Below, piece by piece: positions 1-64,000 of a stretch of 64,000 nt of DNA. Source of the stretch: Halopseudomonas xiamenensis (GTDB lineage: Bacteria; Pseudomonadota; Gammaproteobacteria; Pseudomonadales; Pseudomonadaceae); NCBI RefSeq assembly GCF_014219065.1, contig NZ_JACLGO010000008.1, positions 1 to 64,000 of the forward strand, given 5' to 3'. Numbering within the stretch: position 1 is the first letter of the stretch; every line of letters begins with the position of its first letter. The notes below the pieces were generated by a model. It made no database searches. It worked only from the letters and a program-made list of their open reading frames with translations, and was not told where the DNA came from. The position numbers and the translations under genes were made by a program.

Positions 1-77
1 CCTGAACCGCCGTATACGGAACCGTACGTACGGTGGTGTGAGAGGACGGCGGCTGTGAAGCCGCCTCCTACTCGATT
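1..77 (+). mobile_element. 3' end of a group II intron (domains V and VI)
   Basis: Bases 6-37 fold as a domain V hairpin: ACCGCCGTA (6-14) pairs with TACGGTGGT (29-37), an upper stem TACG/CGTA is capped by GAAC, and a two-base CG bulge sits at 27-28. Domain VI follows, with GGCGGC (48-53) pairing with GCCGCC (60-65), and an unpaired A at about 70 that would be the branch point 6-7 bases from the 3' splice site. The intron body and any reverse transcriptase lie left of the window. The exact 3' boundary (76-77) is inferred from the branch-point spacing. Confidence 0.75.
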
Positions 78-126
78 TCGGGCGGAGCCGTCTGGACCGC
101 CGCTCTTGACCCGGATCAACGACATA

Positions 127-168
127 AGCCGTTTGGACGATGTTTGCCAGGCGGCGCTGGAACAACAT
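127..168 (+). promoter_or_regulatory. Weak operator/promoter site A upstream of the YCF48-MMPL-LuxR1 unit
   Basis: AGCCGTTTGGAC (127-138) keeps only the right half of the GTCC-N4-GGAC palindrome, but it is followed directly by GATG (139-142). After exactly 24 bases comes CAACAT (163-168), matching the weak xAnnnT form of the -10. This is the most degenerate of the set and is supported mainly by the shared spacing. It lies between the intron tail and the first gene. Confidence 0.35.
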
Positions 169-274
169 CAGGTCACTCTCTGTGCTGCCTTCTATGTCCC
201 GGGCATGAACAGTTGCAGATTCATAAAAACAACAGGTGGCCTGCTACAGGGCACCCACAGGGTGGAATTGCGCC

Positions 275-1243
275 ATGAGCAAATTGATCAGCTACTCCTT
301 CTGTCTTGTCGTTGCGGCGTTGGTGGCCTATGCCTTCTCGCCACGCCATGAGCTTGCTGACCGGCAGGTGCAGCTCAACCTGGCGCGCCTGCAGATCAAT
401 GATCTGGTCCAGTTCGACGACCGGGTCATTGCGGTCGGTGAGCGCGGCACCATTATCGTCAGCGATGACAAGGGTGATTCCTGGCGTCAGACCCATGGTG
501 ACGCGGAACTGCCGGTGACGCTGACCGGCGTGAACTGGCTGGGTGGCAGCGAACTGCTGGCGGTCGGTCACGATGCGGTGCTGATGCACAGCGCCGACGC
601 CGGTGAAACCTGGGAAGTGCTGATGCAGGACGACGAGCTGGGCGAGCCGCTGCTGGGCACCTGGAGCGCCGATGGGCAAAGGATTTTCGCCTACGGCAGC
701 TTCGGCAAGTTCCTCAGCTCTGCGGACCAGGGCCGCAGTTGGCAGGAGCGCGAGCTGGATATCCATGGTGAGCATCTCAATGACCTGGATGGTGACGGCG
801 AGCGGTTGCAGATCATGGTTGGCGAGATGGGCCTGGTGCTGCGCAGCGAGGACCATGGTGAAAGCTGGGAACGTATCGAGCCGTTCTATCGTGGCTCGCT
901 GTTCGGTGTGGCGTACATGGGCAATGCGGTCTGGGTTACCTATGGCATGCGCGGCCACGTGTTCGTCAGCAAGGATGATGGAATGAACTGGACACAGGTC
1001 GATATTGCCCATCGCCTGCCGTTGTATGGCCATGCCAGGGATGATTCAGGCCTGGTGATCGTGGGTACCGGTGGTGCCTACGTCAACCTTTCGAACGAGG
1101 GAGAGCTTACCGATTCCGGCTACCTCAATGGGCTGGGAACCTTGACCTCGGCAGTGGTCCTGCCTGACGGCGACCTGTTTGTCGCCGGCCAGAGCGGCCT
1201 GCTGCAACAGGATCGCGGTTATCTCGCAGTCATTGGTCAATAA
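275..1243 (+). CDS. YCF48-type beta-propeller protein (Asp-box/BNR repeats)
   Basis: The 322-residue product starts with a single hydrophobic segment (about residues 5-22), so it is probably exported or membrane-anchored. The rest is about six repeats carrying the Asp-box pattern D-x-G-x-(S/T)-W, for example DKGDSW, DAGETW, DQGRSW, DHGESW and DDGMNW, which is typical of photosystem-assembly factor YCF48-like and sialidase-like propellers. I chose the ATG at 275 because GGTGGA lies 8 bases upstream; the upstream ATG at 236 has no such site. The MMPL gene follows after 10 bases, and this pairing is common in catabolic clusters for hydrophobic substrates. The propeller is inferred to be a periplasmic partner of that transporter; its exact role is unknown. 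Confidence 0.8.
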   Translation: MSKLISYSFCLVVAALVAYAFSPRHELADRQVQLNLARLQINDLVQFDDRVIAVGERGTIIVSDDKGDSWRQTHGDAELPVTLTGVNWLGGSELLAVGHDAVLMHSADAGETWEVLMQDDELGEPLLGTWSADGQRIFAYGSFGKFLSSADQGRSWQERELDIHGEHLNDLDGDGERLQIMVGEMGLVLRSEDHGESWERIEPFYRGSLFGVAYMGNAVWVTYGMRGHVFVSKDDGMNWTQVDIAHRLPLYGHARDDSGLVIVGTGGAYVNLSNEGELTDSGYLNGLGTLTSAVVLPDGDLFVAGQSGLLQQDRGYLAVIGQ

Positions 1244-1253
1244 GGGGGATAAC

Positions 1254-3653
1254 ATGGCCACGCAAAATCGTCGTTGGGTGGATCGTTGGGTCGAGGCCAT
1301 GGCCGACGGCCTGCTGAACAACCGCAGGTTGTTCCTGTCGATCTTCATCCTGATCACCCTGGGGCTGGGCTACAGCGCCACGCAGATCAAGCTGGACCCG
1401 GGTTTCAACAAGCAGATACCCATCACCCACCCGTACATGGAGAACTACCTCCACTACAGTGATACCTTCAGTGGCGCCAATACCATTCTGGTGAGCGTCA
1501 ACTGGCGTGGTGAAGGGGACATCTATAACGCTGAATTCCTCGACGTGCTGCGTCAAGTCACCGACGAGGTGTTCTTCATCCCCGGTGTACGCCGTGCCAG
1601 TGTGCGTTCGCTGTTCACTCCGGACGTGCGCTACGTGGAGATATCCGAGGATGGCTTCGTCGGTGATGTGGTGATCCCGCCGCACTTTTCCGGTACACCC
1701 GAAGACCTCGATCAGGTGCGCAGCAATGCCGCCCGTTCCGGTGAGATCGGCCGCCTGGTGGCCAACGACCTCACCGCTGCCATCGTCAATGCCGAGCTGC
1801 AGGAGTTCAACCCGGAAACCGGCGAGCGGATTTCCTACACCGAGATCGCCGCCCAGCTGGAAGACATTCGCACGCGCTTCGAGAACGACAACATCCAGAT
1901 CAATATCGTCGGCTTCTCCAAGCTGACCGGAGATGTCATTGACGGGCTGTTCATGGTGATGGGCTTCTTCGTCATCGCCTTCGTCATCACCGCGCTGATG
2001 CTGTGGTTCTACTCGCGCTCGATGGTGCAGACCGTGGTGGCGTTGCTGGTGGCGCTGGTGCCGGTGATCTGGCTGCTTGGGGTGCTGCCACTGATCGGCA
2101 TGGGTATCGACCCGATGTCGATCCTGGTGCCGTTCCTGATCTTTTCCATCGGCGTGTCCCATGCGGTGCAGATGACCAATGCCTGGAAGCAGGACATCCT
2201 CGATGGGCATAACGCCTTCGAGGCGGCGCATGTGTCCTTCTGCAAGATCTTCATCCCCGGCGCACTGGCGCTGCTGATGAACGCGCTGGGGTTCGGGGTG
2301 ATCATGCTGATCGATATTCCGATCGTGCATGAACTGGGTATCACCGCCTGTATTGGTGGCCTGCTGATGATCGCCACCAACAAGATGATGCTGCCGATCA
2401 TTCTCTCCTACCTGCGGCTGGACAAGCGAGCCTACGAGCAGCGTGCGCGTACCGCCGATGGCAAGCACCGCCTGTGGTGGAGCCTGTCGATACTGGCCAC
2501 GCCCAAGGCGGCGCTGGGTGTGTTCGCCATCAGCCTGGTGCTGCTGGTGGCCGGTTCCTGGAAGAGCCGCGACCTGATCGTCGGCGATGTGGGTGTCGGC
2601 GCGCCGGAGCTGCGCGAGACCTCACGCTACAACCAGGACAATGCGCAGATTTCCCGCAGCTATTCGATCGGCCTGGACGTGCTGTCGGTGTACATGGAAA
2701 CCGATATCGAGGAGGCCTGCCTGGATGCCGACGTGATGCGTGCGGTCGAGGAACTGGACTTCCATGCGCGCAGTATCGAGGGTGTCAACTCGGTACACAG
2801 CGTGGCCGGGATGGGCAAGGTGTCGATTGCCGGTAATAACGAAGGCAACCCGCGCTGGGCGGCCATTCCGGGCTCGTCCCGTGGCCTGATGCCGGGCTCG
2901 CGCGCCTACTCCAGTTCCCATGGGCTGGTGGTCGATGGCTGCCAGACCATGCAGGTACTGTTGTTCCTGACTGACCATGAGGGGGACACCGTGGCCCGGG
3001 TGACCGACCAGGTCGAGCGCATCATCGCCAATATCGATGAGCCCAAGGTCGAGTTCAAGATGGCCGGTGGCAACATTGGCGTGATGGCCGCCTCCAACGA
3101 AGCGGTACAGAAGGCCGAGGTGCAGATGCACGGCTCGCTGCTGCTGGCGGTGGCGCTGTTCTGCTGGCTGACCTTCCGTTCCATACGGGCGGTGCTGTGC
3201 CTGCTGATCCCGCTGGCGATCGTCGCCACCCTGTGCAACGCGGTGATGGCGGTGTTCGGTATCGGCCTCAAGGTAGCGACCCTGCCGGTGATGGCGCTGG
3301 GCGTGGGTGTGGGTGTGGACTACGGCATCTACCTGTACGAGCGCATGCAACATGAGCTGGCCATGGGCAAGGATGTGCGCACCTCCTTCTACGAAGCCAT
3401 GTGCCAGCGCGGTACCGCAGCACTGTTCACCGCCTTCACCATGTCGGTGGGGGTCGGCACCTGGGTGTTCGCGCCGCTGAAGTTCCAGGCGGACATGGGT
3501 GTGCTGCTGGCGTTCATGTTCCTGGTCAACGTGTTCGGTGCGATCTTCCTGCTGCCGGGACTGGCGGCCTGGTTCAATCGCAGCAAGCCGCTGGTACGGG
3601 TGCAGTCGGCGGATGCGCCGGCTGCTGGCCTGGCACCTGCCGGCAGCCATTGA
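1254..3653 (+). CDS. MMPL/RND-superfamily transporter
   Basis: The 799-residue protein has the two-fold RND/MMPL layout. A first membrane helix lies near residues 26-46, followed by a periplasmic domain, then a membrane block near 225-400, a second periplasmic domain, and a second block from about 620. That block includes the helix motif GVGVGVDYGIYLYE, which carries the family's conserved Asp-Tyr. The ATG at 1254 follows GGGGGAT, and the longer reading frame from 1179 overlaps the preceding gene and was rejected. It sits in an apparent operon with the YCF48-type gene (10 bases) and the LuxR gene (7 bases). A role in moving a hydrophobic substrate such as a steroid across the envelope is inferred; the direction is not visible. 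Confidence 0.85.
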   Translation: MATQNRRWVDRWVEAMADGLLNNRRLFLSIFILITLGLGYSATQIKLDPGFNKQIPITHPYMENYLHYSDTFSGANTILVSVNWRGEGDIYNAEFLDVLRQVTDEVFFIPGVRRASVRSLFTPDVRYVEISEDGFVGDVVIPPHFSGTPEDLDQVRSNAARSGEIGRLVANDLTAAIVNAELQEFNPETGERISYTEIAAQLEDIRTRFENDNIQINIVGFSKLTGDVIDGLFMVMGFFVIAFVITALMLWFYSRSMVQTVVALLVALVPVIWLLGVLPLIGMGIDPMSILVPFLIFSIGVSHAVQMTNAWKQDILDGHNAFEAAHVSFCKIFIPGALALLMNALGFGVIMLIDIPIVHELGITACIGGLLMIATNKMMLPIILSYLRLDKRAYEQRARTADGKHRLWWSLSILATPKAALGVFAISLVLLVAGSWKSRDLIVGDVGVGAPELRETSRYNQDNAQISRSYSIGLDVLSVYMETDIEEACLDADVMRAVEELDFHARSIEGVNSVHSVAGMGKVSIAGNNEGNPRWAAIPGSSRGLMPGSRAYSSSHGLVVDGCQTMQVLLFLTDHEGDTVARVTDQVERIIANIDEPKVEFKMAGGNIGVMAASNEAVQKAEVQMHGSLLLAVALFCWLTFRSIRAVLCLLIPLAIVATLCNAVMAVFGIGLKVATLPVMALGVGVGVDYGIYLYERMQHELAMGKDVRTSFYEAMCQRGTAALFTAFTMSVGVGTWVFAPLKFQADMGVLLAFMFLVNVFGAIFLLPGLAAWFNRSKPLVRVQSADAPAAGLAPAGSH

Positions 3654-3660
3654 CAAGCCG

Positions 3661-4812
3661 ATGAACGCTGACCGGCGCCGTCTGCAAATGGAAGCCTCAT
3701 CCTTCGACCTGCTGTTGGGTGAGCTGTATGATGCGGCCATGGACGACCATAGCTGGAGCCGCTACCTGACGCGGCTCCAGCAGTTGTTCAAGGCCAACTA
3801 CGTGACCCTGATCCTGCGTGCGCCGCAGGACTCGGACAAGGGCCTGATGCTGGTCATCGGTGATATCGAAGGGCAGGGCACCATCTCCTACATCACCTAC
3901 CCGGGATCGGAAACGCCCTTCGTCAACTGCCCGGTCAACCAGGTATTCACCGTCACCGACCTGATGAGCCTGGACAGCTGGCGCGAGTCGGACTACTACC
4001 TGAGCTACTGCATCAAGCAGAACGTGTTCCATGTGATGGGGGTGGACCTGGTGCCACCCAGCGGCGGCGTGTTCCGCTTCCGGGTTACCCGGCCGCAGGG
4101 TCAGCCGGACTTCTCGGCGGCCGATCGGGCGCTGTGCGGCGCACTGATTCCGCATATGGGCCGGGCACTGCATATCCACAGCCTGCTCGGACACAAGCAT
4201 TCCCTGAGTACGCTGTACGCCCAGGCGATGGGACGCTTGTCGATCGCCACCATAATCCTCGATGGCAACGGTCAACTGCTGGAAACCAATCAGGTGGCCA
4301 GGGAAATGCTGGCCGCCGGGGATGGTCTGAAGATCATCGGCGGCCGCCTGGAGGCCAGCTATCCGGGGGACAACAAGCGCCTGTACAAGTCCATCCGGTC
4401 GGCCGCCGGCAGTGCCGCCGAAGGCCGGGTAGCGCTGGCCGAGGCGCTGTCGATCGCGCGTCCTTCCGGGCAGGTCAGCCTCGGTATCGTGGTCGAGCCG
4501 GTGCCACAACAGGACTGGGATGAAGGTGAGAGCCAGGCGGCGGTGGTGATCTACTGCCGTGATGCGGTCGGCCAGTCGCTGTTGAGCACCGCGATCACTC
4601 GCCAGGTGTTCGGCTTCACTCCATCGGAGTCGGCCCTGGCGATGGAGCTGGCCAATGGCCTGTCGCTGGAGGAGGCGGCCAGTTCGCTGGGTATCCGGCG
4701 CAATACCGCGCGGGCACACCTGCGGGCGATCTTCTCCAAGACCGGAGTGCGTCGCCAGACCGAGTTGGTGCGCCTGATTCTCAATAGTGTGGTAACCCTG
4801 GGGCAGCCATGA
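3661..4812 (+). CDS. LuxR-type transcriptional regulator, paralogue 1
   Basis: The 383-residue protein has an N-terminal sensor region (about 1-280) and a C-terminal LuxR/NarL-type helix-turn-helix (about 318-380) with the segment RRNTARAHLRAIFSKTGVRR. No receiver domain is present, so it probably senses a small ligand directly. It starts at the ATG 7 bases after the MMPL stop; the ATG at 3688 is an alternative. The N-terminal block GELYDAAMDDHSW...ANYVTLILR recurs in modified form in the two regulators immediately downstream. Comamonas testosteroni controls testosterone degradation with a LuxR-type protein, TeiR, so an inducer role for steroid genes is plausible but inferred. It is the most diverged of the three copies. 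Confidence 0.85.
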   Translation: MNADRRRLQMEASSFDLLLGELYDAAMDDHSWSRYLTRLQQLFKANYVTLILRAPQDSDKGLMLVIGDIEGQGTISYITYPGSETPFVNCPVNQVFTVTDLMSLDSWRESDYYLSYCIKQNVFHVMGVDLVPPSGGVFRFRVTRPQGQPDFSAADRALCGALIPHMGRALHIHSLLGHKHSLSTLYAQAMGRLSIATIILDGNGQLLETNQVAREMLAAGDGLKIIGGRLEASYPGDNKRLYKSIRSAAGSAAEGRVALAEALSIARPSGQVSLGIVVEPVPQQDWDEGESQAAVVIYCRDAVGQSLLSTAITRQVFGFTPSESALAMELANGLSLEEAASSLGIRRNTARAHLRAIFSKTGVRRQTELVRLILNSVVTLGQP

Positions 4813-4969
4813 TCAGGGTAAAGGATTGTTTCAAATCAGATTGGCGTATGGATGCACAAGGCGCTGGCGCAAGGGGCTGGTACTGAGCAATATAGAGAGC
4901 CAGCCTGGGCAGCGCCTGATAACGATAACAACCCAGCTTCACTGAAGCCAAAGGCATGAGGTTGCAATA

Positions 4970-6211
4970 ATGATGACAACAAGCACAACAACCGATTTTC
5001 CTTCGAGCCTGCAGCTGTCATTGGATGACTACGACCGCATCATTGGCCACATCCATGATGGTGGCCTGGAGACCGACCAACTGTCGGTCGCCCTGGAAGA
5101 GCTGCGCTGTCTGTTCCAAGCCAACTACGTGACCCTGATCCTGCGCATCCCCGGCGTCCAGGACGTCGGCCTGATGCTGGTCGCCGGTGACCTGGAGGGC
5201 AGTGGCAAGGTCACCTACTTCCGCTACCTGCACAGCGACACGCCCTTCTCCAACATGCCGGCGGACCGGGTGTTCACGGTGGACGATGTGATGACCTTCC
5301 AGGAGTGGGAAAGCAGCACCTACTACCGCGACTACAGCAGGGACAACGATGTCTACCATGTCATGGGTGCGGACATCTCCACCGCCGACGCCGGTGTGCT
5401 GCGCTTTCGCATTACCCGCGGCCAGCACCAGCCAGCCTTCACCGAACAGGACAAGACGCTGTGCTCGCGGCTGCTGCCGCATCTGCGGCGCAGCCTGCAC
5501 GTGCACAACCTGCTGGGACGCAGCGAGTCGCTGGGCAACCTGTACGCCGAGGCGGTCAATCGACTGTCGGTGGCGACCCTGGTGCTGGACGAGTCGGGTG
5601 GCGTGTTGCAGCTCAACGACGTGGCCCGGGAGCTGCTCGGCCAGGCCGACGGCCTCAAGCTGGTCGGCTCGCGGCTGGAGGCCAGCTACCCCAGTGATAA
5701 CCGCGAATTGCACAAGCTGATCCGTGATGCGGTGGAGTCCAAGGATGCGCCGCAGCCACGGGAGTCCCGTGAGGCGTTGTCGGTCACCCGGCCTTCGGGC
5801 GAGGTCAGCCTGGGCGTGGTGGTCGAGCCGATTCCCGGCGCTGAGTGGGCCGAGGGCCGGGGTCAGCCGGCGGTGATGATGTATATCCGCGATGCGGTGG
5901 GCAAGTCCCAGGTGGATAACCGGGTGGCCAAGGAACTGTTCAACTTCACCCCGGCGGAAACCCAGCTGGCACTGCAACTGGCCAACGGCCTGTCGCTGGA
6001 GGAGGCTGCGGAGAACCTGGGCATCATGCGCAATACCGCGCGAGCGCACCTGCGGGCGATCTTCTCCAAGACCGGGGTGCGGCGCCAGGCGGAACTGGTG
6101 CGGGTGATGCTCAACAGCGTGGTATCGCTGGGCCGCGGCAATATCATGCCGCTGGGCAGTCGTGCGGCGGTCATCCCCCGGCCTGAACTGCGTTCGCTGC
6201 ACTGCCGCTGA
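4970..6211 (+). CDS. LuxR-type transcriptional regulator, paralogue 2
   Basis: The 413-residue protein has the same architecture as the gene before it: a ligand-sensing N-terminal half and a C-terminal helix-turn-helix (IMRNTARAHLRAIFSKTGVR). It starts at ATG 4970 with GAGG 9 bases upstream; a second ATG follows directly. It is very similar to paralogue 3: from about residue 165 to the end of the helix-turn-helix the two proteins are nearly identical (shared stretch HLRRSLHVHNLLGRSESLGN, for example), whereas the first 150 residues differ more. This suggests a recent tandem duplication with diverging sensor domains. A 157-base gap separates it from paralogue 1; it may have its own promoter there, but I found no GTCC-N4-GGAC site. 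Confidence 0.85.
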   Translation: MMTTSTTTDFPSSLQLSLDDYDRIIGHIHDGGLETDQLSVALEELRCLFQANYVTLILRIPGVQDVGLMLVAGDLEGSGKVTYFRYLHSDTPFSNMPADRVFTVDDVMTFQEWESSTYYRDYSRDNDVYHVMGADISTADAGVLRFRITRGQHQPAFTEQDKTLCSRLLPHLRRSLHVHNLLGRSESLGNLYAEAVNRLSVATLVLDESGGVLQLNDVARELLGQADGLKLVGSRLEASYPSDNRELHKLIRDAVESKDAPQPRESREALSVTRPSGEVSLGVVVEPIPGAEWAEGRGQPAVMMYIRDAVGKSQVDNRVAKELFNFTPAETQLALQLANGLSLEEAAENLGIMRNTARAHLRAIFSKTGVRRQAELVRVMLNSVVSLGRGNIMPLGSRAAVIPRPELRSLHCR

Positions 6212-6247
6212 GAACCAACAGCCAGCCAAAGACACGAGGTGCAACAG

Positions 6248-7489
6248 ATGACAATAACAATGACCTCTGCGGTTACGGGGCTTCCCAGCAGTCAGCCACT
6301 GTCGCTGGATGACTACGATCGCATCATCGGCCAGATACAGGATGGCGCGCTGGAGACCGGGCAACTGGCGCTGGCGCTGGATGAACTGCGCGGCCTGTTC
6401 CAGGCCAACTACGTGACTCTGATCCTGCGCGTTCCCAGCGCCGAGAGCATGGGTATCACCCTGATCTCCGGGCAGTCGGAGTGGGCTGGCAAGCTGGCCT
6501 ATTTCCGTGATTATCGCTGGGATGCACCGCTGGGAAACATGCCGCCCGACCAGGTATACAGCATGGATCAGCTGATGAGCCGCGAGGAGTGGGAAGGCAG
6601 TACCTATTATCGCGACTACAGCCAACCCAACGACGTCTATCACATCATGGGCGCCAACATCGCCACCACCGATGCCGGCGTACTGGGCTTTCGCATCACC
6701 CGCAGCCCGCGCCAGCCGGCGTTCTGCGAGCAGGACCGGGCGTTGTGCATGCGGCTGCTGCCGCATCTGCGGCGCAGCCTGCACGTGCACAACCTGCTGG
6801 GGCGCAGCGAGTCGCTGGGCAACCTGTATGCCGAGGCGGTCAATCGTCTGTCGGTAGCGAGCCTGGTGCTCGACGAGTCAGGCAGTGTATTGCAACTCAA
6901 CGATGTGGCCCGGGAGCTGCTCGCGCAGGCCGACGGTCTCAAGCTGGTTGGCTCGCGGCTGGAGGCCAGCTACCCCAGTGATAACCGCGAATTGCACAAG
7001 CTGATCCGTGATGCGGTGGAGTCCAAGCAGATACCGCAGCCACGGGAAACCCGTGAAGCGCTGTCGGTCGCGCGGCCGTCGGGTGAGGTCAGCCTGGGCG
7101 TGGTAGTCGAGCCGATAGCGGCTGCCGAGTGGGCCGAAGGACATGGCCAGCCAGCGGTGATGCTGTATATCCGTGACGCGGTGGGCAAGTCCCAGGTGGA
7201 TAATCGGGTGGCCAGGGAGTTGTTCAACTTCACTCCGGCGGAAACCGCACTGGCACTGCAACTGGCCAATGGCCTGTCGCTGGAGGAGGCCGCCGAGGAG
7301 CTGGGTATCATGCGCAACACCGCCCGGGCGCATCTGCGGGCGATCTTCTCCAAGACCGGGGTGCGCCGCCAGGCCGAGCTGGTGCGAGTGATGCTCAACA
7401 GCGTCGGCTCGCTGGGGCGTGGTGCCAGCATCAGCACGCTGGGCAAGCCAGTCCATGTGATCAGGCGGCCTTTGTTGCGGACTGTCTGA
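6248..7489 (+). CDS. LuxR-type transcriptional regulator, paralogue 3
   Basis: The 413-residue third copy has the same fold and an identical recognition-helix region to paralogue 2. I chose the ATG at 6248 because GAGG then lies 8 bases upstream, exactly as in paralogue 2; an in-frame GTG at 6239 overlaps that ribosome site. It follows paralogue 2 after 36 bases and is probably co-transcribed with it. Sensor-domain differences from paralogue 2 cluster at residues 60-110 and in the segment around the aromatic-rich YYRDYS motif, which fits a change in ligand preference with an unchanged DNA target. Whether the three form homo- or heterodimers cannot be told from sequence. Confidence 0.85.
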   Translation: MTITMTSAVTGLPSSQPLSLDDYDRIIGQIQDGALETGQLALALDELRGLFQANYVTLILRVPSAESMGITLISGQSEWAGKLAYFRDYRWDAPLGNMPPDQVYSMDQLMSREEWEGSTYYRDYSQPNDVYHIMGANIATTDAGVLGFRITRSPRQPAFCEQDRALCMRLLPHLRRSLHVHNLLGRSESLGNLYAEAVNRLSVASLVLDESGSVLQLNDVARELLAQADGLKLVGSRLEASYPSDNRELHKLIRDAVESKQIPQPRETREALSVARPSGEVSLGVVVEPIAAAEWAEGHGQPAVMLYIRDAVGKSQVDNRVARELFNFTPAETALALQLANGLSLEEAAEELGIMRNTARAHLRAIFSKTGVRRQAELVRVMLNSVGSLGRGASISTLGKPVHVIRRPLLRTV

Positions 7490-7507
7490 GCTGCCCTGCA
7501 GCTTCTA

Positions 7508-7549
7508 GTCTGCGCAGACGATGAGTCTTGCGCAGCACCCTCCGATACT
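7508..7549 (+). promoter_or_regulatory. Operator/promoter site B upstream of the 7588 SDR gene
   Basis: GTCTGCGCAGAC (7508-7519) is a perfect 12-bp palindrome, followed by GATGAG. After exactly 24 bases comes GATACT (7544-7549), a good -10 element. The start codon of the SDR lies 38 bases further on. No standard TTGACA -35 is present, and GATGAG occupies that position, which suggests dependence on an activator bound at about -42.5. Confidence 0.7.
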
Positions 7550-7587
7550 GCTCCGACGAACAGCCTCAGGCAATCCAGGAGCAGAAC

Positions 7588-8430
7588 ATGAGCAAGGTGG
7601 TATTGGTTACCGGAGCCAGCCGTGGCATCGGGCGGGAAACCGCGCTGGCCTTCGCCCGGGCCGGATTCGATGTGGCTATCAGCGCACGGACGCTGGAGGA
7701 GGGCCAGCAGCACGAGCATGCCCTGACCGATGCCGACGGCAAGCCGCTACCGGGCAGTCTGGCCTCGGTCGCCGCCGAGATCAGGGCGCTGGGTCGCCAG
7801 GCCTGGTGCATACCCATGGACCTGCTGGATGCCGCCTCGGTACAGGCTGCGGCCGAACAGTTGCTGCGCGAGGCTGGCCGTATCGATGTACTGGTCAATA
7901 ACGCGGTGTATCAAGGCAGCGATCTGAACGCCACCTTCCTGCAACTGACCCCCGAGACGCTGGAGCGCATGTATCGCGGCTATGTACTGGCACCGGTGCT
8001 GCTGACCCAGCGCCTGTTGCCGGCGATGCTGGAGCGGGGCGAGGGGGTGGTCATCAACGTCACCTCCGGTGCCGGCGAGAGTAATCCACCGGTAGCGGCC
8101 GACAAGGGTGGCTGGGGTTATGCCTACGGGGCCGGCAAGGCGGCGGTATCGCGCCTGTCGGGTGTGCTCAAGGCGGAGTTGGGTGGTCGTGGCCTGCGCA
8201 GCTATACGGTCAATCCCGGGGTGGTCACCACCGATGCACTGAAAGCCACCATCGGCGAGGCCGGGGTGCGGGCACTGGGGGCCGGTTCGGCGCCGCCACC
8301 GGTACCGGCCGCAGTGATCTGCTGGCTGGCGCTGAGCGATGTGCAGGGCCTGCACCAGAAGCGCACGATACACGCGCAACCATTTGCTCTGGAGCACGAC
8401 ATCATTGCGGATTGGAGTGCGGTCGAGTAG
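7588..8430 (+). CDS. Short-chain dehydrogenase/reductase (SDR)
   Basis: The 280-residue classical SDR has the cofactor motif TGASRGIG near residues 8-15, NNAV in place of the usual NNAG, a serine in the NVTSGAG strand and the catalytic Tyr-x3-Lys pair in YGAGK. The ATG at 7588 has AGGAG 7 bases upstream. Its own operator/promoter (7508-7549) links it to the rest of the catabolic genes. It is longer than most steroid dehydrogenases because of an insert after the second strand (about residues 40-60). Oxidation or reduction of a hydroxyl or keto group on a steroid intermediate is likely, but the position acted on cannot be inferred. Confidence 0.75.
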   Translation: MSKVVLVTGASRGIGRETALAFARAGFDVAISARTLEEGQQHEHALTDADGKPLPGSLASVAAEIRALGRQAWCIPMDLLDAASVQAAAEQLLREAGRIDVLVNNAVYQGSDLNATFLQLTPETLERMYRGYVLAPVLLTQRLLPAMLERGEGVVINVTSGAGESNPPVAADKGGWGYAYGAGKAAVSRLSGVLKAELGGRGLRSYTVNPGVVTTDALKATIGEAGVRALGAGSAPPPVPAAVICWLALSDVQGLHQKRTIHAQPFALEHDIIADWSAVE

Positions 8431-8452
8431 GTGAAGCTACCTAAATAAACAA

Positions 8453-8485
8453 GGTAATCCCCCGGCTTAGCCCGGGGGACTTCTT
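8453..8485. terminator. Intrinsic terminator between convergent genes
   Basis: TCCCCCGGC and GCCCGGGGGA pair around a TTA loop with one bulged C. A T-rich tract follows on the minus strand and CTTCTT on the plus strand. It separates the rightward SDR from the leftward TetR gene and could serve both. Confidence 0.7.
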
Positions 8486-8489
8486 GCTG

Positions 8490-9167
8490 TCAGTCTTTCT
8501 TGGTTGATATCTGTAGACAGCCAAGCGCCATGGCTACCAGGCTGTTGAGGAATGCCTGTGACTCCAGCTTGTCCGGTACGTCTTCGAGAACAGATCGGAT
8601 CAGGCCGCGCAAGCCTTTTCCCAGAAGATATGCCGCCAATTCCGGATCAGGCACATCGATTTCATGCTCATACATTCTCAGCAGCGGCAGCCACGTTGCA
8701 TCGATGAACTCGCTTGCTGTTTTGTACGGGCCTCTCCACATGCCTAGATGGAAGGCTTCATGGTAGCGCAGGTGAAATGCCTGACACAGATGGAACAACC
8801 GTACTTCTACGCGAATGATATTGGCCAGGATTATGCGTAAGGAGTGAGCCAGCGACAAACCTACTAATGTCTCGCGCATCAGTAGTAACTTCTGAGATTC
8901 TTCATCAAGTATGCGTTCATACAGCAGAGCGACAATCGCATCTTTGTTGGGGAAATACTGATAAATCGACCCTACAGCAACCCCGGATATTTCAGAGATA
9001 CGGGCTACTGTCAGGCCGTCTTCACCTGACTCCTCAAGTATATGTTGGCAAGCTTCTGTGACCGCATCTACCGCAGCGCGAGAGCGCGACTGGGAGGGTT
9101 TTTTTCGCAGAGTAGGCAGTATATGGGCTGGTGGCCAGGTATCTGAAGGAGAAGACTTTTCGGTCAT
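8490..9167 (-). CDS. TetR/AcrR-family transcriptional repressor
   Basis: The 225-residue protein has an N-terminal helix-turn-helix at about residues 51-80 (GLTVARISEISGVAVGSIYQ, then YFPNKDAI), the hallmark of TetR regulators, followed by a helical ligand-binding domain. It has an unusually long, basic leader before the DNA-binding domain. It is transcribed away from the TfdA-type dioxygenase gene, with a 194-base AT-rich divergent region between them that contains a 20-bp palindrome (9201-9220). This is the standard layout of a local repressor that controls both itself and the adjacent operon. Codon use and base composition match the AT-richer cassette to its right rather than the surrounding steroid genes. 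Confidence 0.85.
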   Translation of the reverse strand: MTEKSSPSDTWPPAHILPTLRKKPSQSRSRAAVDAVTEACQHILEESGEDGLTVARISEISGVAVGSIYQYFPNKDAIVALLYERILDEESQKLLLMRETLVGLSLAHSLRIILANIIRVEVRLFHLCQAFHLRYHEAFHLGMWRGPYKTASEFIDATWLPLLRMYEHEIDVPDPELAAYLLGKGLRGLIRSVLEDVPDKLESQAFLNSLVAMALGCLQISTKKD

Positions 9168-9200
9168 GGCTTTAATCCGAGTGCTTGTTCATCTTTTGTC

Positions 9201-9220
9201 TTGACTTTTGTGAATGTCAA
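9201..9220. promoter_or_regulatory. Probable TetR operator
   Basis: TTGACTTTTGTGAATGTCAA has 5-bp perfect arms (TTGAC/GTCAA) and a partly symmetric core. It lies 34 bases from the TetR start codon and about 140 bases ahead of the dioxygenase start, inside the AT-rich divergent promoter region 9168-9361. Assignment to the adjacent TetR protein is inferred from position and symmetry. Confidence 0.55.
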
Positions 9221-9361
9221 TAAAAACAATTGGTTGCGTTTGATTTTTGTTTTCGGGAATGCGAATTCACCTGAACCTGTGATCTGTATACCATGAATTC
9301 GAAAGGCAGGAGAAATTTACACTATGCAGATTCGCAATTAACTGAATATAAGGGGATGACT

Positions 9362-10222
9362 ATGTCGTCATTGCTTAAGGTAAAACCGTTAGGACCTCGT
9401 ATTGGAGCGGAAGTCCGGGATTTCAAATTGGCCGCCTCATCCAAGACGGATATTCTAAAAGAGCTTGAGGTCGGGCTGGTCAAGCATGAAGCCATTGTGC
9501 TCCATGCTCCCGATCTTTCACCGGAAGACCATCTGGATATTGCGAAATATTTTGGTGAAGCAGAAGTACATACCTATTACCCAAACCTGGGGAAGGGTTT
9601 TGAGCAAATTACCATCATTGACTCGAAGTTGGGTGATCGAGCGGATATGTGGCATCACGATGAGAGCTTTTTACCGAGCCCTCCCATTGTGACAATGACT
9701 CATGCACAGGTTCTTCCTCCTTTTGGTGGTGATACCTGTTGGATCAGCATGACCTCTGCTTACGATGCTCTTTCCGAAAAAATGAAGCAATATCTCGAAG
9801 GCCTGCAGGCATGGCATGACATGAATGGGCCTATGACGGATGCCTTGCGCCACAATGTGGTTACCCATGAGCGTTATGTGCAAGTCATACAAAAGGAGCA
9901 GCGACATCTTCATCCGCTGGTCAAGGTACATCCCATAACCGGTCGGAAAGCGCTGTATATCAGCCCGACCTATACCACGCATATTGACGGTCTGCCGGTG
10001 AGCGAAAGCAATGCCATTCTGAACTTCCTGTTCAGTCACTGCCAGGATGTCAACTTCCTGTTCCGTCACCGTTGGAGTGTGGGGGATATGGTGATCTGGG
10101 ACAACCGTAGCGTCATTCATAACGCCATTCTGGACTATAAGCCGCACCAGCGTCGCATGCACAGGGTTTCAGTTTTTCAACGACAAAGTGAAAAACCAAA
10201 CTCAATCAATTCTGGTAACTGA
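9362..10222 (+). CDS. TauD/TfdA-family Fe(II)/2-oxoglutarate-dependent dioxygenase
   Basis: The 286-residue protein has the facial-triad signature: His98-x-Asp100 in WHHDESF and a distal His253 in SVIHNAILDY, with the 2-oxoglutarate-binding arginine in RRMHR (264-268). Family members hydroxylate a carbon next to a leaving group, as in taurine or 2,4-D breakdown. I prefer the ATG at 9362 because AAGGGG lies 6 bases upstream; ATG 9356 overlaps that site and ATG 9293 has none. It is the first gene of a three-gene unit with a class II aldolase and a 2-hydroxyacid dehydrogenase. Its base composition is clearly lower in GC than its neighbours (25 of 60 bases at 9541-9600), which suggests acquisition by transfer. 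The substrate is unknown. Confidence 0.85.
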   Translation: MSSLLKVKPLGPRIGAEVRDFKLAASSKTDILKELEVGLVKHEAIVLHAPDLSPEDHLDIAKYFGEAEVHTYYPNLGKGFEQITIIDSKLGDRADMWHHDESFLPSPPIVTMTHAQVLPPFGGDTCWISMTSAYDALSEKMKQYLEGLQAWHDMNGPMTDALRHNVVTHERYVQVIQKEQRHLHPLVKVHPITGRKALYISPTYTTHIDGLPVSESNAILNFLFSHCQDVNFLFRHRWSVGDMVIWDNRSVIHNAILDYKPHQRRMHRVSVFQRQSEKPNSINSGN

Positions 10223-10227
10223 GGCGC

Positions 10228-10998
10228 ATGATGAATACTGATATCAATACTGAGCTTTTGAAGAAATATGCACCCATGAAGGGGCGCTATCAACTGCTGC
10301 CAGACTTGACCCCCCGGCAGAGCATGGCACTTCTCTGTCGGGTTCTGTATCGCGAAGGTTATAACGATCATATTGCCGGGCATATCACCTGTCGACAGCT
10401 CGATGGCTCCTACCTGGCGAATCCCTGGGAGCTGACTTGGGGTGAATTGACGGCCTCGGATATCTTGCGTCTCGATTCTGGGGGGCGGGTGATTGAGGGA
10501 GACTGGAATATCACTCCAGCCATCAACCTGCATATGGATATCCATGCCGCGCGACATGATGTCAATGTGGTGATTCATAATCACCCTAAATGGAGTTCTG
10601 TCTGGTCCGCAGTTGGCCGTATTCCACCAGTGTATGACCAGACCTCCGCCATGGTGGATAGTGATCCGGTGTTCTACGACGAATACCGGGGTACCGTCGA
10701 AGATGGGGCGGCGGGTCGTGCTGCAGCAAATGCATTGGGGTCGCATAAATGGGCGTTGTTGGCCAATCACGGTGTGTTGCTGGTGGCCAATGGCATACGC
10801 CAGGCGCATCTGCGAGCCGTCACGCTGGAATGGCGTGCCCGCCTGGCATGGCGTGTAGAAACACTGGGGGATGGCAGCCCGCTGCCCGCATCGGTCGCAG
10901 CGGACATTGGTCGCCGTACCGACTCCAATGGCTTCCCCTTCTTGTGGGAAGCCATGGCGCGGGAAGAGATCCGCCGCGATCCCAGCGTTCTGGAGTGA
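10228..10998 (+). CDS. Class II aldolase/adducin-family protein
   Basis: The 256-residue protein carries zinc-ligand histidines in IHNHP (His117 and His119) and a third in ANHG (His181), as in L-fuculose-phosphate aldolase-type enzymes. The usual phosphate-binding pattern is not clear, so a non-phosphorylated substrate or a decarboxylase/lyase role is possible. It starts 5 bases after the dioxygenase stop and is translationally coupled or nearly so. With the flanking dioxygenase and 2-hydroxyacid dehydrogenase it looks like a short pathway in which a hydroxylated product is cleaved to a 2-oxo or 2-hydroxy acid, which is then reduced or oxidised. That pathway is inference. Confidence 0.8.
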   Translation: MMNTDINTELLKKYAPMKGRYQLLPDLTPRQSMALLCRVLYREGYNDHIAGHITCRQLDGSYLANPWELTWGELTASDILRLDSGGRVIEGDWNITPAINLHMDIHAARHDVNVVIHNHPKWSSVWSAVGRIPPVYDQTSAMVDSDPVFYDEYRGTVEDGAAGRAAANALGSHKWALLANHGVLLVANGIRQAHLRAVTLEWRARLAWRVETLGDGSPLPASVAADIGRRTDSNGFPFLWEAMAREEIRRDPSVLE

Positions 10999-11041
10999 AG
11001 GCGATGGACATGCTGAGACGGATTGTTTGGGAGCACAGGTG

Positions 11042-11953
11042 ATGGGAAAGCCTGATTTGTTGCTGGTTACGCCCCTGCCGCCTAGCTGGCATGACGGGCT
11101 CAGCCAACTGTTCGAATGTCATGATCTTGCCTTGCTTACTGCAGCTGAACTGGAAGGGGTGGCTCGTCGCGTGCGTGGTGTGGTGGCAAGTGCCAAGTCC
11201 GTAGTGACGGATGAGCTGATCGGTTATTTGCCAGCGCTGGAAATCATCGCCGTGATTGGAGTCGGCCTGGATGGTATCGATACTCGATCTGCGGCCAGGA
11301 GGGATATCCGAGTGTGCAACACCCCCTCTGTTTCCACGGAAGATATAGCGGATTTTGCATGGGCCTTATTATTGGCATCCGCGCGTCAGGTGGTACATGC
11401 GGATCAGTTTGTTCGCTGCGGCCAGTGGAGTCTCGGGCAGCATCCGCTCACGCTCCGGGTGTCCGGTCAGCGGCTGGGTATCGTTGGCCTGGGATGTATT
11501 GGACGGGCTGTGGCCGAGCGTGCCAAGGCCTTCGGTATGCAGATCGCTTATACGGGCCGTAACCGTAAAGAGGACGTGCCTTACCAATGGTACGACAGGG
11601 TAGCGACGCTGGCGCGAGACGTGGATTTCCTGGTGGTTTGCGTCTCAGGAGGAGAATCGACCCGTGCGTTGATCGATGCCGAGGTGCTGCTTGCGCTGGG
11701 GCCCAAAGGCGTCTTGGTCAACGTTGCTCGGGGGGCCGTGATCGACGAGCAGGCGCTTGTTGAAGCGCTGCAGCAACGTGTCCTTGCTGCGGCTGGGTTG
11801 GATGTGTTCTGGGATGAGCCGCAGGTGCCCGAGGCGTTGCTATCGCTAAGCAATGTTGTACTTGCCCCGCATATGGCCAGCATGACGGAACAGTCTTTGC
11901 GGGCGATGTTCGAGCAGACACTGACTGCATTGACCGAGAGTCTCTGTGACTAA
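11042..11953 (+). CDS. D-isomer-specific 2-hydroxyacid dehydrogenase
   Basis: The 303-residue NAD(P)-dependent dehydrogenase has the Rossmann motif GLGCIG (149-154) and the family's catalytic triad Arg230 (VNVARGA), Glu259 (FWDEP) and His277 (APHMAS). The sequence resembles glyoxylate/hydroxypyruvate reductases and phosphoglycerate dehydrogenase-like enzymes. I set the start at ATG 11042 (MGKPDLL), preceded by ACAGGTG. It is the last gene of the cassette that begins at 9362, and GC content rises towards its 3' end. The natural substrate cannot be read from the sequence. Confidence 0.85.
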   Translation: MGKPDLLLVTPLPPSWHDGLSQLFECHDLALLTAAELEGVARRVRGVVASAKSVVTDELIGYLPALEIIAVIGVGLDGIDTRSAARRDIRVCNTPSVSTEDIADFAWALLLASARQVVHADQFVRCGQWSLGQHPLTLRVSGQRLGIVGLGCIGRAVAERAKAFGMQIAYTGRNRKEDVPYQWYDRVATLARDVDFLVVCVSGGESTRALIDAEVLLALGPKGVLVNVARGAVIDEQALVEALQQRVLAAAGLDVFWDEPQVPEALLSLSNVVLAPHMASMTEQSLRAMFEQTLTALTESLCD

Positions 11954-11973
11954 CGCTGATCATCAGACCCCTA

Positions 11974-12015
11974 GTCCAAGTGAGGGATGTAGGGCTGCCA
12001 GCATAGCGCGAAGAT
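11974..12015 (+). promoter_or_regulatory. Weak operator/promoter site C upstream of kshA
   Basis: GTCCAAGTGAGG (11974-11985) keeps the left GTCC and the following GATGTAG (11986-11992) but has lost the right GGAC arm. After 24 bases comes GAAGAT (12010-12015), a poor -10. The kshA start codon is 120 bases further on. The rest of the interval 11954-12134 shows no gene. Confidence 0.4.
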
Positions 12016-12134
12016 CCCCTATATCGGATGTGGTTTTCCGACAGGTTCATGCCGTCGCAGTGCAAGGGCGCAGACATAGTGGCTGGACCGAGCCGTGCAG
12101 AAAACTATAACAACGCTCAGTGAGGATCAGAATC

Positions 12135-13175
12135 ATGAATCAGATGATCGAAATCAAACCGGTGGCGGAGACTGCGGAATACCGCTATGCCCGCGGCTGG
12201 CACTGCCTTGGCGAGGCCCAGAGCTATCGCGACGGCAAGTTGCATACCCTGAACATCTTCGGCACCCGGCTGCTGGCCTTCGTCGGCAAGAATGACGAGA
12301 TCGCAGTGCTCGACGCCTACTGCCCGCACATGGGCGCGGACCTGTCCCAGGGTGAGCTGGTCGATGGCAAGGTGGTCTGTCCGTTCCACCATTGGGCCTT
12401 CGATGCCAGTGGCCGCTGCGCCGAGATCCCCTATTGCAAGCGTATCCCGCCCAAGGCCAAGACCCGCAAGTGGCTGACCTGCGAGGTCAACCGCCTGTTG
12501 TTCGTCTGGCACAACCCTGAAGGTCTGCCGCCGGCCGAAGGCGTCGAGATCCCCTACCTGCCGGAAATCGACAGCGACGAGTGGGACGATGACTGGCACC
12601 TGGACCTGATGATCATCGACACTCACCCTCGCGAGTTGGTGGACAACCTGGTCGATGCCCAGCATTTCGGCCCGGTGCATGGCGCGCCGACCAAGTACTT
12701 CCGCAATACCTTCCAGGGGCATATCGGTACCCAGGAGTTCCATGGCGATTCCGAGCGCCTGGGTGGTGATCTGGTGGCCGAGTCGGCCTACTACGGTCCG
12801 GCCACCCACTTCACGCGGATGCGTGCCGAGTATGACGGGCTGGTGGTGGAGTCGATCCTGCTCAACTGCCATGTGCCGATTGGCCCGCGCCAGTTCGAGC
12901 TGCGTTTTGGCGTGCTGGTCAAGAAGGTTCCCGGCTGGACCGAGGAGCAGAACAGGGCGCTGGCGCTGGAGTACGTGCAGAACAACCGCACCTCGTTCTA
13001 CCAGGACGTGGATATCTGGAGCACCAAGCGGCCGGTGGACAACCCGGTGCTGGCCGAAGGGGATGGTCCCATCTACCAGTTGCGCGAGTGGTACGGCCAG
13101 TTCTACATCGACGAGGCAGAGGTGCCGCAGGAGATGAAGGAGTTCCGCGAGTTCATCGTGGTTGATGAGAAGTAA
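12135..13175 (+). CDS. kshA: Rieske oxygenase, 3-ketosteroid 9-alpha-hydroxylase oxygenase-like
   Basis: The 346-residue ring-hydroxylating oxygenase has a Rieske [2Fe-2S] site formed by Cys63-x-His65 and Cys82-x2-His85 (CPHM and CPFHHW). The mononuclear iron site is built on NLVDAQHFGPVHG, with His177 and His182. The single-subunit length and these motif forms fit KshA-type steroid hydroxylases, which hydroxylate C9 of androstenediones and so open ring B together with KstD. The ATG at 12135 has GAGGA 8 bases upstream. Its likely electron donor is the KshB-like reductase at 32588, 20 kb away; splitting them is unusual but not unique. It stands alone, closed by a terminator at 13195. A related Rieske enzyme acting on another hydrophobic substrate cannot be excluded. 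Confidence 0.75.
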   Translation: MNQMIEIKPVAETAEYRYARGWHCLGEAQSYRDGKLHTLNIFGTRLLAFVGKNDEIAVLDAYCPHMGADLSQGELVDGKVVCPFHHWAFDASGRCAEIPYCKRIPPKAKTRKWLTCEVNRLLFVWHNPEGLPPAEGVEIPYLPEIDSDEWDDDWHLDLMIIDTHPRELVDNLVDAQHFGPVHGAPTKYFRNTFQGHIGTQEFHGDSERLGGDLVAESAYYGPATHFTRMRAEYDGLVVESILLNCHVPIGPRQFELRFGVLVKKVPGWTEEQNRALALEYVQNNRTSFYQDVDIWSTKRPVDNPVLAEGDGPIYQLREWYGQFYIDEAEVPQEMKEFREFIVVDEK

Positions 13176-13194
13176 GATCCGCTGGCTACGCAAG

Positions 13195-13224
13195 AACCGC
13201 TCTTTCGGAGCGGTTTTTGCTTTT
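13195..13224 (+). terminator. Intrinsic terminator after kshA
   Basis: AACCGCTC (13195-13202) pairs with GAGCGGTT (13208-13215) around a five-base loop, followed by TTTGCTTTT. It ends only five bases before the operator of the next unit. Confidence 0.85.
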
Positions 13225-13229
13225 CTGCC

Positions 13230-13271
13230 GTCCAAACGGACGATGTGACTGCCCGGCGGCACCTCTACTCT
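13230..13271 (+). promoter_or_regulatory. Operator/promoter site D upstream of the Cache-EthD-amidase-hsdA unit
   Basis: GTCCAAACGGAC (13230-13241) has perfect GTCC/GGAC arms, followed by GATGTG. After exactly 24 bases comes TACTCT (13266-13271). The start codon of the Cache-domain gene is 33 bases further on. Confidence 0.75.
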
Positions 13272-13304
13272 GGGGCTTACCCTGTGACGGATCGGGAGTT
13301 GCCG

Positions 13305-14171
13305 ATGATAACAATGAAAAAGTGGCTGGCCGGCGGTCTGCTGGTATCAGTTCTGTTCTGTAGCGCGCTGGTTGCCGCTACTGCCATCACCGCCAAGAGC
13401 GATGAAGAACGGGTCCGGGCCCTGCTGGAGCGGGCGGTGGCCTATTACCAGGAGCAGGGCGAGCGGGCCTTCGCCGCCTTCAGCCGGGTAGGCCAGTTTT
13501 CCGAGGACGACCTGTACGTATTCGTGGTTGATCGCAATGGCACCATGCTGGCCAGTGGCGGTCCCTCGCGCAAGCTGATCGGGCGGGATATATCACCGCT
13601 ACTGGATGATCAACTGCAGCTGGGCTTCGAGGCGGTGCTGGCGCAACCGCAGACCGGCAGCATCCAGCAGGGCGAGTATCGCTGGACCAACTGGCGGCAG
13701 GGCCGGGTTGAGCGCAAGAAGGCTTTCTATCAGATCCTTGATGCCCACATCATTGCTGTCGGCTACTACCTGCCACGTGCCACGCCGGCTGATGCGCGCA
13801 ATATGCTGGAGCGGGTGGTCGCCGCGCTGGGCGATGATGCCGAGCAGACCATAGGGCTGATAAACCAGCTGGATTCGCAGTTCTATCAGGACGACACCTA
13901 TCCGGTGATCATCGATAGCGATACCGGGCGTTTCGTTGCCCATGGCTACAATCATGGCCTGGTCGGCAGTCGTTTCGACACTATCGATGATAATGCCGGT
14001 GAGCCTTTGGGAGCACCGCTGCTCAAACAGATGGAAAACCGCGATACCGGTGAATTCCAGTATCAATGGCGCAACCCAGCTACCCAGCAGGTGGAAAGCA
14101 AGACAGCCTTCATCCAGCGGGTGGGCCGTTATCTGGTGCTGGTGGGCTGGTATAGCGATACTGTGCAATGA
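13305..14171 (+). CDS. Periplasmic/membrane-anchored Cache-domain protein
   Basis: The 288-residue protein has an N-terminal hydrophobic segment (about residues 5-25) and two tandem Cache-like units. Each has the strand pattern seen in small-molecule sensors: YVFVVDRNGTMLASGG in the first and TYPVIIDSDTGRFVAHG in the second, each ending in a K-x-AF-(Y/I)Q pattern. No kinase, HAMP or methyl-accepting domain follows, so it is a stand-alone ligand-binding module. The ATG at 13305 has GGGAG 6 bases upstream. It leads an operon with EthD, amidase and hsdA genes and carries the shared operator. Presenting a substrate to a membrane partner is a guess. Confidence 0.65.
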   Translation: MITMKKWLAGGLLVSVLFCSALVAATAITAKSDEERVRALLERAVAYYQEQGERAFAAFSRVGQFSEDDLYVFVVDRNGTMLASGGPSRKLIGRDISPLLDDQLQLGFEAVLAQPQTGSIQQGEYRWTNWRQGRVERKKAFYQILDAHIIAVGYYLPRATPADARNMLERVVAALGDDAEQTIGLINQLDSQFYQDDTYPVIIDSDTGRFVAHGYNHGLVGSRFDTIDDNAGEPLGAPLLKQMENRDTGEFQYQWRNPATQQVESKTAFIQRVGRYLVLVGWYSDTVQ

Positions 14172-14197
14172 CAGCGGTGGCTGTCCAAGGACATACG

Positions 14198-14839
14198 ATG
14201 AAAGCAGTTTCCCTGGTGACGCGGCGCGCCGGCCTGGATCGCGCCGGGTTTCGAGACTATTACGAAACCAGACATTGCTGGCTGGCCATGCAGCATTTTC
14301 CCTTTCTAGGTTACACCCGTAATCATCTGCTGGATCATCCGGAACTGGATTTTGATTGCATCAGCGAGTTCGAGGCGCCCGAGCAGATGGCCAAAATCGA
14401 CGTAATGGCTTCCCGCTCCCGGCAACTGGTATCGGCTGACGAATTGCAATTCATGGACCCGCAGCGGATTCGGATAGCATCAGTCCGGCCCCACACCTTG
14501 ATCGCAGCGACCGATGCCAGTACCGGGCAAGCACTGCACAGCCACGTGCTGTTGCTGGAACAGGAGCAGGATCAACTGCTGGAGAGATTACGGCAACTGG
14601 CTCGGAACCTGGCTGGCAAAGCTGATGCGCCCTGCGCGATGCGTCTGGACCTGCTGGACAATGACCCGCGTTGTCCGCTGCCGTGCAATGCGCTGCTGTG
14701 GCTGGATTGGCTTGATCAGGATGTAATATTGCCAGCCGCGCTGGAACAGCTGCCGGGATACAAGGTAGCACTGCGGATCGAGCGTTGCAGTACTCCGCTG
14801 GCTGAGTTGCAGGATAGATTCGTGGCGTTCCAGCCGTAA
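14198..14839 (+). CDS. EthD-domain protein (dimeric alpha-beta barrel)
   Basis: The 213-residue protein has the EthD/dimeric-barrel pattern at its N-terminus: FRDYYETRHCWLAMQHFPFLGYTRNHL, read in two halves around the conserved RDYYxxRH. A second, weaker repeat of the fold may occupy residues 105-213. I prefer ATG 14198, with AAGGA 7 bases upstream; ATG 14168 overlaps the preceding stop. EthD proteins accompany oxidative degradation clusters and some are small isomerases or lyases, but the activity here is unknown. It is the second gene of the operon that starts at 13305. Confidence 0.65.
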   Translation: MKAVSLVTRRAGLDRAGFRDYYETRHCWLAMQHFPFLGYTRNHLLDHPELDFDCISEFEAPEQMAKIDVMASRSRQLVSADELQFMDPQRIRIASVRPHTLIAATDASTGQALHSHVLLLEQEQDQLLERLRQLARNLAGKADAPCAMRLDLLDNDPRCPLPCNALLWLDWLDQDVILPAALEQLPGYKVALRIERCSTPLAELQDRFVAFQP

Positions 14840-14859
14840 CAATAAAGTGGGGAGAAACA

Positions 14860-16383
14860 ATGATGTCTGGCATCACACGTCGACAGGTTCTACAGGGAGC
14901 TGCTGGCCTGGCCGCTGGCCTGGTGCTCAACTTGCGCGTTCCGGCGGCGATGGCCGCATCGGGTATGCGCTTTGACGAATACCGCCGCTGCGATGCGCTG
15001 GAGCTGGCGCGCCTGGTGCGTGAGGGGCAGGTCAGTGCCAGCGAGCTGCTGGAGCTGGCCATCGCCCGTACCGAGCAGGTCAACCCCAGCATCAACGCCG
15101 TGGTTACCAGACACTATGACGCCGCACGCAGGCTGGCCGGCTCGACCATCCCCGATGGTCCCTTCCGTGGCGTACCCTTCCTGCTCAAGGACCTGGGCAT
15201 CAGCATGGCCGATACCGTCACCACCCATGGCTCGCGCTTTTTCCGCGAGGCCACGGCGGCAGCGGATGACCTGTATGTGCGCAGGGCACGGCAGGCCGGG
15301 TTGGTGATCTTCGGCAAGACCAACAGCCCGGAGTTCGGCAACAACCCGTCCACGGAGGGCACTCTGTTCGGTGATACGCGCAACCCATGGAACCTCGAGC
15401 ACAGCGCCGGAGGTTCCTCCGGTGGCGCGGCGGCGGCAGTGGCGGCAGGTATCCTGCCGGTGGCCCACGCCACCGATGGCGGCGGCTCGATCCGCCTGCC
15501 GGCATCCTCCTGCGGCCTGTTCGGCCTCAAGCCGAGCCGCGACCTGGTGCCGATCGGCAAGGGTCCGGGGGAGGCAGCCGGGCTGCTGTCGGCACAGCAT
15601 GTGATCAGCCGCAGCGTGAGGGACTCGGCGGCGATGCTCGACGTGCTGGCCTGGGACAACCTGGGGCACGGCTTCGCCGGTGCCGGGCAGGGCTCCTATG
15701 CCGGGCAGCTGCAGCAGGCGCCGGGGCGCTTGCGTATCGCGCTGATGCGCCGACCGCTGCTGGATATGCCGGTGGACCAGGTATGCCTGGACGCGCTGGA
15801 GGATACGGTTCGGTTGTGTGAGGAACTGGGCCACGAGGTGGTCGAGGCGGTTCCCGGGGTGGACATGCAGGCGGCCATGCAGGCCTCCGGTACCCTCAGT
15901 GTCGCCAGCCTGGCCGAACGCATCGCCAGGCGCGAGGCGCAACTGGGGCGGGCCGTCGGCGCCGATGACCTGGAGCCGGTGAACCTGGAGATGCTGGAGT
16001 GGGGACGGCAGGTCAGTGCGGTGGATTACATGCGCGCCCAGGAAGGGCTGCGCCAGACTGCGCGCGACATGGCCAGCTTCATGGAGGATTTCGACCTGGT
16101 ACTCAGCCCGACCATGACCTGGGCGCCACCGCCGCTGGGCGTGGTGGACATGGATCTGCCGCTGCAGGAGTTCGGCCCGCTGGCCACCCGCAGCTCGGTA
16201 TTCACCACCTTGTACAACATCACCGGCCAGCCGGCGATGTCGGTGCCGCTGTACTGGAGCACCGAGGGCCTGCCGATCGGCGTGATGTTCGCCGGCCGCT
16301 TCGGCGCTGAACGGACCCTGCTGCGGCTGGCCGGCCAGCTGGAACAGGCCCGGCCCTGGTTCGATCGCCTGCCTCCGGTCTGA
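14860..16383 (+). CDS. Amidase-signature hydrolase with Tat-type leader
   Basis: The 507-residue amidase has the Ser-cisSer-Lys triad visible: Lys110 (PFLLKD), cis-Ser186 in AGGSSGG and the nucleophile Ser210 in DGGGSIR. The N-terminus has a twin-arginine leader pattern (TRRQVLQG followed by a hydrophobic stretch and an Ala-rich cut site near residue 33), so export is likely. GGGGAG lies 5 bases before ATG 14860. In a steroid operon an exported amidase could release glycine or taurine from conjugated bile acids, but known bile salt hydrolases belong to a different fold, so this is only a hypothesis. It is followed by hsdA after 87 bases containing a hairpin. Confidence 0.8.
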   Translation: MMSGITRRQVLQGAAGLAAGLVLNLRVPAAMAASGMRFDEYRRCDALELARLVREGQVSASELLELAIARTEQVNPSINAVVTRHYDAARRLAGSTIPDGPFRGVPFLLKDLGISMADTVTTHGSRFFREATAAADDLYVRRARQAGLVIFGKTNSPEFGNNPSTEGTLFGDTRNPWNLEHSAGGSSGGAAAAVAAGILPVAHATDGGGSIRLPASSCGLFGLKPSRDLVPIGKGPGEAAGLLSAQHVISRSVRDSAAMLDVLAWDNLGHGFAGAGQGSYAGQLQQAPGRLRIALMRRPLLDMPVDQVCLDALEDTVRLCEELGHEVVEAVPGVDMQAAMQASGTLSVASLAERIARREAQLGRAVGADDLEPVNLEMLEWGRQVSAVDYMRAQEGLRQTARDMASFMEDFDLVLSPTMTWAPPPLGVVDMDLPLQEFGPLATRSSVFTTLYNITGQPAMSVPLYWSTEGLPIGVMFAGRFGAERTLLRLAGQLEQARPWFDRLPPV

Positions 16384-16412
16384 TACCGGCGCAGCGCATG
16401 CTTTACCCGCTA

Positions 16413-16441
16413 TCCGGCTGGCAGTTGTGCGGCCAGCCGGA
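16413..16441 (+). other. Stem-loop between amidase and hsdA genes
   Basis: TCCGGCTGGC (16413-16422) is perfectly complementary to GCCAGCCGGA (16432-16441) around a 9-base loop. No T-tract follows, so it may be an attenuator or an mRNA-processing/stability element rather than a terminator. Confidence 0.6.
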
Positions 16442-16470
16442 CCCATCACAGTCATGACAGGAGTTTACCC

Positions 16471-17238
16471 ATGCCCATTACCGCCGTTACCGGCGCGGCC
16501 TCCGGAATAGGTGCCGCGCTGAGTCAGCAACTGCGTGAAGCCGGTCACCAGGTGATCGGTATCGATCGCGCCAACAGTGACATCAATGTCGATCTTTCCA
16601 CCCCGCAGGGCCGCCAGCAGGCGGTGAACGAGGTGCTGGAGCGCTGCAATGGGGTACTCGATCACCTGGTGCTGTGCGCTGGCGTGGGGATCACCGCGCC
16701 TAACTGCGGGTTGATCCTGGCGGTCAACTACTTCGCCGTCAGCAGCCTGCTCGACGGGCTGGCCGAGGCGCTCGGCAAGGGCAGCCAGCCGTCGGCGGTG
16801 GTGGTCGGTTCGGTCGCCTCGGTGCAACCCGGTGGTGACCAGCAGCCGATCATCGAGCTGATGCTGGGTGGTGATGAGGCGGCAGCGCTGGAGCTGGCCA
16901 ATCGGGAAGTCTCGCCGAGCCTGGCCTATGCCGGTTCCAAGTATGCGGTCAGCGTGCTGGTGCGCCGCAAGGTGCACGAGTGGGCGAAGCGTGGCGTCCG
17001 GCTCAATGTGGTTGCCCCGGGCGTGGTCGAGACGCCGTTGTACCAGGCCTCCACCGAAGATCCACGTTACGGCGAGGCGACCCGTAATTTCGTCGCTCCG
17101 CTGGGCCGTGGCAGTCAGCCGCAGGAGCTGGCCGAGGTGATCCGCTTCCTGCTGTCGCCCCAGGCGAGCTTTATCCATGGCACGGTGCTGTTCGCCGATG
17201 GCGGCATGGATGCGATGATGCGCCCGAGCCGCTTCTGA
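16471..17238 (+). CDS. hsdA: 3-alpha-hydroxysteroid dehydrogenase/carbonyl reductase
   Basis: The 255-residue SDR closely resembles the Comamonas testosteroni 3-alpha-HSD/carbonyl reductase as I recall it. The cofactor motif TGAASGIG is at 7-14, the unusual CAGVG replaces NNAG, and the catalytic residues are Ser114, Tyr153 and Lys157 (YAGSK). The C-terminal stretch GGMDAMMRPSRF also matches that family, and the length agrees within two residues. The enzyme interconverts 3-alpha-hydroxyl and 3-keto groups, the entry reaction for bile acids and androsterone. GACAGGAG precedes the ATG with 7-8 bases spacing. It is probably expressed from the operator at 13230 together with the amidase. Of all genes here it is one of the strongest indicators of steroid catabolism. 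Confidence 0.85.
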   Translation: MPITAVTGAASGIGAALSQQLREAGHQVIGIDRANSDINVDLSTPQGRQQAVNEVLERCNGVLDHLVLCAGVGITAPNCGLILAVNYFAVSSLLDGLAEALGKGSQPSAVVVGSVASVQPGGDQQPIIELMLGGDEAAALELANREVSPSLAYAGSKYAVSVLVRRKVHEWAKRGVRLNVVAPGVVETPLYQASTEDPRYGEATRNFVAPLGRGSQPQELAEVIRFLLSPQASFIHGTVLFADGGMDAMMRPSRF

Positions 17239-17326
17239 ACGGATCAGGTCGATGCTGAGGCTGGTGGCGATACCACCGGCCAGGGGTATAGCGCTCCAAC
17301 CAGAATAATAGCGGGGCTTCTATCAA

Positions 17327-19114
17327 ATGGAATGGCAGGGCGCTCTCACACTGACGACACTCTTCGCTGTCCTGTCGGTCTTGGTTCTGACTCGTCTTTC
17401 GGCCGATATGGTACTCATGTCGGCCCTCGCGTTCCTGTTGATCACCGGCGTTCTCGACCCTGCCCAGACCCTGGGCGGCTTCGCCAATCCCGGTGTCATC
17501 ACCATCGCTACGCTCTATGTAGTCGCGGCAGGTCTGAAGGAGACTGGGGCGGTGCAATGGATCGCCCGGCATCTGCTGGGTCATCCCGTATCGGCCAGAG
17601 GTGCCCAACTGCGGATGATAATGCCGACAGGCATTCTCAGTGCCTTCATGAACAATACCGCGGTGGTGGCCATGTTCATTCCGGCTATCCAGGATTGGGG
17701 ACAACGCCTGGGCATACCTGCATCCAAGCTGTTGTTGCCGCTGAGCTACGCTGCCATCCTGGGCGGCACCTGCACGCTGATCGGAACCAGTACCAACCTG
17801 GTAGTGGATGGCATGCTGCAATCCCAGGCCGGTATCCGTCTGGGGCTGTTCGACATCGCCTGGGTCGGGGTACCTTTGCTGGTGATAGGCGGAGGTTTCC
17901 TGGTGCTGTTCAGTTCCCGTCTGTTACCTGATCGTGCTGGTGTCAGCGAGGACTTGAACCAGGTTCGTGAATATGGAGTAGAAGTCGAGGTCATGGCCCG
18001 GGGTCCCCTGGTAGGCAGGACCATCACCGAGGCCGGGCTGCGCGCCTTGAATTTTGGCTACCTGGCTGAAATCGAACGTGGCGGACGCTTGATAACGGCG
18101 GTTGAGCCGAGCCGGGTGCTGGAAGGGCGTGATCGTTTGCAATTCATCGGTGCTCCGGAATGTGCCAGCGAATTACGCCGTATTCAGGGGCTGCGTCCGG
18201 CCAATGGCAATGTGCACAAACTGGCTGTGGCCAATCACCAGCGTTGTCTGGTTGAGGTGGTCCTGGGGCCGGAGTTTCCGGCGCTGGGCCAGACCATTCG
18301 TGACAGTCGTTTCCGAACACGCTTCAATGCGGTGATCTTTTCTCTGTCCCGCGAAGGCAGGCGTGTGCCGGGGAAGTTGGGGGACATCACCTTCCAGCTG
18401 GGCGATACCCTGCTGCTGGAAGCCAGTGAGCAGTTCGTCGAGCAGTACCGCTTCCGGCGTGATTTTCTGCTGGTCAGCGCCTTGAATGACTCGACGCCGC
18501 CGGATTTCCCCAAGGCGCCCAGGGCGCTGGTTATTCTCGGGCTCATGGTAGTGGCCAGCGCCTCCGGGCTGTTGCCGATCATGGAGGCGGCTTTCCTGGC
18601 TGCTGGCGCGATGATAGTGACAGGCTGCATAACCGCCAGCCGAGCCCGCAGCAGCATCGACCTGCCGGTATTGGTGGTCATCGCGGCATCCTTTGCCCTG
18701 GGTACTGCCATGACCGTGTCCGGGGCAGCCAGCTGGATTGCCGGCAACCTGCTTGGCGATGCGGAGATATCGCCCTGGCTGGCCCTGCTGCTGGTTTATG
18801 TGCTGACGGGCATATTCACCGAGGTGATCACCAACAATGCCGCGGCCGTGCTGATGTTCCCCATTGCCGTGGCCGTGGCTGAGCAGTTGGGAGTCAGCCT
18901 GTTGCCCTTCGCCATTGCGGTAATGTTTTCTGCCTCGGCCTCTTTCATTACTCCCCTGGGCTATCAGACCAACTTCATGGTGTATGGCCCGGGGCGCTAC
19001 AGGTTCGTCGATTACCTGAGAATCGGAGTGCCACTGAATGTGCTGGCTGGCGCTGTCGCAGTGTTGCTGATTCCCCAGGTCTGGCCCTTTCACTTGCCTG
19101 GGCTGACGCCATGA
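17327..19114 (+). CDS. SLC13/DASS-family transporter with central RCK_C (TrkA-C) domains
   Basis: The 595-residue membrane protein has two half-transporters flanking a soluble insert. The first half holds MNNTAVVAMFIP and TLIGTSTNLVVDG, and the second holds ITNNAAAVLMFPIA and SFITPLGYQTNFMV, the paired signatures of the sodium-sulfate/dicarboxylate (DASS) family. Residues about 200-370 form two regulatory TrkA-C-like domains, as in sulfate-type SAC1/CysZ-like members. It lies 88 bases after hsdA and could move an organic acid or sulfate; if the amidase releases taurine, sulfate handling would make sense, but that is speculative. It runs convergently into the MFS gene, with only 33 bases between stops. 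Confidence 0.8.
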   Translation: MEWQGALTLTTLFAVLSVLVLTRLSADMVLMSALAFLLITGVLDPAQTLGGFANPGVITIATLYVVAAGLKETGAVQWIARHLLGHPVSARGAQLRMIMPTGILSAFMNNTAVVAMFIPAIQDWGQRLGIPASKLLLPLSYAAILGGTCTLIGTSTNLVVDGMLQSQAGIRLGLFDIAWVGVPLLVIGGGFLVLFSSRLLPDRAGVSEDLNQVREYGVEVEVMARGPLVGRTITEAGLRALNFGYLAEIERGGRLITAVEPSRVLEGRDRLQFIGAPECASELRRIQGLRPANGNVHKLAVANHQRCLVEVVLGPEFPALGQTIRDSRFRTRFNAVIFSLSREGRRVPGKLGDITFQLGDTLLLEASEQFVEQYRFRRDFLLVSALNDSTPPDFPKAPRALVILGLMVVASASGLLPIMEAAFLAAGAMIVTGCITASRARSSIDLPVLVVIAASFALGTAMTVSGAASWIAGNLLGDAEISPWLALLLVYVLTGIFTEVITNNAAAVLMFPIAVAVAEQLGVSLLPFAIAVMFSASASFITPLGYQTNFMVYGPGRYRFVDYLRIGVPLNVLAGAVAVLLIPQVWPFHLPGLTP

Positions 19115-19147
19115 TCCCCGTGCCTCGACAACCCCGGGCGGCATACC

Positions 19148-20461
19148 CTACGCCGTCTGCAATGCCGGCTGAGGGGCGAATGCCTGCTGCCGGTACAGCT
19201 GCAGCAGCAGGAACATGGGTATCAGCAGACTCAGATGCACCAGCAGCAGGGCATGGCGCAGCGACTCTGTGCCGCTCCAAGGCAGCAACAGGTCACTCAA
19301 CAGGCCGGTCAGGATCGGCCCCAGGCCGATACCTGCCAGGGTGGTGCAGATGGTTTGCAGGGCAACAGCGGTAGCCCTTTGCCGGGGGCTGACCATCTGT
19401 GTCAGCAGGTTGAAGCAGGGCGCCACCCACCACATGGTGAAAAAGCCCATGATCGCGCACCAGAACATGGCGGTCGGCACATCCACCTCGCCGATACTGA
19501 AGGCGATCGCCGGTGGCCAGAGGATGTACAGCAACAGGCTGAGCAGGGTGAAAACGGTACCGATCAGCGGCAACCCGAGCAACCAGGCCTGGCTGCGCAG
19601 GTTCAGCCGGTCGCTCAACCAGCCGCTGAACAGACCACCCAGCGCCGCGCTGCAACCGGTCACTACCCCGGCGAGGATACCGGCACTCTGCAGCGACAGA
19701 CCGTGGGAACGGATCAGAAATGGGGTATTCCACATGGCGAAGGCCAGCCCGCTGAAACTGAACAGGGAGCAGGCAGCGACCAGTTTGCGATAGTGGCTGT
19801 TGCCCAGCAACTGGCGGGCCGAGCGCCACAGGCCCAGGGTCGGTGCGTTGCCATGCAGTGGGCTGTCGAAGCGGCCACGGACGGGCTCATGCACGGCAAT
19901 GGCCAGTAGCAGCGAGATCAGCAGCGGCGGCGTGGCGATGATATGAAAGCCGGTACGCCAGCCGTAAGTGTCGATCACCCAGGCACCCAGGCTGAGCCCG
20001 ACGATGGCCGAGAGTGTCGGCGCCGCAGTAAAGCAACTGATTGCCAGCGAGCGATTGCGCGCCGGGTACAGGTCGGCGATCAGCGACAGCGAGGCAGGGG
20101 TGACCGGCGCCTCGGTAATCGCCACCAGCATGCGGGCGATGACCAGCATGGGGAAGCTGACGGCAAAGCCACAGAACAGCGTGGTCAGCGCCCACAGCGC
20201 GGCGCACAGGGCCAGTAGCCGAACCCGCGAATGACGATCGGCCAAGCCGCCGGCGGGCAGCCCCATCAGTGCATAGGCGCCGGCGAACGCCAGCCCGGAG
20301 ATCAGTCCCATGGCGGTATCGCTGGCGCCGAACTCCAGTTTGATCGGCTCGATCATCACCGCCATGATCTGCCGGCCGAGAAAGATACTCGCATAACCGC
20401 CTACCAGCAGGGCCAGTACCGCGTGGCTGGCCCGGCCGACCTTGCTATCGACTGCCGACAT
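19148..20461 (-). CDS. MFS transporter (spinster-like)
   Basis: The 437-residue protein has 12 predicted helices. The loop motif GLADRHSRVRLL between helices 2 and 3 is the major facilitator signature, and the N-terminal part (GGYASIFLGRQ) resembles spinster-type and organic-acid MFS proteins often found in bile acid and steroid clusters. The ATG at 20461 has AAGGAG 7 bases upstream; the longer frame from 20488 overlaps that site. It lies 244 bases downstream of tesG on the same strand, separated by REP sequences, so read-through from the hsaB-hdhA-tesEFG operon is possible. Uptake of a steroid acid is the favoured but unproven role. Confidence 0.8.
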   Translation of the reverse strand: MSAVDSKVGRASHAVLALLVGGYASIFLGRQIMAVMIEPIKLEFGASDTAMGLISGLAFAGAYALMGLPAGGLADRHSRVRLLALCAALWALTTLFCGFAVSFPMLVIARMLVAITEAPVTPASLSLIADLYPARNRSLAISCFTAAPTLSAIVGLSLGAWVIDTYGWRTGFHIIATPPLLISLLLAIAVHEPVRGRFDSPLHGNAPTLGLWRSARQLLGNSHYRKLVAACSLFSFSGLAFAMWNTPFLIRSHGLSLQSAGILAGVVTGCSAALGGLFSGWLSDRLNLRSQAWLLGLPLIGTVFTLLSLLLYILWPPAIAFSIGEVDVPTAMFWCAIMGFFTMWWVAPCFNLLTQMVSPRQRATAVALQTICTTLAGIGLGPILTGLLSDLLLPWSGTESLRHALLLVHLSLLIPMFLLLQLYRQQAFAPQPALQTA

Positions 20462-20497
20462 CGTGAATCTCCTTGAACATGGAAACACGTACAGACT

Positions 20498-20664
20498 GTG
20501 GGAGCCGCGCCTCGCGGCGAGGCGCTGTCGTCGAGCATTTGCAGGTCATGCTGAATGCCTCAGTCGCTGGTAGCCCGCTTCGCGCCGAGGCGGCGCTCCT
20601 ACAGGTGATGAGGAGCCCGGGACTACACCCAGGGTTTCGGGTCGGCGAGCGCCTGCTCGCCGAC
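20498..20664. repeat. REP-type palindromic elements
   Basis: Three elements lie in the gap between tesG and the MFS gene. The first, 20498-20525, is GGAGCCGCGCCTCGCGGCGA-like. The second, 20571-20602, is the exact reverse complement of the 32 bases at 54321-54352. The third is a perfect palindrome at 20641-20664 with arms GTCGGCGAGC/GCTCGCCGAC, 21 bases of which recur at 28668-28688. Such elements are typical of Pseudomonas intergenic DNA. Confidence 0.85.
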
Positions 20665-20705
20665 AGTTCTCAGCGGCTGGGAGCTCGCGCTACACCCCCA
20701 TAGGC

Positions 20706-21731
20706 TCAGCCCTGGCGCTGTTTGAGCAAGGTCAGCGCGGTATCCTCGATCATGTCCTCCTGACCACCGACCATACCGCGGCGGCCCATCTCGACGAGGA
20801 TCTCCCGGGCCGGTACGCCGTATTTCTTCTCGGCGCGCTTGGCGAACAGCAGGAAGGAGCCGTAGACCCCGCCGTAGCCCATGGTCAGGGCGTCCTTGTC
20901 GCTGCGAATGGGGAAGTCCATGATCGGTACCACCAGATCGTCGGCCACATCCTGGATGCCGAAGACGTCCACGCCGGTCTCGATACCCATGCGTGCGCAC
21001 ACCGCGACCAGGATCTCCATCGGCGTATTGCCGGCCCCGGCGCCCAGGCCTGCTGCGGCGGCATCGACCCGGGTGGCGCCGGCGGCGACCGCGGCGATCG
21101 AGTTGGCCACGCCCATGGCCAGGTTGTGGTGGCCGTGGAAGCCGATCTCGGTACCCGGCTGCAGCGCCGCCCGTACCGCGCTGATCCGCGCGGTGACGTC
21201 ATCGGGCAGCATGTAGCCGGCCGAGTCGGTGATGTACACGCAGTTGGCGCCGTAGCTTTCCATCAGCCTGGCCTGTTCGGCCAGACCTTCGGGGCTGTTC
21301 ATGTGCGCCATCATCAGAAAGCCGACGGTGTCCATGTCCAGCTTGCGCGCCAGGTTGATGTGCTGCTCGGAGACATCCGCCTCGGTGCAGTGGGTGGCCA
21401 CGCGAATGGTGTTGACGCCGATCTCCCGGGCCATTTTCAGGTGGTCGATGGTGCCGATGCCGGGCAGCAGCAGGGCGGAGACCTTGGCCTTCTTCAGCAG
21501 CGGTACCACCGCCGACAGGTATTCCTCGTCGGTGTGCGCCGGGAAGCCGTAGTTCACCGAGCTGCCGCCCAGGCCGTCACCGTGGGTCACCTCGATCAGC
21601 GGGATGCCGGCGGCATCCAGGCCCTGGGCGATGCTCTGCATCTGTTCCAGGCTGATCTGGTGGCGCTTGGGGTGCATGCCGTCGCGCAGGGTCATGTCAT
21701 GCAGCGTGATCTTCTTGCCTTGCAGGTTCAT
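20706..21731 (-). CDS. tesG: 4-hydroxy-2-oxovalerate/-hexanoate aldolase
   Basis: The 341-residue enzyme has the DRE-TIM aldolase start with catalytic Arg16-Asp17 and His20 in [11 protein letters not shown], and the metal-binding pair in GFHGHHNLA. It cleaves 4-hydroxy-2-oxo acids to pyruvate and an aldehyde, which is channelled to the acylating dehydrogenase encoded just upstream. The ATG at 21731 has AGGAG 7 bases upstream; a longer frame from 21821 overlaps the preceding gene. In steroid degradation the substrate would be 4-hydroxy-2-oxohexanoate from rings C/D cleavage, with propanal as the aldehyde product. Sequence alone does not separate this from phenol-pathway homologues (DmpG/MhpE); the symbol follows context. 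Confidence 0.85.
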
Positions 21732-21741
21732 GGGCGGCTCC

Positions 21742-22662
21742 TCACAGGTTGGCGGCAATGGCGTCGGGGTCGAAGCTGCCATCGAGCATCTTCTCGGCGA
21801 ACAGTTCGGCGGTGCGGGCACCGGCGGCGGTCATGATGTCCAGATTGCCGGCGTACTTGGGCAGGAAATCGCCCAGGCCCTCGACCTCCATGAACACCGA
21901 CACGCGGTTGCCGTCGAAGACCGGACCGTTGACCAGCTTGTAGCCGGGTACGTACTTCTGCACCTCGGCGATCATGCTGTGGATCGAATCGGTGATGCGC
22001 GCCTGGTCCGGGGTGCCTTCGGTCAGGCAGTGGATGGTGTCGCGCATGATCAGCGGCGGCTCGGCCGGATTGATGACGATGATCGCCTTGCCCTTCTTCG
22101 CGCCGCCGACCTGTTCGATGGCACCGGAGGTGGTACGGGTGAACTCGTCGATGTTCTTGCGCGTGCCCGGGCCGACCGAACGGGAGGACACGGTGGCGAC
22201 GATCTCGCCGTACTCCACCGGCTGCACGCGGGATACCGCGGCGACCATGGGAATGGTCGCCTGGCCACCGCAGGTGACCATGTTGACGTTGAGGATCGGC
22301 TCGCCGGCATGCTGCTGCAGGTTCACCGGCGGCACTACGAAGGGGCCGATGGCAGCGGGTGTCAGGTCGATCATCAGCACGCCCAGCTCGTTGAGCTTGC
22401 GGCTGTTCTCGGCGTGTACATAGGCCGAGGTGGCGTCGAAGGCGATGCGGATGTCATCCTCGCGCACATGCGGCAGCAGCCCATCGACGCCGTCGCTGGT
22501 GGTCTTCAGGCCCATTTCCTCGGCGCGCTTCAAACCCTCGGAGGTGGGGTCGATACCGACCATCCATACCGGTTCCAGCACCTCGCTGCGTTGCAGCTTG
22601 TACAGCAGGTCGGTGCCGATATTGCCTGGCCCGATCAGGGCACAGCGGATTTTCTTGCTCAT
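21742..22662 (-). CDS. tesF: Acetaldehyde/propanal dehydrogenase (acylating)
   Basis: The 306-residue enzyme has an N-terminal Rossmann motif (GPGNIG, 11-16) and catalytic Cys131 in [12 protein letters not shown], as in DmpF/BphJ/HsaG. It converts the aldehyde released by the neighbouring aldolase to acyl-CoA with NAD and CoA, and the two proteins normally form a channelling complex. Spacing to tesG is 10 bases and to tesE 15 bases, so the three are co-transcribed leftwards. In a steroid context the product would be propionyl-CoA. Confidence in the enzyme class is high and in the steroid assignment moderate. Confidence 0.9.
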
Positions 22663-22677
22663 GGTGTTCTCCGGGCG

Positions 22678-23472
22678 TTATTCAACAAAACGCAGGCTGG
22701 CACTACCCAGTCCGCTGATGTGCATCTCGATCTGGTCTCCGGCGCCGACCGGCACCAGCGGCGCCAGGGCGCCGGACAGGATTACTTCGCCACGGCGGAA
22801 CGGAATGCCCAGTTTGCCGAGGGTGTTGGCCAGCCAGGCTACCGCTTCGCAGGGGTGTCCCTGCACTGCTGAGCCCAGGCCGCTGCCGGCGGGCTGGCCA
22901 TTGAGGGTCATGTTCAGTTCGACGGCGGCCAGATCCACCTGGCGCGGGTCGATGCGCGCCTCGCCGAGGGTGAAGACGCCGCAGGAGGCGTTGTCGGCGA
23001 CGGTGTCCTCGATGCGGATCTGCCAGTTGGCGATGCGCGAATCGACGATCTCGAAGCAGGGCACCACCGATTCGGTGGCGGCCAGGACGTCGGCGGCGCT
23101 GACGCCGGGGCCGTTCAGGTCCTCGGCGAGGATGAAGGCGATCTCGCCCTCGGCGCGTGGCGCGATCAGCTTGTACTCGGCCAGGCTCACGCTGCTGCCA
23201 TCGGCGACCTGCATGCGATCGGTGAGGAAGCCGAAGTCCGGCTGGTGCACATTGAGCATGTCCTGCACGGCCTTGCTGGTCACGCCGATCTTCTTGCCGA
23301 TGACCCGCTCGCCCAGCGCCTCGCGGCGCTGCAGGAACTGCAGCGAGATGCGATAGGCATCGTCCAGGGTGATCTGCGGGTGGCGTTCGGTCAGGGGACT
23401 GAGTGCCCGGCGTTCGTGCAGGGCGGCATGTAGCTCATCGCCCAGCGCCTTGATCAGTTGTTGGTCCATCAT
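22678..23472 (-). CDS. tesE: 2-oxopent-4-enoate/2-hydroxyhexa-2,4-dienoate hydratase
   Basis: The 264-residue member of the 2-keto-4-pentenoate hydratase (FAH-superfamily) group shows the expected metal-ligand pattern EGEIAFILAED, the segment GKKIGVTS and the C-terminal GAGDQIEMHI. It hydrates the dienol acid made after hydrolysis of the ring-cleavage product, feeding the aldolase. The start is ATG 23472, with another ATG directly after, preceded by CGGAAT. It lies between the hdhA-like gene (10 bases) and tesF (15 bases). The matching extradiol dioxygenase and C-C hydrolase are not in the window. Confidence 0.85.
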   Translation of the reverse strand: MMDQQLIKALGDELHAALHERRALSPLTERHPQITLDDAYRISLQFLQRREALGERVIGKKIGVTSKAVQDMLNVHQPDFGFLTDRMQVADGSSVSLAEYKLIAPRAEGEIAFILAEDLNGPGVSAADVLAATESVVPCFEIVDSRIANWQIRIEDTVADNASCGVFTLGEARIDPRQVDLAAVELNMTLNGQPAGSGLGSAVQGHPCEAVAWLANTLGKLGIPFRRGEVILSGALAPLVPVGAGDQIEMHISGLGSASLRFVE

Positions 23473-23482
23473 GGGATTCCGT

Positions 23483-24256
23483 TCAGGTGGGGAAGACGCT
23501 GGATTCGGCGCCGCCATCGACTTCGATGACCTTGCCGGTCACCCAGCGCGACGCTGGAGTGGCCAGGTACAGCGCCGCGGCGGCGATATCCTCGACCTCG
23601 CCGAGGCAGCGTAGCGGGGTATTGGTTTCCATGATCTGGCGGATTTCTTCGGTCATCACCCCGGCCAGCGCGTCGGTCATGATCGGACCGGGGGCGATGG
23701 CGTTGATGCGAATCGCCGGGGCGAAGTCCTGGGCCAGCATCTTGCCCAGTTGGGTCAGCGCCGCCTTGGCCGCCGCATAGCGGCTGAAGTTGCGCTGGAT
23801 ATAGCGCGCCGCACCGGAGGTGATATTGATGACGTTGCCCTGGCCGGCCTCACGCATGTGCGGTACACAAAGCTGGATCAGGTGATAGGCACTGGTGACA
23901 TTGAAGTGCATCGATTGGTCGAATTCTTCCCAGCTCAGCTTCAGCGGGCTGTTGGGGCCACCGCCGCCGGCATTGTTGACCAGGTGGGTCAGCTTGCCGA
24001 AGGCCTGCAGTGTGGCGTTGACCACGGCCTCGCGCTGGGCGGCATCGTTGACATCGCAACTGACCGCAATAGCCTGGCCGCCCCGGCTGCGAATCTGCTC
24101 GGCTACCGCTTCCACATCGGCCAGGGTGCGGGCCGCGCAGACCACGCTGGCGCCGGCCTCGGCATAGGTCAGGGCGATGGCCTGGCCGATGCCCTTGCCG
24201 GCGCCGGTGACCAGCGCGACGCTGCCGTGCAGGGTGAAACGTTCGAGTATGGACAT
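23483..24256 (-). CDS. hdhA: 7-alpha-hydroxysteroid dehydrogenase-like SDR
   Basis: The 257-residue SDR resembles E. coli 7-alpha-HSDH as recalled. The cofactor motif TGAGKGIG is at 17-24 and the distinctive HLVNNAGGGGP is near 91-101. Catalytic Ser147, Tyr160 and Lys164 are each one residue off the E. coli numbering. The segments IAPGPIMTDAL and TPLRCLGEVEDIA also match. The expected reaction is NAD-dependent oxidation of the 7-alpha-hydroxyl of bile acids. GAGGAG lies 7 bases before ATG 24256. It is the second gene of the hsaB-tesEFG operon. Another gamma-type SDR activity remains possible, but with hsdA also present this points to bile-acid-type substrates. Confidence 0.75.
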   Translation of the reverse strand: MSILERFTLHGSVALVTGAGKGIGQAIALTYAEAGASVVCAARTLADVEAVAEQIRSRGGQAIAVSCDVNDAAQREAVVNATLQAFGKLTHLVNNAGGGGPNSPLKLSWEEFDQSMHFNVTSAYHLIQLCVPHMREAGQGNVINITSGAARYIQRNFSRYAAAKAALTQLGKMLAQDFAPAIRINAIAPGPIMTDALAGVMTEEIRQIMETNTPLRCLGEVEDIAAAALYLATPASRWVTGKVIEVDGGAESSVFPT

Positions 24257-24267
24257 GCTGGTGCTCC

Positions 24268-25281
24268 TCAAGCCTGCTGATGACTGTCGATGGTGGGCGC
24301 TTCGGTGGACCAGAGGTCGGGCAGGCCGGGATCGGTGGCCTGGATCAGGCGCTTGAGCAGGAACTTCAGCGCCTGGGTATCGCCAATACCGAGCTTCTCG
24401 GTCACTTCTTCCTCCACTGCCTTGGCCAGGGCTACGTGCTCCAGCGACACCTCCCGGCCTTCGCCGGTGAGAATGAAACGCTGCTGCCCGGACTGCTCAT
24501 CAGCCACTATGTAGCCCTGCTTCTGCAGGAACAGCAGCATCGCCAGGCTCACCTCGCGCCCGGTGTAGGCAACAAAATGATTGATCTGCTGGAGTGTCAG
24601 GTTGTCCTGGATGCTCAGTACCGACAACACGAAGAAGGCATGCTCGTCGAGCTTATGGTTCTGCAACAAGGTACGGAGAAAGGCGACCAGTTGGTAATGC
24701 GCACGTCCGGCGAGGTAGCCCAGCAGATCTTCGGTATAGCTGCATTCGGGTGCCACCTGCTCGATCTGCGACAGCCGTACACCCTCGCGCGGCTTGCGCG
24801 CGGTCAGGGCATACTGGCCGCTCTGGAACGCCAGCGGCGGCAGGGCGCTCTTGTCGAAGCCGAGTACCTCGCCGACGAAGATCACGTGGTCACCGCCCTC
24901 GTACATGAAGGCGGTGCGGCACTGGAAGCGCGCGGTGCAGTTGTGCAGCAGCGGAACGTCGTTGATGCCACGGTCCAGTTCGATGCCGGAGAACTTGTCC
25001 TCGCCGCGCGAGGCGAAACGGCCGGACAGCGCCTCCTGTTCCACCGACAGCACATGCACGTTCCAGTGCTTGTTGCCGGAGAAGGCATCCAGGCTGTAGG
25101 CGGACTTGGCCAGGCTCCACAGCACCAGCGGCGGGTTGAGCGACACCGAGTTGAAACTGTTGGCGGTGATGCCAATGGGAGAGCCATCCGCCGCCCGGGT
25201 GGTGATGATGGTCACCCCGGTGGTGAAGGTACTCAGGGCGTCACGGAACGCCTTGGGGTTGAAGCTTGCCTGAGCAGTCAT
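24268..25281 (-). CDS. Flavin reductase fused to a MarR-like winged helix (HsaB/HPAH-C1-like)
   Basis: The 337-residue protein has two parts. Residues 1-165 are a flavin reductase-like domain (FTTGVTIITTRAADGSPIGI, NSFNSVSLNPPLVLW, HVIFVGEVLGF), which would supply reduced FMN/FAD to a two-component monooxygenase. Residues about 170-325 are helical and contain a MarR-like winged helix (LTLQQINHFVAYTGREVS). HsaB of actinobacteria lacks such an extension, but the reductase C1 of Acinetobacter 4-hydroxyphenylacetate hydroxylase carries one, where it binds the phenolic substrate and stimulates reduction. The same control by the phenolic seco-steroid is inferred here. The partner is probably the HsaA-like oxygenase at 28823, which has the same operator type. 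First gene of the leftward operon. Confidence 0.8.
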   Translation of the reverse strand: MTAQASFNPKAFRDALSTFTTGVTIITTRAADGSPIGITANSFNSVSLNPPLVLWSLAKSAYSLDAFSGNKHWNVHVLSVEQEALSGRFASRGEDKFSGIELDRGINDVPLLHNCTARFQCRTAFMYEGGDHVIFVGEVLGFDKSALPPLAFQSGQYALTARKPREGVRLSQIEQVAPECSYTEDLLGYLAGRAHYQLVAFLRTLLQNHKLDEHAFFVLSVLSIQDNLTLQQINHFVAYTGREVSLAMLLFLQKQGYIVADEQSGQQRFILTGEGREVSLEHVALAKAVEEEVTEKLGIGDTQALKFLLKRLIQATDPGLPDLWSTEAPTIDSHQQA

Positions 25282-25314
25282 GTCTGCCTCGTATCATCCA
25301 GGTTCAGTGGCTGC

Positions 25315-25357
25315 AGTATTCGCCGGGGGGCAAGGGTGGGTCATCGTCTTAATGGAC
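25315..25357 (-). promoter_or_regulatory. Operator/promoter site E for the hsaB-hdhA-tesEFG operon
   Basis: Read on the minus strand, GTCCATTAAGAC (25357-25346) is followed by GATGAC. The -10-like AATACT (25320-25315) follows after 25 bases, one more than in the strict sites. The hsaB-like start codon is 33 bases beyond it. It faces away from site F, 22 bases to the right. Confidence 0.65.
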
Positions 25358-25378
25358 TAACGCGCGACGGGGCTACTG

Positions 25379-25420
25379 GTCCGAATGGACGAGGTGCGCG
25401 GCGGGATGCTTATCTATCGT
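25379..25420 (+). promoter_or_regulatory. Operator/promoter site F for the aldehyde dehydrogenase gene
   Basis: GTCCGAATGGAC (25379-25390) has perfect arms and is followed by GAGGTG (a GATG variant). After exactly 24 bases comes TATCGT (25415-25420). The ALDH start codon lies 78 bases downstream. Sites E and F form a divergent pair between two catabolic units. Confidence 0.7.
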
Positions 25421-25498
25421 GCGGACATCAGAAAAAAGCAATGGCAATGCCCGCCAGCGGTATTGATTCCGGCAAACAAGAACAAAGGAGAACGCGGC

Positions 25499-26929
25499 AT
25501 GCGCGCCCACCTGCAATCCATCGATGAGTTACCCACACTGCTTGCTGCCCAACGCAGGGCTTTCGACCAGCAGGGGCCGGTCAGTGCCGAGCAGCGCCGT
25601 GGCCGTATCCAGCAGGTGATCGATCTGCTGGTGGAGCATCACCAGCAACTGGCCGAGGCGATGGACGCCGATTTCGGCGGCCGGCACCCCGGTTTTGGCC
25701 TGATGAACGACGTGCTGGGTTCCCTGGGTTCGCTCAAGCATGCCCGCGACCACCTGCATGAGTGGATGCCGAACGAGCCGCGCCAGGTATTCGCGCCTTA
25801 CGACCAGCTGGGCGCACAGGGCTGGGTGCAGTACCAGCCCAAGGGTAGTGTCGGTATCATCGGTACCTGGAACGCGCCCCTGTTCACCCTGCTCAGCCCG
25901 CTGGCCTGCGCCTTTGCCGCCGGTAACCGGGCGGTGCTCAAGCCATCGGAAATCGTCCCGCGTACCGCCGAGCTGCTGGCACAGCTGGTGGGTCAGCGTT
26001 TCGATCCGCTGGAGCTGGCGATCATCACCGGCGGGGTAGAGGTGGGGCAGCCCTTCGCCAGCCAGCCGTTCAATCACCTGGTGTTCACCGGCAGCACCGA
26101 GGTCGGGCGTGACATCATGCGCCGCGCCGCGGAGAATCTGGTGCCGGTGACCCTGGAGCTGGGCGGCAAGTCGCCGGTGGTGATCGGCCAGAATGCCGAT
26201 GTCGCCGAGGCGGCGCGGCGGCTGGCGATCGCCAAGGGCATGAATGGTGGACAGCTCTGTATCTCCCCGGATCGGGTGTTCGTACCGGTGGCCCTGCGCG
26301 AGCAGTTCCTTCGTCAGTTCGCGGAGACCTACAGTGGCCTGTACCCCAGCGTGACCGATAACCCGAACCAGGTCTGCGTGGTCAATGAGCGGCACCTGCA
26401 GCGCCTCGATGGCTATCTGCAGGAAGTGCGCGAGATGGGTGTGGAGGTGCTGCAGTGCCCGGACGTGCCGTTCGATGCCAGCCAGCGCAGGCGCCCCCTG
26501 AGCCTGGTGGTCAACCCGCCCCTGACCAGTCGCATCATGCGCGAGGAGATCTTCGGCCCGGCGCTGGTGGTGCTGACCTACAGCGATATCCGCCATGTGG
26601 TCGAGGAGATCAACCAGGGCGAGCGGCCGCTGGCACTGTACTACTTCGGTCAGGACCAGGCCGAGCAGGACCATGTGCTCGGGCATACGCTGTCCGGTGG
26701 CGTCACCATCAACGATGCGCTGATGCACGCGGCGATGGAAAACGCACCGTTCGGTGGCATCGGCGCTTCCGGCATGGGGCGCTACCATGGTCGTGAGGGC
26801 TTTCTGGAGTTCAGTCATGCGCGCACCGTGTTCCAGGCGGCAGCGGTTGACCCGCGTGCCGAGTGGGGCATGCTGCCGCCCTACCATGAGGGTTTCACCG
26901 CGGTGATGCAGTCGCAGATCAGCCGCTGA
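25499..26929 (+). CDS. Aldehyde dehydrogenase (coniferyl-aldehyde-dehydrogenase-like)
   Basis: The 476-residue NAD(P)-dependent ALDH has catalytic Asn125 (GTWNAP), Glu220 (LELGGKSP) and Cys254 (GGQLCISPDRV), and its overall length and N-terminus resemble the coniferyl aldehyde dehydrogenase (CalB) group, which lacks the usual long C-terminal arm. ATG 25499 has AAAGGAG 8 bases upstream. In cholate degradation a side-chain aldehyde made by retro-aldol cleavage is oxidised to a C22 acid before further CoA activation, so this gene is a reasonable candidate for that step. It has its own operator/promoter site F and is followed by a chemoreceptor gene after 63 bases. Confidence 0.85.
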   Translation: MRAHLQSIDELPTLLAAQRRAFDQQGPVSAEQRRGRIQQVIDLLVEHHQQLAEAMDADFGGRHPGFGLMNDVLGSLGSLKHARDHLHEWMPNEPRQVFAPYDQLGAQGWVQYQPKGSVGIIGTWNAPLFTLLSPLACAFAAGNRAVLKPSEIVPRTAELLAQLVGQRFDPLELAIITGGVEVGQPFASQPFNHLVFTGSTEVGRDIMRRAAENLVPVTLELGGKSPVVIGQNADVAEAARRLAIAKGMNGGQLCISPDRVFVPVALREQFLRQFAETYSGLYPSVTDNPNQVCVVNERHLQRLDGYLQEVREMGVEVLQCPDVPFDASQRRRPLSLVVNPPLTSRIMREEIFGPALVVLTYSDIRHVVEEINQGERPLALYYFGQDQAEQDHVLGHTLSGGVTINDALMHAAMENAPFGGIGASGMGRYHGREGFLEFSHARTVFQAAAVDPRAEWGMLPPYHEGFTAVMQSQISR

Positions 26930-26992
26930 ACCTGCCGTTTCGAACTTGCCAGCTCCCCCGGAAGGGGAGTATGCATGGCTGGGAGGCCGATC

Positions 26993-28654
26993 ATGCCCCG
27001 AATCCATTTGCGTATGAGTATCGCTGCCCGCCTGTTGCTCTGGGCGGGTCTTGCCAGTGTGCTGTTCTACACCGCCGTGGCGTTGGGCTGGTATGGCCTG
27101 CAGTCATCCCGTGACAGCCTGCGTGCGGTGCAGGCTGAGCAATTGACGGTGATCAGTCGCACCACCGAGATCGAGCACCTGCTGGATGACAACCGGCGGC
27201 TGGTGCTGATCGCCTTCCAGTATGACCCCGAGGGCAAGTTGTCGATCGCCCATGACCGGGCCATGTCCATGTACCTGGAGGAGATTCGCGCCAACAGTGC
27301 ACGGATCGAAGGGTTGCGGGGCGTCTTCACGCAGCGGCCGCTGGACGAGCAGGAGCAGCAACTGCTGGCCCGCTTCGAGGAGCACTACCAGTTCTGGCTG
27401 GAAGACCTGGATGCCATGCTGGCGTTGCTGGAGATCGAGGACTTCCGCGTCAATGGTATGCGCGCCTTTCTCCAGGTGGGTGCCGAGGAAGGGCGCCTGG
27501 CGCGGGTTGCGCTGGCGGAGCTGCGTACCCACCAGCAGCAGAAGGCCGAGGCCGGGTTCCTCCTGGCCGAGCGCCGCTATCGGCTGACGGTGGGCATCTA
27601 TCTGACCCTGGCCATCGTCGGGCTGGTGCTGGGCAGTATCACCGGGATACTTACCCTGGCCCGTCTGCGGCGTGGCTTCGGCACTGTGTCGGAACACGCA
27701 CGGGCGATTGCCGCCGGCGATCTGACCGCCGAGGTGCAGGTCAGCGGGCGCGATGAAATTGCCGACCTGTTGACCGAGTTTGCCCGCATGCAGGGCAACC
27801 TGCGCGAGTTGATCGGTGGCGTGCGTGGCCAGGTGAGTCTGCTTGGCAGCTCCTCGGCGCGGCTGTCGGCATTGTCCGAGGGCGCTTCACGCATGGCGCA
27901 GCAGCAGTCCGATGCGGTGATCAGCATGTCCTCGGCGGTGGAGGAGTTGTCGGTATCCATCGACGAGGTCGGCAGCCATGCCGAATCGACCCGACAGATC
28001 ACCGAGCAGGCCGCGGCGCGCTCCACCCAGAGCGAGACGCTGATCCAGCGCATGACCGCGGAGATGACCGATATCGCCGGTGCGGTGCAGCAGACCGCCG
28101 AACACATGCAAGACCTGGAGCGCTTCTCGGCACAGATCGGCAGCGTGATCCAGGTGATCAACGAGGTTGCCGAGCAGACGAATTTGCTATCGCTGAATGC
28201 GGCTATCGAGGCGGCCAGGGCCGGCGAGATGGGGCGCGGCTTCGCCGTGGTGGCCACCGAAGTGCGGCAGTTGGCCGAGCGTACCTCGCAATCGACCCTG
28301 GAGATCGCCGAGACGGTCAAGCAGGTGCAGAGCGGCACCCGTGCCGTGGCTGCGGGCCTGCAGCAGACGGTCGGACGGGTGCAGGCCGGCGTCGAGCTGG
28401 CGCGGGAAGCCGATGGCTCGGTGGCGCAGATTCGTGCCGGTACCGGTGAGGTGATCGTCGCGGTGAACGAGATTACCGAAGTGCTCAAGGGTCAGGCTGC
28501 AGCCACTCGGGAGATCGCCCAACGGGTGGAAGGCGTCTCTGGCGGTGCCCAGGAAATGTCCGGCAGCGCCGCGGAGAGCGCGGCAGCCGCCGCCGAGCTG
28601 CAGGAACTGGCCGGCGAACTGGAGCGCATGGCCCAGCGTTTTCGCACCAGTTGA
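26993..28654 (+). CDS. Methyl-accepting chemotaxis protein
   Basis: The 553-residue chemoreceptor has two transmembrane segments (about 14-36 and 198-225) bounding a roughly 160-residue helical periplasmic sensor domain of the four-helix type, then a HAMP domain and a signalling coiled coil. The highly conserved tip [18 protein letters not shown] identifies it, and [16 protein letters not shown] follows. I prefer the ATG at 26993 (GGAGG 7 bases upstream); 26975, also with a good GGGGAG, would add six residues. It sits inside the steroid island after the ALDH gene, so taxis toward the substrate or a breakdown product is inferred. Confidence 0.9.
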
Positions 28655-28667
28655 TGACTGCGCAAGG

Positions 28668-28688
28668 GCGAGCGCCTGCTCGCCGACC
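28668..28688. repeat. Short palindromic repeat shared with 20644-20664
   Basis: The element has arms GGCGAGC/GCTCGCC around CCT-type spacing and ends in GAC. The identical 21 bases occur in the REP cluster near 20650. It follows the chemoreceptor stop by 13 bases and could act as a weak terminator or REP-derived stabiliser. Confidence 0.65.
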
Positions 28689-28729
28689 GTCGACTTTCCA
28701 GTCTCTTTTCACTCCTGACCTGAACCATA

Positions 28730-28771
28730 GTCCGCTTTGACGATGAGTGCAGGGGAGTCACTCCAGATAAT
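28730..28771 (+). promoter_or_regulatory. Operator/promoter site G upstream of the hsaA-kstD-kshB operon
   Basis: GTCCGCTTTGAC (28730-28741) is followed by GATGAG. After exactly 24 bases comes GATAAT (28766-28771), the best -10 match in the set. The hsaA-like start codon is 51 bases further on. Confidence 0.75.
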
Positions 28772-28822
28772 CAGATCAGCCGCGCATATGGGCGCTGCGG
28801 ATAGTCTCTGGAGGACCAAAAG

Positions 28823-30013
28823 ATGGGTGTCACTCGCGAACGAAGTGAAAAAGAACGCGAATTGCTGGAAAGCGCGCGGCAGATGATTCCGGCGCTGAAA
28901 GCGCGAGCTGAACAGGCCGATCGGGACCAGAAGGTGCCGGTCGAGACCGTCGCCGATATGCAGGAAGCAGGACTGTTCCGGGCCATGCAGCCGAAACGCT
29001 TTGGCGGTTTCGAGCTGGATCCGCGCGGATTCTTCGATATTCAGATGGCCCTGGCCGAGGGTTGCATGTCCACTGCCTGGATCTACGGCGTGATGGGGGT
29101 ACACCCATGGCAGCTGGCACGTTATCCGTTGCAGGCGCAGGAAGACGTCTGGGGCGAGAACCCCGACACCCTGGTCGGCTCCACCTATATGCCGGTGGCC
29201 AAGGTGACACCGGTGGAAGGCGGTTATCGCATCAGCGGTCGCTGGGGCTTCTCCAGCGGCAGTGAGCATTGCAGCTGGACCCTGCTGGGCGGCATCATTC
29301 CGCCGGACGCCAATGGTGAGGGCGTGGAACACGGCACCTTCCTGGTGCCGGCCAGCGACTACCGCATCGAGCGTAACTGGGACGTGCTGGGCCTGCGCGG
29401 CACCGGCAGTCACGATATCGTGGTCGAGGACGCCTTCGTGCCCGCCCACCGCGTACAGCGTACCAACAATACCAGCATGGAGGCCACGCCGGGACGGCTG
29501 GTCAACACCAACCCACTGTATGGCATTCCCTTCGCCCAGGTCTTCACCCGGGCGGTATCCAGTTCCTGCCTGGGGGCGCTGCAGGGAGCGATCAACGAGT
29601 TCCGTGACAACGCCAAGCGGCATATCGGCAAGCATGGTGGCAAGACTGCCGAAGACCCCCTGGCGCAGGAAGTGGTGGCCGATGCGACCCTGACCCTGGA
29701 CCAGCTCAAACTGGTGCTGGAGCGCAATTTCGCGCACCTGATGGATCTGGCGCAGCGCGACGAGTTCCCGGATGAGGAAACCCGCCTGCTGTACCGCTAC
29801 CAGTCGGCCTACGTGACCAACATCTGCGCCGACAAGGCCGACCAGTTGCTGCGCTGCATGGCGGCGTCGGGGCTGTACAACACCAACCCGGTGGCGCGGA
29901 TCTTCCGTGACCTGCACCAGGCCCGTGGCCATATCTCCAATAACGTGGCGGCCTTCGCCCGTGCCTATGGTGCCGTGCAGCTGGGCCTGCCCAACCCCGA
30001 TCCCTACGTCTGA
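28823..30013 (+). CDS. Flavin-dependent monooxygenase, oxygenase component (HsaA/HPAH-C2-like)
   Basis: The 396-residue protein has the acyl-CoA dehydrogenase fold with the features of group D two-component monooxygenases. These include an N-terminal helical start with DMQEAGLFRAMQPKRFGG, a central SGRWGFSSGSEHCSW strand pattern and LRGTGSHDIVVEDAFVPAHR, and it lacks the usual acyl-CoA catalytic glutamate motif. HsaA hydroxylates the phenolic ring A of 3-HSA, giving the catechol that is then cleaved. The expected reductase is the fused flavin reductase encoded at 24268. GGAGG lies 8 bases before ATG 28823. Known homologues also act on hydroxyphenylacetate, so the steroid substrate rests on context (kstD and kshB are the next genes). 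Confidence 0.75.
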   Translation: MGVTRERSEKERELLESARQMIPALKARAEQADRDQKVPVETVADMQEAGLFRAMQPKRFGGFELDPRGFFDIQMALAEGCMSTAWIYGVMGVHPWQLARYPLQAQEDVWGENPDTLVGSTYMPVAKVTPVEGGYRISGRWGFSSGSEHCSWTLLGGIIPPDANGEGVEHGTFLVPASDYRIERNWDVLGLRGTGSHDIVVEDAFVPAHRVQRTNNTSMEATPGRLVNTNPLYGIPFAQVFTRAVSSSCLGALQGAINEFRDNAKRHIGKHGGKTAEDPLAQEVVADATLTLDQLKLVLERNFAHLMDLAQRDEFPDEETRLLYRYQSAYVTNICADKADQLLRCMAASGLYNTNPVARIFRDLHQARGHISNNVAAFARAYGAVQLGLPNPDPYV

Positions 30014-30097
30014 ACCGATTCCTGTGTCTGAATCATGGCGCCGCCGCCGGTCGTCGGATCGGCGGTGCTCCCACGGACCGCAACAACGAGTATCGAC

Positions 30098-31810
30098 ATG
30101 CATAACAACAATGATTTCAACGCAGTATACGACCTGATAGTGGTGGGCTCGGGGGCCGGCGCGATGACTGCCGCGGTGGTTGCCGCCGACCAGGGGCTAT
30201 CGGTGCTGGTGGTGGAAAAGGCAGCTCAGTACGGCGGCACTTCGGCCCTGTCGGGGGGCGGTATCTGGATTCCCAACAATCATTATTTCAAGGCCATTGG
30301 CGGCAAGGACAGCGAAGAGCTGGCCTGGACCTATCTCAAGGCTGCCGTGGGTGAGCGGGTAGACGAGAGCCGTCTGCGCACCTACCTGGACAAGGCTCCG
30401 GAAATGATCAGTTGGCTGGAGCAGCATAGCCGCGTCCGCTACGCCGTGGCCGACAAGTATCCGGACTATTACCAGCACCTGCCGGGCGCGCTGCCGGGCG
30501 GGCGCAGCCTGGATCCGGAGCTGTTCGATCTCAGCCAGCTTGGCGATGAGCTGGCAAACCTGCGTGAAGCCTCGCCGGGCAACCTGCTGATGGGACGTAT
30601 TTCCTGGACTGCCCGGGATGCGCACAAGGCGATGGCCAAGACCCGGGGCTGGCGGTTGATGGTGTTGTGGATGATGTTGCGTTACAAGCTGGATTTCGGC
30701 TGGCGCAAGAAGACCAACAGCAAGCGTGATCGCCGGGCTGCGCTGGGTAACTCGTTGGTGGCCAGCCTGCGTGCCTCTTTGCTGGATCGGAAGGTGCCCC
30801 TGTGGCTGAACACCGACTTCCGCGAGCTGATCGAGGAAGATGGCCGGGTCTGCGGCGTGGTGGTCGAGCGCGATGGCCAGCTGCAGCGCCTGCAGGCGCG
30901 CAAGGGCGTGATCCTCGGCGCGGGTGGCTTCGAGCAGAACCAGGCGCTGCGCGAGAAATATCTGCCGCAGCCGACCAAGGTGGCCTGGAGTGCCACGCCC
31001 GCCGGCGCCAATACCGGTGCCGCGCTGGAAGCAGCTCAGCAACTGGGTGCCGCTACCGACCTGATGGACTGGGGCTGGTGGGCGCCGAGCCTGCTGGTGC
31101 CCGGCGAAGACCGCGCCCGTGGCGTGTTTGCCGAGCGCGCCTTCCCCGGCGCGATCGTGGTCAACCAGCAGGGTAAGCGCTTCGTCAACGAGGCGATAGC
31201 CTACCTGGAATTCGTCGATGCCATGTACCGCGATCAAGCTGAGACCGGCGGGCAGAGCATCCCCAGCTGGGTCGTTTTCGACAGCAAGTTCCGCTTCAAC
31301 TATGCCATGGGGCCGCTGATGCCGGCACAGATCATGCCCGACAGCCGCCTGCGCAAGAACTGGCTGAACAACGTCTACTACAAGGCCGACTCGCTGGATG
31401 AGCTGGCCGGGCAGATCGGTGTCGATGCCGCCGGACTCAAGGCCACGGTGCAGCGGGTCAACGGTTTCGCCCGCAGTGGCAAGGACGAGGACTTCGATCG
31501 GGGTGGCAACGTGTTCGACCGCTACTACGGCGACAGCAATGTCAGCCCCAACCCCTGCCTGGCACCGCTGGAGAAAGGGCCGTTCTACGCCATGCCCATG
31601 TATGCCGGCGATATTGGCACCAAGGGCGGGCTGCTGACCAATGCCGATGCGCAGGTGCTGCATGAGTCGGGGCAGCCGATCGCCGGGCTGTACGCCATCG
31701 GCAATACCTCGGCCTCGGTGATGGGCACTACCTATCCCGGTGCCGGCGGCACCCTGGGCCCGGCCATGACCTTCGGTTACGTGGCTGCCCTGCACGCAGC
31801 GCAGCAATAG
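30098..31810 (+). CDS. kstD: 3-ketosteroid delta-1-dehydrogenase-like flavoprotein
   Basis: The 570-residue FAD enzyme has the dinucleotide motif GSGAGA (17-22) closing with Glu40, then GGTSALSGGGIWIPNN, the typical KstD/fumarate-reductase-like segment that replaces the succinate-type active site. Near the C-terminus Tyr546 is followed by PGAGGTLGPAMTFG, which matches the conserved Tyr-Pro-Gly region that holds the steroid A ring. Delta-1 desaturation with 9-alpha-hydroxylation aromatises ring A and opens ring B. The ATG at 30098 has only a weak ribosome site. A delta-4(5-alpha) dehydrogenase is the main alternative, since the two types differ subtly. It lies 84 bases after the hsaA-like gene. 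Confidence 0.8.
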   Translation: MHNNNDFNAVYDLIVVGSGAGAMTAAVVAADQGLSVLVVEKAAQYGGTSALSGGGIWIPNNHYFKAIGGKDSEELAWTYLKAAVGERVDESRLRTYLDKAPEMISWLEQHSRVRYAVADKYPDYYQHLPGALPGGRSLDPELFDLSQLGDELANLREASPGNLLMGRISWTARDAHKAMAKTRGWRLMVLWMMLRYKLDFGWRKKTNSKRDRRAALGNSLVASLRASLLDRKVPLWLNTDFRELIEEDGRVCGVVVERDGQLQRLQARKGVILGAGGFEQNQALREKYLPQPTKVAWSATPAGANTGAALEAAQQLGAATDLMDWGWWAPSLLVPGEDRARGVFAERAFPGAIVVNQQGKRFVNEAIAYLEFVDAMYRDQAETGGQSIPSWVVFDSKFRFNYAMGPLMPAQIMPDSRLRKNWLNNVYYKADSLDELAGQIGVDAAGLKATVQRVNGFARSGKDEDFDRGGNVFDRYYGDSNVSPNPCLAPLEKGPFYAMPMYAGDIGTKGGLLTNADAQVLHESGQPIAGLYAIGNTSASVMGTTYPGAGGTLGPAMTFGYVAALHAAQQ

Positions 31811-31821
31811 AGGAGGTGCAG

Positions 31822-32586
31822 ATGAGCAATCGACTGACCAACAAGGTAGCGGTGGTGACCGGTGCCGCCAGTGGCATCGGCGAGGCCACGGTACGGCGTT
31901 TCGTCGCCGAGGGCGCACGGGTCATCATGACCGACCTGAATGCGTCGGATGGCGAGCGCATCGCTGCGGAACTGGGCGCTGGCGTGCTGTTCATGCGTCA
32001 GGATGTCAGTGATCCGGCCGGCTGGCAGGCGCTGGCCGGGCTGGTGCGCGAACGCTTCCAGCGGCTGGATGTGCTGGTCAACAACGCCGGCATCCTGATT
32101 CCCGGCAGCATCGAGGACGCGAGCCTGGAGCAGTGGCACAAGCTGCTGCGGGTCAATGCCGATAGTGTATTCCTTGGCTGCCAGACCGCCATCGCGCTGA
32201 TGAAGGAAAGCGGTGGTGGCGGCTCGATCGTGAATATTTCCTCGATCGCTGCGCTGGCGGCCCGCGACGACTACATGGCCTACGGCGCCAGCAAGGGTGC
32301 GGTGGCGGCGCTGACGCGCAGCGTGGCGGTGCATTGCCGGCGGCAGAAGTACCGCATTCGCTGCAACTCGGTGCACCCCGACGGGGTGCTTACCGCCATG
32401 ACCCGTGGTGGCTACCCCCAGGGTATCGACCCGGCCCGCCTGACCATCGACCACGACCCGATGAACCGCGCCTGCCTGCCCGAGGACGTGGCCGATGCGG
32501 TGCTGTACCTGGCTGCGGATGAATCGCGTGCGGTCAACGGCATCGAGCTGCGGGTCGACAGTGGTCAATTCGTGATGAGTATCTGA
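31822..32586 (+). CDS. SDR, hydroxysteroid dehydrogenase-like
   Basis: The 254-residue classical SDR has TGAASGIG near residue 13-20, NNAG near 88-91, a catalytic Ser in NISSIAAL and YGASK for Tyr-x3-Lys. AGGAGG lies 5 bases upstream of ATG 31822, and an in-frame GTG at 31816 falls in that site. It starts 11 bases after kstD and ends 1 base before kshB, so it is firmly in the operon. The extended loop DGVLTAMTRGGYPQG after the catalytic region is where substrate specificity is set. A 17-beta or 12-type hydroxyl oxidation is plausible but unproven. Confidence 0.75.
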   Translation: MSNRLTNKVAVVTGAASGIGEATVRRFVAEGARVIMTDLNASDGERIAAELGAGVLFMRQDVSDPAGWQALAGLVRERFQRLDVLVNNAGILIPGSIEDASLEQWHKLLRVNADSVFLGCQTAIALMKESGGGGSIVNISSIAALAARDDYMAYGASKGAVAALTRSVAVHCRRQKYRIRCNSVHPDGVLTAMTRGGYPQGIDPARLTIDHDPMNRACLPEDVADAVLYLAADESRAVNGIELRVDSGQFVMSI

Positions 32587-32587
32587 T

Positions 32588-33622
32588 ATGACGACGCCCG
32601 ACTATATCTCGCTGGAGGTGGCCGCGGTCATCGCCGAAACCCATGACAGCTGCTCCTTCGAGTTCAAGGTGCCGCCGGAGCTGGCCGAGCGCTTCCATTA
32701 CCGGCCCGGTCAGTTCCTGACCCTGCGTATTCCCAGTGGCGACGACTGGTTGCCGCGTTGCTATTCGCTGTCCAGCTCACCCTTTGCCCGGGAGAACCTG
32801 CGGGTCACCGTCAAGCGGGTCGAGGACGGGCGTGGTTCCAACTGGCTGTGTGACAACATCAAGCCCGGCGATCGGGTGCAGGTGCTGGTGCCGGCCGGGG
32901 TATTCGTGCCCAAGGGGCTGGATGGCGACTTCCTGCTGCTGGCCGGTGGTAGCGGCATCACCCCGGTGTTGTCGATCCTGCGCTCGGTGCTCAGCCAGGC
33001 CCAGGGTCGGGTGCGCCTGGTCTATGCCAACCGTGATGAGCGCTCGGTGATCTTCCAGGAGTTGCTGCAGGGGCTGGTGCGGGAGCACCCGGAGCGGTTG
33101 CAGGTCTTGCACTGGCTCGACAGCCTGCAGGGCAATCCGAGTGTACCGCAGCTGGCGCAACTGGCGACCGGTTTCGAGCATGCCCAGGCCTTTATCTGCG
33201 GGCCGGGGCCGTTCATGGATGCCAGTGTCGAGGCGCTCAAGCGTGCCGGCCTGCCAGCCCCGTCGATTCATGTCGAGCGTTTCGTTTCACTGCCCAGCGA
33301 GAGCGAGCAACCGGTCCTCTCGGTGGTCGAGCATGTGGGCGCGGCGGCCACCCGGCTGACCGTCGAGCTCGATGGTAGTACCCATGAAATCGACTGCCAG
33401 GAAGGCGAGGTACTGCTGGCGGCGATGCGTCGCGAGGGCCTGCCGGCACCGCACTCCTGCCTGGTCGGCTCCTGTGCCACCTGCATGTGTACGCTGGTCG
33501 AGGGCACGGTGGATCTGCTGCACAACGATGCGCTGGACCAGCAGGAACTGAACGAGGGCTGGACGCTGGCCTGCCAGGCGGTCGCCACCAGTGCCAGCGT
33601 GCACCTGCGTTTCCCTGAATGA
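32588..33622 (+). CDS. kshB: Oxygenase reductase with FAD, NAD and plant-type [2Fe-2S] domains (KshB-like)
   Basis: The 344-residue reductase is ordered FNR-type FAD domain (RPGQFLTLR...RCYSLSSSP), NAD domain (GGSGITPVLSILRS, CGPGPFM) and C-terminal ferredoxin domain with Cys291, Cys296, Cys299 and Cys329. This order is that of KshB, PaaE and HmpX, and is distinct from benzoate-type reductases. It would pass electrons from NADH to the Rieske oxygenase at 12135. It begins 1 base after the preceding SDR stop; the ribosome site overlaps that gene. It could also serve an additional Rieske enzyme elsewhere in the genome. Confidence 0.8.
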   Translation: MTTPDYISLEVAAVIAETHDSCSFEFKVPPELAERFHYRPGQFLTLRIPSGDDWLPRCYSLSSSPFARENLRVTVKRVEDGRGSNWLCDNIKPGDRVQVLVPAGVFVPKGLDGDFLLLAGGSGITPVLSILRSVLSQAQGRVRLVYANRDERSVIFQELLQGLVREHPERLQVLHWLDSLQGNPSVPQLAQLATGFEHAQAFICGPGPFMDASVEALKRAGLPAPSIHVERFVSLPSESEQPVLSVVEHVGAAATRLTVELDGSTHEIDCQEGEVLLAAMRREGLPAPHSCLVGSCATCMCTLVEGTVDLLHNDALDQQELNEGWTLACQAVATSASVHLRFPE

Positions 33623-33641
33623 ATCAATGAGAGTGAAGCCG

Positions 33642-35234
33642 ATGGCCAGTGTTTTCCCCAACCATGAACATCTGCCGGCATCGATTCCGGCGCTGGTGCT
33701 GCGCGCCGCCGAGCTGCACGGGGCATTGCCGGCGCTGGAGGATGGTGACCAGCGCATCAGCTATGCCGAGTTGCCGCAGCGTATGCTGGCCGTGGCGCGG
33801 GCGATCATCGCCGCTGGCATCGAGCCTGGTGACCGGGTAGTGCTGTGGGCACCGAACAGTATCGATTGGGTGCTGTTGGCGCTGGGGTTGCAGGCAGCCG
33901 GTGCGGTACTGGTGCCGCTCAACACCCGCATGAAGGGTGCCGAAGCCGCCGACATAGTGGCGCGCAGTGGTGCGCGTCTGGCCTTTGTCCAGGGCCGCTT
34001 CCTGGATACCGACTATCCGGCGATGCTCGATGCACACCGCCCGGCGACGCTGGAACGCATGGTGGTGATTGGCGCCGAAGCACCGCGGGCGACGGACCAG
34101 CGGCTGGAGGACTTTCTTGCCGATGGCCAGCGCATTCCCGAGCAGCAGGCACGGGAGCTGGCCGAGTCGCTCGGGCCGCAGGATCTGTCCGACCTGCTGT
34201 TCACCTCCGGCACCACCGGCAAGTCCAAGGGCGTGATGTGCGCCCATGGTCCGTCGCTGCGGGCCTTCAACGAGTATGTGCGGATCATCGGGCTGGTGCC
34301 GGGTGACCGCTACCTGATCGTCAATCCGTTCTTCCATTCCTTCGGCTACAAGGCCGGCTGGCTGACCTGCCTGCTGGGTGGCGCGACCATACTGCCGCAG
34401 CCAGTGTTCGATGCCGATGAGGTGTTTCGCCGGGTTGCCGAGGATCGCGTGACCATATTGCCGGGGCCGCCGACGCTGTACCTGTCGATGCTGGACCATC
34501 CACGCCTGGGCGATACCGACCTGTCCAGCCTGCGGGTCGCGGTGACCGGCGCTTCGACCATTCCGCCGGTGCTGATCCAGCGCATCCGTGACGAGTTGGG
34601 CTGCAGCGTGGTGACCACCGCCTATGGCCTGACCGAGTGCGGCGGGCTGGCGACCATCTGCGACCCGCAGGATTCAGCCGAGGTGATCGCCGCCACCAGC
34701 GGCCGGCCGATCCCCGGGACCGAGATGGCGATACTCGATGCCCAGGGCCAGCCGGTGGCGCAGGGTGCCAATGGGGAAATCTGCCTGCGCGGCTTCCATA
34801 TCATGCAGGGCTACTTCGGTGATCCAGAGGGCACTGCCGCTGCCATCGACGAGAAGGGTTGGCTGCATACCGGTGATATCGGCAGCCTGGACGAACAGGG
34901 CAACCTGCGCATTACCGGACGGCTGAAGGACATGTTCATCGTTGGCGGCTTCAATTGCTATCCGGCGGAAATAGAGGCTGCGCTCAGTGAGCATCCGGCC
35001 ATCGCCCAGGTGGCGGTGCTGGGCGTGCCCGACGAGCGCATGGGCGAGGTGGGCTGTGCCTGCGTGGTGCTGCGTCAGGGCGAGATGCTGGATCAGGCGC
35101 AGGTGATCGCCTGGAGCAGGGAGCGCATGGCCAACTACAAGGTGCCGCGCCGGGTGGTGTTCTTCGAGCAGTTGCCGACCAATGCCTCGAACAAGGTCGA
35201 CAAGCTGGTGCTGGCCCGCGAACTGGCTGGCTGA
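33642..35234 (+). CDS. Acyl-CoA synthetase (AMP-forming)
   Basis: The 530-residue ANL-superfamily ligase has the P-loop LLFTSGTTGKSKG near residues 185-197, YGLTECGG, the hinge LHTGDIGSLDEQGNLRITGR and the C-terminal catalytic lysine region NASNKVDK. It activates a carboxylate with ATP and CoA. I prefer ATG 33642 with GAGAG 8 bases upstream; ATG 33627 has no site. It follows kshB after 19 bases. In this context the substrate is likely a steroid side-chain acid (C22/C24) or a seco-steroid propionate, comparable to StdA or FadD3-type enzymes. Sequence alone does not distinguish these. Confidence 0.85.
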   Translation: MASVFPNHEHLPASIPALVLRAAELHGALPALEDGDQRISYAELPQRMLAVARAIIAAGIEPGDRVVLWAPNSIDWVLLALGLQAAGAVLVPLNTRMKGAEAADIVARSGARLAFVQGRFLDTDYPAMLDAHRPATLERMVVIGAEAPRATDQRLEDFLADGQRIPEQQARELAESLGPQDLSDLLFTSGTTGKSKGVMCAHGPSLRAFNEYVRIIGLVPGDRYLIVNPFFHSFGYKAGWLTCLLGGATILPQPVFDADEVFRRVAEDRVTILPGPPTLYLSMLDHPRLGDTDLSSLRVAVTGASTIPPVLIQRIRDELGCSVVTTAYGLTECGGLATICDPQDSAEVIAATSGRPIPGTEMAILDAQGQPVAQGANGEICLRGFHIMQGYFGDPEGTAAAIDEKGWLHTGDIGSLDEQGNLRITGRLKDMFIVGGFNCYPAEIEAALSEHPAIAQVAVLGVPDERMGEVGCACVVLRQGEMLDQAQVIAWSRERMANYKVPRRVVFFEQLPTNASNKVDKLVLARELAG

Positions 35235-35242
35235 CAAAGGTG

Positions 35243-35321
35243 CCTGCATACTCTGTATGAGGTATGCGGGCAACTGTCGGCATTTCTGATACTGGCCATT
35301 CACCCACCGAGGGTGTGTGAA
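35243..35321 (+). other. Two stem-loops in the leader of the DUF1302 gene
   Basis: GCCTGCATAC (35243-35252) pairs with GTATGCGGGC (35263-35272), with one mismatch. TTCACCCACC (35299-35308) pairs with GGTGTGTGAA (35312-35321), with one mismatch, and ends 21 bases before the GTG start. Neither has a T-tract. They may attenuate or process the message between ligase and porin genes. Confidence 0.5.
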
Positions 35322-35342
35322 TGACAACATCAGGAGCAGACA

Positions 35343-36995
35343 GTGAACAACAAAAGCAAAAAAACTGCGGGGCTGATGCTGCGGCATACGCCTCTGGCAG
35401 CAGCCATGCTGGCCGTGCTGGGTAGCCCGGCGGCCTTCGCCTTACCTTCGATCGAGTTCGATAACGGACTGGTCATCGACTCCCAGATCACCGCCAACTA
35501 CACCTATTCGCTGCGTACCCGCAGTGCCGACAGTGAGTACCTGCAGAGCCTGAACAACGACGATGGCACTCGCAACTTCGACCGCTACGCGCCGATCAAC
35601 AACCGGGTCAGCGTATTCGGTGAGATCATTGCCACCAAGGATAACTATGGTGCGGTAGTGCGTGGCAGTCATTTCTACGACGATGTGTACAAGAGCGACA
35701 ATGACAACGATGCGGCCGACATGGTCAACCGTGTGGTCGCACAGCCCGGCGATCATCAGCGCTTTGTCAGCAAGACCCGCAACGACAGCGGCAGCCGCTT
35801 CCAGTTGCTGGATGCCTATGTCTACGGCAACTGGCCGATCGGCGATGACCAGTACCTGTCGCTGAACGCCGGCCGGCATCTGGTGGCCTGGGGCGAGAGC
35901 CTGTTCTGGCCGAACATCAGCCAGGGCCAGGCGCCGGTAGACGCGACCAAGTTCAACGTGCCGGGTACCGAGGCCAAGGATGCCTATCTGCCGGTCAACC
36001 AGCTGTCCTTTAGTTGGGCATTGAACGACCGTCTGGCCTTCACCGGCTTCTACCAGCTGGAGTGGGAAAAGACCCGACTCAACCCGGTGGGTGATTTCTT
36101 CAGTACCACTGATTTCTTTGGCCCTGGTGCACAGTTCATGCGCTTTGCGCCTGGAGTGATCAGCAATCTGCCCGATGGTGCCGTAGTCGCCAGCGCAGGC
36201 GACCGAGATCCTCGTGATTCGGGTCAATGGGGTCTGGGAGTGCGCTGGAATATCGACTTCAATACCGAGGTCGGACTCTACCACTATCGTTACCACGACC
36301 GCGTTGCTTCTATGTTCCTGGATATGACCGGTAACAGTCGCTATTCCTCGCTGGGTAGCATTGACAATCTGGACGCCGCGGGGCCGGTAATCAAATTCGG
36401 TTACTTCGAGGATATCAAGCTGACCGGTCTGAGCCTGAGCTCCAAGGTCGGTGACGTGCAGCTGGGTTCGGATATCAGCCTGCGTCAGGACGCTCCGGTC
36501 ATGGTGGCCAGTGGGGCGCCCACCACGGGTGAGCTGCTGATGGCCAGCGCCAACTTCATGTACATGCTGGGGCCGAACAGCCTTGCCAGCCAGACCACGT
36601 TGATGGGTGAGCTGGTCAATCAACATATTCTCGATGCGGACACCCTGTCGGTGACCGCTGGCGGCATCACCACGACCGACGACGACTACGTCTTCGACGG
36701 CCAGACCCGCTCCAGTACCCTGCTGGGTCTGGGTGTCATTCTGGATTACCCGAGCATCTTTACCGGTTGGGACCTGAGCCTGTCCGGCACCTGGCAGCAG
36801 AATCTCGACGGCAGTGCCTATCAGGGCCTGGGCCGCGGCGAGAAGACTCTGACCCTGGGGGCGGACTTTGCCTACCTGGGCAACTTCGAGGTGGGCGCCA
36901 CCTGGGTCAACTATCTGTCATCCGCGAATCTCGACAAACAGCGCTACATGGCCGACCGCGACTATGTGTCGTTCAACGTCAAATACACTTTCTGA
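35343..36995 (+). CDS. DUF1302-family outer-membrane protein
   Basis: The 550-residue protein has a signal peptide (positively charged start, hydrophobic core, cleavage after PAAFA near residue 33). The rest is rich in alternating polar and aromatic strands and ends in Phe (VSFNVKYTF), the outer-membrane beta-barrel signature. It starts with GTG at 35343, with AGGAG 7 bases upstream. DUF1302 and DUF1329 genes occur side by side in clusters for steroids, terpenes and other hydrophobic compounds, and are thought to help substrate entry. It follows the acyl-CoA ligase by 108 bases, possibly read through from site G; I see no GTCC-N4-GGAC site in front of it. Confidence 0.8.
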   Translation: MNNKSKKTAGLMLRHTPLAAAMLAVLGSPAAFALPSIEFDNGLVIDSQITANYTYSLRTRSADSEYLQSLNNDDGTRNFDRYAPINNRVSVFGEIIATKDNYGAVVRGSHFYDDVYKSDNDNDAADMVNRVVAQPGDHQRFVSKTRNDSGSRFQLLDAYVYGNWPIGDDQYLSLNAGRHLVAWGESLFWPNISQGQAPVDATKFNVPGTEAKDAYLPVNQLSFSWALNDRLAFTGFYQLEWEKTRLNPVGDFFSTTDFFGPGAQFMRFAPGVISNLPDGAVVASAGDRDPRDSGQWGLGVRWNIDFNTEVGLYHYRYHDRVASMFLDMTGNSRYSSLGSIDNLDAAGPVIKFGYFEDIKLTGLSLSSKVGDVQLGSDISLRQDAPVMVASGAPTTGELLMASANFMYMLGPNSLASQTTLMGELVNQHILDADTLSVTAGGITTTDDDYVFDGQTRSSTLLGLGVILDYPSIFTGWDLSLSGTWQQNLDGSAYQGLGRGEKTLTLGADFAYLGNFEVGATWVNYLSSANLDKQRYMADRDYVSFNVKYTF

Positions 36996-37008
36996 GGAGC
37001 ATGCCGCA

Positions 37009-38388
37009 ATGCACAAGATCAAACCTGTCACGGGTGCCTTTATCATCGCTCAGGGGCTGTTGCTGGCCGGTCTGGCCCAGGCTGCCGCCACGCCCGAGGA
37101 AATCGCCCGGCTGGGCAACGACCTGACCTGCGTCGGTGCCGAGAAAGCCGGCAACGCTGATGGCAGCATCACCGCCTGGACCGGCAAGTGGCTGGGCGCG
37201 CCGGATGGCATGGAACTCAACACCACGGGTGCGCACCCGCAGAGTCCCTATGCCGATGACAAGCCGCTGTTCGTCATCACCGCCGCCAACATGGCCGAGC
37301 ATGCCGATCGCCTGTCGGCGGGGCAGAAGGCGTTGTTCGAAACCTACCCCGATACCTTCCGTATCCCGGTCTATGAAACCCGGCGCGACTTCCGCTTCGC
37401 CGACACCGTCTGCCAGGCCACGCTGGAAAACGCCAAGTCCGCTCGCATCGTCAGTGACGGCGAAGGGGTGGAAGGCACTACCGGCGGCATCCTGTTCCCG
37501 TTCCCGAAAACCGGCCTGGAGCTGATGTGGACCTCGTCGTTCTTCACCTTCCGGCCCTGGACCGAAGAATATATCTCGGATAACGCCTACGTGCTGAACA
37601 ATGGCCGAATCAACTGGGGGCGGGTGCATTCGCGCAACCTGGCACCGCCGCTGCAACCCGGCAAGATAGGTACCACCACGGGGCAATCCTCGTTCTACCT
37701 CAACGAGACCCTGCTGCCGCAGCGTGATCGTGGCGAGGTCAATACCGGTATGGAGTTCTTCGACCATGCCAAGGAGCCGCGCCAGAGCTGGCGCTACGAT
37801 CCGGGCACGCGCCGGGTTCGCCAGTCGCCGGAATACGGCTACGACATGCAGTTCCCCGGTTCCGGTGGTTCGATCACGGTGGACGAGGTGCGTATCTTCA
37901 ACGGCTCCGGCCAGCGCTACAACTGGAGCATCGTCGGCAAGCAGGAGATGTACATTCCCTCCAATGCCTACGCTATCCATTCACCGGACCTCACCTACAG
38001 CGAACTGCTGCCGCCGGGCCACGTCAACCCCGAGCATATGCGCTATGAGTTGAGGCGGGTGTGGGTGCTGGAGGCCAACATCAAGGACAACTATCGTCAC
38101 CTGTACACCAAGCGGCACATGTACGTGGATGAGGACAGCTGGCTGATGATCATGGGTGACAACTACGATGCCCGTGGCGGCCTGTGGCGCACCTCGATGG
38201 TCAACTACTACTATGCGCCGGAAGCGCAGACCTGGCAGGCCGGCGTAGGCCTGTACCATGACCTGCAGGCGCGCAGCTACCTGGCGTTCAACCTGGTCAA
38301 CGAGCAGCCCAAGGGCTATACCCTCAACCAGGGTGGTCTGTCGGCCCGCGATTTCGGTCCGGAGGCTGCACGCCGCGCCGGTCGTTGA
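37009..38388 (+). CDS. DUF1329-family exported protein
   Basis: The 459-residue protein has a signal peptide (about residues 1-25, cut after AGLAQA). It shows the family start EEIARLGNDLTCVGAEKAGN, and repeated Trp/Tyr-rich strands that suggest a LolA/LolB-like or lipid-binding beta-sheet. GAGGAG lies about 9 bases before ATG 37009. It forms a pair with the DUF1302 barrel (13-base gap), so the two probably act together in moving a hydrophobic substrate through the outer membrane and periplasm. A strong terminator follows 36 bases after the stop. Confidence 0.8.
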   Translation: MHKIKPVTGAFIIAQGLLLAGLAQAAATPEEIARLGNDLTCVGAEKAGNADGSITAWTGKWLGAPDGMELNTTGAHPQSPYADDKPLFVITAANMAEHADRLSAGQKALFETYPDTFRIPVYETRRDFRFADTVCQATLENAKSARIVSDGEGVEGTTGGILFPFPKTGLELMWTSSFFTFRPWTEEYISDNAYVLNNGRINWGRVHSRNLAPPLQPGKIGTTTGQSSFYLNETLLPQRDRGEVNTGMEFFDHAKEPRQSWRYDPGTRRVRQSPEYGYDMQFPGSGGSITVDEVRIFNGSGQRYNWSIVGKQEMYIPSNAYAIHSPDLTYSELLPPGHVNPEHMRYELRRVWVLEANIKDNYRHLYTKRHMYVDEDSWLMIMGDNYDARGGLWRTSMVNYYYAPEAQTWQAGVGLYHDLQARSYLAFNLVNEQPKGYTLNQGGLSARDFGPEAARRAGR

Positions 38389-38424
38389 GCCCGGCTGGCC
38401 GGTTGGCCAGCATTGCAAGTCCAC

Positions 38425-38463
38425 AAAAAATCCCGCTTCGAACTGCTCGAAGCGGGATTTTTT
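38425..38463. terminator. Bidirectional intrinsic terminator
   Basis: TCCCGCTTCGA (38431-38441) is perfectly complementary to TCGAAGCGGGA (38447-38457), flanked by A6 on the left and T6 on the right. It ends both the DUF1329 gene and the leftward SDR operon. Confidence 0.95.
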
Positions 38464-38481
38464 CATGCATGCATGGGGGCG

Positions 38482-39231
38482 TCAGGCCGTCAGGCTACCC
38501 CCATTGAGTGGCAACACCTGGCCGGTAACCCAGCTCGCCTCGCGGGAGGCGAAGTAGGCCACGCCGGCACCGACATCCTGCGGCGAGCCGGCACGCGGGA
38601 CGAAGCAGGTCTTCTTCGCCAGCTCCTCGGAATCCCAGTTGTTCATGGTGCCCAGTGACAGGGCATTGACGGTGATGCCCTTGCGTCCGGTTTCCGCCGC
38701 CAGGTGGCGGATGAAGCCGACGGCACCGGCCTTGGAAGCGGCATAGGCGGCGATGCCCATGGGTAGGCCGGCGCGCCAGGATTCCGAGGTGATGGCGATG
38801 ATGCGCCCGTAGCCGCGCTCGATCATGCCAGGGACTATGCAGTGGCAGGCGTTCATCAGGCCGAACATGTTCAGGTTGACGAAGCGTTCCCAGTCCTCGC
38901 GGGATGATTCGATGAATTTGCAGTAGCCCATGCCATCTACGGGTACGCCGGCATTGGAGACGAAGATGTCCAGGCGGCCGAGCTGGGCTTCGATGTTCCC
39001 GACCATGTCCTGCACTGCCTGGTAATTGGTTACGTCGGCGGGTGCGGCGATGGCCTTGAGACCCTGCTCGGTCAATTGCCGTACCGCAGCTTCGGCCCGT
39101 TCGGGATAGAAGTCGTTGACCGCGACGGTGGCGCCCAGCCGGGCCAGGGTTTCGGCGATGCCCAGCCCCATGCCACGACCAGCACCGGTTACCAGGGCTA
39201 CTTGCCCTTCAAGGGAAAACAGTTCGTTCAT
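38482..39231 (-). CDS. SDR-family oxidoreductase
   Basis: The 249-residue classical SDR has TGAGRGMG near residues 15-22, SNAG replacing NNAG, a Ser in AITSESW and YAASK for the catalytic Tyr-x3-Lys. The C-terminus ends in GGSLTA. ATG 39231 is preceded by AGGTGATCC. It is the second gene of a leftward pair with the enoyl-CoA hydratase (20-base gap), both reading from the bidirectional operator at 40107. In beta-oxidation of a steroid side chain a hydratase is followed by a 3-hydroxyacyl-CoA dehydrogenase, and this SDR is a natural candidate for that step. That role is inferred from the pairing only. Confidence 0.75.
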   Translation of the reverse strand: MNELFSLEGQVALVTGAGRGMGLGIAETLARLGATVAVNDFYPERAEAAVRQLTEQGLKAIAAPADVTNYQAVQDMVGNIEAQLGRLDIFVSNAGVPVDGMGYCKFIESSREDWERFVNLNMFGLMNACHCIVPGMIERGYGRIIAITSESWRAGLPMGIAAYAASKAGAVGFIRHLAAETGRKGITVNALSLGTMNNWDSEELAKKTCFVPRAGSPQDVGAGVAYFASREASWVTGQVLPLNGGSLTA

Positions 39232-39251
39232 GGATCACCTCTGTGTGGTTG

Positions 39252-40037
39252 TCAGTTGCCGTTGAATTGCGGCCGGCGCTTCTCGATGAACGCCTGCATG
39301 CCTTCCTTCTGGTCGCGGGAGGCGAACAGCAGGGCGTTGGCCTTGCGTTCCAGTGCCAATGCAGCTTCCAGCGAGGCGTCCATGCCGGCGAGGATCACTT
39401 CCTTGATCTGCTCGGCTGCCAGGGGCGGCATGCCGGCGATCAGGGTGGCTTGTTCCAGAGCAGACGCCTGCACCTGTTCATCTTCCACCAGCTCACTGAC
39501 CAGTCCGGCGATATGAGCTTCCTCGGCGCTGATAGGACGTCCGGTCAACGCCATCTGCATGGCCTTGGCCTTGCCTACGGCGCGCACCAGCCGCTGGGTG
39601 CCACCGATGCCGGGCATGATGCCAATGCGAATTTCCGGTTGGGAAAAGCGCGCGCTGCGCCCGGCAATGATGATGTCGGCGTGCATCGCCAACTCGCAGC
39701 CACCGCCGTAGGCATAGCCGCAGACCGCGGCGATCACCGGCTTGGGACAGTGCTGGATGGGTGCCCAGGTGCGCTCGGTATGCCGCTGATAGATGTCGAT
39801 GGCGCCCACCCCGGCCATGCTGGAGATATCACCGCCGGCGGCGAACACCTTGTCGCCACCGGTGAGAATGATGCAGCGGACCTGCGGGTCGGCGGCCAGT
39901 CTGGTGAAGTGCTCGGCCAGCAATGCCTGCAACTCGAGGCTGAGCGCGTTGGTTACCGTCGGGCGGTTCAGGGTGAGCCTGGCGACGCCCGGCGCGGGCA
40001 GGTCGAGCAGGACGCAGGAAGAGTCGGATGAAGACAT
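39252..40037 (-). CDS. Enoyl-CoA hydratase/isomerase (crotonase family)
   Basis: The 261-residue crotonase has the oxyanion-hole segments FAAGGDISSM and CGYAYGGGCELAMHAD, and both catalytic glutamates are visible (GGGCE and QPEIRIGIMPG). It adds water across enoyl-CoA, likely of a side-chain or ring-derived acyl-CoA. The start could be ATG 40037 or ATG 40052; neither has a strong ribosome site, and I chose the first because the family usually begins close to the VLLDLP strand. It is the first gene of a leftward pair and has an operator/-10 set (40107/40082) shared with the rightward operon. Confidence 0.85.
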   Translation of the reverse strand: MSSSDSSCVLLDLPAPGVARLTLNRPTVTNALSLELQALLAEHFTRLAADPQVRCIILTGGDKVFAAGGDISSMAGVGAIDIYQRHTERTWAPIQHCPKPVIAAVCGYAYGGGCELAMHADIIIAGRSARFSQPEIRIGIMPGIGGTQRLVRAVGKAKAMQMALTGRPISAEEAHIAGLVSELVEDEQVQASALEQATLIAGMPPLAAEQIKEVILAGMDASLEAALALERKANALLFASRDQKEGMQAFIEKRRPQFNGN

Positions 40038-40076
40038 GGTGAGCCTATGCATATGAATGAGCGGGGATCGGGATCG

Positions 40077-40148
40077 ATTGTTGGGCCGGTACCGGTGTGC
40101 TTCATCGTCCGTTCAGACGAAGTGGTGGTGAGGGTGAGCCAATAGAGT
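40077..40148. promoter_or_regulatory. Bidirectional operator/promoter site H
   Basis: GTCCGTTCAGAC (40107-40118) serves both directions. Rightwards, after 24 bases, lies TAGAGT (40143-40148). Leftwards, the complement GTCTGAACGGAC is followed by GATGAAG (CATC at 40103-40106), and after 24 bases by AACAAT (40082-40077). One palindrome thus sits at the same distance from two divergent -10 elements. Confidence 0.75.
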
Positions 40149-40178
40149 GACGGCATGACATCAAATGAGGGGTGGTGT

Positions 40179-40964
40179 ATGCAGTCTCCCAGCCAACTGG
40201 ATTACCGCGGCAAGGTGGTGCTCGTGACGGGCGGCACCAAGGGTATCGGTGCCGGTATCGCCAGTGCCTATCTTGCTGCCGGGGCGCAGGTGTTCGTCTG
40301 CGGTCGCCAGCAGCCGGAGCGGTTGCCCGAGGCCGATGGGCGCCAGGCGCAGTTTCTGGCCGCCGATGTGCGTGACGTGGAAGCCACCGCGGTGGTATTC
40401 GAGCGTATCCGTGAGCTGACCGGTCGGCTCGATGTACTGGTCAACAATGCCGGTGGCAGCCCAAATGCCGATGCCGCCACCGCCTCGCCGCGTTTCAGCG
40501 AGAGCATCATCCGCCTGAATCTGCTTGCGCCGCTGAACATTGCCCAGCAGGCCAACCAGTTGATGCAGCAGCAGACCGAGGGCGGGGTGATCATCTTCAT
40601 TGGCTCGGTCAGCGCATCGCGTCCGTCGCCCGGCACCGCCGCCTATGGTGCGGCCAAGGCCGGCATCGTGGCGCTGGCCAGCTCGCTGGCGGTGGAGTGG
40701 GGGCCGAAGGTCAGGGTGATGAGTATCAGCCCCGGGCTGATCCGTACCGAACAATCCCATCTGCATTATGGCGACGAGGCCGGTATTGCCGCGGTCGGTG
40801 CGGGTATTCCCGCCGGCCGCATGGGCGAGCCGGAGGATATCGCCAATGCCTGTCTGTATGCCGCCTCGCCGATGGCGGCCTATTTCAGTGGTACCAACCT
40901 GCTGTTGCACGGTGGCGGTGAACGGCCGGCCTTTCTGGCTGCCTCCACCGCCGGCAAGGCGTGA
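40179..40964 (+). CDS. SDR-family oxidoreductase
   Basis: The 261-residue classical SDR has TGGTKGIG near residues 17-24, NNAGG near 92-96, a Ser in IGSVSA and YGAAK as the catalytic Tyr-x3-Lys. ATG 40179 has GAGGGG about 7 bases upstream; the in-frame ATG at 40155 has none. Its stop overlaps the in-frame GTG of the next gene. It is the first gene of the side-chain operon with chsH2-, chsH1- and ltp2-like genes. It probably oxidises a hydroxyl on the steroid nucleus or side chain; the substrate is unknown. Confidence 0.75.
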   Translation: MQSPSQLDYRGKVVLVTGGTKGIGAGIASAYLAAGAQVFVCGRQQPERLPEADGRQAQFLAADVRDVEATAVVFERIRELTGRLDVLVNNAGGSPNADAATASPRFSESIIRLNLLAPLNIAQQANQLMQQQTEGGVIIFIGSVSASRPSPGTAAYGAAKAGIVALASSLAVEWGPKVRVMSISPGLIRTEQSHLHYGDEAGIAAVGAGIPAGRMGEPEDIANACLYAASPMAAYFSGTNLLLHGGGERPAFLAASTAGKA

Positions 40965-41020
40965 CTCAACCCGACGCTGCCAATGAGGACAGCGTCCAAC
41001 GGAACGATCAGGAGACGAAC

Positions 41021-42001
41021 TTGGCTGAACAAGAATTGGTAGACAAGATACAGGCCATGGTCGGACGCGAGTACGGTCGCGTCTACGCCTGGGATCGGGT
41101 GAACGCGCCCATGATCCGGCAATGGTGCGAGATCATGGGCATCGAGAATCCGCTGTATACCGACCCGGAATTCGCCCGCGCCCAGGGCCACGCCGATGTG
41201 GTCGCGCCGCCCGGCATGCTGCAGGTGTGGGGTATGGGCGGGTTGGATCAGGAGAACTTCCCGGAGGGTTCGAGCAAGGAGAACAACTTCGAGGTGCTCA
41301 AGGTCATCGAGCCCTACGGCTATCCGGCGGTGGTGGCGGTCAACTCCGACCTGCACTTCGACCGGCAGGTCATCGCCGGCGAGCGGCTGTATTTTTCCAG
41401 CAAGCTGGACAGCATCAGCGAGGAGAAGACCACCCCGCTGGGCACCGGCTTCTTCGTCACTGTGCTGATGACCTATTTCTCCCAGGGCGAGAACGGCGCT
41501 GTCGATGAAGAGGTGGGTCGCCAGCTGTTCCGCGTGTTCAAGTTCAGGCCGGCCCAGCGTCCCGAGGCCGCCAAACCTGCGGACAAGCAAGCGGAAGCGC
41601 CCAAGGCCAAGCGCCCCCTGCCGGGCAAGAGCGACGATACCCGCTTCTTCTGGGACGGTTGCGAGGCCGGCAAGCTGCTGATCCAGCGCTGCACCGACTG
41701 CCAGACCCTGCGCCATCCACCGGCGCCGGTATGCATCAAGTGCCACAGCTTCGAGTGGGACACGCTGGAGGCCAGCGGCAAGGCCAGCCTGTATTCCTTC
41801 GTGGTCATGCATTACCCGGAAGTGCCGCCGTTCGACTATCCCAACCCGATCGGCCTGATCGAGCTGGACGAAGGCGTACGCCTGATCGCCGGACTGGTGG
41901 GTGTGGAGCCGGAGCAATTGGAGATCGGCCAGCGCCTGCAGGTGGAATTCCACCGTTTCGACGACCGGCAGACCCTGCCGCAATTCCGCCCGGTGGGCTG
42001 A
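41021..42001 (+). CDS. chsH2: MaoC-like hydratase fused to DUF35 OB-fold/zinc ribbon (ChsH2-like)
   Basis: The 326-residue protein combines an N-terminal hot-dog fold (residues about 1-165: MVGREYGRVYAWDRVNAPMI, VVAPPGMLQVW) with a C-terminal DUF35 module. That module has a zinc ribbon C-x2-C-x11-C-x2-C (CTDC...CIKC) and an OB-fold. This is the arrangement of ChsH2, which with ChsH1 hydrates the steroid enoyl-CoA while its DUF35 part binds the Ltp2 aldolase. I chose the TTG at 41021 because AGGAG lies 7 bases upstream; a GTG at 40961 overlaps the previous stop but lacks a site. It is followed by an acyl-CoA dehydrogenase after 13 bases. Confidence 0.75.
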   Translation: MAEQELVDKIQAMVGREYGRVYAWDRVNAPMIRQWCEIMGIENPLYTDPEFARAQGHADVVAPPGMLQVWGMGGLDQENFPEGSSKENNFEVLKVIEPYGYPAVVAVNSDLHFDRQVIAGERLYFSSKLDSISEEKTTPLGTGFFVTVLMTYFSQGENGAVDEEVGRQLFRVFKFRPAQRPEAAKPADKQAEAPKAKRPLPGKSDDTRFFWDGCEAGKLLIQRCTDCQTLRHPPAPVCIKCHSFEWDTLEASGKASLYSFVVMHYPEVPPFDYPNPIGLIELDEGVRLIAGLVGVEPEQLEIGQRLQVEFHRFDDRQTLPQFRPVG

Positions 42002-42014
42002 CAGGAGGCGTGCC

Positions 42015-43151
42015 ATGGACTTTTCATTGAGCGACGACCAGCGCGCCATCGCCGAGATGGCCGACAGCGTATTCCGCGACTACTGCACCGATGAACGCAT
42101 GCGCGAGTTCGATCTGGATGATCAGCCGTTCATGTTGCCACTGTGGCAGACCTGTATCGAGACCGGTCTGCACGCATTGGCGATTCCGGAGGCCTTCGGT
42201 GGCAGCGGCATGGGTATCACCGATCTGTATTGCGTGCTCAAGGCGCAGGGCGCCGGCCTGGGCCTGGTGCCGCTGTGGCAGCACCAGTTGGCTGCCGCCT
42301 GCCTGGCTGAGCATGCAGCTGACAGCCAGGGCGAACTGGTCGAGCAGGCCGCCGCCGGCAGTCTGCTGTTGAGCCTGTCGTTGCAGGGCCTGGCGGCCAG
42401 CCGCGGGGTCAAGCTGCAGCTGGTCGGGCAGGGTGATCAACTGCAGCTGCAGGGCCAGGCCAATGCGGTGGATGTCGCGGCCCAGGCTGATCGGCTGTTG
42501 CTGGTGGCGGACAGCAGCGACGGCCCGCGCCTGGTGCTGCTCGATCCACGCAGCGAGGGTGTCGAGCTGCTGCCGGGCATTGCCAATCACGGTCTGGCGG
42601 TGGCGGATGTGCGTTGCAGCAATGTGCCGATCGATGCGGTCCAGCTGTTGCCGGTAGAGGCCCTGGCCTGGCTGGAGCAGCGTGCCATTGCCGCGGTGGC
42701 GGCGATGCAACTGGGTGTCAGTGGGGAACAGCTGCGGCGCACCGTCGAGTACGTCAACCAGCGTGAACAGTTCGGTCGGGCGATAGGTACCTTCCAGGCG
42801 GTGCAGATGAGCATGGCTGACTGCCATATCGCCATCGAGAGCCTGCGCACTTCCCTGTACCAGTTGTGCTACCGGCTGGACAGCGGCCTGCCCAGCGATT
42901 CGGAAGCCTTCGCTACTCGTTACCTGTGTACCGAGGCGGCACACCTGATCGGCCATAAGACCCAGCATGTGCATGGTGGTATCGGCGTCGACCTGACCTA
43001 TCCGATCCACCGTTTTCTCTATTGGAGCCGCCACCTGAGTCTGGTGCTGGGCGGTTCCGCTGCCACTCTCGAGCGTCTCGGTGACTGGCTGGCCAACAAT
43101 GACAAGCTTGGATGGAAATATGACCTCGATGAAAACAAGAACCTTTGCTGA
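42015..43151 (+). CDS. Acyl-CoA dehydrogenase (ChsE-type subunit)
   Basis: The 378-residue acyl-CoA dehydrogenase begins MDFSLSDDQRAIAEMADSVF and ends with the helical segment that includes HVHGGIGVDLTYPIHRF. The middle domain is shortened and lacks the usual FAD-binding WITN-type loop, typical of the alpha-2-beta-2 steroid dehydrogenases in which one subunit contributes only part of the active site. AGGAGG lies 6 bases before ATG 42015. Its 3' end overlaps the chsH1-like gene by 32 bases, indicating translational coupling. The likely partner is the second acyl-CoA dehydrogenase at 44745. Confidence 0.8.
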   Translation: MDFSLSDDQRAIAEMADSVFRDYCTDERMREFDLDDQPFMLPLWQTCIETGLHALAIPEAFGGSGMGITDLYCVLKAQGAGLGLVPLWQHQLAAACLAEHAADSQGELVEQAAAGSLLLSLSLQGLAASRGVKLQLVGQGDQLQLQGQANAVDVAAQADRLLLVADSSDGPRLVLLDPRSEGVELLPGIANHGLAVADVRCSNVPIDAVQLLPVEALAWLEQRAIAAVAAMQLGVSGEQLRRTVEYVNQREQFGRAIGTFQAVQMSMADCHIAIESLRTSLYQLCYRLDSGLPSDSEAFATRYLCTEAAHLIGHKTQHVHGGIGVDLTYPIHRFLYWSRHLSLVLGGSAATLERLGDWLANNDKLGWKYDLDENKNLC

Positions 43152-43542
43152 AACCAGCCTCGGCGAGCAACTGCCCGAGCTGTCGATTCCGATCACCGTG
43201 ACCCTGATCAACGGCGGTGCCATCGCCACCCGTGACTACTTCCCCGGCCACCATGATGTCGAGGCGGCCCGGGAGCTGGGCTCGCCACACATCTTCATGA
43301 ACATCCTCACCACCACCGCGTTGGTGCAGCGGTTCATCGAAGGCTGGGCTGGGCCACTGGCCAGCTTCGGTGATATCCGCATCAAGCTGGGCGTGCCCAA
43401 CTACCCCGGCGACAGCATGACCTTCAGTGGGGAAGTGACTGAGCGGGATGAGGCCACACGGTCGCTGACCATCACCCTCAAGGGCAGGAATTCCATGGGT
43501 AACCACGCGGCCGGGACGGTCAGCCTGGTTCTGCCCGCATAA
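43120..43542 (+). CDS. chsH1: MaoC-like hydratase subunit (ChsH1-like)
   Basis: The 140-residue hot-dog protein has the hydratase dyad Asp-x4-His in TRDYFPGHHD and the substrate-tunnel segment SPHIFMNILTTTALVQRFIEGW. Its length and sequence pattern match ChsH1, the catalytic partner of the ChsH2 hot-dog domain. The start at ATG 43120 lies inside the preceding dehydrogenase gene; ATG 43129 is an alternative. It is followed by the ltp2-like gene after 13 bases, with GGAGAAG as ribosome site. The hydrated beta-hydroxy steroid-CoA would be the substrate of that aldolase. Confidence 0.8.
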   Translation: MTSMKTRTFAETSLGEQLPELSIPITVTLINGGAIATRDYFPGHHDVEAARELGSPHIFMNILTTTALVQRFIEGWAGPLASFGDIRIKLGVPNYPGDSMTFSGEVTERDEATRSLTITLKGRNSMGNHAAGTVSLVLPA

Positions 43543-43555
43543 CGGAGAAGCAAAG

Positions 43556-44734
43556 ATGAATGATGCATTGCTTTCCGGCAAGGCTGCGATTGCCGGGTTG
43601 GGCGCTACCGAGTTTTCCAAGAATTCCGGGCGCACCGAACTGCGCCTGGCAATGGAGGCAACCCTGGCGGCACTGGCCGACGCTGGTATCGACCCCAAGG
43701 ACGTAGACGGTTTCAGCTCCTATTCCGTGGACAAGGTGCCGGAGTACGAGATTGCCCGGCTGCTGGGTTGTGAACAGGTCAAGTTCTTCTCCCAGGTGCC
43801 GCATGGCGGCGGCGCCGCCTGTGGTCCGGTGATGCACGCGGCGATGGCCGTGGCCACCGGCGTGGCCAAGACCGTGGTGGTCTACCGGGCGATGAACGAG
43901 CGCTCCTGGTACCGCTTCGGCACCGGCAGCTATGGTTTTGGTGATACGCCGCTGTTCGATAACGTCAACTACGGCTGGTACATGCCCCATGGTTTCCACA
44001 CGCCGGCCTCTTGGGTCGGCATGTTCGCCCGCCGCTACATGCACACCTATGGCGCCACCACCGAGGACTTCGGCCGCATTGCGGTCGCGGTACGCGATTT
44101 TGCCGCGACCAACCCGGCGGCGTTTTTCTACGGCAAGCCGATCACCCTGGAAGATCACCAGAATTCGCGCTGGATCTGCGATCCGCTGCGCCTGCTCGAT
44201 TGCTGCCAGGAATCCGACGGTGCGGTGGCCATGGTCATCACCTCGGTCGAGCGGGCGCGCGATCTCAAGCAGAAGCCGGTGATCATCAAGGGTGCTTCCC
44301 AGGGCATCGCCGATGGCCAGCAGAGCATGACCTCCTTCTACCGTGACGACATCACCGGCCTGCCGGAGATGGGCGTGGTGGCGAAAGAGATCTACCGCCA
44401 GTCCGGCCTGGGTCCGGATGCGATCCAGACCGCGGTGATCTATGACCATTTCACCCCCTTCGTGCTGCCGCAACTGGAGGAGTTCGGTTTCTGCGATCGT
44501 GGTGAAGCCAAGGAATTCATTCGCGCCGGTCACCATGCCCGTGGCGGTCGTCTACCGATCAACACCCACGGCGGTCAGTTGGGCGAAGCCTATATCCACG
44601 GCATGAACGGTATCGCCGAAGGTGTGCGCCAGGTGCGCGGCAGCTCGGTGAACCAGGTAGCCGATGTGGAAAACGTACTGGTTACCGCCGGCACCGGCGT
44701 GCCGACCAGTGGCCTGATTCTGGGCGTGGCCTGA
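43556..44734 (+). CDS. ltp2: Thiolase-like lipid-transfer protein, steroid side-chain retro-aldolase (Ltp2-like)
   Basis: The 392-residue thiolase-fold protein has the SCP2/Ltp arrangement (HGGGAACGPVMHAAMAV, DGAVAMVI, NTHGGQLGEAYIHGMNG) and lacks the canonical C-terminal thiolase cysteine loop CxG. Length agrees with Ltp2 (about 390 residues), a retro-aldolase that releases propionyl-CoA from the C17 side chain to leave the 17-keto steroid. Tyr residues in YRDD and near IYDHF may be the catalytic tyrosines described for this family, but I could not align them. It follows chsH1, the gene for the partner hydratase. DUF35-containing ChsH2 upstream is the known docking partner. Confidence 0.75.
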   Translation: MNDALLSGKAAIAGLGATEFSKNSGRTELRLAMEATLAALADAGIDPKDVDGFSSYSVDKVPEYEIARLLGCEQVKFFSQVPHGGGAACGPVMHAAMAVATGVAKTVVVYRAMNERSWYRFGTGSYGFGDTPLFDNVNYGWYMPHGFHTPASWVGMFARRYMHTYGATTEDFGRIAVAVRDFAATNPAAFFYGKPITLEDHQNSRWICDPLRLLDCCQESDGAVAMVITSVERARDLKQKPVIIKGASQGIADGQQSMTSFYRDDITGLPEMGVVAKEIYRQSGLGPDAIQTAVIYDHFTPFVLPQLEEFGFCDRGEAKEFIRAGHHARGGRLPINTHGGQLGEAYIHGMNGIAEGVRQVRGSSVNQVADVENVLVTAGTGVPTSGLILGVA

Positions 44735-44744
44735 GGAGCAGCGT

Positions 44745-45911
44745 ATGTATGTCGACCTGACTGCGGAACAGAAGAAGCTGCGCCTCGAGGTGCGGGATTA
44801 TTTCAACAACCTGATGACCGATGAACTGCGCTGTGAACTGCGTGGCTCGGAAGGCTCCGACTCGGCCAACCAACTGGTGCGGCAGATGGGCAGGGACGGC
44901 TGGCTGGCGGTTGGCTGGCCGAAGGAGTACGGCGGCCAGGGCTACGGCCCGACCGAGCAGTTGATCTTCTTCGAGGAGGCCAACATCGCTGGTGCGCCGC
45001 TGCCCTTCGTGACCATCAGCACGGTGGGCCCGGCCTTGATGCAGCATGGCTCGGCGGAGCAGAAGGAAACCTTCCTGCCGGGTATCGCCGCCGGGGAAAT
45101 CAACTTCGCCATCGGCTATTCCGAGCCGGGGGCCGGTTCCGACCTGGCCACCCTGAAGACCACGGCGCGGGTCGAGGAGGATGGTTTCGTGGTCAACGGC
45201 AACAAGCTGTGGACCTCCGGAGCCCATTCCGCCGATTACATCTGGCTGGCGGCGCGAACCAACCCGGAGGAGGCGCGGCACAGGGGCATCTCCATCCTGA
45301 TCGTCGATACCAAGGCCGAGGGCTTCTCGCACACCCTGATCCCGACCTGCAGCAATCCGACCGCGGCAACCTACTATGACAATGTGTTCGTACCGGGCAA
45401 TCGCCTGGTCGGTGAGTTGAACAAGGGCTGGCACCTCGTCACCGCCCAGCTCAACCATGAGCGCCTGGGGCTGGGGTCTTGGTCGGACCGGGTGGTGGGC
45501 ATCTTCCGCAAGGTCTATCTGTGGGCCAGGGCGCAGGACGAGCAGGGTCGTCGTGCGACGGATCAGCCTTGGGTGCGCAGTTTGCTGGCCGAATGCTACG
45601 CGAAGATCGAGGCCATGCGCCTGATCAACTTCCGCATCGCCGCGGATCTGGAACGGCAGCATATGGATGTGGCGTTGGCCTCGACCACCAAGGTGTTCGG
45701 CTCGGAGACTGTGGTGGACATCCTGCGCAAGCTCAGTGAAGTGGTCGGTGCCAATGGCCTGGTGCGCGAGGGCAGCGCAGCGGCCTTCCTGCTCGGCGAG
45801 CTGGAGTACGATGTACGCGCCTGCGTGACCCTGACCTTCGGTGGCGGTACCAACGAGATCCAGCGTGAGCTGATCGCGCAGTTCGGGTTGGGGATGCCGC
45901 GTTCGCGTTAG
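44745..45911 (+). CDS. Acyl-CoA dehydrogenase (ChsE-type, FAD-binding subunit)
   Basis: The 388-residue acyl-CoA dehydrogenase is full length with the FAD/substrate motifs GYSEPGAGSDLATLKT and VNGNKLWTSGA, and a C-terminal TFGGGTNEIQRELIAQFGLG. GAGGAG precedes ATG 44745. It lies 10 bases after ltp2 and ends the operon. With the 42015 gene it is expected to form the heteromeric dehydrogenase that acts on the three-carbon side chain. The order (SDR-chsH2-ACAD-chsH1-ltp2-ACAD) differs from that of Mycobacterium, where the two dehydrogenase genes are adjacent. Confidence 0.85.
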   Translation: MYVDLTAEQKKLRLEVRDYFNNLMTDELRCELRGSEGSDSANQLVRQMGRDGWLAVGWPKEYGGQGYGPTEQLIFFEEANIAGAPLPFVTISTVGPALMQHGSAEQKETFLPGIAAGEINFAIGYSEPGAGSDLATLKTTARVEEDGFVVNGNKLWTSGAHSADYIWLAARTNPEEARHRGISILIVDTKAEGFSHTLIPTCSNPTAATYYDNVFVPGNRLVGELNKGWHLVTAQLNHERLGLGSWSDRVVGIFRKVYLWARAQDEQGRRATDQPWVRSLLAECYAKIEAMRLINFRIAADLERQHMDVALASTTKVFGSETVVDILRKLSEVVGANGLVREGSAAAFLLGELEYDVRACVTLTFGGGTNEIQRELIAQFGLGMPRSR

Positions 45912-46120
45912 CGTGAAAGTCGCGCAGCGACGCCATCTGATGACCTTCTCCCGTCCTGGGAGGCGGCGCCCGCTCCCGGCGGGCCAGCCGCATTCACCAC
46001 GTCCCTGTGGATCAAGGTGGCGCGCAGCGTCGGAAGAGGGAGCGATCACGCCGCTGCGGACTTTCATTATTCGGGGTGCCGGTGGCGGCATGATCGTTGA
46101 GCTGGCCAAGACCGTGATAG

Positions 46121-46144
46121 AACCGGTGGTGACCCACCGGTTTT
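46121..46144 (+). terminator. Terminator of the side-chain operon
   Basis: AACCGGTGG (46121-46129) pairs perfectly with CCACCGGTT (46134-46142) around TGAC, followed by only a short T run (TTTTC overlapping the stem end). It is 210 bases after the last dehydrogenase stop. Confidence 0.65.
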
Positions 46145-46163
46145 CACGAGCTTTCAGGTTGTC

Positions 46164-46205
46164 GTCCGAGCAGACGATGTGGCCGGCGCCCCCAGGTCTT
46201 AAAAA
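46164..46205 (+). promoter_or_regulatory. Operator/promoter site I upstream of the SDR-SnoaL unit
   Basis: GTCCGAGCAGAC (46164-46175) is followed by GATGTG. After exactly 24 bases comes TAAAAA (46200-46205). The SDR start codon lies 31 bases further on. Confidence 0.7.
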
Positions 46206-46236
46206 GGAAACTGGATAAATTTCCTGGAGCGGAGCC

Positions 46237-47115
46237 ATGTCTGAACAACCTGCAATTGCGGTGGTAACCGGAGCCAGTCGCGGCGTGGGGCGAGGAATCG
46301 CAGTGGCGTTGGGCTGTGCCGGCATGACCGTGTATGTGACCGGCCGTACCCTCAGTGGCCAAGGGCAGGAAGAGGTCAACGGCCAACTGCTGGGCGGTAG
46401 TCTGGACGAGACCGTGCAGTTGATCAATCGCGCCGGAGGCTGCGGCATCGCGGTGGCCTGCGACCATGCGGACGACACTCAGGTCGCCAACCTGTTCGGG
46501 CGGGTACAGCGGGAGCAGGGGCGGCTCGATCTGCTGGTCAACAATGCCACCTTCCTGCATTCCCAACTGGTCGCGCCTGGACCCTTCTGGACCAAGCCGC
46601 TGGACATGGTGGAGATGCTCAATGTGGGGCTGCGCTCGGCCTATGTGGCCAGTTACTACGCCGTCCCGCTGCTACTTGCGGCATCCCGCGGGCTGATTGT
46701 CTTTATTTCGTCCTACGGCGCCAACTGCTATATGCACGGCCCTGCCTACGGTGCGCAGAAGGCCGGCTGCGACAAGCTTGCTGCCGACATGGCGGTGGAC
46801 CTGGAGGGCACCGGTGTTGCGGCCCTGTCCCTGTGGCTGGGTTTGCAGCACACCGAGCGCAGCGCCCTGGTCGGCGCCGCCAGCGGCGTGGATTACTCGG
46901 CCTTCCTGGCTCAGGCCGAAACCCCTGAATTCAATGGGCGGGTCATCCACGCCTTGCTGAATGACCCCGAACTGGAACAATTCAGTGGCCAGACCCTGAT
47001 CAGTGCCGAGCATGCGCTGCGCTACGGGATTCTCGATAGCGAAGGTCGTCAGCCAGCATCGCTGCGTCAACAGCTGGGTGCGCCGGTACCGAGGCACCCG
47101 GCCCGGGTAGGATGA
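46237..47115 (+). CDS. SDR-family oxidoreductase (NNAT variant)
   Basis: The 292-residue SDR has TGASRGVG near residues 11-18, NNATF in place of NNAG, and YGAQK for Tyr-x3-Lys. The N-terminal extension of the first loop (TLSGQGQEEVNGQLLGGSLDE) resembles the larger SDR at 7588, which also has a loop insert and NNAV. The two may be paralogues with related substrates. GGAGCGGAGCC precedes ATG 46237. It forms an operon with the SnoaL-like gene (13 bases). Substrate unknown. Confidence 0.75.
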   Translation: MSEQPAIAVVTGASRGVGRGIAVALGCAGMTVYVTGRTLSGQGQEEVNGQLLGGSLDETVQLINRAGGCGIAVACDHADDTQVANLFGRVQREQGRLDLLVNNATFLHSQLVAPGPFWTKPLDMVEMLNVGLRSAYVASYYAVPLLLAASRGLIVFISSYGANCYMHGPAYGAQKAGCDKLAADMAVDLEGTGVAALSLWLGLQHTERSALVGAASGVDYSAFLAQAETPEFNGRVIHALLNDPELEQFSGQTLISAEHALRYGILDSEGRQPASLRQQLGAPVPRHPARVG

Positions 47116-47128
47116 AGGAGACGTCAAG

Positions 47129-47608
47129 ATGCAAGTGACAAGCCTGATGACGTTGGAGCAGCGTCTCTACCAGCTCGAAGCCCTTGAACAGATCCGACAG
47201 CTAAAATATCGATACCTGAATGCCTGCGACCTGAAGCAGGTAGAGGTGATCCGCGACTGTTTCGCGCCGGGGCCGATTCGAATTGATTACGGGGATCTGG
47301 GCGTGTTCCACGACCGCGACGACTTCCTCGCACTGTACACCCGGCTGGCCTGCCAGCCGGAGGTTGTCGATCTGCATCATGGCAGCAATCCAGAGCTGGT
47401 CCTCGAATCGGTGACCGAGGCGCGCGGTCGCTGGGCGCTATTCTATTTCAACTTGAACCCGCAAACGGGCATTACCCGCCAGCTGGGTGGGTTCTATGAA
47501 GACCGTTACCGCTTGACCGAAGCTGGCTGGCGCATCGTCGCGACCCGCTCGTGTATTCATTCTGTGGTAAATGGGCTCAGTCTTGACGGAGCGTCTACCC
47601 AGAGATAG
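47129..47608 (+). CDS. SnoaL/NTF2-fold protein, bile-acid dehydratase/isomerase-like candidate
   Basis: The 159-residue protein has the cone-shaped SnoaL_4 pattern: an N-terminal helix MTLEQRLYQLEALEQIRQLK, then YLNACD, HHGSNPELVL and a GRW strand followed by YEDRYRLTEAGWRI. BaiE-type 7-alpha-dehydratases have the same fold; against my recollection of BaiE the helix Tyr and Asp (spaced five apart) and the His of HHG are kept, while the strand Asp and C-terminal Arg of its active site are replaced here. It may therefore be a dehydratase-like or ketosteroid-isomerase-like enzyme with altered chemistry, or a binding protein. GAAGGAG precedes ATG 47129. Last gene of the catabolic island before fdxA. 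Confidence 0.6.
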   Translation: MQVTSLMTLEQRLYQLEALEQIRQLKYRYLNACDLKQVEVIRDCFAPGPIRIDYGDLGVFHDRDDFLALYTRLACQPEVVDLHHGSNPELVLESVTEARGRWALFYFNLNPQTGITRQLGGFYEDRYRLTEAGWRIVATRSCIHSVVNGLSLDGASTQR

Positions 47609-47697
47609 CAGGCCACAAAAAATGGCCGGGAGCCATTATTGACGCCACGCAGTGGCGGCCCGCAGGGTGGCCGCCAAGGATGGCAGGCCACAAAAAA
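47608..47697. repeat. 15-bp direct repeat flanking a GC-rich hairpin
   Basis: GCAGGCCACAAAAAA occurs at 47608-47622 and again at 47683-47697. The first copy is followed by AATGGC-CGGGA-GCCATT (47621-47636) and the second by the fdxA terminator; in minus-strand orientation both are hairpin plus T6. Between them GGCGGCC pairs with GGCCGCC (47655-47676). Confidence 0.65.
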
Positions 47698-47723
47698 GGC
47701 TGACTTAAAAGTCAGCCTTTTTT
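47692..47723. terminator. Bidirectional intrinsic terminator of fdxA and the SnoaL-like gene
   Basis: GGCTGACTT and AAGTCAGCC pair around AAA, flanked by A6 on the left and T6 on the right, 22 bases from the fdxA stop. Confidence 0.9.
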
Positions 47724-47745
47724 ACGCTGGAGCAGGGCGCTGCTA

Positions 47746-48069
47746 TCAGCGCTCCAGATGCTCCAGCTTGTCCGCTACGCCATCCCACTCTTCGGCGTCG
47801 GGCAGGGCGTCCTTCTTCTCGGTGATGTTCGGCCATACGTCTGCCAGTTCGGCGTTCAGCTCGATGAAGCCCTGCTGCTCTTCCGGTACCTCATCCTCGG
47901 CGAAGATCGCGTTGGCCGGGCACTCGGGCTCGCACAGTGCGCAGTCGATGCACTCGTCGGGGTGGATCACCAGGAAGTTTGGACCTTCGTAGAAACAGTC
48001 GACAGGGCACACCTCAACGCAATCGGTATACTTGCATTTGATGCAGTTGTCGGTCACAACAAAGGTCAT
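47746..48069 (-). CDS. fdxA: 7Fe-8S ferredoxin FdxA
   Basis: The 107-residue protein carries the [3Fe-4S]/[4Fe-4S] cysteine pattern in [17 protein letters not shown], followed by [12 protein letters not shown], and an acidic C-terminal extension ([16 protein letters not shown]) typical of Azotobacter-type ferredoxin I. It transfers electrons in the cytoplasm; the partner is not known. In P. aeruginosa fdxA lies between mutS and rsmZ/rpoS, and here mutS is on the same side while the other side is the catabolic island. GGGAGAGACCTGCC precedes the ATG at 48069. A Fur-like palindrome lies 122-138 bases upstream. Confidence 0.95.
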
Positions 48070-48190
48070 GGCAGGTCTCTCCCAGGAAGGCGCGTCACAA
48101 AGATGGCGCGCATTCTACCAGATGTTTCCATGTTGGTGCAGCGCGGGCGCGCAACTTTTGCCACGTTTGCGGCATATCCGAGCACGTTTA

Positions 48191-48207
48191 ATGATAATGA
48201 ATATCAT
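48191..48207. promoter_or_regulatory. Fur-box-like palindrome between mutS and fdxA
   Basis: ATGATAATGAATATCAT has perfect 6-bp arms (ATGATA/TATCAT). Read from 48193 it matches 14 of 19 positions of the classical Fur box. It could place fdxA under iron control; this is inference from position. Confidence 0.55.
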
Positions 48208-48217
48208 TTGATGGGCG

Positions 48218-50794
48218 TCAAGCCATTTCCGCTTTCCATTGATATAGCAGCTCCAGCGCCTGCCGGGGTGTCAGTTCGTCCGGTTTGAGCTGTTGCAGTG
48301 CATCCACCAGCGGGTGGGCGGCAGTGGCGAACAGGTCGTTCTGCACCGGCTGGCTGCTGGCGGCGTGGCTGGCCGAGGACTGGTTCAGGCTCTGCTGCTC
48401 CAGGTTGGCCAGGTGCTGGCGTGCGCGCTCGATCACCGGGCGCGGCACGCCGGCCAGCTGCGCCACCTGCAGGCCGTAGCTCTGGCTCGCCGGGCCGGGC
48501 AGCACGGTGTGCAGGAACACGATGCGTTCATTGTGCTCGGTGGCGTTCAGGTGCACGTTGGCCACCGTTGGATCGGTGTCGGCCAGGGCGGTCAGTTCGA
48601 AATAGTGGGTGGCGAACAGGGTGAAGGCGCGTATCCGGGCCAGGTACTCGGCGGCGGACCAGGCCAGCGACAGGCCATCGAAGGTGCTGGTGCCACGCCC
48701 CACTTCGTCCATCAGCACCAGGCTGGCATCGGTGGCGTTATGCAGGATATTGGCGGTCTCGCTCATCTCGACCATGAAGGTCGAGCGGCCGCCGGCCAGG
48801 TCGTCGCTGGAACCGATGCGGGTGAAGATGCGATCCACCGGTGACAGCTCGACCCGCGCCGCCGGGACAAAGGCGCCGATATGTGCCAGCAGCACGATCA
48901 GCGCGGTCTGGCGCATGTAGGTCGATTTACCGCCCATGTTCGGGCCGGTGATGACCAGCATGCGGGTATCCTGGGTCAGGTTCAGGTCATTGGCGACGAA
49001 GGGGCTGTCCAGTACCTTCTCCACCACCGGGTGGCGGCCCTGCTCGATGCACAGCTGGCCACTGCCTTCACTGAACTGCGGGCGGCAGTAGTCCAGGCTG
49101 ATGGCGCGCTCGGCCAGGCAGGCCAGTACATCCAGCTGCGCCAGGGCGGCGGCGCTGTCCTGCAGCCGTGCCAGGTCTTCGTTGAGGCGGTCGAGCAGTT
49201 CGTCGTACAGCTGCTTTTCCCGGGCCAGGGCGCGGCTGCGTGCCGACAGGGCCTTGTCCTCGAACTCCTTGAGTTCGGGGGTGATGAAGCGCTCGGCGCC
49301 CTTGAGCGTCTGCCGGCGGATATAGTCGGCGGGTGCCTGCTGCGACTGGCCGCGCGACAGCTCGATGAAGTAGCCGTGCACCCGGTTGTAGCCGACCTTG
49401 AGGGTGGACAGGCCGGTGCGCTCGCGCTCGCGGTTCTCCAGGTCGATCAGGTACTGGCCGGCGTTCTCGCTGATGTTCTGCAGCTCATCCAGTTCGCTGT
49501 CGTAACCGGCCTTGATCACGCCGCCATCGCGGATCACCGCCGGCGGATTGTCGATGATCGCCCGCTGCAGCAGTTCGGCCAGTTCGGGATAGGTCGATAC
49601 GATCTCGCCCAGCTCACGGATATGCGGGCTGGCGACCGGCTCCAGCGTGGCCTGCAGTTCGGGCAGGGCAGCCAGCGCATCGCGCAGACGCGCCAGGTCC
49701 CGTGGCCGGGCCGAACGCAGGGCGACCCGGGCGAGAATGCGTTCGATGTCGCCGATGCCCTTGAGCACCGGATGGATGGTTTCGTAGTGATAGTCCTCGA
49801 TCAGCCCGGCGATGCTGTCCTGGCGGGCCTGCAGGGTGGTCATCTTGCGCAGCGGACGGTTCAGCCAGCGGGCCAGTAGGCGGCTGCCCATCGCGGTGGC
49901 GGTGTGGTCCAGCACATCGAGCAGGGTGTTGTCGCGACCGCCGGCCAGGTTGCAGTCGATCTCCAGGTTGCGCCGGCTGGCGCTGTCGATCACCACGCTG
50001 TCCTCGAAGCGCTCCTGGGCAATGCTGCGCAGGTGCGGCAGCGCGGTGCGCTGGGTTTCCTTGGCATAGCCGAGCAGGGCGCCGGCGGCACCCAGGCCGA
50101 GGGTCAGGTCGGCGCAGCCGAAGCCGACCAGGTCCTTGGTGCCGAACTGCTGGGTCAGTGCCTTGTGCGCGCTGTCCTGGTCGAACTCCCAGGGTGCCCG
50201 GCGGCGTACCGAGCGCCGCCGCTCGATCGGCGTATTGGCTTCCCAGTCGTCGGGGATCAGCAGCTCGGCCGGGGCCAGGCGTTCCAGTTCACCGAGCAGG
50301 GTTTCCCAGCCACTCAGCTCCATGCTGGTGAAGCGACCACTGTTGATATCCAGGGTGGCCAGGCCGAAGGCACGTTCACTGCCGACCAGTGCCGCCAGCA
50401 GGTTGTCGCGGCGTTCGTCGAGCAGTGCTTCGTCGCTCACCGTGCCTGGGGTGAGGATGCGCACTACCTGGCGCTCGACTGGACCCTTGCTGGTGGCGGG
50501 ATCGCCGATCTGTTCGCAGATCACCACCGACTCGCCGAGCTTGACCAGCTTGGCCAGATAGCCCTCGGCGGCGTGGAAGGGGATGCCGGCCATGGGGATT
50601 GGCTGGCCGCCGGAGTTGCCACGGGCGGTGAGAGTGATATCCAGCAGACGCGCGGCTTTTTTTGCATCATCATGGAACAACTCGTAGAAATCGCCCATCC
50701 GATAGAACAGCAACTGATCGGGGTGCTGCTGCTTGATGCCAAAGTACTGCATCATCATCGGCGTATGGGTAACGGATTTCTCGGCGCGGCTCAT
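48218..50794 (-). CDS. mutS: DNA mismatch repair protein MutS
   Basis: The 858-residue protein starts [18 protein letters not shown], followed by the mismatch-binding Phe-x-Glu motif in [11 protein letters not shown]. It contains the core and clamp domains and a C-terminal ATPase with Walker [10 protein letters not shown] and [12 protein letters not shown]. The start at 50794 is set by family length; the frame stays open 185 codons further upstream, but that stretch overlaps cinA on the other strand and is not coding. The C-terminal tail ending in [14 protein letters not shown] is the dimer/tetramer module. It is transcribed away from cinA. Confidence 0.97.
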
Positions 50795-50887
50795 GAAGTT
50801 CCCTGATTCGATATTTCTGGTGGTGCGGCGCCGTAGTCTAACAAAGCGGCGCCGTATTTTGAGCGCAAGATACTGAAGGAGATGCAG

Positions 50888-51406
50888 ATGTCGCAATATG
50901 ATCCCCTGATCGATTCCGCCGCCGCCCGACTGGGCAATGCCCTGCGTCAGTTGGGCCTGCGTGTGACTACCGCCGAGTCCTGTACCGGAGGCGGCATTGC
51001 CGAGGCGATCACTCGCGTCAGCGGCAGCTCCGGCTGGTTCGATACCGGTTTCGTCACCTATGCCAACCACAGCAAGATGCGCTGGGTGGGGGTGCCCGAG
51101 GAGGACCTGCAGCAGTTCGGTGCGGTGAGCGAGCCGGTGGTGCGGTCCATGGCCGAAGGGGCGTTGGAGGCGGCCGGAGCAGACCTGGCGGTGGCTGTCA
51201 GCGGTATCGCTGGGCCGGAAGGTGGTACGCCGGAGAAACCGGTGGGCACCGTCTGGTTCGCCTGGGCGGTGCGCGATCGTGGCGTGTTGACCCAGTGCCG
51301 GCGTATCCAGGGCAACCGCCGCGACGTGCGTGCCCAGGCGGTACTGCACAGCCTGCAGGGGCTGATCGCCGAGACCGAGAAGCTGGCTGTGAACCGCTCG
51401 GCATAA
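50888..51406 (+). CDS. pncC: Nicotinamide-nucleotide amidohydrolase (CinA C-terminal type)
   Basis: The 172-residue stand-alone CinA C-terminal domain has the family motif [24 protein letters not shown], read in two parts around the nucleophilic Ser, and [17 protein letters not shown]. It deamidates nicotinamide mononucleotide in pyridine nucleotide recycling. AAGGAG lies 6 bases before ATG 50888; the in-frame ATG at 50882 is part of that site's spacer. It precedes recA, as in many proteobacteria, with 114 bases between. Confidence 0.93.
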
Positions 51407-51451
51407 TGCATCAGCAGGGGGTAGGCGTGCCCGGACAACTGTGAAATAATA

Positions 51452-51467
51452 CTGACCATATATACAG
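51452..51467 (+). promoter_or_regulatory. LexA (SOS) box of recA
   Basis: CTGACCATATATACAG fits CTG-N10-CAG exactly. It lies 54 bases upstream of the recA start codon. Confidence 0.92.
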
Positions 51468-51520
51468 TATTAAATCTTATCCGGGGCGCTCGCGCACCCG
51501 CCATACCAAGAGGATGCACA

Positions 51521-52561
51521 ATGGACGACAACAAGAAGAAGGCGCTGTCGGCGGCTTTGAGTCAGATTGAACGTCAATTTGGCAAGGGCGCGGTCATGCG
51601 CATGGGCGATCACGAGCGCCAGGCGATTCCGTCGATCTCCACCGGTTCGCTGGGGCTGGATATCGCACTGGGCCTGGGTGGCCTGCCCAAGGGCCGGATC
51701 GTCGAGATCTACGGCCCGGAGTCGTCCGGCAAGACCACGCTGACCCTGTCGGTGATTGCCCAGGCACAGAAGAATGGCGCCACCTGTGCCTTCGTCGACG
51801 CCGAGCACGCGCTGGACCCGGAGTACGCCGGCAAGCTGGGCGTGAACGTGGACGACCTGCTGGTGTCGCAGCCCGACACCGGTGAGCAGGCGCTGGAAAT
51901 CACCGACATGCTGGTGCGCTCCAACGCGGTTGACGTGATCATCGTCGACTCGGTGGCGGCGCTGGTGCCCAAGGCCGAGATCGAAGGTGACATGGGCGAC
52001 CACCACGTCGGGGTGCAGGCCCGCCTGATGTCCCAGGCGCTGCGCAAGATCACCGGCAACATCAAGAATGCCAACTGTCTGGTGATCTTCATCAACCAGA
52101 TCCGCATGAAGATCGGCGTGATGTTCGGCAACCCGGAAACCACCACCGGCGGCAACGCGCTGAAGTTCTACTCCTCGGTGCGCCTGGACATTCGCCGCAC
52201 CGGCGCGGTGAAGGAAGGCGACGAGGTGATCGGCAGCGAGACCCGGGTCAAGGTGGTGAAGAACAAGGTGGCGCCGCCGTTCCGCCAGGCCGAGTTCCAG
52301 ATCCTCTATGGTACCGGTATCTACCACAACGCCGAGATCATCGACCTGGGTGTGCAGATCGGCCAGATCGAGAAGTCCGGCGCCTGGTACAGCTACAAGG
52401 GCAGCAAGATCGGTCAGGGCAAGGCCAACGCGGCCAAGTTCCTGGCGGATAATCCGGAGGTCGCCGACGAGATCGAGAAGGCCATTCGTGACGAGTTGCT
52501 GCCCAAGCCGAGTGGCAAGGCGGCAGCGGCTGTCGAAGAGAATGCCGATATCGACGGCTGA
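51521..52561 (+). CDS. recA: Recombinase RecA
   Basis: The 346-residue protein has Walker [10 protein letters not shown] near residues 67-75, the L1/L2 loop regions ([35 protein letters not shown] read in parts) and a short acidic C-terminus ([10 protein letters not shown]). It forms filaments on single-stranded DNA for recombination and triggers LexA cleavage. AGAGG precedes ATG 51521. An SOS box precedes it and recX follows after 16 bases, so the pair is damage-inducible. Confidence 0.99.
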
Positions 52562-52577
52562 GCCGAGTCCCTGAGTC

Positions 52578-53021
52578 ATGTTCGGCAAACGCAGTCTGGA
52601 CACCCCGGCGGCCATCCGCCGGGCCGCCCTGGACCTGCTGGCCCGTCGCGAGCATTGCCATGGCGAGATGCTGCGCAAGCTGCGTCAGCGCGGTGCTGGC
52701 GCCGATATGGCGGAGATCGAGCTGGATCGGTTGCAAGCCGAGGGCCTGCTCAGTGACGCGCGCTTCTGCGAGGCCTATGTCTACTCACGCAGCCAGCGCG
52801 GCTACGGCCCGGTGCGCCTGCGTGAGGAGCTGCGCCAGCGCGGCGTCAGTGAAGGCCTGATCGACCAGGTGCTGCAGGATGCTGCCTGGGACTGGAGTGC
52901 ACTGGCGCAAACCGCCTTTGCCAAACGCTTTCCTGAGGGGCCAGCCGAGGACCTGAAGGAGCGGGCCAGACAGCAGCGTTTCATGCAGTACCGCGGCTTT
53001 GGTGGTTACTTCCCACGCTGA
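52578..53021 (+). CDS. recX: Regulatory protein RecX
   Basis: The 147-residue helical protein has the RecX pattern AALDLLARREHCHGEMLRKL, EGLLSDARFCEAYVYSR, and GYGPVRLREELRQRG. It inhibits RecA filament extension. It sits 16 bases after recA and is read through from the SOS-controlled promoter. GAGTCCCTGAGTC separates the genes. Confidence 0.96.
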   Translation: MFGKRSLDTPAAIRRAALDLLARREHCHGEMLRKLRQRGAGADMAEIELDRLQAEGLLSDARFCEAYVYSRSQRGYGPVRLREELRQRGVSEGLIDQVLQDAAWDWSALAQTAFAKRFPEGPAEDLKERARQQRFMQYRGFGGYFPR

Positions 53022-53080
53022 GGGGGGTGCGACGACGCAAGCGGTTCGGGATTTGCTGGCGTAGCGCAGGCGCGCTACAC

Positions 53081-53122
53081 CCCATCACCCATCACCCATC
53101 ACCCATCACCCATCACCCATCA
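53081..53122. repeat. Tandem heptamer (CCCATCA)x6
   Basis: Six perfect copies of CCCATCA follow recX and end six bases before the stop of the convergent LOG gene. Just before, GTAGCGC-AGGC-GCGCTAC (53061-53078) forms a small hairpin. The array is prone to slippage and could vary in copy number. Confidence 0.95.
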
Positions 53123-53128
53123 CCTGGT

Positions 53129-54202
53129 TTACAGCAGGTTTTCCTTTACATTCACTGTATCGATCAGTGCCCGCAGTCGCCCCTGTGCGCGGCCGTTGAA
53201 GGGGAATGTCAGGCGGCACAGGTGGTGCAGTTCGGGTTCGTCGCCCTGAGGATCACCACACAGTTGCTGGATGAAACCGCTGCCGTCACAGATATCGGCG
53301 AAACTGTCGTTGATCCGTTCCAGCGCGGCGTCATTCAACGGGTGATTCAGGCGCAGGATGAACTGCTCGTTCAGCCAGCGTGAGGAGTGATAGTTGCTGT
53401 AGAAGGTCAGGATATGCTGCATGGCCTGCTGCGGGGAGCCGGCCAGCTGCAGCAGGTTCAGGTCCGCTTCCAGGATATACCCCTCGGCCAGCAGGTGGTC
53501 GTGGAAGAAGCGGGTCAATCCTTTCCAGTAGTTGCCACCGGGTTCGTCCAGCAGGATCACCGGTACCACGGGACTCTTGCCGGTCTGGATCAGGGTCAGT
53601 ACTTCCAGCGTTTCATCCAGAGTGCCGAAGCCGCCGGGACACAGGATCAGCGCATCGGCCTCCTTGACGAAGAACAGTTTGCGCAGGAAGAAGAAGCGGA
53701 ACGACAGGTCATGGGTGGTCCCGCTGACCACCCGGTTGGCCTTCTGCTCGAAGGGCAGGGTGATGTTGAAGCCCAGGCTGTTGTCCAGCCCGGCGCCGAC
53801 GTGGGCCGCCTCCATGATGCCGCCCCCACCACCGGTGATGGTCATGTAATCGTGCTCGGACAGCACCTTGCCCATGTCCCGGGCCAGTGCATACAGACTG
53901 CGGTCCAGGGGAGTGCGGGCAGAGCCGAACACGGTGACCTTGCGCCGGCGCTTGAACTGTTCCAGGCGCGAGAAGGCTTCCTCCAGTTCGTACAGGGTCT
54001 GACGCATGATCTTGGCGTCCCAGCGATTGCGATCGGCCTGGGCCATGCGCACCACGCTGAGCAGCATGTCGCGGTAGAGCTGGGTGTTTTCGCTGCTGCC
54101 ATGGGCCAGGGCAAGCAATTCATCGACCTTGTGTTGCACGCCGCTGTCGCCGGTCTGCCAATGCCGGTTCAGATAGTCTGCGGCGCTGGTTTCCTCTGAC
54201 AT
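53129..54202 (-). CDS. LOG-family protein (nucleotide 5'-monophosphate glycosidase type)
   Basis: The 357-residue protein has the LOG motifs GGGGGIMEA in the nucleotide loop and PGGFGTLDE, plus flanking N- and C-terminal helices that make it longer than plain cytokinin-riboside hydrolases. Long LOG proteins such as PpnN hydrolyse purine or pyrimidine monophosphates. AGGAGAAAGGC precedes ATG 54202. The position after recX matches the gene order I recall from P. aeruginosa (PA3615). The exact substrate is not visible. Confidence 0.85.
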   Translation of the reverse strand: MSEETSAADYLNRHWQTGDSGVQHKVDELLALAHGSSENTQLYRDMLLSVVRMAQADRNRWDAKIMRQTLYELEEAFSRLEQFKRRRKVTVFGSARTPLDRSLYALARDMGKVLSEHDYMTITGGGGGIMEAAHVGAGLDNSLGFNITLPFEQKANRVVSGTTHDLSFRFFFLRKLFFVKEADALILCPGGFGTLDETLEVLTLIQTGKSPVVPVILLDEPGGNYWKGLTRFFHDHLLAEGYILEADLNLLQLAGSPQQAMQHILTFYSNYHSSRWLNEQFILRLNHPLNDAALERINDSFADICDGSGFIQQLCGDPQGDEPELHHLCRLTFPFNGRAQGRLRALIDTVNVKENLL

Positions 54203-54320
54203 GCCTTTCTCCTCGTTTCAAACCACGGTGTACTGCCGGTGAGCCAGTCTACTATGGATCGGACGGAGCTTGGCGAAGGTGCGGGATTGCACCGGTAAGT
54301 GAGTACAGAGAAGTGCCTCG

Positions 54321-54352
54321 GTAGGAGCGCCGCCTCGGCGCGAAGCGGGCTA
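54321..54352. repeat. REP-type element
   Basis: The 32 bases beginning GTAGGAGCGCCGCCTCGG are the exact reverse complement of 20571-20602. The element is an imperfect palindrome and lies between the LOG gene and the next leftward gene, in a region (54203-54385) with no gene. Confidence 0.85.
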
Positions 54353-54385
54353 CCAGATATCCAACTATCAACAGGCAGTAGGCGA

Positions 54386-54784
54386 TCACATGGACTGGCA
54401 GTGCTCTGCCACGAAGCTCTGGGTCAGTACCGGTTGGCTGGAGTCGGCCAGCACGAAGTGGTAGGTCAGGGTTGCGCCCATATCCAGCAGCCGGCGGAAG
54501 CGCTGGTCGGCGCACACACTGCTCTGCAGTTGGCTGCGTACCACCAGCGGATCGCCCTGCATGCGCGCGGCGTACTCGGTGTCCACGGTCAGATGGTTGA
54601 TCAGTTCCTTGCCCTGGGCGCTGAAGCCTTCGTCCACGATATTGGCATTGATCTGGCGCGGCGTATCCTGGCTGCTCTGTTGGGCGACGTTCTTCAGCGT
54701 TTCCTCGAGGCGGGTGTCACGCAGTGAAACAGCCTGGGTTGGCAGGGCGATCAATAGTGCGGTCAATACAATCAGGTAACGCAT
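54386..54784 (-). CDS. Small exported protein, PA3611-like
   Basis: The 132-residue protein has a signal peptide (MRYLIVLTALLIALPTQA, cut near residue 18). The mature part has two cysteines (VCADQ and EHCQSM) that could form a disulfide. I set the start at 54784 after GGAGTCCCT; the open frame extends to 55030 without features. By position near recX and erdR and by size it resembles the P. aeruginosa quorum-sensing-regulated protein PA3611, but I could not align it. Confidence 0.6.
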   Translation of the reverse strand: MRYLIVLTALLIALPTQAVSLRDTRLEETLKNVAQQSSQDTPRQINANIVDEGFSAQGKELINHLTVDTEYAARMQGDPLVVRSQLQSSVCADQRFRRLLDMGATLTYHFVLADSSQPVLTQSFVAEHCQSM

Positions 54785-55118
54785 AGGGACTCCACGGTGC
54801 GGTGTGCATCTGTCAGGATTACATCTGTGACCATGGTTGCCGTCTCTGGTTCTGGGGTCACAAGGTTTTTTGTTCAGCGCCCGGGGGCGGCTGCTGCCGG
54901 GCCACGAGGCGCTGCCGTTCGATAAGTCCGGCGATGCATGCAAGCCTTTGTGGCGCCGGGGAAAAGGGCGAATTATGCGCGCTGCAGGCCGGGAAAGACA
55001 GAGTGGGCTGTACAAGGTGCCAGCAAACAAAATTGACTGATGCGGCTACCGGTGTCAGGCTGTATCGCTGCGTACATGACTCATCTCGATACACCTACAC
55101 AGCAGCAGGAAGCAAGGC
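54785..55118. other. Divergent intergenic region (334 bases)
   Basis: No convincing gene is visible; short open frames on both strands lack ribosome sites. The region must hold promoters for the leftward PA3611-like gene and the rightward erdR gene. I see no GTCC-N4-GGAC site. Confidence 0.5.
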
Positions 55119-55793
55119 ATGGGGCCAATCTACGAGATTCTGATCGCGGATGATCATCCGCTGTTTCGCAGCGCGTTGTTCCAGGCACTGAGTATTGGCC
55201 TGGACGCTGATATCAAGCTGACCGAAGCCGGATCCATTGCCGAACTGCAATCGTTGCTGGAGCAGCGCAGTGCCTGGGACCTGGTGCTGCTCGATCTGAA
55301 CATGCCCGGCGCGCATGGTTTTTCCGGCCTGGTATTGTTGCGCAGCCAGTATCCGCACGTGCCGGTGATCGTCATCTCCGCCCAGGAAGAGGCAGCCGTG
55401 GTCCGGCGTGCACGGGACTTCGGTGCCAGTGGCTTCATTCCCAAGTCCTCCAGCCTGGAAGCGATCCAGCAATCGGTGCAGGATGTGCTCAATGGCGATG
55501 TCTGCTGGCCGGCACAGGTGAATGAGGATGTCACGCCGCTGAGCATGGAGCAGGAGGCCATCAGTGCCCAGCTGGCCAGCCTGACACCGCAGCAGTTCCG
55601 TGTGCTGAGCATGGTCTGCGACGGGCTGCTGAACAAGCAGATCGCCTATGAGCTGAATGTGTCCGAGGCCACCGTCAAGGCGCACGTGACCGCGATCTTC
55701 CGCAAGCTGGGGGTGCGCACGCGGACCCAGGCGGCGCTTGCGCTGCAGCACATGGAACTGGCCCAATCGGATCGCCAGGCGCCACAGCACTGA
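55119..55793 (+). CDS. erdR: NarL/LuxR-type response regulator, ErdR/CrbR-like
   Basis: The 224-residue response regulator has a receiver domain with acidic Asp11-Asp12 and phospho-acceptor Asp59 (VLLDLNMPG), and a LuxR-type helix-turn-helix near 154-210 (NKQIAYELNVSEATVKAHVT). ErdR/CrbR activates acetate and ethanol use genes such as acs in Pseudomonas. AGGAAG precedes ATG 55119. It is followed by dgkA after one base and by a CrbS-type kinase, which I take to be its partner. Its DNA-binding helix is unlike those of the three island LuxR proteins. Confidence 0.85.
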   Translation: MGPIYEILIADDHPLFRSALFQALSIGLDADIKLTEAGSIAELQSLLEQRSAWDLVLLDLNMPGAHGFSGLVLLRSQYPHVPVIVISAQEEAAVVRRARDFGASGFIPKSSSLEAIQQSVQDVLNGDVCWPAQVNEDVTPLSMEQEAISAQLASLTPQQFRVLSMVCDGLLNKQIAYELNVSEATVKAHVTAIFRKLGVRTRTQAALALQHMELAQSDRQAPQH

Positions 55794-55794
55794 C

Positions 55795-56178
55795 ATGCAA
55801 CCACCACCGGAAAACCCCTACAAGGGCGTGACCGGCATACGGCGCATCTGGTATGCCCTGGGTTATTCGCTGGCCGGGCTGAAGGTTGCCTATCGTGGTG
55901 AAGCGGCGTTCCGCCAACTGGTATGGCTGGCGCTGGTGCTCATCCCCATCGCCTGCGTGCTGCCGGTGTCTTCGGTGGCCAGGGCCCTGCTGATTGCCTG
56001 CGTGGTATTGTCGCTGGTGGTGGAGCTGCTCAATTCCGCCATCGAGGCGGCCATCGATCGGATTTCCCTGGAGCGACACCCGCTGTCCAAGGCGTCCAAG
56101 GACATGGGCAGCGCCGCCCAACTGTTCAGCCTCATTCTCATCGCCGTGGTCTGGAGCCTGGTACTGCTCGGCGGCTGA
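55795..56178 (+). CDS. dgkA: Diacylglycerol kinase
   Basis: The 127-residue integral membrane protein has three helices and the active-site motif ELLNSAIEAAIDRIS. The C-terminal KDMGSAAQLFSL is also typical. It recycles diacylglycerol to phosphatidate. It starts one base after the erdR stop and so is translationally coupled to it; the same order (erdR-dgkA) occurs in P. aeruginosa. Confidence 0.95.
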   Translation: MQPPPENPYKGVTGIRRIWYALGYSLAGLKVAYRGEAAFRQLVWLALVLIPIACVLPVSSVARALLIACVVLSLVVELLNSAIEAAIDRISLERHPLSKASKDMGSAAQLFSLILIAVVWSLVLLGG

Positions 56179-56265
56179 GCCGCCGCTTCGACTTAGGTAT
56201 GACAGGCCGCATCTGTGCAAAGGCTGCGCCGCCTGCCAGACTATGCGCTCCTGCTAGCGAGATGA

Positions 56266-59751
<3,486 letters not shown>

Positions 59752-59761
59752 CCGCTGCTTG

Positions 59762-60964
59762 CTATGCCCGGGTCCAGCGGCGCGCCAGCATCAGACCCAG
59801 GGCAGCGAGCGAGATCAGTACGGTAAAGCCCAGCATGCTGTTGACCAGGCCCACATAGTCACTGGCAAATCCTATCCCCAGGACCACCGTGGCCATGGTC
59901 AGATAGGCCGCCAGGTAGAACGCTGAGGTCATGCTGCCACGCTCGGCCGGCGGGGCTGAACGGGCAATGGTGACGGTGGCGATCACGCCGATCGCGCCGG
60001 CACCCATGGCGGTGGCCAGGGTTGCCAGGCTGAACAGCCAGACCGAAGCCAGCAGCACCGCGGCAGCCATGGCCGCCAGGCCAAGGATCAACAGGCTTGG
60101 CCCGAGCAGCACCAGGCGGTTGAGTGGCTGGCGCTGGCAGGCGAACTGGCTGACGCCAGCGACCAGTTGCCAGCCGGCGGCAAACAGTCCGGCCAGTGCG
60201 CGATCACTGACCCCGGCCAGCTCCCGGGCCATGGACGGCCCCAGCGAGGAGTACAGGCTGCCGGTGGACCAGGCCAGGCAGATGGCCGCAGCGGCGAACA
60301 GGAAGGTGCCCAACAGCGCGCGCGGTACCTTGATCGGTGTCGGCCGCCAGGCGCGCAGGCGGAAGTCCTGCTGGCGCTGGCCCAGGCCTGCCGGCCAGGG
60401 AGCGCGCAGCAGCAGGATGATGCACAGCACGCAGAGCACCGCCACGACCAGGAAGGGCCAGCTTTCGGCATGGCTGGTCCAGCGTAGTGCCAGTGAACTG
60501 ATGGTCGGGCCCGTGGCCGCGCCGAGGGTGAAGGCCAGGGCGGCCAGCGCAGCGCTGCGGGTCCAGTTGCCGTCGGGCTCCAGCTCGATCACCGCCGCGG
60601 TCGCTGCGCCGGTGACCATGCCGGTGCCGATGCCGGTCAGCAGGCGGGCCGCACCCAGTTGGTAGATATCGCTCGCCAGCATGAAGGCGATCGCCCCGAG
60701 CAGGATGGACAACAGCCCGGGGACCAGCATCTGCCGACGGCCCAGTTGGTCGGACAACGAGCCCATGCTCAGCAGGGTCAGCACCACCCCCAGCACGTAT
60801 ACTGAAAACACCGCTGTCAGTGCCGTATCGGAAAAGCCCCAGCTCTGTTGCCAGACCGCATACAGCGGCGTCGGCATATGGCTGGCAAGGATGGTAGTGA
60901 AAATCGCCAGCAGGCAGCTCCCCATGGCCAGGGGAATTCTATTTTGCGGGGTGGGAACTGCCAT
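59762..60964 (-). CDS. MFS transporter
   Basis: The 400-residue protein has 12 predicted helices, the loop motif GSLSDQLGRRQML after helix 2 and an acidic residue in helix 4. It resembles drug or sugar efflux MFS proteins. It converges with the CrbS-type gene (10 bases between stops). No substrate can be assigned. The start at 60964 (MAVPTPQNRIP) lacks a strong ribosome site. Confidence 0.8.
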   Translation of the reverse strand: MAVPTPQNRIPLAMGSCLLAIFTTILASHMPTPLYAVWQQSWGFSDTALTAVFSVYVLGVVLTLLSMGSLSDQLGRRQMLVPGLLSILLGAIAFMLASDIYQLGAARLLTGIGTGMVTGAATAAVIELEPDGNWTRSAALAALAFTLGAATGPTISSLALRWTSHAESWPFLVVAVLCVLCIILLLRAPWPAGLGQRQQDFRLRAWRPTPIKVPRALLGTFLFAAAAICLAWSTGSLYSSLGPSMARELAGVSDRALAGLFAAGWQLVAGVSQFACQRQPLNRLVLLGPSLLILGLAAMAAAVLLASVWLFSLATLATAMGAGAIGVIATVTIARSAPPAERGSMTSAFYLAAYLTMATVVLGIGFASDYVGLVNSMLGFTVLISLAALGLMLARRWTRA

Positions 60965-61063
60965 CGAACTCGGTATCCTGGGTGGGTAGACGGGGCAAAC
61001 CGGGCCATTATTGCAGAGCCTGGGCCAGTATGCGCGCCATGGCAGATATCAATGGTATGTATG

Positions 61064-61092
61064 TTGGAGCGGCGTCTCGCCGCGATGGGCCG
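61064..61092. repeat. REP-like element
   Basis: TTGGAGCGGCGTCTCGCCGC followed by GATGGGC is a palindromic element of the same type as those near 20500 and 54321 but diverged. It lies between two divergent genes (60965-61209, otherwise without a visible gene). Confidence 0.6.
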
Positions 61093-61209
61093 CTGATGCC
61101 GACGCTGCCAACCTTCGCACAATTCAGTAAAGCATTCCCCGCAGCGGGCGGTCTGCATGCTGTTATGATGGACTGATCGCCGACCCCCGGCCACATACGA
61201 AGGGAGCAC

Positions 61210-62319
61210 ATGAGTACAACGCCACCCCCATCGATTCTGCCATCGCATTCCGCGGCGCGCTGGTTGCTGTTCCTGGTGATCATCGCCGGGATCTATTTCT
61301 TCCACGGATTCATCGTTCCGGTGCTGGCGGCGCTGATCATCGCCTTTGCCAGCTGGACGCTATACCAGCGCCTGTTGCAGCTCTGCGGTGGGCGGCGGAC
61401 GCTGGCGGCGGCGATAGCCATCATGCTGATCCTCGGCGTACTGATTGTACCGCTGACCATGGCCTTTTCCTTCGCCCTGGAGGAAGCCCAGAGCTGGATG
61501 GCCTGGTTGGTGGAGGCTAACCGCGATGGTGCCAGCGTGCCCGGATGGATCGCGGCATTGCCGTTGGTGGGGACCTGGCTGGCGGAGCAATGGAATGAAT
61601 ATCTGAATCATCCCCATGCGATCAGCGAAATCATCCAGATGGCCAGCGGTCAGCACCTGGGCAATATCTCCCGGGTGATCATGACCATGAGCGGCAAGGC
61701 CTTCTCCCTGGCCCTGGCGCTGTTGTTCATGCTGATCACGCTGTTCTTCCTGTACCGCGATGGACATCTGCTGGTAGCGCAGATCGACCGGGTGGGGGAG
61801 GAGGTGTTGCCGGCGCGCTGGCAACGGTTCTCGCGCATGGTGCCGGCGACCGTTACCTCCACGGTGATCGGCATGGGCCTGATCGCCATCGGTGAGGGTA
61901 TCGTGCTGGGCATTGCCTACTGGGTGGCAGGAGTTCCGTCACCGGTGGCTCTGGGGCTGATCACCGGCGTCATGGCGCTGATTCCCGGCGGTGCACCACT
62001 GGCCTTTACCCTGGTCTCGCTGTACCTGGTGGGCAGTGGCAGTACCGTGGCCGGGGTCGGGTTGTTCGTCTGGGGCTCGGTCGAACTGTTCATCGTCGAC
62101 AAGACCATCCGCCCTTCGCTGGTGGGCGGCCCGATCAAGCTGCCGTTCCTGCTGACCTTCTTCGGGCTGATCGGCGGAGTGACCACCATGGGCCTGGTCG
62201 GCCTGTTCGTTGGCCCGGTGCTGATGGCACTGCTGCTGGCCATCTGGCGCGAGTGGGTACACGAGGGCGACACCGCCACGGCATTGATCAGCAGCTATCA
62301 GCAACAGCGATCCCGCTAG
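61210..62319 (+). CDS. AI-2E/PerM-family membrane protein
   Basis: The 369-residue protein has about eight helices in the UPF0118/PerM arrangement, including FLYRDGHLLVAQ in the centre and the C-terminal GGVTTMGLVGLFVGPVLMAL. AGGGAGC precedes ATG 61210. Family members export autoinducer-2 in E. coli or serve as Na+/H+ antiporters; the function here is unknown. It is convergent with the next gene. Confidence 0.85.
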   Translation: MSTTPPPSILPSHSAARWLLFLVIIAGIYFFHGFIVPVLAALIIAFASWTLYQRLLQLCGGRRTLAAAIAIMLILGVLIVPLTMAFSFALEEAQSWMAWLVEANRDGASVPGWIAALPLVGTWLAEQWNEYLNHPHAISEIIQMASGQHLGNISRVIMTMSGKAFSLALALLFMLITLFFLYRDGHLLVAQIDRVGEEVLPARWQRFSRMVPATVTSTVIGMGLIAIGEGIVLGIAYWVAGVPSPVALGLITGVMALIPGGAPLAFTLVSLYLVGSGSTVAGVGLFVWGSVELFIVDKTIRPSLVGGPIKLPFLLTFFGLIGGVTTMGLVGLFVGPVLMALLLAIWREWVHEGDTATALISSYQQQRSR

Positions 62320-62343
62320 ACCGGGGTCGCTGGCTGGCGAGGC

Positions 62344-63408
62344 TCAGGGCTTGGTGGGCGACAGCACCAGGCTCTCGGCCAGACTTCCCATGGATACCGG
62401 GTAGCTTTCGTCCAGCGCCCGACGATGCAACAGGCCGAGCGAGGACAGGTCAGCCCTGGGCGCTGGCCACAGCTCGGTGACCTCGACCAGTTGGCTGGTC
62501 TGTTGCTGTTGCTGCAACTGCGCCAGGGCGAAGCGGAACGGATGATAGCCGGTCATGCCCAGGCGCAGATCGGTCACCACCCAATGATCATCGATCAGGT
62601 CATAGCGCAGCAGGTCACCACTGAACCAGCGCAGACGCTGGTGCTGGGGCGAGTCCTGCAAGGTGGCCTGCGCTTCGCTGGCGCGTCGCGGCAGGCGCTC
62701 CAGAACGGGAGGCTGGCTATCGAACCAGCTCACCAGGCCTTCGTAATAATCGTCACCATCCACCGCCACCACCCGCCATAATACGGTGTTGAAGGGCGTC
62801 GGCGAACTGAAGGTGGCTTGCGCCTGGATGCCGGTCTCGGCCAGTGCCTGCTCCAGACGCTGCTCGGCCATGTGCTTGCCGGCCAGGGTGCTGAGCAGAT
62901 ACAGGCTGCTGATCGCCAGGGCGACATACTGCAGGCGCACGCCGGCATGCTTGCGCAGGCCGATCAGCAGTCCAGCGGCCACCGCCAGTAGCAGCGGCAG
63001 GGTGTACAGCGGGTCGATGATGAAAATACTGGAGATCGCCACCGGTGGCGTCGGCAGCGGCCACAGCAACTGGGTGCCATAGCTGGTGAAGGCATCCAGT
63101 ACGATATGGGTGGTCAGTACCAGCCAGATGCAAAACCACAGGCGCAGGGTGCTGTAGCCGGGATGCGGCCGCCAGCGTCGGATCAGCCAGGCCAGTACCA
63201 CGCTGAACAGGCTGGTCACCAGCAGCGAGTGACTGAAGCCACGATGGTAGGTCATGTTGGCCACTGCGTCGCCGTAGTCCAACACCACGTCCAGATCTGG
63301 CAGCGTGCCTAACATCGCTCCGTAGAGCAGAGCCTTGCGGCCCTGCCAGCGACCCAGCAAGGCGCCCTGGACCGAAGCGCCGAGTACCGCCTGGGTGAGC
63401 GAGTCCAT
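62344..63408 (-). CDS. Metal-dependent hydrolase, YdjM-like membrane protein
   Basis: The 354-residue protein starts MDSLTQAVLGASVQGALLGR and has the His-rich signature HRGFSHS with Asp residues in TLPDLDVVLDYGD, plus several membrane helices. It belongs to the DUF457/YdjM membrane-bound hydrolase group of unclear substrate. Its start codon overlaps the stop of the upstream crotonase gene (ATGA), so the two are co-transcribed leftwards. Confidence 0.8.
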   Translation of the reverse strand: MDSLTQAVLGASVQGALLGRWQGRKALLYGAMLGTLPDLDVVLDYGDAVANMTYHRGFSHSLLVTSLFSVVLAWLIRRWRPHPGYSTLRLWFCIWLVLTTHIVLDAFTSYGTQLLWPLPTPPVAISSIFIIDPLYTLPLLLAVAAGLLIGLRKHAGVRLQYVALAISSLYLLSTLAGKHMAEQRLEQALAETGIQAQATFSSPTPFNTVLWRVVAVDGDDYYEGLVSWFDSQPPVLERLPRRASEAQATLQDSPQHQRLRWFSGDLLRYDLIDDHWVVTDLRLGMTGYHPFRFALAQLQQQQQTSQLVEVTELWPAPRADLSSLGLLHRRALDESYPVSMGSLAESLVLSPTKP

Positions 63409-64000
63409 CAGAGATCGTGTTGCTTGTCTTCGGCGATGGACTGATCAAGCAGTTCCAGCAGTGCGCGCCGGGTTTTCAGCTTGGTGTTGCGGTGCGCGGT
63501 CATGTTCAGCTTGGTCAGTAGCGTGGCCATGGCCATTGCCTCGGCTTCCAGTTCCTCGGCCGCTACCACCCGGTCCAGGAAGCCGGCGGCAACCGCATCG
63601 GCCGGCGAGAACAGCTCGGCATTGATCACCGAGCGGGTGAAGGCGCTATGGGTCAGTCGTGCCCGGGCCAGTTCGATACCCACGTGGTGCATGGTCATGC
63701 CGATGGCGACTTCGTTGAGGCCAATCTTGAACGGGCCTTCCACGCCGATGCGATAATCGGCGGACAGCAACAGGAAAGCCCCCTTGGCAATCGCGTGCCC
63801 GGTACATACCGCCACCACCGGGTAGGGGTGGGACAGCAGGCGGCGCGACAGGGTAGAGCCGGTGGCCACCAGTTCCCGGGCGGCAGCGGGGCTGGAGGTC
63901 ATCACCTGCAGGTCATAACCGCCGGAGAAGATGCCGGGCTTGCCGCTGATCACCACCACCGCCCGATCCTGCTCGGCCCGGTCCAGCGCCGCATCGAATG
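63408..64000 (-). CDS. Crotonase-family enoyl-CoA hydratase/isomerase (partial, N-terminus outside window)
   Basis: About 197 C-terminal residues are visible. The frame continues past the last base of the window on the minus strand, so the apparent GTG at 63959 is internal. The oxyanion-hole segment FSGGYDLQ and CTGHAIAKGAFLLLSAD are present, but the second position of the usual catalytic pair falls in KIGLNEVAIGM, where Glu is kept. It ends on the start codon of the YdjM-like gene. Its position in the core region suggests housekeeping rather than the steroid pathway. Confidence 0.85.
   Translation of the reverse strand, partial: FDAALDRAEQDRAVVVISGKPGIFSGGYDLQVMTSSPAAARELVATGSTLSRRLLSHPYPVVAVCTGHAIAKGAFLLLSADYRIGVEGPFKIGLNEVAIGMTMHHVGIELARARLTHSAFTRSVINAELFSPADAVAAGFLDRVVAAEELEAEAMAMATLLTKLNMTAHRNTKLKTRRALLELLDQSIAEDKQHDL

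Follow-up and report, generated by a model that had tools for sequence, protein, structure and literature searches.

The steroid degradation cluster of Halopseudomonas xiamenensis raises the question of what controls its catabolic units. In the window, by which we mean the whole stretch of 64,000 nucleotides analysed (contig NZ_JACLGO010000008.1, positions 1 to 64,000), a first-pass annotation had described six strict and four weaker copies of one promoter architecture (GTCC-N4-GGAC, GATG, 24 bases, then TAnnnT) and had taken them to define a steroid regulon. We consider it likely that these sites serve a steroid-catabolism regulon as operators and core promoters, bound near −42.5, in the class II position, by TeiR-like LuxR activators; the label TeiR-like refers to domain type and gene neighbourhood and does not come from comparison with the TeiR sequence.

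Operator consensus

A looser form of the proposed architecture is present at all ten places, but the consensus as first given was too strict, and only one of the six supposedly strict sites (13228) has every element in literal form. The refined consensus is T(A/C)GTC(C/T)-N4-(A/G)GACGATG, followed 24 or 25 bases past the palindrome by NANNNT, in which the commonest letters are GATACT. Within the window, literal GTCC-N4-GGAC is confined to 13230-13241 and 25379-25390, the latter being followed by GAGG, not GATG, and it was rejected as a consensus, the fourth base being divided between C and T and the ninth between A and G, each in a split of about 65/35 over 65 sites. The 24-base gap to the quoted hexamers proved exact for all six sites. 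TAnnnT fits three of these hexamers (TACTCT, TATCGT and TAGAGT) but not the other three, and NANNNT fits five, the sole exception being TAAAAA at site 46162; in a set of 67 non-redundant sites, NANNNT stands at +24 or +25 of the palindrome in 61.

The GATG element is more aptly read as the outer portion of an extended inverted repeat, CATCGTCY-N4-RGACGATG, and an arm that carries it points to the side that is transcribed: a −10 is present beside 78 of 83 GATG arms, against 13 of 79 other arms. When palindromes were searched for without GATG, it adjoined 70 of 96, compared with 3 of 543 control palindromes. Eleven places suspected of forming a second, symmetric operator class (TAGTCY-N4-RGACTA) are sites of this type seen on the opposite strand. 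On the assumption that the hexamer is the −10, the 24-base spacing would centre the palindrome at −42.5 (−43.5 for sites with a 25-base gap); this agrees with the centre of about −42.5 originally implied, and would put the site over the −35 place, before the −10 and within the range of about −41.5 to −43.5 of class II promoters. In LuxR-type class II activation the lux box lies near −42.5. The palindrome here would likewise lie near −42.5 over the −35 place with the −10 downstream, but the operator has another sequence and a directional GATG arm.

Sites in the window

The pattern TAGTCYNNNNRGACGATG has two exact matches in the window, three with one mismatch and six with two, and nine of these eleven are sites of the first-pass annotation. 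The other two, 11891 (+ strand) and 45500 (− strand), are two-mismatch matches inside ORFs and were not counted as operators. The site first placed at 11985 has three mismatches to the pattern. The reported absence of sites from 48-64 kb holds at up to two mismatches or at scores of at least 9 bits, but six three-mismatch matches are present there.

A chance origin of the sites is ruled out by shuffles, permuted patterns, a matrix from other genera and reversed-pattern controls. AGTCYNNNNRGACGATG with up to two mismatches was observed 12 times in the window against 4.9 expected (1 of 100 shuffles reached 12), and GTCCNNNNGGACGATG was observed 25 times against 8.8 expected (0 of 100 shuffles reached 25). 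A matrix built from 41 sites of other genera only, scored jointly with the −10, yielded 11 sites in the window that scored at least 12 bits, compared with 4 from 40 shuffles combined; it recovered nine of the ten sites annotated at first, missing 11985. Position 962 (+ strand, 17.1 bits) falls within the gene at 236-1243 and was rejected, as was 28726 (− strand) as a separate operator, this being the same palindrome as 28728.

The two weakest sites, 125 and 11972, are kept ahead of orthologous operons. The operator at 125-142 (+ strand, 15.0 bits; TAAGCC...GGACGATG, with its left half off consensus) is followed by the −10-like CAACAT at 163-168 and precedes a YCF48-like gene (236-1243), an MMPL transporter and three LuxR genes; the same variant and −10 recur in seven of eight orthologous loci, and the eighth has a three-mismatch form with a −10. 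The degenerate operator at 11972-11989 (+ strand), which is the 11985 site, has three mismatches and is below the matrix list. It is followed by the −10-like GAAGAT at 12010-12015 and precedes a KshA-type oxygenase (12120-13175), and a site with one to three mismatches and a −10 lies ahead of KshA in all 19 orthologous loci.

An exact match with the full architecture (36.8 bits) is found at 7506-7523 (+ strand), with the −10 GATACT at 7544-7549, ahead of an SDR (ORF 7528-8430, start probably at ATG 7588). Footprinting of its 35 orthologs gave an exact site in three, a two-mismatch form with a −10 in two and a three-mismatch form with a −10 in one; the site is absent in the remainder. At loci L088, L103, L076 and L095 a different SDR comes first behind the operator site. 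The operator at 13228-13245 (+ strand, 16.4 bits), with TACTCT at 13266-13271, precedes an sCache-domain gene (ORF 13245-14171, the real start lying downstream) and is found at three of three orthologous loci. On the − strand, 25342-25359 is an exact match with the full architecture (35.2 bits), the −10 AATACT lying across a 25-base gap (whole feature 25315-25359); it precedes a leftward operon for flavin reductase, SDR, hydrolase, acetaldehyde dehydrogenase and aldolase (24268-25281 to 20706). The + strand operator at 25377-25394 (18.4 bits), with GAGG for GATG and TATCGT at 25415-25420, precedes an aldehyde dehydrogenase (ORF 25385-26929, start probably at ATG 25499). Neither of these last two units had an ortholog at the 55% cut-off used for footprinting.

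Further right, the operator at 28728-28745 (+ strand, 30.2 bits), with the −10 GATAAT at 28766-28771, precedes an acyl-CoA dehydrogenase (28823-30013) and the genes that follow; among 16 orthologous loci the operator is present in 15 and the −10 in 13. One palindrome is a two-way operator. Its leftward half, 40103-40120 (− strand, exact operator match, 29.1 bits), has the −10 AACAAT at 40077-40082, precedes an enoyl-CoA hydratase (39252-40052) and is kept in two of two orthologous loci; its rightward half, 40105-40122 (+ strand, 20.7 bits), has a GAAG arm and TAGAGT at 40143-40148, precedes an SDR (40155-40964) and side-chain genes to 45911, and is kept in the one orthologous locus. The last operator, 46162-46179 (+ strand, exact operator match, 20.5 bits), is followed by a weak −10, TAAAAA, at 46200-46205 and precedes an SDR (46237-47115); footprinting at the 55% cut-off did not find it ahead of its single ortholog.

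Distribution among genomes

Ten of the eleven exact operator matches in the 4.28 Mb genome fall in two steroid islands, that of the window and one on contig C18; one falls outside both. The idea of a steroid regulon across the island is supported by this concentration, by conservation and by co-occurrence with LuxR, but the regulon extends beyond this island. Scanning the genome and its relatives, as proposed with the original annotation, gave a favourable result: sites cluster in islands, are kept before orthologous operons in other genera and, among the genomes of the bacterial family, track one LuxR family. In GC-rich genomes the loose pattern also turns up as background (LuxR-negative genomes have a median count of 2, with a range of 0-11), and the main test therefore relied on the stricter full architecture. 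Among 198 genomes of the family, it is present in 50 of the 51 with the island's LuxR regulator and in 3 of the 147 without it. Fifty-five named LuxR-neighbourhood loci contain 71 exact matches, distributed over 39 of them, where 40 permuted patterns averaged 0.375; 16 of the loci have no exact match.

The architecture is also found in Marinobacter, Thauera and Zoogloea and on a Vibrio plasmid, where a LuxR homologue is encoded and the operators are located where expected. Two genomes (G275 and G490) were picked out by the pattern alone, and both proved to carry LuxR homologues. In the phylum sample, the TAGTC-type full architecture is missing from nine of 14 LuxR-positive genomes; one of the nine (G509) has strong LuxR homologues and CGTC-type sites, and the other eight have LuxR homologues only at E-values between about 3e-44 and 2e-31. 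No site was found in the 20 kb around the LuxR homologue of genome G228.

LuxR paralogues and proposed mechanism

The genome encodes four LuxR paralogues, three in the window and one on contig C18. Those in the window, the proposed readers of the operator, lie on the + strand at 3679-4812 (ORF from 3499), 4970-6211 and 6239-7489; the first has a GerE match and is 54% identical to the second, and the second and third have PAS and GerE matches. Their GerE helix-turn-helix scores (23.8, 25.3 and 24.4 bits) exceed the cut-off of 23.5 and assign them to the LuxR/GerE type, the C18 paralogue being just under it at 22.1. At E 0.001 none of the four has a Pfam match to an autoinducer-binding domain or a match to a receiver domain, so that they class neither as quorum-sensing LuxR proteins nor as NarL/FixJ response regulators. 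The model of the LuxR regulator has a GAF-like and a PAS domain, a sensor that stands in place of the autoinducer-binding domain of lux-type LuxR proteins. Mean identity over 73 homologues is 81% in the HTH and 50% in the N-domain.

The LuxR genes adjoin KshA_C and side-chain degradation families, which places them in the steroid degradation cluster. In type and location they resemble TeiR/TesR of Comamonas testosteroni, described in excerpts of PMC6678751, PMC8700777 and PMC6895838 as a LuxR-type positive regulator in the steroid degradation cluster that is needed for induction. The excerpt of PMC6678751 also describes TeiR as a kinase with a polar membrane location; no TeiR operator sequence appears in the excerpts of the three papers.

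The motif, its spacing, its conservation and its co-occurrence with LuxR within the family are computed observations, and from them we infer the following steroid-induced mechanism. A dimer of a TeiR-like LuxR activator, with a predicted GAF-like domain, a PAS domain and a C-terminal GerE/LuxR HTH and with no receiver domain found, would bind T(A/C)GTCY-N4-RGACGATG, an inverted repeat whose centre would lie 42.5 or 43.5 bases before the start. The promoter-proximal half, GACGATG, would lie over the −35 box position, and the bound activator would bring sigma-70 RNA polymerase to the GATACT-like −10 by class II activation. A GATG-ending arm would drive transcription on its own side, and two such arms would serve divergent genes. 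Since the sensor parts of the paralogues have diverged and their DNA-binding domains are closely similar, one operator could receive several steroid signals. The location of the regulator genes downstream of operator 125-168 suggests positive feedback on the LuxR genes.

Alternative explanations

The operator could be real but bound by a different regulator, one inherited together with the steroid cluster or encoded at another place, with the LuxR proteins controlling something else. Co-occurrence alone does not name the binder, because LuxR (51 genomes) and KshA (50 genomes, 49 of them shared) occupy nearly the same genomes; genome G057 keeps sites without a close LuxR, and binding by LuxR is so far a prediction. 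We nevertheless think another binder unlikely, as the four paralogues keep similar HTH domains despite their diverged sensor parts and a centre near −42.5 is in keeping with LuxR-type class II activators. The TetR protein encoded at 8490 in the window is disfavoured as the binder: the 55 named loci, of which 39 have exact sites, contain no ORF homologous to it at E 1e-5.

Some of the paralogues might instead repress at the same operator, so that activators and a repressor would balance each other within the set. In C. testosteroni, 3,17beta-HSD is reported to have a LuxR-type repressor (excerpts of PMC6678751 and PMC8700777), and the four paralogues have similar HTH domains, but the fixed position near −42.5 favours activation and TeiR/TesR is described in the same excerpts as a positive regulator; we regard this arrangement as quite improbable. 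It is hardly credible that an unusual sigma factor, acting without an activator, reads the conserved block as the −35-like element of its promoter: the distance from GACGATG to the hexamer is indeed fixed, but the block forms a palindrome around an N4 centre and can work both ways, and the hexamer resembles a sigma-70 −10. Activation by the LuxR paralogues from the class II position is the reading that we prefer.

Implications

A pathway-wide steroid regulon is also seen in actinobacteria under KstR/KstR2 (excerpt of PMC6678751), but these are TetR-type repressors, in contrast to the LuxR-type activators proposed here, and bile-acid-degrading Proteobacteria are said to lack homologues of them (excerpt of PMC8399759). 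Among the matches listed from CC-licensed PMC papers, we found no description of the operator, nor any occurrence of the literal palindrome strings; an earlier description in subscription papers is possible.

That the sites amount to a portable steroid-catabolism operator code, common to Gamma- and Betaproteobacteria and a Vibrio plasmid, is in our judgement evenly poised. Under such a code, paralogous LuxR sensors would keep one DNA specificity as their sensor domains diverge, the departures from consensus that individual operons conserve could let operator strength set the order of switching on, and direction would be given by GATG arms, on one side or on both. The steroid-breakdown pathways of many bacteria gain a predicted common control switch that is testable in the laboratory, and a searchable operator allows the regulon to be predicted across many genera together, along with its start points and target genes. 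The pattern aids the finding of steroid clusters in unannotated DNA, as with G275 and G490, and may be a source of parts for steroid biosensors; it also makes directly testable which steroid or intermediate each LuxR paralogue senses.

Operator sites in the two islands

Pfam matches in the window include YCF48-like and MMPL transporter genes, three LuxR-type proteins (two with PAS), SDRs, a Rieske oxygenase with a KshA C-terminal domain, an amidase, an HMGL-like aldolase, acetaldehyde dehydrogenase, flavin reductase, aldehyde dehydrogenase, acyl-CoA dehydrogenases, FAD_binding_2, DUF1302 and DUF1329 proteins, and a ChsH2/acyl-CoA dehydrogenase/MaoC/thiolase-like set. Judged by these families, the window reads as a steroid (probably bile acid) degradation island. 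A second such cluster, starting at about 13 kb on another contig of the same genome (C18), encodes FMN oxidoreductases, an extradiol-dioxygenase-like protein, a CoA-transferase, DUF1302/DUF1329 proteins, ChsH2/MaoC, acyl-CoA dehydrogenases and a fourth LuxR paralogue (58575-59837). The block at 8490-11953 (TetR, TauD-like dioxygenase, class II aldolase and D-2-hydroxyacid dehydrogenase) has a third-position GC of 0.51-0.62, against about 0.7-0.85 in its surroundings, and looks like an insertion, since in four named loci (L067, L069, L107 and L102) the SDR and KshA genes on either side of it are direct neighbours, 76-196 bases apart.

The first-pass annotation described ten sites in the first 46 kb with the consensus GTCC-N4-GGAC, GATG and TAnnnT. 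The pattern is present at all ten, although in a looser form: the literal GTCC-N4-GGAC occurs only twice, the site at 13228 alone fits in full, and a better operator consensus is TMGTCYNNNNRGACGATG (M=A/C). The proposed 24-base spacing to the -10-like hexamer is exact at all six main sites, and the core half (48-64 kb) is indeed free of matches to TAGTCYNNNNRGACGATG at up to two mismatches. The window contains two exact, three one-mismatch and six two-mismatch TAGTCYNNNNRGACGATG sites, nine of these 11 being among the ten; the two extra matches (11891, plus strand; 45500, minus strand) both lie within ORFs. Shuffle tests gave 12 matches versus 4.9 expected and, for a second pattern, 25 versus 8.8. 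The strongest of the in-window tests was a scan with operator and -10 matrices trained on 41 sites from named loci, the seven closest loci being excluded: 11 sites scored at least 12 bits, against 4 in 40 dinucleotide shuffles combined, and nine of the ten were recovered (11985 was missed). A 17-bit operator and hexamer match at 962-1010, within the YCF48-like gene, is probably due to chance, since four such scores came up in the 40 shuffles.

The whole genome (4.28 Mb) has 11 exact MGTCYNNNNRGACGATG matches, five in the window, five on C18 and one on a further contig, C66. The last overlaps the 3′ end of an opposite-strand ORF (it is intergenic under a margin rule) and has no hexamer at 24 or 25 bases. 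NANNNT is found at one of these distances in eight of the ten island matches (not at 44812 and 46163), and beyond none of the 14 examined of the 38 one-mismatch matches outside the islands.

Spacing and direction in relatives

A single scan for the LuxR family yielded 55 named loci, the closest of which point to a probable Halopseudomonas-like host within Pseudomonadaceae. Between them, 39 of the 55 have 71 exact operator matches, in genera including Pseudomonas, Halopseudomonas, Marinobacter, Thauera, Zoogloea and Parazoarcus; the other 16 lack an exact match. Permuted patterns (n=40) gave a mean of 0.375 matches and a maximum of 5 over the same loci. When the 71 matches were pooled with ten own-genome sites and near-duplicates dropped, the best NANNNT within +15 to +35 fell at +24 in 37 of 67 sites and at +25 in 24, the remaining six having it elsewhere or not at all. 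GATACT represents the commonest letters of 40 hexamers from other genera. If the hexamer there is the -10 element, the palindrome would be centred at -42.5 or -43.5.

Searching the 55 loci for palindromes without regard to GATG gave 96 sites, of which 70 have GATG on one or both sides, against 3/543 for four pooled control palindromes. In a non-redundant set of 81 palindromes carrying GATG on one arm or both, a hexamer stands at 24 or 25 bases from 78 of 83 GATG arms versus 13 of 79 other arms (970/13,836 at random positions), and GATG therefore indicates direction and which half is promoter-proximal. Hexamers flank both sides of the window palindrome at 40103-40122, as they do at sites in two named loci (L112 and L113).

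Orthologous promoters

In the comparison of orthologues the weakest window sites are the most telling. Upstream of the YCF48-like gene (236-1243) that leads to the LuxR genes, TAAGCC[A/G]TTTGGACGATG with a hexamer at 24 or 25 bases is present in seven of eight relatives, the eighth having a three-mismatch form with its hexamer, and KshA (12120-13175) is preceded by a one- to three-mismatch site and hexamer in all 19 relatives. For the acyl-CoA dehydrogenase of 28823 the operator is kept in 15 and the hexamer in 13 of 16. Upstream sites are also kept for sCache (3/3), enoyl-CoA hydratase (2/2) and divergent SDR (1/1) orthologues. Against this, the SDR at 46237-47115 has none in its one orthologue and the site of the SDR at 7528-8430 is exact in only 3 of 35; the leftward flavin reductase operon and the aldehyde dehydrogenase have no orthologue at the cut-off. 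The YCF48-like, KshA and acyl-CoA dehydrogenase units each deviate from the consensus in a way of their own that recurs from locus to locus, a hint that operator strengths may be tuned.

An independent test came from three Vibrio alfacsensis plasmids, two of them from farmed fish, that encode a LuxR homologue (49 % identical). In NZ_CP140104 (41 kb examined), sites with no or one mismatch and a hexamer lie upstream of an ETF-beta gene and of an acyl-CoA dehydrogenase and flank a divergent enoyl-CoA hydratase/SDR pair whose arrangement matches that of the window pair; two more matches have two mismatches and no hexamer. This plasmid (L171, NZ_CP140104.1), from farmed turbot gut, bears a gene set of steroid side-chain-like type, alongside a toxin-antitoxin pair. 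In a Burkholderia arboris record (25 kb examined) two degenerate sites are accompanied by a hexamer.

Candidate regulators

The LuxR protein was matched at E 1e-30 or better in 51 of 198 family genomes. Of these 51 LuxR-positive genomes, 50 also contain the full architecture, TAGTCYNNNNRGACGATG-N20/21-NANNNT, as do 3 of the 147 others, which makes 53 in all. The sites of this architecture number 270, against 2 for the reversed pattern, and loose operator counts have medians of 12 and 2 in LuxR-positive and LuxR-negative genomes. The exceptions are G181, with KshA, a LuxR gene reduced to its HTH end and no full match; G057, where the sites and some of the operon arrangement survive in a cluster that looks to be decaying, and whose only LuxR-like protein is distant and differs in its HTH; and G104 (83 % complete) and G111 (one site), with only a distant LuxR match. 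The clusters of G181 (L168) and G057 (L169-L170) both appear decayed, and in G181 the HTH end adjoins KshA. KshA itself (E 1e-60) is found in 50 family genomes, 49 of them LuxR-positive, so co-occurrence alone cannot name the binder.

Across the phylum sample of 398 genomes, 11 carry the full architecture. The five with at least four matches (G000, G024, G490, G275 and G228) all have a LuxR homologue (E 6.5e-59 or better), and the six with a single match have none at 1e-30. In G275 each examined site has a homologue no more than about 100 kb away; the 20 kb around the G228 homologue contain no site, so the case of G228 is weak. Counting against the association, nine of the 14 genomes with a homologue at 1e-30 or better lack a full match; in eight of these the homologues are weak (E about 3e-44 to 2e-31). 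The remaining genome, G509, combines four strong homologues with four exact loose matches, each of CGTC type; three of these matches share a replicon with three of its LuxR genes, and a hexamer follows both of those examined. In this probable Burkholderiaceae genome (L158-L162) the recognition helix is mostly (S/T)KNTAR, versus (M/R)RNTAR in the window proteins, and it is possible that protein and operator (CGTC, not TAGTC) changed together. That some regulator other than the LuxR proteins binds the operator seems to us improbable, though we give it slightly more room because of these LuxR-positive phylum genomes without the full architecture.

Mean identity over 73 LuxR homologues is 81 % in the HTH, 61 % in the PAS region and 50 % in the N-domain; for the six own paralogue pairs it is 70-95 % (HTH) and 38-67 % (N-domain). 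Among the tandem paralogues (3679-4812, 4970-6211 and 6239-7489) the second is 78 % identical to the third and 54 % to the first, and the C18 paralogue is 61 % identical to the second. The paralogues reflect recent duplication, possibly with differing ligands. A model of the 4970 protein (mean pLDDT 79, pTM 0.56) combines an alpha-beta N-domain with a PAS region and an HTH, and its Foldseek matches include GAF-containing phytochromes and phosphodiesterases, VqmA and EL222; because whole-chain TM scores are low, we call the N-domain GAF-like only tentatively. Pfam found no receiver or autoinducer domain in the four paralogues at E 0.001.

A bile-acid review calls regulatory mechanisms in Proteobacteria largely unknown and, for P. 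stutzeri Chol1, refers to TeiR-like genes and to mutant data that are unpublished (PMC8399759); TeiR/TesR is described elsewhere as a LuxR-type positive regulator with kinase activity (PMC6678751, PMC8700777). No description of the operator was found in the literature searched, which covers the field in part. The own-genome, family and orthologue scans uphold the steroid regulon proposed by the first-pass annotation, and the sequence comparisons indicate that its operator-promoter code is genuine and conserved. The best explanation of the operator is that TeiR-like LuxR activators are predicted to bind it, which would make it a variant of an already known type of control, with an operator new to the literature searched.
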